A stretch of DNA of 21,893 bases from Baffinella frigidus (taxonomy: Eukaryota; Cryptophyceae; Cryptomonadales; Baffinellaceae), in the NCBI GenBank assembly GCA_026770585.1, contig MU646730.1, positions 220,399-242,291 on the forward strand. Reading direction: 5' to 3'. The position numbers and the translations under genes are program-made. The first letter of the stretch is position 1; every line of letters begins with the position of its first letter. The notes under the pieces were generated by a model, which saw only the letters and a program-made list of their open reading frames with translations, was not told the origin of the DNA and ran no database searches. This document shows, piece by piece, positions 1 through 21,893 of this stretch.

Positions 1-53
1 GGGTTTGGGGTTTGGGGTTTGGGGTTTGGGGTTTGGGGTTTGGGGTGTGGGGC
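1..53 (+). repeat. Telomere-like tract, TTTGGGG variant
   Basis: Seven-base periodic GGGTTTG repeats, almost perfect for six units and then decaying to GGGTGTGGGGCG. This is a G-rich variant of the TTTAGGG class. The window begins inside it, so its true left limit is unknown. It is interstitial rather than a chromosome end, because unrelated sequence follows. Confidence 0.85.
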
Positions 54-112
54 GTTCGGACTGCTGAGCTCATTCAGTTCCATATTCTATACACGCAACA
101 CATGGGGTGGGG

Positions 113-326
113 TGTTCAGGGTTTAGGGTTCAGGGGTTGGGGGTTGGGGTTTAGGGTTGAGGGTTTAGGGTTTAGCATTTAGGGTTTAGGGGACAGGGTT
201 TAGGGTTTAGGGTTTAGGGTGTAGGGTTTAGCATTTAGGGTGTAGGGGACAGGGTTTAGGGTTTGGGGTTTGGGGTTTGGGTTTAGGGTTTAGGGTTTGG
301 GTTGAAGGGTTCAGGGTTCAGGGGTG
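113..326 (+). repeat. Degenerate TTTAGGG telomere-like tract
   Basis: Mixed TTTAGGG, TTCAGGG, TTTGGGG and GTGTAGGG units. An internal duplication is visible: the motif TTTAGCATTTAGGG followed by GGGGACAGGG occurs twice (about 172-196 and 227-256). An open frame starting here reads through the tract but is only telomere-like low complexity. Confidence 0.85.
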
Positions 327-462
327 CAAACCTTGTGAGCGAGGAGGAGGATGGTTCAAAGTTCCGGGTATCGCATGTACATACAAAACTACCACCCCCC
401 AGGACCACCATAGGGCCCTAGGCACAGGCCTACTGTACGGTCGTAGGAGGTGGCAGTTTCTC
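327..462. other. Unassigned, with a recurrent 45-bp motif
   Basis: No gene seen. Positions 331-375 match a motif found again at about 1174-1213 and 1383-1432: GAGCGAG/CGCGAGAAGAA, then GTTCYGGGTATCGCATG. The three copies differ by substitutions and small indels, so this is a dispersed repeat. Confidence 0.5.
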
Positions 463-682
463 ATGAGCGAGGTACCCCTGTACTCACAGGGGTATCAGCC
501 GTCTGACCTGTACAGGTCGGGACGGAGCAGTGGAGGCAGCACACGCAAGGCAGTCACCTCGGACAGTTGGCTTCGGCGTCCGCGTGACCGGTCACGCGGG
601 CGTTCACGAGCCTGCCGGCGGGGCTGTTCTGGCACTCACAGGGGTATCAACCGTCTGACCTGTACAGGGGTACCTCGCTCAT
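463..682. repeat. Foldback element interrupted by an insertion
   Basis: Perfect 21-bp inverted repeats sit at 463-483 and 662-682 (arm begins ATGAGCGAGGTACCCCTGTA). Removing the insert at 517-633 plus one direct-repeat copy collapses this to a hairpin of about 68 bp with a 26-27-base loop, so the palindrome-core element appears to have landed in an older small foldback. A solitary arm of the same sequence lies at about 4441-4459. Confidence 0.7.
482..668 (+). mobile_element. Palindrome-core insertion, copy 1, with 35-bp direct repeats
   Basis: Direct repeats 482-516 and 634-668 (35 bp, one mismatch) bracket an insert at 517-633. Positions 546-629 are identical over 84 bp to 6907-6990 and include the perfect palindrome CGCGTGACCGGTCACGCG and the GC-rich 3' hairpin GCCTGCCGGCGGGGC, ending GGGGCTGTTC. 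The left 29 bases of the insert (517-545) are unrelated to the other copies. No coding capacity is apparent. I infer a short inserted element with a long target duplication. Confidence 0.75.
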
Positions 683-715
683 CCTCTCCTCCTCCCTTTG
701 TCTCACTCGGGTTGA

Positions 716-774
716 CTGTCGGACTATCCTCAAGTTGACAGGCTGGGTTCGCGGTACAAATCCGTCAACTTTGG
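716..774 (-). mobile_element. GTTGAC/GTCAAC hairpin element, copy 1
   Basis: On the minus strand this reads CCAAAGTTGACGGATTTGTA, then CCGCGAACCCAG, then GTCAACTT and GGATAGTCCG. The inverted ends AAGTTGAC/GTCAACTT enclose about 24 bases. Related copies lie at 1461, 1603, 3479, 5357, 7328 and 19330 in both orientations. No clear direct repeats flank this copy. Confidence 0.65.
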
Positions 775-808
775 AGTGAACAAGAGCCTTGGCGTTGAAC
801 CCACATTC

Positions 809-960
809 ATAGGATAACGGACTAAAAATGGGGTAGTTGGGCCTACGGTATTGACTACGGTAGGCCGTAGGGGCCTAAGGGGGCTCCTACGAAAAACCGT
901 ACGGCCTACCGTAGGTAATGCGGTAGGCGTAACTACCCCATTTTCAGTCTGTTACCCTAT
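809..960. mobile_element. MITE-like element with 30-bp TIRs
   Basis: Terminal inverted repeats at 809-838 and 931-960 share 27 of 30 bases (outer end ATAGG.TAAC, inner end AAATGGGGTAGTT). The 152-bp element carries inner inverted motifs built from CCTACGGTA/TACCGTAGG that resemble the interior of the CACACAGCGG family (1993, 12400, 20081). There is no coding capacity and no clear target duplication. Confidence 0.75.
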
Positions 961-1245
961 CAACATAGACTGAGGCAGAGCTACCCACGAAAGAGTGTAG
1001 GGCAGAGTGACCGACAGGAGAAATAGTAGAATTCCACAATTTCTCAAGTTCACAAGTGGACATTCTTCCCACAGAAAAATCGAAATTTCGGAAAGTTGTT
1101 ACACATTCCGTGTGAACTGGCTTGTTTTCCCAGGTCAGCCCTACACTCTTGCGTGGAGATGGTGAGTAAACCTCGAGCGCGAGAAGAACGACGACCGAGA
1201 GTTCTGGGTATCGCAAGGCGCATGACCTTTACAAATCGGGAAAGG
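961..1245. other. Unassigned
   Basis: No gene seen. The short motif TGAGGCAGAGC (971-981) recurs near 7443. A copy of the 45-bp GTATCGCA motif is at about 1174-1213. Overlapping open frames on both strands lack protein-like composition or recognisable motifs. Confidence 0.4.
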
Positions 1246-1370
1246 CGAGGGGCCACCAAACCGGGTGCGTCACGGGTGTGTCCAACACGCTCCGCGGTAG
1301 CATCCCTACAACTCCCTGGTACAAACTGAAACTCCCTGGTACAAACTAAAATGTGTTTTAAGTATTTTAA
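1246..1370 (+). repeat. CTGGTACAAACTAAAA satellite unit
   Basis: The unit contains CCACCAAACCGGGTG, GTGTCCAACACGCTCCGCGG, then two tandem copies of ACTCCCTGGTACAAACT(G/A)AAA. Further units of this family are at 2340-2760, 2819-2939 (inverted), about 12180-12250, 12540-13060 and 20540-20640. Confidence 0.75.
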
Positions 1371-1422
1371 GTAGTAAGCAGGACCTCGTGCGCGAGAAGA
1401 AGGATGGCTGAGAGTTCTGGGT

Positions 1423-1686
1423 ATCGCATGTACATCCTCTCCTCCTCCTGGGCACCACCCAAAGTTGACGGATTTGTACCACACACCCAGCATGTCAACT
1501 TAAGAATAGTCCGCCATCGCATGTACATCCTCTCCTCCTCCTGAACCCTCCACCAGATTCAGGTTCAGTAGGTGAGACCAGGCTAAAGGCTCAGTTCGGC
1601 TCGAAAGTTGACGGATTTGTACCACAAACCTAGCATGTCAACTTAAGAATAGTCCGCCATCGCATGTACATCCTCTCCTCCTCTTG
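1423..1686 (+). mobile_element. Two GTTGAC hairpin insertions between three 28-bp direct repeats
   Basis: The 28-bp sequence beginning ATCGCATGTACATCC occurs at 1423-1450, 1516-1543 and 1659-1686 (the last with one mismatch). Between them lie inserts 1451-1515 and 1544-1658. Both inserts end with the same hairpin element (AAAGTTGACGGATTTGTACC to AATAGTCCGCC), but their 5' parts are unrelated and of different length (about 10 and 60 bases). The constant 3' end abuts the direct repeat exactly both times, as in the palindrome-core family. Confidence 0.75.
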
Positions 1687-1837
1687 AAACCTGCGAGCGT
1701 TTCAGCTTGAATGTTAAAACCTATTAGGTTTTAAAGACCGTATGAGTTTTTACAACGCAACGTTTCGAGCCGCGTGGTACAAATCGAAGTCCCGAAATCT
1801 CGAAGTCGGGAAATTGAAACGCGGCCAGCATGTACCA
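1687..1837. other. Unassigned, short internal repeats
   Basis: No gene seen. The stretch holds a short repeated motif (CGAAGTCCCGAAATCT followed by CGAAGTCGGGAAATTG) and an inverted GTTTCGAGCCGCG / CGCGGCC pair. GTCTCGAAGTCTCGAAGT at 14143 is similar in style. Confidence 0.35.
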
Positions 1838-1984
1838 GAATCTCATTTCGGAACAAGACAGATTATGTCCCGCTATCTTAGGCTTCCGACGCCGAAGTTA
1901 AGGGATATGCTATTTTAGGCATACAATGATGCTATCTTACGCCTTTTTATGTGACAAGATTCTGGTATGTTCCGAGGTGAAATC
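1838..1984 (+). mobile_element. MITE family B, copy 1 (CCAGAATCTGTCC ends)
   Basis: Inverted ends: left CTCATTTCGGAACAAGACAG, right the reverse complement of GATTTCACCTCGGAACATAC. The interior carries CGCTATCTTAGGC and TATGCTATTTTAGGCATACA. Other copies are at 13523-13674 (opposite orientation), 14887-15030 and 15247-15350 (left end missing). No open frame is shared between copies. Confidence 0.75.
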
Positions 1985-1992
1985 GCGCTACC

Positions 1993-2151
1993 CACACAGC
2001 GGACTTCCAAGGGATTTTGAATAACCCCTAAGCGATAAGAACTACGACCCTACCGTAGGCAACCCGTAGGGACGTATGGGGGTTCCTACAGACAAGGTAA
2101 CGGAAAGGTGGCCCGATTTGGGCCGAAAATCCCTTCGTAGCCCGCTGTGTG
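1993..2151 (+). mobile_element. MITE family C, copy 1 (CACACAGCGG ends)
   Basis: Terminal inverted repeats CACACAGCGG...AAGGGATTTT and the matching AAAATCCCTT...CCGCTGTGTG define a 159-bp element. The interior has CTACGACCCTACCGTAGGCA and GTTCCTAC, also present in copies at 12400-12550 (inverted) and 20081-20250. One isolated end lies at 19250-19280. It is non-coding. Confidence 0.8.
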
Positions 2152-2190
2152 AAAACTGAAACGAGTTTCTGAAACACCCTGGTGCAAACT

Positions 2191-2330
2191 TCATCTCCAC
2201 AAAAGGATTAATCAATTGCTTTTGGCGCCACGAAATTTACTACACAAATGCTTTACTACTACTTTTATGAGCAAATCGTGTAGTAATTTTCGTTGCCCAA
2301 AAGCAATTAATTAATACTTGTATGGAGATT
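2191..2330. mobile_element. Foldback MITE inserted in satellite, 5-bp TSD
   Basis: Long imperfect inverted arms (outer CATCTCC/GGAGATT, middle CAATTGCTTTTGG, inner CGAAATTTACTACACAA) fold the whole 140-bp element. It interrupts a satellite unit: the left flank ends AAACT (2186-2190) and the right flank restarts AAACT (2331-2335). Excising the element and one AAACT restores the satellite consensus GGTGCAAACTAAAAC, so insertion with a 5-bp duplication is directly visible. The inner arm motif is shared with elements at 14278 and 15123. Confidence 0.85.
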
Positions 2331-2339
2331 AAACTAAAA

Positions 2340-2778
2340 CAGAGGTGGCTCATAACCTGGTACCCTGGGCCCTTAACCATAACCCCCAAACCTGGTACCC
2401 ACGGAAAAGAAAGTCACCAAACCGGGTGTGTCCAGCACGCTCCGCGGTACCATTCCTAAAACTCCCTGGTACAAAAAAAAACTCCCTGGTACAAACTAAA
2501 ACGTGCCCCGCGCTCTTTTCACCACACGGATTTGGAGCCGCCAGCCTACGTTCTGAAGGAAAAGCTCCAATCCCCTACTAGGGGATAAACCAAAACAGGA
2601 GTGACTCATAACCTGGTGTCCGCGGAAGAGAAAGCCACCAAACCGGGTGTGTCCAGCACGCTCCCTGGTAGCATCCCTAAAACTCCCTGGTACAGACTAA
2701 AACTCCCTGGTACAAACTAAAACTCGTGGTTCAAAATAAGGAAGTAACCTGGTGCCCGCGGAAGAGAAAGCCCCCCCC
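2340..2778 (+). repeat. CTGGTACAAACTAAAA satellite array
   Basis: About two and a half units. Each has CATAACCTGGT, GCGGAAGAGAAAG, CACCAAACCGGGTGTGTCC, AGCACGCTCC and paired ACTCCCTGGTACAAACTAAA motifs. Units differ by indels. A short palindrome CCCCTACTAGGGG is at 2572-2584. An open frame at 2345-2581 is simply satellite. Confidence 0.75.
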
Positions 2779-2980
2779 CAGCTCCTTGTGCGTCGGAAAC
2801 ACGATTATCGCCCCTGCAGTTGACCCACGTGTTAGTTTGTACCAGGGAGATTTAGTTTGTACCGGGGATTTTTAAGAATGCTACCGCGGAGCGTGCTGGA
2901 CACACCCGGGACACGCCCGGTTTGGTGGCGGACAGGCCCCAGGCTCCGTGTGCGTCGGAAGCACGATTATCGATCCTGCA
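2779..2980 (-). repeat. Inverted satellite unit between 40-bp direct repeats
   Basis: Direct repeats 2779-2818 and 2940-2980 (motif GTGCGTCGGAA.CACGATTAT, several mismatches) bracket 2819-2939, a satellite unit in reverse orientation: TTAGTTTGTACCAGGGAGA, then CCGCGGAGCGTGCTGGACAC, then GGTTTGGTGGC. Neighbouring satellite units at 2340-2760 are in direct orientation. This is another case of an insert bracketed by a long direct repeat, but older. Confidence 0.6.
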
Positions 2981-3004
2981 AAACCGTGTTTTCATTTTCC
3001 CCTG

Positions 3005-3033
3005 CAATATTTCGGCAAGTTGCCGAAATATTG
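3005..3033. repeat. 29-bp hairpin
   Basis: CAATATTTCGGCA and TGCCGAAATATTG form 13-bp perfect arms around a 3-base loop. It abuts the left end of the family A MITE that follows; the final TATTG overlaps that element's TA and TTG terminus. Confidence 0.8.
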
Positions 3034-3265
3034 TAGAAATGGGCTCCGCGCGGATTCAAGGTCAGACCAGGAAATGAGGTCAGGAGATGAAAAAACGTCG
3101 AAAATGAACTTTTATGCAATCTTAGGCATGGGCAAGATGCCCAAAATAGAATCAACCAACCGTAACACAGCACAAAATCGATTTTTCGTCAAAAACGTTT
3201 TTTTGACGTTCCTGACCTCCTTATCTCACGTTCTATAAATCCGCGCGGAGCCCATTTCTACAATA
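3029..3265. mobile_element. MITE family A, copy 1 (TTGTAGAAATGGGC ends, TA target)
   Basis: Terminal inverted repeats of about 25 bp begin TTGTAGAAATGGGCTCCGCG and are bounded by TA on both sides, fitting a TA target duplication as in Tc1/mariner-type (Stowaway-like) MITEs. The interior includes ACTTTTATGCAATCTTAGGC and a GTTCCTGACCTCCTTA stretch shared with 4489-4713. Open frames across it on both strands have no transposase features. Confidence 0.85.
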
Positions 3266-3476
3266 GCGCAAGTTGGCAAACGTTGACGTTTTCTCTAAAG
3301 TGGTTCCCTGGAGTTTCGGGTTGAAAAGCATCTAGCTAATTCTCAGTCTGATTGAGTTTCGGAAGCTCTAAGCCCTGGATGGCGTTTTATTTCCTATGTA
3401 CTTTTAGATACCCCCCTTTTAATACTTCAAGATACCCCCCTTTTAGATTTGGTACCCCTGTTTTAGATTTGAGTCT
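3266..3476. other. Unassigned, with short GATACCCCCC repeats
   Basis: No gene seen. At about 3406-3465 the motif GATACCCCCCTTTTA occurs twice, followed by a degenerate third copy GGTACCCCTGTTTTAGA (period about 25). Frames over it are low complexity. Confidence 0.4.
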
Positions 3477-3530
3477 CCAAAGTTGACGGATTTGTACCAC
3501 GAACCCAGGATGACAACTTGAGAAAGACGT
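3477..3530 (+). mobile_element. GTTGAC/GTCAAC hairpin element, copy 4
   Basis: CCAAAGTTGACGGATTTGTA, CCACGAACCCAG, then GACAACTTGAGAA. It is close to the copies at 1461 and 1604 but decayed at the 3' end. A longer relative with ends AAGTTGACGG and GACGTCAACTTT lies at 3595-3662. Confidence 0.55.
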
Positions 3531-3594
3531 CCAGGGCTGATAGCTTCTGCAACGAGATTGGGTGCGAGGTTGGCGGGTTGGCGGCCTATTGTTA

Positions 3595-4100
3595 AGTTGA
3601 CGGTGCGGGGTTGCGGTACGCACTACTGTGGGATTCGATGCAAACCCACGACGTCAACTTTAAAACAGTCGGTCAACTTTGGAGGTACCGTGGATCTCTC
3701 CGGGACTGTCGGACGAGATTTCGACAGAGCAAAGCGGCCTCTCGATCGGATCTCATGACCCTACGGTAGCAAACCCCTAGGGACCTAGGGAGTTCCTACG
3801 GGGGGGGGATAGATGGCTGTCCACTCTGAGAGTAGACTCCTAGGGGAAATTGACCCGGATCCAACCCGATTTGGTTCGCTTTGGGTTGCTGGTGGTTGGA
3901 GATGAATGTCTCCGGGTTTGTGGTAGAACCCCACAACGTCAACTTCACAATAGTCGGTCAACTACGTCAACTTTACATTAGCCCGCCAACTTGACAATAG
4001 TCCGTCAACTTTACAACAGTCTGTCAACTTTGGAGGTACCGTGGATGTCTCCGGGAGATTCGAGCGAGATTTCGACCGAGTGGAGCGACTTATCGACAAA
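3595..4100 (+). repeat. GTCAACTTT-rich duplicated block
   Basis: A segment of about 75 bp (CAACTTTGGAGGTACCGTGG, then GAGATTTCGACNGAG) occurs at about 3656-3727 and again at about 4006-4081, period about 350. Between them are a family C-like fragment (3758-3805, GACCCTACGGTAGC) and, at 3938-4032, six GTCAACTT/GCCAACTT motifs spaced about 15-30 bp, several followed by ACAATAGTC or ACAACAGTC. The spacing suggests repeated short insertions or tandem expansion of the hairpin-element end. Confidence 0.55.
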
Positions 4101-4103
4101 CTG

Positions 4104-4299
4104 GTTTTGGGGTTTGGGGTTTGAGGTTTGGGGGTTTGGGGTTCGGGGTTTGGGGTTTGGTGTTTGGGGTCTGGGGTTGGTGTTTGTGGTTTGGTGTTTG
4201 TGGTTTGGTGTTTGTGGTTTGGTGTTTGTGGTTTGGTGTTTGGTGTTTGGTGTTTGGTGTTTGGTGTTTGGTGTTTGGTGTTTGGTGTTTGGTGTTTGG
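4104..4299 (+). repeat. Telomere-like tract with homogenised TGTTTGG array
   Basis: It starts as TTTGGGG units, passes through about four copies of a 14-bp dimer (TGTTTGTGGTTTGG) and ends as about ten near-perfect 7-bp TGTTTGG units (about 4229-4299). The long frames on both strands are translations of the 7-mer only. Confidence 0.85.
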
Positions 4300-4488
4300 A
4301 CTAGTGACAGTCAAACATTTGTGTAGTAATTTTCGTTCGCAGATTCTGAAATAAAACACCTATCCCCGGAATAATGTGTGTAATCAGACGAGACACACTC
4401 ACTAGAAAGACACATCAGGACGCGACACTTTCAACAGATATGAGCGAGGTACCCCTGTAGAGAGCCCGGGCCGGGCCCTACACCATAT
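4300..4488. other. Unassigned, with MITE arm fragments
   Basis: No gene seen. TTTGTGTAGTAATTTTCGTT at 4318-4337 matches the inner arm of the foldback family (2191, 14278, 15123). The GAGCGAGGTACCCCTGTA arm at about 4442-4459 matches 463-483. A small GC palindrome CCCGGGCCGGG lies at 4466-4476. Confidence 0.45.
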
Positions 4489-4714
4489 ATTGTAGAAATG
4501 GGCTCCGCGCGAAATCAAGGTCAGACGAGGAGGTCAGGAAATTCGAAAAAATCGTCGAAAATGGACTTTTATGCTATCTTAGGCAAAGGCAAGATTCCTA
4601 AAATAGACCCAAACACCCGGAACATGCCACAAAACGGAAACAATCGATTGTTTGGTGTTCCTGATCTCCTTACCTGACGTTCTAAAATTCCGCGCGGAGC
4701 CCATTTCTACAATA
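4488..4714. mobile_element. MITE family A, copy 2
   Basis: The same terminal repeats as 3029-3265 (TTGTAGAAATGGGCTCCGCG and inverse), again bounded by TA. Shared interior: ACTTTTATGCTATCTTAGGC and GTTCCTGATCTCCTTA. The element is about 225 bp, roughly 10 bp shorter than copy 1 because of internal indels. It is non-coding. Confidence 0.85.
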
Positions 4715-4725
4715 TCAGGACACGA

Positions 4726-4891
4726 TAGAGCGCTTGCGGGAAAACTTGGCCCATTTCAAAGAGAAACCTTTTCAGAATGTGTACCAGAATCGTTTAGATG
4801 GATCGTTTACATGTCACGTCATGGTACACAATTCTCAATTTCTGAAAAAGATTCTTCTTGCAATCGGCCAAGTTTTCCCGCAAGCGCTCTA
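4726..4891. mobile_element. Family E inverted-repeat element, perfect 26-bp TIRs
   Basis: Arms 4726-4751 and 4866-4891 are perfect inverse copies (TAGAGCGCTTGCGGGAAAAC then TTGGCC). The terminal TAGAGC...GCTCTA is shared with elements at 14018 and 17231, suggesting a TA-targeted family with changing inner arms. The interior has weaker nested inverted motifs (GAATGTGTACC/GGTACACAATTC). Open frames here are not protein-like. Confidence 0.85.
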
Positions 4892-4900
4892 CCCCCACCA

Positions 4901-5113
4901 CCACTCGAGGCTGGAAGTGGGACCATTTTGAATGTGGGGTTGTTACATTTAGTACCAGTCACGGGCAGGCTTGGTCACGTATCTCGGGTTACATAACCCG
5001 AGATACGTGACCAAACGACCCTGTTTGTGTGAAAATTACTACACAGCGGTCCACTTGTAAAGGACTTGTAAAGTTAAAACTTTTAAAATTGTCACACTTC
5101 TAGCCTCGAGTGG
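4901..5113 (+). mobile_element. Family D MITE, copy 1, with central palindrome
   Basis: Terminal repeats CCACTCGAGGCTGGAAGTG and inverse CACTTCTAGCCTCGAGTGG. The 10-bp sequence ACCCCCACCA flanks it perfectly on both sides (4891-4900 and 5114-5123), consistent with a target duplication. The centre (4971-5014) is a 44-base palindrome with perfect 21-bp arms and a 2-base spacer. The interior also carries GAAAATTACTACACA. A second copy, interior inverted relative to its TIRs, is at 7670-7880. Confidence 0.85.
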
Positions 5114-5305
5114 ACCCCCACCAGGACGCATCTCATGAGAAAGAGTTACGAGCCCTTCTTTCTCAGGGGGAAAAGAGGGGCTCGTAACCTGCCAATTGAA
5201 GGGCTAAACCCTAAACCCCAACCCCAAAATTCGAGCCCCCCAAATCTACATTCGAACCCCCGAACCCCCGAACCCTGAACCCTAACCCCTCACCCCGAAT
5301 CCAGA
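5114..5305. repeat. C-rich telomere-like tract between short repeats
   Basis: CTCGTAACCTGCCAATTGAA at about 5181-5200 is followed by CCCTAAACCCC-type repeats (5204-5300, minus-strand telomere-like). CCTGCCAACTGAAG then restarts at 5306. The telomere-like tract thus appears inserted into a CCTGCCARTTGAAGGG sequence, with about 16 bp repeated on each side. Confidence 0.6.
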
Positions 5306-5530
5306 CCTGCCAACTGAAGTGTAGGTACCCTTCACCAACGCCGAAGAGGCACTTGGCGACTATTCGTAAGTTGACACGCTGGGGTCCGCGGTACAAACCC
5401 GTCAACTTTGGCGCGGGAAAGCGCCCGGGGGAGGCAAAGTGGCGAGCCCGAATAGACTGGGAAGGATAAGGGCTCGTAACCTGCCAGTTGAAGGGCAGAT
5501 ACCCTTCACCAACGCCGAAGAGGCACTTGG
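5306..5530 (-). mobile_element. GTTGAC hairpin insertion between 51-bp direct repeats
   Basis: Direct repeats 5306-5356 and 5480-5530 (51 bp, 5 mismatches) bracket insert 5357-5479. On the minus strand the insert runs from unrelated filler through CCCCCGGGCGCTTTCCCGCG, AAAGTTGACGGGTTTGTACC and GTCAACTTACGAATAGTCG, and that 3' end directly abuts the direct repeat, as at 1423-1686. The hairpin GGGCGC...GCGCC upstream of the GTTGAC stem is shared with copies at 7300 and 19395. Confidence 0.7.
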
Positions 5531-5846
5531 TGAACGTGACCGCCCTGCACAGTGCCGTGAATGGGAAGGAGTCAATGGCTCCAAAACCGGACCCGTTCTA
5601 AGGGTGTCCTTTTAGTACTGTCACGCCCGGAATTAGTAAGCAGCCGGTACAGAAAATTACTACCGACACGTCCAATAAATACACTCCGATTTGCACAGAT
5701 GGCCCCAGCGTGTGTCAGCGGAGCTGTCTTTCAGTTGCGGGGAAGCAGAGCTCTTGGGAAAAACACCTTGGACACTTCAAACACCAACAGTTCAAACACC
5801 ACATTCACCAACGCCGAAGAGGCACTTGGTGAACGTGACCGCCCTG
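5505..5846 (+). repeat. 256-bp insert between perfect 43-bp direct repeats
   Basis: TTCACCAACGCCGAAGAGGC is the start of a 43-bp sequence that is identical at 5505-5547 and 5804-5846. The insert (5548-5803) is not recognised; it has AAAATTACTAC (5652) and repeated CTTCAAACACCAACAG/GTTCAAACACCACA near its right end. In both copies the repeat is open as FTNAEEALGERDRP on the + strand, a coding-like remnant. No gene is claimed. Confidence 0.6.
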
Positions 5847-5861
5847 GGTTTTTGGATGAAG

Positions 5862-6125
5862 GATTAGGGTGTAGGGTGTGGGGTTTATGGTTTGGGGTTT
5901 GAGGTTTGGGGTTTGGGGTTTGGGGTTTGGGGTTTGGGGTTTGGGGTTTGGGGGTTGGGGTTCAGGTTTTAGGGTTAGGGTTCAGGGGTCAGGGTTTAGG
6001 GTTTGTGGTCTGGGGTTTAGGGTTCAGTGTTTAGGGTTTGGGGTTTATGGGTAAGGGGTTAGGGTTTATGGTTTATGGGTGAGGGGTTAGGGTCCAGGGT
6101 ATATGGTTTCTGGTGTTTGGTTTAG
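5862..6125 (+). repeat. Telomere-like tract
   Basis: GTGTAGGG, TTTGGGG (about eight clean units near 5895-5950), then mixed TTTAGGG, TTCAGGG and TTTATGGG variants. It ends at a non-telomeric module GGACAGGGTGCCGTACCCTT. Confidence 0.85.
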
Positions 6126-6578
6126 AGTTGGACAGGGTGCCGTACCCTTCGCCTTTCTCACCCTCCTCGTTTTCCTCTTTCTCATCCTCAGAGTTCAGGG
6201 TTTGATGGTTCAGGGTCGGACAGGGTGCCCTAAAACCTTAACCCCAAACCCCACACCCGAAACCCCACACCCGAAACCCGAAACCCGAAAACCCGACCCC
6301 CAACCCCCAACCCCCAACCCCTAAACCCTAAATCAGGATGAGATCTGGGCGTACCCTTCGTCTTTCGGGTTCGGGGTTAGGGGTTGGGGTTTAGGGTTTA
6401 GAGGTTAAGGGTGTGGGGTTCAGGTTTTGGGGTTAGGGTTCAGGGTTCCGGGTTCCGGGTTCAGGGTTCAGGGTTCCGGGTTCCGGGTTCAGGGTTTGGG
6501 GTTTAGGGTTTAGTGTTGGACAGGGTGCCGTACCCTTCGCCTTTCTCATCCTCCTCGTTTTCCTCCTGCTCATCCTGT
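6126..6578 (-). repeat. Duplicated acidic coding-like module with telomere-like filler
   Basis: A module of about 63 bp (GTTGGACAGGGTGCCGTACC, then CTTCGCCTTTCTCA, CCTCGTTTTCCTC) occurs at about 6127-6190 and 6514-6577. On the minus strand both copies read an acidic peptide of the form EDEKEENEEGEKGEGYGTLS. Between them are a G-rich telomere-like stretch, a C-rich one (6231-6332, CCCGAAAC/CCCCAAC units), a partial module copy (6345-6363) and another G-rich tract (6366-6513). I read this as a degraded, duplicated coding fragment, not a gene. Confidence 0.5.
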
Positions 6579-6830
6579 TGAGGGGTTTGGTATTTAGGGT
6601 GTGGTGTTTCGGGTCTGGTGTTTGGGTTTTGGTGTTTGGTGTTTGGTGTTTCGGGTGTGGTATTTCAGGTTTTGGGTTTCGGGTGTGGTGTGTGGGGTTT
6701 GGCGTTTGGGTTTTGGGTTTTCGGGTGTGGTGTTTGGTGTTTGGGGTGGGGATTCGGGGTTTCAGTTGTAAGATTTTTGGGGTTAGGGTTTAAGGTTTAG
6801 GGTTTAGGGTTTAGGGTGTACGGTCTACCT
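6579..6830 (+). repeat. Telomere-like tract, GTGTTTGG/TTTCGGG variants
   Basis: Units of TGTTTGG, TTTCGGG and GTGTGG give way to clean TTTAGGG at 6783-6820. The open frames here are translations of the degenerate 7-mer. Confidence 0.8.
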
Positions 6831-6851
6831 CTAACTCTTCAACGATTTCGC

Positions 6852-7031
6852 CCGCGTCCCCCACCCCCAAGTAGTTCGGGTTTCGGGTTTCAGTTTCTGT
6901 ACAACACAAGGCAGTCACCTCGGACAGTTGGCTTCGGCGTCCGCGTGACCGGTCACGCGGGCGTTCACGAGCCTGCCGGCGGGGCTGTTCCGCGTCCCCC
7001 ACCCCCAAGTGGTTCGGGTTTCGGGTTTCAG
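6852..7031 (+). mobile_element. Palindrome-core insertion, copy 2, with 42-bp direct repeats
   Basis: Direct repeats 6852-6893 and 6990-7031 (42 bp, one mismatch; contain GTCCCCCACCCCCAAGT) bracket insert 6894-6989. Positions 6907-6990 are identical to 546-629 over 84 bp, but the flanking direct repeat and the first 13 bases of the insert differ from copy 1. The target exists without the insert, in diverged form, at about 7169-7200 (GATTTCGCCCCCGTCCCC). This supports true insertion rather than duplication of a composite. Confidence 0.8.
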
Positions 7032-7327
7032 GTTTCGGGTTTCGAACCCACCCCCAAATTGGTACCAGTCACGTCCAATTTGTGGGCGCCAGACTGCCCA
7101 CTTGGGCAAGCAATTACTCGATCCGTTTGCCCTCTCGCTATGAGAGCAAGGACGTACCTCGGACTCCTCGACGATTTCGCCCCCGTCCCCTACCCCCAAG
7201 TGGTCATCCACCACCAACTCCTTCTCCTGTGTGAGGTTTGGGGTTTAGGGTCTGGGGTTTCGGGTTCCAGGTTAGCATGAGCGTGTTGTGTGGGACACGC
7301 TCATGGGCCCCGGGCGCTTTCCCGCGC
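7032..7327. other. Unassigned, with telomere-like patches and a coding-like repeat
   Basis: No gene seen. Patches of TTTCGGG (7032-7045) and TTTGGGG (7232-7275). The minus strand at 7163-7225 reads VVDDHLGVGDGGEIVEE, echoing LGVGDAGEIVEELE at about 6828-6873. A small hairpin GCGTGT.TGTGTGGGACACGC lies at 7279-7301. Confidence 0.4.
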
Positions 7328-7390
7328 CAAAGTCGACAGGTTTTTACCGCGGACCCCACTGTGGCAACTTGAGAATAGTCGCCAAGTGGA
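7300..7390 (+). mobile_element. GTTGAC/GTCAAC hairpin element, copy with 5' GC hairpin
   Basis: GGGCCCCGGGCGCTTTCCCG, then CCAAAGTCGACAGGTTTTTA, CCGCGGACCCCA, then GCAACTTGAGAATAGTCGCC. It matches the minus-strand copies at 5357-5440 and 19330-19400 over both the GC hairpin and the main stem. No obvious direct repeats flank it. Confidence 0.6.
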
Positions 7391-7669
7391 CCAAGAACCT
7401 GGCGACATGACTTCTCGCCAACCGCAGGATATCCAACCCTACTGAGGCAGAGCCCCCGTTTGTTTACCATGCGGCGTAGATTGGGGTTTAGGGTTTAGGG
7501 CAAGTCTTCGAAGCCGCCCGAAGCCGCTCTACCACCCCTTGTCCCATGCGGTGGACTACGGACCTTTCATCAAAAGTCAACTTGCCTCGAGGCAATTAAC
7601 TTTAGGGATTTTCTGATGCAAATTTGGTCACGTCACCCCCCAGAATCTGGGGTCAACGAAACCCTCGTA
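7391..7669. other. Unassigned
   Basis: No gene seen. Two telomere-like units at 7482-7500. Small palindromes GCCTCGAGGC (7583-7592) and CCCCAGAATCTGGGG (7638-7652). Confidence 0.35.
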
Positions 7670-7880
7670 CCACTCGAGGCTAGAAGTGTGACTATTTCAA
7701 AACAGTCATTCTTGTACACGTGAAGAAAAACAATATTTGTGAAGTAATTTTCACACAAATAGGGGCGTTTGGTCACGTTGCTCAAGGTATAACGTGAGCA
7801 ACGTGACCAAGCATGCCCGTGACTGGTACTAAATTTAACAACCCCGCATTTAAAACACCCCCTCTTCCAGCCTCGAGTGG
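7670..7880 (-). mobile_element. Family D MITE, copy 2, with central palindrome
   Basis: Terminal repeats CCACTCGAGGC and GCCTCGAGTGG as in 4901-5113, with the internal order reversed. The central inverted repeat has 16-bp perfect arms TTGGTCACGTTGCTCA (7769-7784, 7795-7810) around a 10-base loop. The outer half of the stem matches copy 1, while the inner part and loop differ. TA flanks each end. Shared blocks GTGACTGGTACTAAATTTAACA and ATTTGTG.AGTAATTTTCACAC are conserved. Confidence 0.8.
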
Positions 7881-7950
7881 TAGTCCACCGTGTGGTGGTC
7901 CCATCAGAATTCGTCTAAAACACCCTGGTACCTCACAGCGAACCAAGCGA

Positions 7951-8317
7951 CTCCTAACCTAAAGAAGGGGCTCCTAACCTAAAGAAGGGGCCCCCAACCT
8001 AACGAAGGGGCTTCCAAGCTAACAAAAGGGCTCCTAACCTAAAGAAGGGGTTCCTCACCTAAACAAGGGACTTGCAACCCGCATAAGAGACTCCTAACCT
8101 AAAGAAGGGACTCGCAACCTAAAGAAGGGACTCGCAACCTAAAGAAGAGACTCCTAACCTCAAGAATGGGTTCCTTACCAAACGTGGGTCATCCCAACCT
8201 AAGGAAGACACTTCCAAGAGGGGACGACTAACCTAAAGAAGGGATAACCTAAAGAGGAGCCTCATAACCTGACTAAGGGGGCTAATAACCTACAGAAGGG
8301 GACTACTAACCTTAGGA
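7951..8317 (+). repeat. 20-bp minisatellite CTCCTAACCTAAAGAAGGGG
   Basis: About 18 tandem copies of CTCCTAACCTAAAGAAGGGG, clean at the left and increasingly decayed to the right. Scattered further copies are at 8513-8640, 8722-8760, 8993-9015 and 9180-9225. There are no unique spacers, so it is not a CRISPR-like array. Confidence 0.85.
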
Positions 8318-9235
8318 GGCGGGGGCACGATGGGAAAGTAGGGTTCATCGGGGTCCTTGGGCGAGATGGCAGTTTGGGATTTGAGGTTTAGGGTTTAGGG
8401 TTTAGGGTTTAGGTTTTAGGGCTCAGTGTTTAGGGTTTAGGATTTAGGGTTTAGGGACTACGCATCTTGGGCGGCTGAGGCATGGTGGGGAGGAAGGGGA
8501 AACATAAGAAGGGACTCCCGACCAAAAGAGAGCCCTCCTACAAAGAGGGCCTTCCTACAAAAGAGGGCCCTCCTACAGAAGAGGGCCCTCCTAACCGAAA
8601 CGGTGGCCTCATAACCTAAAGAAGAGACTCGTAACCTGAAGAGGCGGTGGGAGGAGGGGAGGAAGGGGTCCTTGGGGTCCGTGGGAAACCCTGAACCCCA
8701 GCTCCTAAACCCTAAGCTGGCCTCATAACCCAAAGAAGAGACTCGTAACCTAAAGATGGGACTGGAGGGGAGGAAGGGGCCATCGGGGTCCTCGGGAAAC
8801 CAAAGAGGGGGTCATCGGGGTCGCCTCTTCAGGTTTCGAGTCTCTTCTTTAGGTTATGGGGTCCTTCGTTTAAAAGTCGAGAACAGCAATCCGGTCCTGG
8901 CTTTTCATTTTAAAAGTCCATTTCCCTTAGGATTCAGGTGATTTTTTAAAAAAAAACTTACAATTGACACCCCAACTCCTCAACCCTCACCCAAAGAAGA
9001 GGCTCATAACCTACACCAGGGGACTACGCACCTTAGGCGGGCATGATGTGGAGGAACGGGTGAGGCATGATGGGGGGAGTGCTGACGTGCGGGGTGTGGG
9101 TGTGGGGTGTGCATGGTGTGGGGGAGTGCCTGTCGTGAGGCATGGTGTGGGAGTGGGGTGTGAGGCATGATGGGGAGAGGGGCCTCCTAACCTGAAGAAG
9201 AGGTTCCTAACCTGAAGCAGAGCCTTCTCACGTCT
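8318..9235. repeat. G-rich GGGGAGGAAGGGG modules mixed with minisatellite and telomere-like units
   Basis: A module of about 55 bp (GGCGGNGGCATGATGGGGAGG, then AAGGGGTCCTTGGGGTCC) recurs in varied form at about 8318-8362, 8468-8500, 8643-8690, 8763-8805, 9030-9080 and again at 10018-10070. A TTTAGGG tract lies at 8377-8455. Positions 9060-9175 are GTGTGGG/GCATGATG-rich tandem sequence. No gene is supported. Confidence 0.6.
8867..8967 (+). repeat. 100-bp dispersed duplicate, copy 1
   Basis: CGTTTAAAAGTCGAGAACAG, then ATCCGGTCCTGGCTTTTCAT, TCCCTTAGGATTCAGGT, followed by an A/T-rich end. It is nearly the same as 12023-12122 on the same strand, with scattered mismatches and an A-run difference. 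Function unknown. Confidence 0.75.
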
Positions 9236-9640
9236 TCTAACTTCTGAACCCTAAGTCTACTAAGGCCCCCAACCCTTCATCGCGCCCGGACACGAAGCGG
9301 GCGACCGTCTTCCGACCAAACCCGGTACAGGGGTTGGTCTCGTGAACGCCCGCGTGACCGGTCACGCGGACGCCGAAGCCAGACGGTCGGTCGTGACTGC
9401 CTTGCGTGTTCCGTTGGCCGCCACCCTCCGGACACGAAGCGGGCGACCGTCTTCCGACCAAACCCGGTACAGGGGTTGGTCTCGGCGCTCTTCCTCTGCA
9501 CCCTCGCCAAGGGAAATCCCTCCTTCGCGTGGCTGCACTGCTCCTCCCAGACCTTCCAGGTTGCCCTAGAGGGTTTGAGGGATAGTGTTTACGGTGTGGG
9601 GATTGGGGGTTGGGGTTTGCTTTCCTACGGTGCAGGGGTC
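9236..9640 (-). repeat. Compound duplicated module (coding-like on minus strand)
   Basis: The order of blocks here (CTAAGTCTACTAAGGC, TTCATCGCGCCCGGACACGA, AGGGAAATCCCTCCTTCGCG, CTTCCAGGTTGCCCTAGAGG, GTTTACGGTGTGGGGATTGG, CTTTCCTACGGTGCAGGGGT) is partly repeated directly from 9774 and in reverse at 10783-11175. On the minus strand 9470-9570 reads KVWEEQCSHAKEGFPLARVQ, and the same peptide in frame recurs at 10790 (+). A gene fragment dispersed by duplication is the simplest reading; I do not recognise the family. Confidence 0.5.
9286..9484 (-). mobile_element. Palindrome-core insertion, copy 3, with perfect 57-bp direct repeats
   Basis: Direct repeats 9286-9342 and 9428-9484 are identical over 57 bp (start CCGGACACGAAGCGGGCGAC). 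The insert (9343-9427, 85 bp) carries the core palindrome on the minus strand but lacks the last ~25 bases of the element's 3' GC hairpin. At that truncated junction the element and the target share CTCG, as in microhomology-joined ends. Its other end has 23 bases of unique filler. Subfamily variant: GACCGACCGTCTGG replaces CTCGGACAGTTGG. Confidence 0.8.
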
Positions 9641-9827
9641 AGGGGACACGACGCGCCCCGCCGGTAGGCAGGCGGAGGGGGTGGGGGTAGGGAGAGAGAG
9701 GGGAGGGAGAGAGGGAGAGAGAGAGGAGAGGAGAGGGAGGAGGGGAGAGGAGGGAGAGAGTACAGGGTTTGGGGTTTACGGTGTGGGGATTGGGGATTGG
9801 GGTGTGCTCTCCTACGGTGCAGGGGTC
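9587..9827 (-). mobile_element. Purine-tract insertion between 54-bp direct repeats
   Basis: Direct repeats 9587-9640 and 9774-9827 (54 bp, 3 mismatches) bracket 9641-9773. On the minus strand the insert is a CT-rich tract followed by CTCCGCCTGCCTACCGGCGG and GGCGCGTCGTG at the end touching the direct repeat. A related polypyrimidine plus GCCTGCCGGCGGGGC segment is at 13705-13795 (+). The GC end resembles the 3' hairpin of the palindrome-core family. The target without insert is recognisable, inverted, at about 10985-11045. Confidence 0.7.
9684..9761 (+). repeat. GA-rich purine tract
   Basis: Irregular GGGAGA/GAGAG repeats without a single pyrimidine over much of the run. It is part of the insert described at 9587-9827. 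Confidence 0.8.
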
Positions 9828-10017
9828 TAACTTCTACATGCTAAGTCTACTACGGACCCTAACCCTTCATCGCGCCCGGACTCGAAGCGGGCTTCCGTCT
9901 TCCAACTTTTCGCGTCTAATTTTTTGACTTTTAACGTCTAATTTGTTTTAACGTCTAACGTCTAATTTTTGACTTTTAACGTTTTAACGACTTTAAGTGT
10001 CCGGGCGTGGTACGGAC
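9828..10017. repeat. Duplicate module start and TTTTAACGTCTAAT tandem repeats
   Basis: 9828-9902 repeats the CTAAGTCTACTACGG and CATCGCGCCCGGACTCGAAG blocks seen at 9250-9305. 9903-9995 is A/T-rich with about four irregular copies of TTTGACTTTTAACGTCTAAT. No gene. Confidence 0.5.
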
Positions 10018-10310
10018 CTTGGGCGGCGGGGGCATGATGGGGAGGAAGGGGTCTTCGGGGTCCTTGGGAGAAAGAGCGTCGAGGAGGAGTGAGTAGCTGA
10101 GGTACGACTCCACCTTGGCCACCTGTGCACATCGTTCGCACAATTTTCAGGGGGCTGCAATTGTTGCACGCACGCAGAGATGACGTTTCATGACGGTTTC
10201 TGTGCCTTTTGGTACCGGCAAGGTGGTTGGTTATATGGGTGTTATGGCGAACCGCGTCGAGGAGAAGCAAGTAGCTAAGATATGACTCCACCTTCGCCCC
10301 CTGCCCATCA
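10018..10310 (-). repeat. GAGTAGCTGAGGTACGACTCC duplicated module, copy 1 and partial
   Basis: Block order: GGCATGATGGGGAGGAAGGG, AGTAGCTGAGGTACGACTCC, ACCTGTGCACA, AGATGACGTTTC, GTTATATGGGTGTTATGGCG. It is repeated at 10541-10674 with indels and partially at 10256-10305. In the minus frame both copies keep VRHNTHIT/VRHTTHIT, AGTKR and ETSSL peptides, so the duplicated sequence may once have been coding; frame breaks and telomere-like neighbours argue against a live gene. Confidence 0.5.
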
Positions 10311-10540
10311 ATCCCCTTCGTTGGTAATTACCATCTGATTGCTATCTACTTAATAAGTAATTTCGATCTATTGCTATCTACTAACTAAGTAATTACTATC
10401 TGATGAATATCAACTAACTGAGGAGATAATGACCGCGCCTTAGTCCACTCGGCCAAACGTGCAGATTGACTCCGTGACCAAAAGGGTCATAGAGACACAC
10501 CGGTCTCCGGGGAGTATATCTTCTCTCACTAACTAAGAAG
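10311..10540. other. Unassigned A/T-rich stretch
   Basis: Contains a two-copy repeat of ATTGCTATCTACTNANTAAGTAATT at about 10341-10365 and 10372-10396. Otherwise nothing is recognised; no gene. Confidence 0.4.
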
Positions 10541-10780
10541 AAGCGAGTAGCTGAGGTACGACTCCACTTTCGCCACCTGTGCACATTTCCCCACTTGGTA
10601 CGAGAGATGACGTTTCCCGACGTTTTCGGCGCCTTTTTGTACCAGCGGTGGTTATATGTGTTGTATGGCGAACCGAGAAGGGACGCTTCAGCGTCGGGCT
10701 ATGACACACATGCACACACTAGAAAGTACAACACACTTGTACACACTAGAACTCGTGTGTGTGTGGGGGGGGGGGGCTCG
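10541..10780 (-). repeat. GAGTAGCTGAGGTACGACTCC duplicated module, copy 2
   Basis: Second copy of the 10087-10253 module up to GTTGTATGGCGAACC (10674). It is followed by CACACA-type short repeats (10702-10765) and an 11-base G run (10766-10776). Confidence 0.5.
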
Positions 10781-10782
10781 TA

Positions 10783-10860
10783 ACCTGAAACGTCTGGGAG
10801 GAGCAGTGCAGCCACGCGAAGGAGGGATTTGCCTTGGCGAGGGTGCAGAGGAAGAGCGCC
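10783..10860 (+). pseudogene. Coding-like fragment, SHAKEG module, copy B
   Basis: The frame GAGGAGCAGTGCAGCCACGC reads EEQCSHAKEGFALARVQRKS, matching the minus-strand fragment at 9470-9560 and the frame-damaged copy at 11070-11140, where a TGA replaces TGC. Protein family not recognised. It is short, unbounded and surrounded by repeats, so I call it a fragment. Confidence 0.3.
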
Positions 10861-10976
10861 GAGACCAAACCCTGTACCCTGATCTTCTACCGAGACCAAA
10901 CCTTGTACCCTGATCTTCTACCGAGACCAAACCCTGTACCCTGATCAACCGAGACCAAACCTTCTACCCTGATTTT
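10859..10976 (+). repeat. 31-bp tandem repeat, about 4 copies
   Basis: Unit CGAGACCAAACCCTGTACCC followed by TGATCTTCTAC, repeated three times with near identity. A fourth copy is shorter (ATCAACCGAGACC) and runs into an eight-base T run. Confidence 0.8.
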
Positions 10977-10979
10977 TTT

Positions 10980-11180
10980 TCCCCTGCACCGAAGGAGAGC
11001 AAACCCCAATCCCCAACCCCCACCCCGTAAACACTATCCCTCAAACCCTCTAGGGCAACCTGGAAGGTCTGGGAGGAGCAGTGAAGCCACGCGAAGGAGG
11101 GATTTCCCTTGGCGAGGGTGCAGAGGAAGAGCGCCGAGATGAGCGCCCCGACGTGCGTCCTTGTTAGCGTGCACGACTGT
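10980..11180 (+). pseudogene. Inverted copy of the 9470-9640 module
   Basis: Reverse complement of the 9530-9640 blocks: GCACCGAAGGAGAGCAAACC, CAACCTGGAAGGTCTGGGAG, then AGGGATTTCCCTTGGCGAGG, with continuing frame KSAEMSAPTCVLVSVHDC to about 11180. The same C-terminal peptide recurs at 11582-11635 (NSAEMSTPTCVLDSLHDC) and 11912-11960 (AKISAPACVLDGVHDC). Frame conservation across diverged copies suggests a once-translated exon; a premature TGA at 11089-11091 marks this copy as broken. Confidence 0.35.
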
Positions 11181-11209
11181 GGCGGGGTTGGGAGTTAGGG
11201 GTTAGGGTT

Positions 11210-11423
11210 TAGGGTGTGGCCATGTTGGGTTCGATCCGGAATAAACGATTTTCTTCCTCTGGAACAGCCCCGCCGGCAGGCTCGTGAACGCCCGCGTGAC
11301 CGGTCACGCGGACGCCGAAGCCAGACGGTCGGTCGTGACTGCCTTGTCATGTTCCTTGTCGAGAAACGTCGTAGGGTGTGGCCATGTTGGGTTCGATCCG
11401 GAATAAACGATTTTCTTCCTCTG
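11210..11423 (-). mobile_element. Palindrome-core insertion, copy 4, with perfect 52-bp direct repeats
   Basis: Direct repeats 11210-11261 and 11372-11423 are identical over 52 bp (start TAGGGTGTGGCCATGTTGGG). The insert (11262-11371, 110 bp) carries the core on the minus strand with the complete 3' end GGGGCTGTTC adjoining one repeat, and 25 bases of unique filler next to the other. Core sequence matches copy 3 (GACCGACCGTCTGG subfamily). Confidence 0.85.
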
Positions 11424-11566
11424 TAGGGTTTAGGGGTTTGGGGTTGGGTTCGGGTGTAGGGTGTAGGGTGTAGGGTGTAGGGTGTAGGGTGTAGGGTTTG
11501 GATAGGGTGTAGGGTGTAGGGTGTAGGTTGTAGGGCGCAGGGCGTAGGGTTGGGGGCTAGGGTTTT
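11424..11566 (+). repeat. Telomere-like tract, GTGTAGG variant
   Basis: About a dozen GGGTGTA units, fairly homogeneous at 11453-11530, then GGGCGTA/GGGCGCA variants. The minus strand frame is PTPYTLH repeats, i.e. simple translation of the 7-mer. Confidence 0.85.
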
Positions 11567-11650
11567 AGGTGGGGAGGAACAGCGCCGAAATGAGCACCCC
11601 AACGTGCGTTCTTGATAGCTTGCACGACTGTGTTGGGGGTTGGGTGTCAG
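11567..11650 (+). pseudogene. Coding-like fragment, NSAEM module
   Basis: Frame NSAEMSTPTCVLDSLHDCVG matches 11120-11180 and 11905-11960. Placed between a telomere-like tract and a microsatellite; family unknown. Confidence 0.3.
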
Positions 11651-11651
11651 G

Positions 11652-11707
11652 CATACATATACATATACATATACATACATATATACATACATATATATAC
11701 ATATCTA

Positions 11708-11765
<58 letters not shown>

Positions 11766-11798
11766 ATCTATATCTATATCTATCTATCTATCTATCTT

Positions 11799-11863
<65 letters not shown>

Positions 11864-11872
11864 ATATATATT
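11652..11872 (+). repeat. TATC microsatellite with ATAC/ATAT leader
   Basis: A CATATA/CATACATA leader (11652-11710) is followed by about 38 units of TATC (11711-11862), with two interruptions (CTATATCTATATC and CTTTC). The long YLSI frames are only this repeat. Confidence 0.95.
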
Positions 11873-12022
11873 TCAGGGGGAAGGATCCAAGGGTAGGATA
11901 TTGGGTCAGAGCCAAAATAAGCGCCCCGGCGTGCGTTCTTGATGGCGTGCACGACTGTGTTGGGGTTTGGGGGTTAGGGGTTCAGGGCTTAGGGTGTACC
12001 GCTATCGAGGCACCCGGGGTTT
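11873..12022 (+). other. Coding-like fragment and telomere-like patch
   Basis: AKISAPACVLDGVHDC frame at 11912-11960 (third related copy), then a degenerate telomere-like patch 11960-11998. No gene. Confidence 0.4.
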
Positions 12023-12122
12023 CGTTTAAAAGTCGAGAACAGAAATCCGGTCCTGGCTTTTCATTTTACAAGTCCAGTTCCCTTAGGATTCAGGTAATTG
12101 TTTTTAAACCCCCTTAAAATTG
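12023..12122 (+). repeat. 100-bp dispersed duplicate, copy 2
   Basis: Near copy of 8867-8967 (GTTTAAAAGTCGAGAACAG, CCGGTCCTGGCTTTTCATTT, TTCCCTTAGGATTCAGGT). Confidence 0.75.
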
Positions 12123-12252
12123 AATGACGTCCTCGCTCGGCAGCGGAGTGTAGGGCACGTGCGTGGAGAAACGGCCTCATAACCTGACAGCCATGCGACC
12201 CCCGCCAGACCAAACCGGGCGCATTTCCGGTGTGTCCAGCACACCCCGCTAA
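12123..12252 (+). repeat. Satellite fragment
   Basis: Contains CTCATAACCTGACAG, AGACCAAACCGGGCG and GTGTGTCCAGCACACCCCGCT of the CTGGTACAAACTAAAA satellite. It is cut off by the element at 12253 before the CTGGTAC part. CTCGCTCGGCAGCGG at 12132-12146 is a decayed end of the neighbouring element. Confidence 0.6.
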
Positions 12253-12405
12253 CCCGCTGTCGAGCGAGCTTGGCACGAAATCAAAAGCCAAGGTCGAAAA
12301 TCGCCCTCGGCTTTCCCGTAGGAACCCCCTATGCCCCTACGGGTTTGATCCGTAGGGCCTATGGATTACGTTTAGATGGACTGTTCCCTCCTCGCTCGAC
12401 AGCGG
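12253..12405. mobile_element. CCGCTGTCGAGCGAG inverted-repeat element
   Basis: 15-bp perfect terminal repeats CCGCTGTCGAGCGAG (12254-12268) and CTCGCTCGACAGCGG (12391-12405). The interior CCCGTAGGAACCCCCTATGC resembles family C. Its right end overlaps the left end of the next element (shared ACAGCGG). Confidence 0.75.
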
Positions 12406-12551
12406 CACAAGGGATTTTCGGGGGCTGAGAGCCCAATTTCCCGTTACCTTATCCGTAGGAACCCCCCTATGTCCCTACGGGTTGCCTACTGTAGGGTCCT
12501 AGGTCTTGTCGCTTAGGGGTTATTCAAAATCCCCTCGAAGTCCGCTGTGTG
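12399..12551 (-). mobile_element. MITE family C, copy 2 (inverted)
   Basis: Left end ACAGCGGCACAAGGGATTTT, right end AAAATCCCCTCGAAGTCCGC then TGTGTG. Interior TTATCCGTAGGAACCCCC and GTCGCTTAGGGGTTATTC are the reverse complement of the 1993-2151 interior. It abuts the previous element, giving a tandem of two related MITEs. Confidence 0.75.
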
Positions 12552-13100
12552 GTCACCCCGGTACAAACTGAACCTTTGGTAAAACACCCTGGTACAAACT
12601 AAAACTCCCTCGTACAAACTAAAACGTATTATACGTGTTCGAATTCCCGGGTACGTAACTGGCGGTTCTTCCTGGAAACAGCGTGGCACAGGCTCTCCTC
12701 GCGACCAAACCGGGTGTGTCCAGCACGCCCCGCGGTACCATCCCTAAAACCTAATAAAAAACCCTGGTACAAATTAAAAAATCCTGGTACAAACTTAAAC
12801 GTTTTATACGTGTTTTAGGTCCCGATTAGGTAACCTGGCGGCCTTCTTTTTGGAGATTCGCGGCCAGGAGGCGTCTGTCGGAAACAGCACGCGATCTCCG
12901 CCACCAAACCGGGCGTATTTCGGGTGTGTCCAGCACGCCCCGCTCGAACACCCCGGTACAAACTAAAACACTCTAGTACCGTTCCTAAAACATCTTAAAA
13001 CACCCTGGTACAAGCTAAAACACCCTGGTACAAACTAAAACTCCCAATTAGGTGACCTGGCGGCCTTCTTTGGAGATGCGCGGCCAGGAAGCGTCTGTCG
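12552..13100 (+). repeat. CTGGTACAAACTAAAA satellite array
   Basis: About three units of roughly 205-215 bp: (A)CCTGGCGGCCTTCTTT, GCGGCCAGGAGGCGTCTGTC, ACCAAACCGGGNGTATTTCG, GTGTCCAGCACGCCCCGC, then two to four CCCTGGTACAAACTAAAAC motifs. Same family as 1246 and 2340. Confidence 0.75.
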
Positions 13101-13440
13101 GGAAGAGTGTGGCACACGCGATCGCGTGCCGAATCATCGCGGGCAACCTGGGAGAACGCGGGCTTCGCAGATCAGTCCATTTACTTTCGTGGTACTGATT
13201 AATAATTGCGCGGTACAACGACATATTATCCGGCGACATTTTGCCCGGAGTGTCGGGAGAGTTTCAGTTCCGGGCGGAATTTTCTCCGTGTGTTGGATTG
13301 AGCAGTGCGGGGTGAAGGGGGCAGGACGCGTCTGTTGGGAAGAGCCTTTTTCTAAAGTCAACATGTGATCGCGTGTCGAATCATCACGGGCAACATGCCC
13401 CAAACTGGAGGAGGGAGGGTTGAGGGTGCAGGATGTTAGA
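13085..13440 (+). repeat. GATCGCGTGYCGAATCATC duplicated block
   Basis: GCGTCTGTCGGGAAGAG and GATCGCGTGCCGAATCATCG at 13090-13152 recur at 13330-13395 (period about 240). AATCATCGCGGG appears once more at 13670. Open frames on both strands here have no recognisable motifs. Confidence 0.5.
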
Positions 13441-13522
13441 GGTGTGCATGGTTTGGTGTTTGGGGCTGGGGTTTGAACCCCAACCCCTGTCTCTCAGGTT
13501 TCAGGCTGTAGGGATAGCGTGT
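13441..13522 (+). repeat. Short telomere-like patch
   Basis: GGTTTGGTGTTTGGGGCTGG, then GGTTTGAACCCC, switching to CCCCAACCCC; low quality. Confidence 0.5.
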
Positions 13523-13674
13523 GGAATCTCATCTCGGACCATACCAGAATCTGTCCACATACAAAGGTGTAAGATAGCATCGTTGTATGCCTAAAATAGC
13601 ATGTGCACCTTTATCTTCGGCGTCAGAAGCCTAAGATAGCGGGACAGAATTCGTCTTGTTCCGAAATTAAATCA
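13523..13674 (-). mobile_element. MITE family B, copy 2 (inverted)
   Basis: Left GAATCTCATCTCGGACCATA, right TCTTGTTCCGAAATTAAATC, interior GTAAGATAGCATCGTTGTAT and CCTAAAATAGCAT. Reverse-complement match to 1838-1984 and 14887-15030. Confidence 0.75.
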
Positions 13675-14017
13675 TCGCGGGAAGCCTGTGAGAGCGGAAG
13701 GGGGGGGGTTGCCTCTCCCTCCCCTCTCTCTCCTCTCTCTCTCGCCCTCTCTCTCGCCCTCCCCTCCGCCAGCCTGCCGGCGGGGCCCGTCGTGGGTTCG
13801 AGGCCACAGGACGCCTTTTCAGGCCGCAAAAAGGGGCTGTTCACGAGCGACGATGGCCTGGGTATCAAATCGACCTTTTTCTAAGGTCAACTCACCCACG
13901 AATCCGTCTTTCTGTCCCGAAATCCACCCAAAAATACTTTTAGGAGCGAAGAAATAATAGTACAAAGACGGATCGATTTGATACACAGGTTGTCGTCGCG
14001 TGGTGCGTTGTTCCTGA
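13675..14017. other. Polypyrimidine tract with GC hairpin, then unassigned
   Basis: 13712-13770 is CTCTCC/CTCTCT-rich, followed by CTCCGCCAGCCTGCCGGCGG and GGCCCGTCGTGGG, matching the insert at 9641-9773 in reverse. The frame over this tract is Ser/Leu/Pro low complexity. 13820-14017 shows no recognisable feature apart from CCTTTTTCTAAGGTCAAC, also at about 13347. Confidence 0.5.
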
Positions 14018-14205
14018 TAGAGCCATTCCGGTAGGACTTGTCGCGTTTTCGACTTCGAGATTTCAAGATTTCAGACTTCAAAAAGGTTTTAAAGGGCGTA
14101 AAACGTTTTAAAACACACCGTTTCAAATCTCATGGTTCCAATGAAGTCTCGAAGTCTCGAAGTCTCGAAATCGAAAACGCGACAAGTCCTACCGGAATAG
14201 CTCTA
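14018..14205. mobile_element. Family E inverted-repeat element, 35-bp TIRs
   Basis: Arms 14018-14052 and 14171-14205: TAGAGCCATTCCGGTAGGAC, then TTGTCGCGTTTTCGA, with one mismatch. The interior has CGAAGTCTCGAAGTCTCGAA triplicates. The terminal TAGAGC...GGTAGGACTTG is shared with 17231-17437. Confidence 0.85.
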
Positions 14206-14277
14206 CAGTGTCGGGGTTCCACTCCTACCCACAGGGTTAACGCTCTCCGATTTAACACGCTCCGATTTCATCCGGAC
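14206..14277. other. Spacer with repeated CTCCGATTT
   Basis: CTCTCCGATTTAACACGCTC followed by CGATTTCATCC; nothing else recognised. Confidence 0.3.
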
Positions 14278-14410
14278 GAGTATTCAAGTTGAATACGACC
14301 CCTGCAACGAAAATTACTACACAATTGCTTTGGGACGTGACCAGTTGTGTAGTAATTTCCGTTGCAAGTCGGATCGGAGATCCCCGAAATCGTATCGAAC
14401 CTGAATACTC
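14278..14410. mobile_element. Foldback element, GAGTATTC / ACTACACAA arms
   Basis: Outer arms GAGTATTCAAGTT and inverse AACCTGAATACTC; inner arms GCAACGAAAATTACTACACA and inverse TTGTGTAGTAATTTCCGTTG. The right arm carries about 20 extra bases between outer and inner parts. The inner arm is shared with 2191-2330 and 15123-15243. Confidence 0.75.
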
Positions 14411-14507
14411 GGCGGGATTTGATTGCGCGGCTAGAAAGGCCGGTTTCGTACCGCGACACGCACGGTTTCGTGCGTCCCGCAGTACAAATCGGCGATTTCA
14501 AATAGCG
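14411..14507. other. Unassigned spacer
   Basis: Contains a small palindromic CGCACGGTTTCGTGCG (14459-14474). No gene. Confidence 0.35.
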
Positions 14508-14840
14508 GGATTGGTCCGCCAGCGGGGGGGAGGGGGAGGGGTTGACCCGACGGTTAGGAAGGAGTCCTTCCTATGCGGGAGAGCTACATGTCATTTTACG
14601 CCCAACGTCCTTCTATTACTCTTCCTTGAAATCGGCAAAAGTTGCCGGAAATGCCCACAAATAATTGACTTTGACGGAAAAGTAACTGCAGCATATGTTT
14701 GAAATGCCCCCAAGAACCCACCTAGCCCTTCCCCGTAGTCTACGGGGACTACGGGAAGGGTATTTTAGGCATACAATGAAGGACTCCTTCCTAACCGTCG
14801 GGTCAACCCCTCCCCCTCCCCCCCGCTGGCGGACCAATCC
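14508..14840. mobile_element. Inverted-repeat element with perfect 63-bp TIRs
   Basis: 14508-14570 and 14778-14840 are exact inverse copies over 63 bp, including runs of 7, 5 and 4 G's (arm starts GGATTGGTCCGCCAGCGGGG and ends AGGAGTCCTTC). The loop region (207 bp) includes a nested hairpin 14727-14760 (CCCTTCCCCGTAGT/ACTACGGGAAGGG) and TATTTTAGGCATACAAT from family B. Part of the arm (GACCCGACGGTNAGGAAGGA) recurs at 15438-15467. Perfect arms through homopolymers suggest a recent origin or gene conversion between arms. Confidence 0.9.
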
Positions 14841-14843
14841 AGT

Positions 14844-15073
14844 CTCTCGGCAGAAGCGCCTTCAGGAGGTGGTCGAGCGCCAATCTAATTTCGGACCAAG
14901 ACAGAATCTGTCCCGCTATCTTAGGCTCCCCACGCGGAAGGTAAGGGTGCATATGCTATTTTAGGCACCAAATGATGCTATTATACGCCTTTTCATCAGG
15001 ACAGATTCTGGTATGGTCCGAGATGAAATCCTCTCGGCAGAAGCGCCTTCAGGAGGTTGTCGAGCGCCAATCT
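14844..15073 (+). mobile_element. MITE family B, copy 3, between 43-bp direct repeats
   Basis: Direct repeats 14844-14886 and 15031-15073 (CTCTCGGCAGAAGCGCCTTC, then AGGAGGTGGTCGAGCGCCAA; one mismatch) exactly bracket the 144-bp MITE 14887-15030. A diverged relative of the target is at about 15469-15510 (GGTAGGGGCGCTTTGAGGAG) without a MITE. Here the long-duplication pattern accompanies a TIR element, not a GC hairpin. Confidence 0.75.
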
Positions 15074-15243
15074 CATCCGGACGAGTATTTGTGATAAATA
15101 CGCACCGGCAACGAACTATCCGGAGTATTTATGATAAATACGCACCGGCAACGAAAATTACTACACACATATTTTAACAACTACTAGTATGATCGATTTG
15201 TGTAGTAAATTTCGTTGCCTTTGCGTGTTTATCATAAATACTC
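15074..15243. mobile_element. Foldback element with duplicated left arm
   Basis: 15123-15243 has arms GAGTATTTATGATAAATACG, then GGCAACGAAAATTACTACAC, and the matching inverse on the right. Positions 15077-15116 are an extra tandem copy of the left arm (GGACGAGTATTTGTGATAAA, CGCACCGGCAACGAA). Confidence 0.8.
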
Positions 15244-15350
15244 GGCTCCCCACGCGGAAGGTAAGGGTGTATATGCAATTTTAGGCACCCAACGATGCTA
15301 TCTTACGCCTTTTCATCAGGACAGATTCTGGTATGGTCCGAGATGAAATC
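15244..15350 (+). mobile_element. MITE family B, copy 4, left end replaced
   Basis: From CTCCCCACGCGGAAGGTAAG to GGTCCGAGATGAAATC it parallels 14925-15030, but the left end is absent: the foldback at 15077-15243 occupies its place. With 14844-15073 it forms a tandem duplicate whose second copy has been overwritten. Confidence 0.75.
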
Positions 15351-15512
15351 CCCACAACTTCGGGCGCCACCCGCCACATTTGGAGGCTGGCAATAAAAAC
15401 AGTTGTATGCCCAAACGGTGCCTTACGGGTCGGGGGTGACCCGACGGTGAGGAAGGAGTCCTTCCAGTCTTTCGGTAGGGGCGCTTTGAGGAGTTGGTCG
15501 AGGGCCATGAGC
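15351..15512 (-). pseudogene. Coding-like fragment, DQLLKAPLPKD
   Basis: On the minus strand 15440-15590 reads QIRTVMQRWSTHDQIISSPL and MALDQLLKAPLPKDWKDSF. The related direct repeats at 14844 and 15031 read LDHLLKALLPR-like peptide in the same strand. Family not recognised; the frame is cut by telomere-free repeat sequence and the arm fragment of 14508-14840. Confidence 0.3.
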
Positions 15513-16202
15513 GGAGAGGAGATGATTTGGTCGTGCGTGCTCCACCGCTGCATCACCGTCCGAATCTGCGTGTAATAGGGATCCCGGATCAATGATTAGG
15601 GCGCGCTAAGTAGATCCCTAATTACGAATTAGGGGTCCACAATTTTATTATTGATTAAGGGTCCATAATGAGTAATTGGGGATCTCTATGGATTAATTAG
15701 GGATCCTGAGAGAGAGACAGTAGGGGAGAGGAGATAATTTGGTCGTGCGTGCTCCACCGCTGCATCAGCGTCCGAATCTGCGCGGCCAGAAGCTAATTGA
15801 TTACATAGGAACCCCGAAGCATTAACTAGGGAGCGGTACGTAGATCCCTACTGATGAATTAGGGATCCGCAATGATTAGTTAGGGATCCTGAGAGAGGGT
15901 GAGATGTGATCCACCGTTGCATAAGCGTCCGAATCTGCTCCACCACATACGGAAATTACTTAGGGAATTACGTACTTAGGAAATTGCACATTGCTTAGGG
16001 AATTACTTAGGGACCGGTAAGTAGACCCCTAATCACTGATTAGGGGTCCTGTGTGAGAGAGAAAGAGGAGAGGAGATGATCTGTTCGTGCGTGCATCAGC
16101 GTTCCGAATCTGCGTTTAATAGGGATCCCGAACCAATGATTAGGGAGCGCTAAGTAGATCCCTAGTTATTGATTACGGATCCATAATTTCTGGTTAGTAA
16201 TT
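15513..16202 (+). repeat. Tandem 170-215-bp repeat with TAGGGATCC motifs
   Basis: Four units start at about 15513, 15724, 15898 (degenerate) and 16068: GAGAGGAGATGATTTGGTCG, TGCGTGCTCCACCGCTGCAT, CGTCCGAATCTGCG, then A/T-rich text with many copies of TAGGGATCC/GGATCCCTA and TGATTAGGG, and closing GAGAGAGA. The motif is partly palindromic, so many weak hairpins are possible. Confidence 0.75.
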
Positions 16203-16508
16203 GGTTTAGGGTTTGGGGTTTAAGGTTTAGGGTTTATGGTTCAGGGTGTAGGGTTTGGGATTTAGGGTTTGGGGTTTGGGGTTTGGGGTTTAGGGTTTAG
16301 GGTTTAGAGTTTAGGGTTTAGGGTTGTGGGTTTAGAGTTAAGACTTTAGGGTTTAGGGTTTAGGGTTTGGGGTGTGGGGTGTGGGGTTTAGGGTTTAGAG
16401 TTTAGAGTTTAGGGTTGGGGGTTTGGGGTGTGGGGTTTGGGGTTTAGGGTTTAGAGTTTAGGGTTTAGGGTTGGGGGTTTAGGGTTTAGGGTTTAGGGTG
16501 TGGGGTGT
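16203..16508 (+). repeat. TTTAGGG telomere-like tract
   Basis: About 40 units of TTTAGGG with TTTGGGG, TTTAGAG and GTGTGGGG variants; among the cleanest long tracts of the window, but clearly interstitial. Confidence 0.9.
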
Positions 16509-16530
16509 GCCGTAGCGGCGGAGTCCGGGA

Positions 16531-16920
16531 GCTTGGTCGCCGCGAGCTTGAGAAACTTTGTCGCCTGCTCAAAGGAGGATCACATCGAGGATATGTAACG
16601 TGTCATTTCCCCCAGACAGTCGGCCGAAAACGAACGGCCCCTCGGAAGGAAATGACTCAAGTTACAATATCGATCTGGTCTACTTCGGAGGGCTGGTCGC
16701 CGCGAGTTTGAGGAACTTTGTCGCCTGATTTAGGGTTTGGGGTTTAGGGTTTAGGGTTTCGGGCTTGGGGCTTGGGGCTTGGGGTTCACGGTAACGTGCC
16801 ATTTCCCCAGTCAGTCGGCCGAAAACGAATGGCCCCTCGAAGGAAATGGGCCAAGTTACAATCTCGATTTGGTCTACTTCGGAGGGCTGGTGCCGCGAGC
16901 TTGAGGTATTGTGTCGCCTG
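16531..16920 (+). mobile_element. Two hairpin insertions between three ~36-bp repeats
   Basis: The repeat GCTTGGTCGCCGCGAGCTTG...TTTGTCGCCTG occurs at 16531-16567, 16692-16727 and 16886-16920 with small differences. Inserts 16568-16691 and 16728-16885 share the same right portion: a hairpin GTAACGTGTCATTTCC/GGAAATGACTCAAGTTAC (16595-16665; second copy from 16791), then TCTGGTCTACTTCGGAGG abutting the repeat. Their left portions differ: 27 bases of unique text in the first, a 63-base telomere-like tract in the second. Confidence 0.75.
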
Positions 16921-17180
16921 ATTTAGGGTTTAGGGTTGATGGTTTAGGGTTTAGGGTCTAGGGTCTAGGGCTTAGGGTTTGGGGTTTAGGGTTTAGGGTT
17001 TAGGGTTTATGGTTTATGGTTTATGGTTTATGGTTTAGGGTTTAGGGTTTATGGATTAGGGTTAGGGTTAGGGTTAGGGTAAGGGTTAAGGTTGGGGGGT
17101 TGGGGTTAGGGTTAGGGTTAGGGATAGGGTTAGGGTTAGGGGTAAGGTTGGGGTTAGGGTTAGGGTTTGGAGATTGGGGT
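16921..17180 (+). repeat. Mixed heptamer and hexamer telomere-like tract
   Basis: TTTAGGG and TTTATGG heptamers to about 17050, then a run dominated by hexameric TTAGGG (GGGTTAGGGTTAGGGTTAGG) to about 17165, then heptamers again. Both telomere repeat periods are thus present in one tract. Confidence 0.9.
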
Positions 17181-17230
17181 TTAGGCTAACGTGAGGATCT
17201 CATGGCCTGATTAAAAGAGGACACGTTTTG

Positions 17231-17437
17231 TAGAGCCAATCTGGTAGGACTTGGCCAAAGCGAAGTTCGAACTTGCGAGATTGCGAACTTCTAGATGGAC
17301 CGTAATTATTAGTAAACACCATTTTGTACTGCAAAATTTGGATTTAAAACACTACGTGTCCAAACGGGTCCATCTAGAAGTTCGCAATCTCGCGAGTTCG
17401 AACTTCGCTTTGGCCAAGTCCTACCAGATTGGCTCTA
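17231..17437. mobile_element. Family E inverted-repeat element, 71-bp arms
   Basis: Arms 17231-17301 and 17367-17437 match over 71 bp with a single mismatch (start TAGAGCCAATCTGGTAGGAC, inner end ACTTCTAGATGGACC), with a 65-bp loop. Terminal TAGAGCC...GGTAGGACTTG is shared with 14018-14205, and TAGAGC with 4726-4891. The open frames here come from the arms. Confidence 0.9.
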
Positions 17438-17775
17438 CCGGGAAAGGGTTGTACGTATTGCCCGTAACCCCACACCAGAGGTTTGGAAAGGGGGGGTCGG
17501 GGTTTAGGGTTCCGGGGTGAGGGTGCAAGGGGTGCTAGTGTCTCTGTGCGGCCGAAAGAGATTTCGGGAGGGGGGGGTTCGGGTCTAGGGGAGGACCTCA
17601 AGGACCTAAAGGTTGAAGTCATCCAGGACTGAACGCTTCCGTAGCGAGGGTTCTGGGGTGGGGGTGCACCGAGCGCTGGTGTCTCTGTGCACTTCGGGGA
17701 TCTCCGACAACTTCGCCAGGACGCTCTCGCCCTCCTCCAGTTTCTCCAGAATCCCAACACCCTCAACCCTCAAGG
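17438..17775 (-). pseudogene. Coding-like minus-strand fragment, LDDFNL-stop
   Basis: On the minus strand about 17775-17605 reads a frame with GVGILEKLEEGESVLAKLSE, then IPEVHRDTSARC and PSLRKRSVLDDFNL followed by TAG. The composition (amphipathic, charged) is more protein-like than anything else in the window. The 17610-17686 part is duplicated at 17903-17978 in another frame context, and a third partial copy is at 17510-17560. Too short and too broken for a gene call; family unknown. Confidence 0.35.
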
Positions 17776-17902
17776 CTTACGTTTGCCTAAACCGTAACCC
17801 GTAAACCGTAACCCGTAACCCGTAACCCCTGAAAATCATGCGGAGGTGGCGCTGGCCGGCAGTGAGAGGCTTGGGGAGAGGAAGGTCAGGGTCTAGGGTT
17901 TC
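17776..17902. repeat. C-rich telomere-like patch (CCCGTAA)
   Basis: Units CCGTAAC/CCCGTAA at 17790-17828, then unassigned sequence and a short TCTAGGGTTTCAGG patch at 17890-17903. Confidence 0.55.
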
Positions 17903-18090
17903 AGGTTGAAGTCATCCAGGACTGAACGCTTCCGTACCGAGGGTTCTGGGGTGAGGGAGCACCGATCGCTGGTGTCGCTGTGAGGCCGACAGCTTTTCCT
18001 CTTCCCGTATCATCTGGGAGGCAGACTGCTTCGCGGAGTAATCCTCCGCCTCTATGTTCTTCAGTATTTGCGCATCTTCCTCCTGTCCAG
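17903..18090 (-). pseudogene. Coding-like minus-strand fragment, EEDAQILKNIE module
   Basis: Minus strand 18088-17960 reads EEDAQILKNIEAEDYSAKQS, ASQMIREEEKLSASQ, an uninterrupted charged helix-like stretch of about 45 residues, preceded by a CAG that could be a splice acceptor. The EEDARILKNIEEE core recurs at 18150-18205, 18370-18410 and 18555-18610. Protein family not recognised; probably a multiplied exon relic. Confidence 0.35.
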
Positions 18091-19030
18091 TTTAGGGTTT
18101 GGGGTTTGGGGTTTGGGGTTTAGGGTTTAGGGTTTAGAAATGGCATCCCCCACCCTCTCCTCCTCCTCTATGTTCTTCAGTATTCGCGCATCCTCCTCCT
18201 GGACCACCAGAGGGGTTTGCGTGTCAAGGTGGCGAGGGTTAGAGTGTGGGGTGTAGGGTCTAGGAATCAAGGTTTCGGGTTTCGGGCTCTGGAGGTTCGC
18301 CTCCTCCTCCTCCTCCTCCTCCCTAAACCCTAAACCCTAAACCCTAAACCCCAAACCCTAAACTGGACAGGCCTCTATGTTCGTCAATGTTCGCGCATCT
18401 TCCTCCTGTCCAGTTTAGGGTTTGGGGTTTAGGGTTTGGGGTTTAGGGTTTAGGGTTTAGGGTTTAGGGTTTAGGGTTTAGGGTTCAGGGTTTAGGGTTC
18501 AGGGTTTAGGGTTTAGGGTTTTGGGTTTTGGGTTTAAAAATGACATCCCCCACCCTCTCCTCCTCCTCTATGTTCTTCAATGTTCGGGCGTCTTCCTCCT
18601 GGACCACCAGAGGGGTTTGGGTGTAGAGGTGGCGAGGTTTCGGGTGTAGGGTGTAGGGTGTAGGGTCTAGGGATTCGGGTTTCGGGTTTTGGGTTCAGGA
18701 GATCTTTCTCCTCCTCCTCCTCCTCCTCCCCTAGTGTCTTATATGAGTCGTAGTATACGTACGTATATGTATGCATATACGTAAAGCAAAATATTCGCGC
18801 ATCGTCCTCCTGGCCAGTGTAGGGTTTAGTGGTTAGTGAACAGGGTTTAGTGAAAAGCTGTGTGGGAGGGGGGGGTTTGTCAACTATGCACCGCTATCCT
18901 GCACCGGACCCTGCACCGCCAGAGGGGGGTGAGTCAAAGGTGGCGAGGTTGAGTGTTTCGGGGTTAGGGTGTAGGGGTTCGGCTTCAGGAGATCTTCCTC
19001 CTCCTCCTGCTCCTCCTGTTTCTTCAAAAT
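18048..19030 (-). repeat. Compound repeat: Glu-rich module, telomere-like tract, CTC tract
   Basis: Three units of about 325-400 bp. Each contains module A (TTCGCGCATCTTCCTCCTGT then CCAG; 18048, 18370, 18781), a TTTAGGG tract (18091-18138, 18414-18536, 18820-18860), module B (CACCAGAGGGGTTTGNGTGT; 18200, 18604, 18910), a second telomere-like tract, and a (CTC)n run (18298-18322, 18709-18730, decayed at 18990-19015). A C-rich telomere-like run at 18324-18362 interrupts. Telomere-like tracts always sit at the same two module joints, so they spread with the unit or were inserted at a preferred place. Confidence 0.7.
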
Positions 19031-19106
19031 TATCGCCTCTTCCCCCCCCCTGACTGCTATTGTTTTCCTGTCGCACGCCTGTCCTATGACGTCCGTTAGG
19101 ACGGAG
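19031..19106. other. Unassigned spacer
   Basis: Nothing recognised beyond a C run and CTGTCGCACGCCTGTC. Confidence 0.3.
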
Positions 19107-19198
19107 TGTGTGCTCTTTTGGGCCCTTTAGGACCCCTCATGTGTGCTCCTTTGGGCCCTTTAGGACCCCTCATGTGTGCTCTTTTGGGCCCTTTAGGT
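19107..19198 (+). repeat. 33-bp tandem repeat, 2.8 copies
   Basis: Unit TGTGCTCTTTTGGGCCCTTT plus AGGACCCCTCATG, period 33, so an 11-residue repeat (CALLGPLGPLM) results in one frame. No start context or flanking protein-like sequence. Confidence 0.85.
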
Positions 19199-19249
19199 TC
19201 TTGGAGCTCCCAACATGACGGACACCAGAACATAGGCGGACACCAGAAC

Positions 19250-19282
19250 CACACAGCGGGCTACGAAGGGATTTTCGGCACC
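19250..19282 (+). mobile_element. Solitary end of MITE family C
   Basis: CACACAGCGGGCTACGAAGG followed by GATTTTCGGC matches the terminal 30 bases of family C; no partner end nearby. Confidence 0.6.
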
Positions 19283-19329
19283 TCCCCACGTTTCTCCTCG
19301 TCCTTTTCGCGCAGCTCTTTTTCGTTGGC

Positions 19330-19410
19330 GGACTATTCCTAAGTTGACACGCTGGGTGAGCGGTACACTTGCGTCAACTTTGGCACGGCAAAGAGCCCGG
19401 GGGCACCAAA
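19330..19410 (-). mobile_element. GTTGAC hairpin element, copy 8
   Basis: CGGACTATTCCTAAGTTGAC, CGGTACACTTGCGTCAACTT, then GGCACGGCAAAGAGCCCGGG. It matches the extended form at 5357-5440, including the 5' GC hairpin. Confidence 0.65.
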
Positions 19411-19833
19411 TTGGTGAGACCAAATAGGCTTGAGACTGAACACACCGAAACCAACAGCCCTGACCACACGACAATGCTGAAGGGGCCTATTTAAAACCGA
19501 TATGATTTTAAAAGTGTGCATCTGTTTAGGTAACTTTCGTTGATTGGTCACGTAACTCTGCTACATTGCAGTCACGAAGTTGGTAAACCCTGTCCTGGTA
19601 CAATTCTTCACAGCCCCACTTGTAAATAGGTACCTCCAAAGTTGTCGAGTGGGAGAGCGGGAGCACCCCCCAGTCTCTTTTTCCAGTTCACTCCACAAAC
19701 AAACCTGCCAACTTTGGCGAACCACTTTGCAGCGACCGAGGGCCTTTTCGCCTTGAATTCAAGGTAAAATTCCGGTTAGGTTCCAGGGCAATGGATAAGA
19801 TTCTAGTACACATAGTGTGGACGGACTGTATCC
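19411..19833. other. Unassigned
   Basis: No gene seen. TTGATTGGTCACGTAAC (19540-19556) and GCAGTCACG resemble the stem of family D in decayed form; a further GTCAAC-like CCAAAGTTGTCGAGTG lies at 19636. Frames are short and unconvincing. Confidence 0.35.
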
Positions 19834-19924
19834 GTGAAGCCCCCGGTGGCTGCTAAGTGGGAAAGAGGGACCTCATCGAGTTGCTTCTTGTCTTGGTTCT
19901 CCTCCTCCTCAGCCGTCTGGAACT

Positions 19925-20080
19925 GCGAACGAGAGGTGGTTAGTCAACTATGCTACGAACAAGACACAATTAGTCAACATTCCTGTGCCTTCTGGGTCGG
20001 CGAACGAGAGGGGGTTAGTCAACTATTCTACAATCAAGACACGATGAGTCAACATTCCTGTGCCTTCTGGGTCGGCGAAC
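19925..20080 (+). repeat. 75-bp tandem repeat, interrupted by a MITE
   Basis: Units at 19925-19999 and 20000-20074 (GCGAACGAGAGGTGGTTAGT ... CCTGTGCCTTCTGGGTCG). A third starts at 20075 and is interrupted after GCGAAC by the family C MITE, resuming at 20251 with GGAGGGGGGGGTCAGTCAAC. The period is 25 codons, and one frame stays open (SQLCYEQDTISQHSCAFWVG), so a coding origin is possible but unsupported by anything outside. Confidence 0.8.
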
Positions 20081-20250
20081 CACACAGCGGACGTCAAAGG
20101 GATTCCGAATGACCCTTCAGCGATAAGACCTACGACCCTACGGTAGGCAATCCATAGGGACGTAGGGGGGGTTCCTACGGATAAGGTAACGGAAACTCGG
20201 GCTCTGAGGGGCTCTCAGAGCCCGAAACTCCCTTTGTAACCTGCTGTGTG
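20081..20250 (+). mobile_element. MITE family C, copy 3, with internal empty-site control
   Basis: Ends CACACAGCGG and CTGCTGTGTG; interior CTACGACCCTACGGTAGGCA and TCCTACGGATAAGGTAACGG, with an extra hairpin GGGCTCTGAGGGGCTCTCAGAGCCC (20209-20233). Insertion into the third 75-bp unit is clear because units 1 and 2 show the unoccupied sequence. No exact target duplication is evident. Confidence 0.85.
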
Positions 20251-20540
20251 GGAGGGGGGGGTCAGTCAACTATTCTACGAACACCGGGTCACATGAAATG
20301 ACCTAGTACAAACGACACAATCCTCCAGTACACACTTGTACCACTCGGTAGGCTACGGGGCACGTCCCTCCCCGGAAATCCGGGGAGGGTCGTGACAAAG
20401 TGCTGACTTTTGGCGTGTTTCTTGGGCAAGAATCCAGTAATTAACTTAAGCACGGTTTCTCGTAGTGTTCTGAGCGGCAGTACACTTGGTACACACTAAA
20501 ATACACGTCTGGATGTGTTTTGTAGTAAGGATGAGGGATC
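20251..20540. other. Unassigned, with a hairpin
   Basis: Remainder of the third 75-bp unit to about 20280, then nothing recognised apart from a perfect hairpin at 20366-20389 (CCCTCCCCGGA, AA, TCCGGGGAGGG). This could look like a terminator but has no T run and no gene upstream. Confidence 0.5.
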
Positions 20541-20645
20541 ACCAAACCGGGTGCGTCACGGGTGTGTCCAACACGCTCCGCGGTAGCGTGCCTACAACTC
20601 CCTGGTACAAACTAAAATTCCCTGGTATAAACTAAAACACAAAAA
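20541..20645 (+). repeat. CTGGTACAAACTAAAA satellite unit
   Basis: ACCAAACCGGGTGCGTCACG, GTGTCCAACACGCTCCGCGG, then ACTCCCTGGTACAAACTAAA and a second TCCCTGGTATAAACTAAA. Nearly identical to 1255-1350, including the CGTCACGGG variant. Confidence 0.75.
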
Positions 20646-20704
20646 TATTTTGTGTACCTGGACGGGCCTGGGCGAACGCCTGAGATATCTGGTTCAGCTC
20701 GCCT

Positions 20705-20788
20705 CCACCCTCTACCCTCTACGTGTAGGGTGTAGGGTGCAGGGTGTAAGGTGTAGGGTGTAGGGTGTAGGGTCCGGGGTGTAGGGTG
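20705..20788 (+). repeat. Telomere-like tract, GTGTAGG variant
   Basis: About eleven GGGTGTA units with small changes, preceded by CTCTACCCTCTACG, the inverse strand version. Confidence 0.8.
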
Positions 20789-20791
20789 GAT

Positions 20792-20829
20792 GGCGCTCTC
20801 TCCCTCTCTCCTTCTCTCTCTGTCTCTCG

Positions 20830-20903
<74 letters not shown>

Positions 20904-20911
20904 CTCTCTCA
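20792..20911 (+). repeat. CT-rich polypyrimidine tract
   Basis: Almost pure (CT)n with CCCT, TTTC and GTCTG interruptions. Ser/Leu and Arg/Glu frames across it are artefacts of the repeat. Confidence 0.95.
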
Positions 20912-20944
20912 CCGGGACGGTCGACCCAGCGCGGCGCAGCCGCA

Positions 20945-21435
20945 CAGACCGCACCCCCCCCGGGCTCTTCGAAGGGCTCTTCGCCCCTGTTGGTGTTCCG
21001 ACGGCCGGCGAGCCCGTGTCGTCTGCGTGAGGGGGTGTGGGGGGTTGGCGCCTTGGAGGGGGTAGCAGCAAGGTCCACCCCCCCCGGGCTTTTCGAAGGG
21101 CTCTTCGCCCCTGTTGGTGTTCCCGTGTCGTCTGCGTGTGGGGTGTGGGGGGTTGGGGGTTTGCCGCCGGTAGGCTAGTCAAGCTACGGTTGGCTAGTCG
21201 CCCCCGCGCTGCGAGCTACCCGTCCTGGTGTCTGTGCTGGCCCTGCACAGGGGTCCCCCCGGGCTCTTCGCCCTTGTTGGTGTTCCGAGCCCGTGGGGGG
21301 TTGGCGCCTTGGAGGGGGTAGGAGCAAGGTTCACCCCCCCCGGGCTTTTCGAAGGGCTTTTCGCCCCTGTTGGTGTTCCGACGGCCGGCGAGCCCGTGTC
21401 GTCTGCGTGAGGGGGGTGTGGGGGTTTTGCCGCCT
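20945..21435 (+). repeat. GC-rich ~125-bp VNTR
   Basis: Units around CCCCCCCCGGGCTCTTCGAA, GGGCTCTTCGCCCCTGTTGG, TGTTCCGACGGCCGGCGAGC, CGTGTCGTCTGCGTGAGGGG, TTGGCGCCTTGGAGGGGGTA start near 20954, 21079, 21257 and 21336. Units vary by loss of internal blocks. All three minus frames stay open, as expected for G+C-rich repeats, so no protein is called. Confidence 0.75.
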
Positions 21436-21453
21436 GCTTTCCTGACCAGACCT

Positions 21454-21484
21454 CGATTCCGCGCGAAGCCCCTTTCGACAATAG
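21454..21484 (-). mobile_element. Decayed end of MITE family A
   Basis: CGATTCCGCGCGAAGCCCCT then TTCGACAATA resembles the right terminus of 3029-3265; no partner found. Confidence 0.5.
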
Positions 21485-21513
21485 CGCTGACAGCCGGGCG
21501 CCCGTGTGAGCGC

Positions 21514-21552
21514 AGTCAGGTTTGGAAGTTTGGCAAACTTCCAAACCTGACT
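21514..21552. repeat. Perfect 39-bp hairpin
   Basis: AGTCAGGTTTGGAAGTTTG and CAAACTTCCAAACCTGACT are perfect 19-bp arms with one central base. It lies directly downstream of the decayed family A end and is not related to other hairpins here. Confidence 0.9.
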
Positions 21553-21554
21553 GG

Positions 21555-21630
21555 CAGGCTCGTCGCCCCCGGTACGCGAGTTTGGGGGTTGATCGCCCCC
21601 ACTACGCGAGTTTGGGGTTTGGGGGTTGGC
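21555..21630 (+). repeat. Two-copy TACGCGAGTTTGGGG repeat
   Basis: TCGCCCCCGGTACGCGAGTT and TCGCCCCCACTACGCGAGTT, period about 29, each followed by TGGGG telomere-like text. Confidence 0.65.
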
Positions 21631-21796
21631 TCGACTGAAAGAGGAAAAAGCACGTTCGGTCGCGAAGGCGGCCGCTTGAAAAAGGCAAGGGTATAGTCTA
21701 TACAAATCGGCGGTTTTGTAAAAATAGGGTGGGGCTAGCTACTCTCGTCGTCGTCGCGCTTTACAAACAATTTACGACACAAACGCGCGTAGCGGA
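21631..21796. other. Unassigned
   Basis: No gene seen; short TCGTCGTCGTCGCG run at 21745-21758. Confidence 0.3.
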
Positions 21797-21815
21797 GAGA
21801 GAGAGAGAGAGAGAG

Positions 21816-21893
<78 letters not shown>
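21797..21893 (+). repeat. GA microsatellite running off the window
   Basis: (GA)n with few AAAG and GC interruptions; the right limit is outside the window. Confidence 0.95.

Follow-up and report, generated by a model that had tools for sequence, protein, structure and literature searches.

The window analysed here, a stretch of 21,893 nucleotides from Baffinella frigidus, carries a series of short inserts bracketed by direct repeats (Table 1). In a blastn self-comparison of the window all 13 direct-repeat pairs listed in the earlier note were found, each in the position it had been given, together with three pairs additional to that list, namely 1170-1215/1383-1428, 2609-2639/2745-2775 (31 bp, 94% identity) and 12820-12848/13042-13070 (29 bp). 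The bracketing repeats are not a product of chance, since none of 1500 segments shuffled in two-base blocks contained a direct repeat of such strength. A strong repeat also lies within 150 bp of 777 out of 4000 random sites drawn from the window and the 10-kb loci outside family A (19.4%), and a single bracket is therefore little proof. Diverged tandem arrays are plentiful in the DNA examined, and the window is rich in telomere-like arrays.

Table 1 Inserts and bracketing direct repeats in the window.
Feature	Position	Strand	Remarks
Direct repeat, target duplication of A1	482-516 (left), 634-668 (right)	.	35 bp, 97% identity
Family A copy A1	517-633	-	core and variable 3' tail
D-type insert, additional to the earlier note	1216-1382	+	between 1170-1215 and 1383-1428 (46 bp, 89% identity)
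B-type insert	1451-1515	-	between 28-bp direct repeats 1423-1450 and 1516-1543
Second B-type insert	1544-1658	-	between 1516-1543 and 1659-1686
D-type insert	2819-2939	-	between 2779-2818 and 2940-2980
B-type insert	5357-5479	+	between 5306-5356 and 5480-5530 (51 bp, mismatches mainly in the left part)
256-bp insert	5548-5803	.	between 43-bp repeats 5505-5547 and 5804-5846 (100% identity)
Direct repeat around A2	6852-6893 (left), 6990-7031 (right)	.	42 bp
Family A copy A2	6894-6989	-	
Direct repeat around A3	9286-9342 (left), 9428-9484 (right)	.	57 bp, 100% identity
Family A copy A3	9343-9427	+	5'-truncated at about position 23
Direct repeat around A4	11210-11261 (left), 11372-11423 (right)	.	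52 bp, 100% identity
Family A copy A4	11262-11371	+	core and variable 3' tail
C-type inverted-repeat element	14887-15030	+	between 43-bp repeats 14844-14886 and 15031-15073
M-type insert	16568-16691	-	between 16531-16567 and 16692-16727
Second M-type insert	16728-16885	-	between 16692-16727 and 16886-16920

The inserts group into a few families, as had been noticed: four of the 13 brackets hold family A, three B, two M and one each C and D, and the other two lie outside these families. The 256-bp insert is single copy within the 221.7 kb searched, and the simple repeat of a GA-rich insert at 9641-9773 matches 13712-13794 at 81%. A hairpin element at 463-682 forms the target of A1; relatives of it without the interruption, about 74% identical, lie at two other loci (L016 and L019). 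The repeat around A3 continues on its left side like a paralogue at 9826-9906 and on its right side like 10782-10878 on the other strand, positions 330-382 are a paralogue of the right repeat copy of the first D-type insert, and the core and repeat of the second M-type insert also form a diverged tandem unit of about 196 bp.

Family A is an element of about 97 bases scattered through the 382-Mb assembly, where exact cores occur 375 times in a long form and 78 times in a short form; it usually starts at the same base and ends variably. It is the 5' end, (C)GTGGAACAG, that is fixed, with 65 of 83 matches beginning at positions 1-5; among the 42 that begin exactly at position 1 the base at -1 is C in 33, and bases farther out show no clear preference. 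Another 10 of the 83 begin at positions 15-23, a 5' truncation as in LINE-type elements. At the 3' side all but six of the 83 matches (77) extend to core position 95 or 96, the six stopping at 87-93, so that truncation inside the core, as in tailless retropseudogenes, is not the pattern of A. By-eye inspection of A revealed no clear boxes of an internal Pol III promoter. One fixed and one variable end, which the earlier note had described within the insert families, thus hold for A, also beyond the window; for B and M they also hold inside the window, but at other loci the B family does not end where its copies in the window seem fixed.

We examined the flanks of 80 A matches, excluding L048, L053 and short matches and counting L031 as two rows; the loci are those with the best-scoring copies, which are hence mostly young. 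A strong flanking direct repeat was present in 48 of the 80 against the 19.4% of random sites, and the repeat ended at the fixed end of A in 35 of the 80 against 202 of 4000 random sites (5.0%). Copies elsewhere in the genome without flanking repeats, which the earlier note had said would refute its view, do occur as a minority, 32 of the 80 lacking a strong repeat, among them the fold-back copies of L022 and a copy with a 12-bp repeat only (L017). In the 41 clear cases the duplication measures 24-85 bp with a median of 43, variable in length as expected of a SINE or retroposon, and no target motif of the kind left by a LINE-type endonuclease was detected at either boundary of the 41 sites (at most 0.22 bit per position). 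The targets differ in sequence across dozens of loci and many contigs, and among 45 joined sites there are two clear cases (A1 and L038) in which relatives of the target contain the repeat once only, those of L038 being matches in 8 loci with 69-85% identity. That the pairs are a tandem duplication or misassembly independent of the inserts might be suggested by the richness of this DNA in diverged tandem arrays; the diversity of the targets, the coupling of repeat ends to the end of A and the single-copy targets in relatives make this hardly credible.

The termini of A are complementary (GGAACA with TGTTCC, 6 bp only), and many inverted-repeat elements lie in the window, both of which would suit a MITE of a DNA transposon that has very short terminal repeats and happens to make long duplications. 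This origin is nevertheless very improbable, because the duplications of A are neither short nor constant, its 3' end is variable and carries parental flank, where two precise ends would be expected, and the MITE-like inverted-repeat families have strong flanking repeats at about the background frequency (E 0/2, F 0/7, G 3/12 and H 4/17 copies). We likewise rejected A as a product of constant-length DNA transposition and, since typical ends were absent by eye, as a Helitron.

Beyond the core, the 3' end of A runs a variable distance into the flank of the parent copy. Of 71 copies, 29 have 6 nt or more of 3' flank in common with another copy, as against 2 of 60 for 5' flank; counted as pairs, 3' flank is shared in 76 of 2485 (0.76 in shuffles) versus 1 of 1770 for 5' flank (0.54 in shuffles). 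One 35-nt tail occurs at two places in the genome, and at L051, where two sister copies lie about 500 bp apart, the tail of one includes 4-5 nt of the other's target repeat. No poly(A), A-rich or common 3' tail was present; the tails are parental flank and differ between lineages. Microhomology was seen at the 3' junction in three cases (L018, L019 and L024), and of the 14 5' junctions without extra bases 11 share at least 1 nt, in four of them just the C.

A fixed 5' end, 5' truncations, 3' run-on into the parental flank, junction microhomology and target duplication together are consistent with an origin of A by copying of a defined small molecule, and the missing motif with duplications of 24-85 bp fits staggered breaks better than an element-encoded endonuclease. 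We favour, with a probability of roughly one half (0.52), the reading that A is a non-autonomous, SINE-like, tailless retroposon that inserts into staggered breaks. A source copy would give rise to a small structured molecule, most likely RNA, starting at the fixed base, with its GGAACA and TGTTCC ends paired and its 3' end lying a variable distance beyond TGTTCC in the flank of the source. This molecule would be copied into a chromosome break with nicks about 24-85 nt apart, its 3' end sometimes annealing to the exposed strand by a short homology and its 5' end often being joined through 1-4 nt of homology, and fill-in of the overhangs would duplicate the target. The breaks would probably not be cut by an endonuclease specific to the element, and the polymerase would be a reverse transcriptase supplied in trans. 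Of the proposal that small structured RNAs are reverse transcribed by target priming, or filler captured at breaks, the copying of a defined small molecule thus suits the anatomy of A, and its extension to every insert is not supported; in one detail A reverses the classical scheme of target priming, since it is at its 3' end that the copied molecule varies.

Several observations weigh against a retroposon. Folding of the sense strand of the core is no better than that of shuffles (z -0.41), whereas that of the opposite strand is (z -2.35), and neither ARAGORN nor Rfam at gathering score gave a match in the window with its four A copies, so that derivation from tRNA, 5S or 7SL RNA finds no sign there. 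Near direct repeats are common in all DNA examined, and 32 of the 80 matches lack a strong one although mostly young copies were tested. A is also clustered, 12 of the 78 short-form sites having another within 10 kb where about 0.3 is calculated for a uniform distribution, which is easier to obtain by DNA copying than with a diffusing RNA.

This clustering leads to the possibility that only DNA is copied: a DNA end at a staggered break under repair would switch template to a nearby or distant copy of A, halt at a strong hairpin and rejoin, leaving filler within a tandem duplication, in the manner of polymerase theta or Pol alpha-primase. Tandem duplications from overhang fill-in at breaks are reportedly treated by Vaughn and Bennetzen (2014). 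The short distance of about 500 bp between a parent and its likely daughter copy, the fold-back copies at L031 and the 300-bp inverted pair at L022, the microhomology at 5' junctions and the high background of near direct repeats all agree with such copying, and small tandem duplications are known at breaks with 3' overhangs (PMC8355091). As described there, overhang fill-in resembles A in the scale of tens of bases and in the overhanging breaks; its picture differs from A in that the insert is not one fixed-end element. Template switching should, however, carry both flanks of the source, and the flank sharing given above is almost confined to the 3' side; nor is a sharp 5' end in 65 of 83 matches expected from random capture. 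We regard copying by DNA alone as a possible but doubtful origin of A.

SINEs are short and non-autonomous, with hundreds of near-identical dispersed copies, target duplications and 5' truncation, and A is like them in being a short, non-autonomous element with dispersed near-identical copies, target duplications and 5' truncation. A differs from them by the lack of tRNA or Rfam similarity in the window, by having no A-rich or common 3' tail and by its longer duplications. An ordinary SINE would use the endonuclease and reverse transcriptase of a LINE for target-primed reverse transcription, here with an unusually wide second-strand nick. A profile search gave 20 RVT_1 matches in the genome, of which seven stretches were taken, six being scanned against Pfam and L071 inspected as frames only. 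RVT_1 was accompanied by RNase H in L072, and had no RNase H match in L073-L077, of which the open reading frames of L074-L077 would suit a LINE partner, as would the target duplications, 5' truncation and copy number of A; the existence of frames with a reverse-transcriptase domain and no RNase H match also speaks for the retroposon that we favour. Against this, no endonuclease domain was matched by Pfam in L074-L077, which are incomplete stretches, target motif and poly(A) or common tail are absent, and the duplications of A mostly exceed the LINE1 stagger, quoted as 8-30 nt in PMC5322556. An ordinary SINE is thus unlikely. The frame of the L077 element extends past the start of the 8.5 kb examined, and for this reason its flanks yielded no duplication. 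Among the six reverse-transcriptase stretches scanned no partner element with the 3' end of A was found, which also counts against the retroposon reading.

The tailless retropseudogenes of mammals, LINE1-mobilised small RNAs that were screened for duplications of 8-35 nt (PMC5322556), come close to the tailless retroposon that we favour. As presented there they derive from small structured RNAs, keep the 5' end, lack oligo(A), vary at the 3' end and are flanked by target duplications, features that recur in A, whose copied molecule is most likely RNA; base pairing between RNA and target at the 3' junction is likewise what we propose for some copies of A. Their 3' truncation falls inside the RNA, whereas A runs on past the element into the flank of its parent, and their screened range is to be set against 24-85 bp without a motif. 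In reverse-transcript-mediated break repair RNA is copied into breaks with small target changes (PMC4516963), and among telomerase-made interstitial telomeric repeats 6 of 130 loci in rodents and 4 of 25 in primates show a duplication (PMC2246262); both resemble our model for A in bringing RNA into breaks with some duplications, and differ in that the captures described are mixed while A is one defined recurrent element with long duplications. Introners are also short elements occurring in great numbers in protist genomes, some families with duplications of 3-9 bp (PMC9860276). The long duplications of any length at A mean that splicing would not cleanly restore the reading frame, and A was rejected as an introner for their length and odd sizes. 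Exact core patterns of A and D had no match in viral_contigs or genome_contigs, an A locus had no blastn match to phages, and no earlier description of an A-like element was found in open-licence PMC papers.

A single process behind all inserts, as the earlier note had inferred, is unsupported. B is elsewhere part of a longer dispersed element, its sequence extending past the end that looked fixed in the window, and a strong flanking repeat at 7 of 26 copies is near background; it was rejected as an A-like element, as were C, with a strong repeat in just one of seven copies tested and none in the other six, and M, with one in one of two copies. In families C and E to H strong flanking repeats are absent or at about the background of 20%. 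For D a strong repeat was found in five of six copies, one adjoining the element, and with so few copies this family was left unjudged. More tentatively still, and with considerable doubt, one may suppose that a small structured RNA spreads without its own endonuclease by reverse transcription into natural staggered breaks, and that patching with RNA-derived, telomere-like or copied filler is a main genome-writing force, with a near direct repeat at about one site in five.

With its hundreds of near-identical copies, family A offers a natural system for reading the ends of what was copied and, in many cases, also the source flank and the duplicated target. It makes testable how frequently RNA is copied into breaks, how natural nicks are spaced and whether a retroposon is able to live without an endonuclease, and it warns that genuine target duplications can far exceed 20 bp. 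The A copies at L011 and L013 lie close to gtaag/ggtgag motifs.

The DNA of the window, read as eukaryotic nuclear, belongs to an assembly of 382 Mb in 1364 contigs (contig C422, positions 220399-242291) and carries degenerate TTTAGGG-like arrays and numerous palindromic elements; no tRNA or Rfam match was found in it. All 13 direct-repeat pairs that the earlier note had described around short inserts were recovered, together with additional pairs absent from its list. Chance is excluded as the origin of these repeats because shuffling in two-base blocks brought none of 1500 segments to the same score. We counted 281 direct-repeat pairs around inserts of up to 400 bp in 221.7 kb (nested pairs included), and 777 of 4000 random sites (19.4%, about one in five) lay inside a strong pair within 150 bp. 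This high background of near direct repeats is a finding in its own right, and a single bracket is therefore weak evidence. A telomere-like C-rich array at about 5205-5305 (window 5178-5330) itself lies between short direct repeats (CCTGCCAAYTGAAG), as if this filler had been inserted in the same way as the other inserts.

The analysis centred on family A, a dispersed element of about 97 bases. Exact cores of its long form (44-mer) number 375 in the genome and those of its palindrome-less short form (34-mer) 78. The first genome search scored the best 40 of 1002 candidates, so that the sampled loci are the best-matching, mostly young copies. They were retrieved in 20 stretches about 10 kb long and a further 20 of 750-900 bp, one of which (L048) duplicates part of another (L019); a second set covered the short form in 20 stretches of 500-950 bp.

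Family A copies inserted in the window
Feature	Position	Strand	Context
Family A copy	517-633	minus	window insert
Family A copy	6894-6989	minus	window insert
Family A copy	9343-9427	plus	window insert
Family A copy	11262-11371	plus	window insert

In the first set, flanking repeats outscored all 200 right-flank shuffles in 45 of 61 rows, the 61 including two rows each from L048 and from the fold-back copy in stretch L031. Over the full set, a strong flanking repeat was present at 48 of 80 matches, against 19.4% of random sites in the matched control, and missing at 32, among them L017 with a repeat of 12 bp; a repeat ending at the fixed end of the element was found at 35 of 80, against 5.0%. The 41 clearest repeats measure 24-85 bp (median 43). 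No base preference was seen at either boundary of these 41, and the lack of a motif, with the 24-85 bp spacing, points to breaks that would not be chosen by an element's endonuclease. When the joined empty sites of 45 rows were compared with the collected sequences, two sites had clear relatives with a single repeat copy. In L038 the target is one of a dispersed family of hairpins, members of which cross the site in eight loci at 69-85% identity, and that of the window copy at 517-633 is a hairpin element (463-682) that is uninterrupted in its relatives in L016 and L019 (about 74% identical). Matches for L019/L048, L009, L022 and window site W_11260, being same-locus or telomere-like, were left uncounted, and the remaining joined sites had no match in the collected set.

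The two ends of family A behave differently. Among 83 aligned matches the start falls at positions 1-5 in 65, at 15-23 in 10 and later in 7, and 77 reach core position 95 or 96. C precedes GTGGAACAG in 33 of the 42 copies starting at position 1; beyond this C no base is clearly preferred. Past TGTTCC the tails form lineages (TAGC, TAGCACCCCTAG, TAGCACCCCTAGACAGACTG, TCAACCGTATA, ACTC, CCCCTACCCG, TTTCGAG and others). With overlapping, tandem or fold-back rows omitted (those of L048 and L053, two of L022 and one of L031), at least 6 nt of 3' flank are common to 76 of 2485 copy pairs (0.76 in shuffles), and of 5' flank to 1 of 1770 (0.54). Two copies on different contigs have a 35-nt tail in common, of which a genome search found no third copy, and in L051 the tail of one copy holds the first 4-5 bases of the target repeat of a sister copy about 500 bp off. 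The molecule that is copied thus begins at a set point and stops at no fixed one, and inserted copies together with their flank serve as its template. In L053, three short-form copies stand in tandem with a 146-bp period and a tail common to all three. The copies at L011 ~5083 and L013 ~4949, with gtaag or ggtgag close after the right repeat, possibly lie inside or beside exons.

A transcript from a copy would have the constant start and a ragged run-on end, and its copying into a nick would yield 5' truncation and a target duplication. Of 14 5' junctions without extra bases, 11 have at least one base in common with the element start, although in 4 of these it is C alone, which could also be target; extra bases occur at another 7 junctions. 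Three 3' junctions (L018, L019, L024) have at least 6 nt in common. The fold-back copies (L031, L022) suggest a template-switching polymerase; that at L022:6275-6600 is an element of about 300 bp with family A arms and, judged by eye, a target duplication of at most a few bases. Against an RNA intermediate stand the clustering of the copies (of the 78 short-form sites, 12 lie less than 10 kb from another; about 0.3 expected by calculation) and a sense strand of the core that folds no better than shuffles. We therefore give copying by an RNA route a probability of about one half, and consider DNA template switching less likely.

The nearest known kinds are SINEs, tailless retropseudogenes (PMC5322556), reverse-transcript break repair (PMC4516963), telomerase-made insertions (PMC2246262) and break-fill tandem duplications (PMC8355091). 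Tested against SINEs, tailless retropseudogenes, LINE-type insertion and MITEs, family A departs from each in one feature or more. Four stretches of the assembly (L074-L077; contigs C372, C559, C1326 and C1001) carry long open frames in which a reverse transcriptase is the sole Pfam domain; a protein search with residues 560-900 of L074 listed three relatives at 41, 39 and 29% identity. An HSP90 search of the assembly returned a single 27-position piece, which suggests that genes are split into very small exons, or masked.

The single process that the earlier note proposed for all inserts is not supported; insert types B, C and M cannot be classed with family A. B is elsewhere a portion of a longer element and has a strong flanking repeat in 7 of 26 copies, near background; such a repeat flanks 1 of 7 C copies and 1 of 2 M copies. 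Type D, known from six copies, speaks in favour of the proposal: five have a strong repeat, one of which adjoins the element. The inverted-repeat families gave 0 of 2 (E), 0 of 7 (F), 3 of 12 (G), 4 of 17 (H) and 2 of 3 (J). The window also holds an element with perfect 63-bp terminal inverted repeats (14508-14840) and other long-armed ones at 17230-17438, 14018-14205 and 4726-4891. The window's triplets of M and of B have the appearance of either repeated insertions or tandem duplication at a single site.
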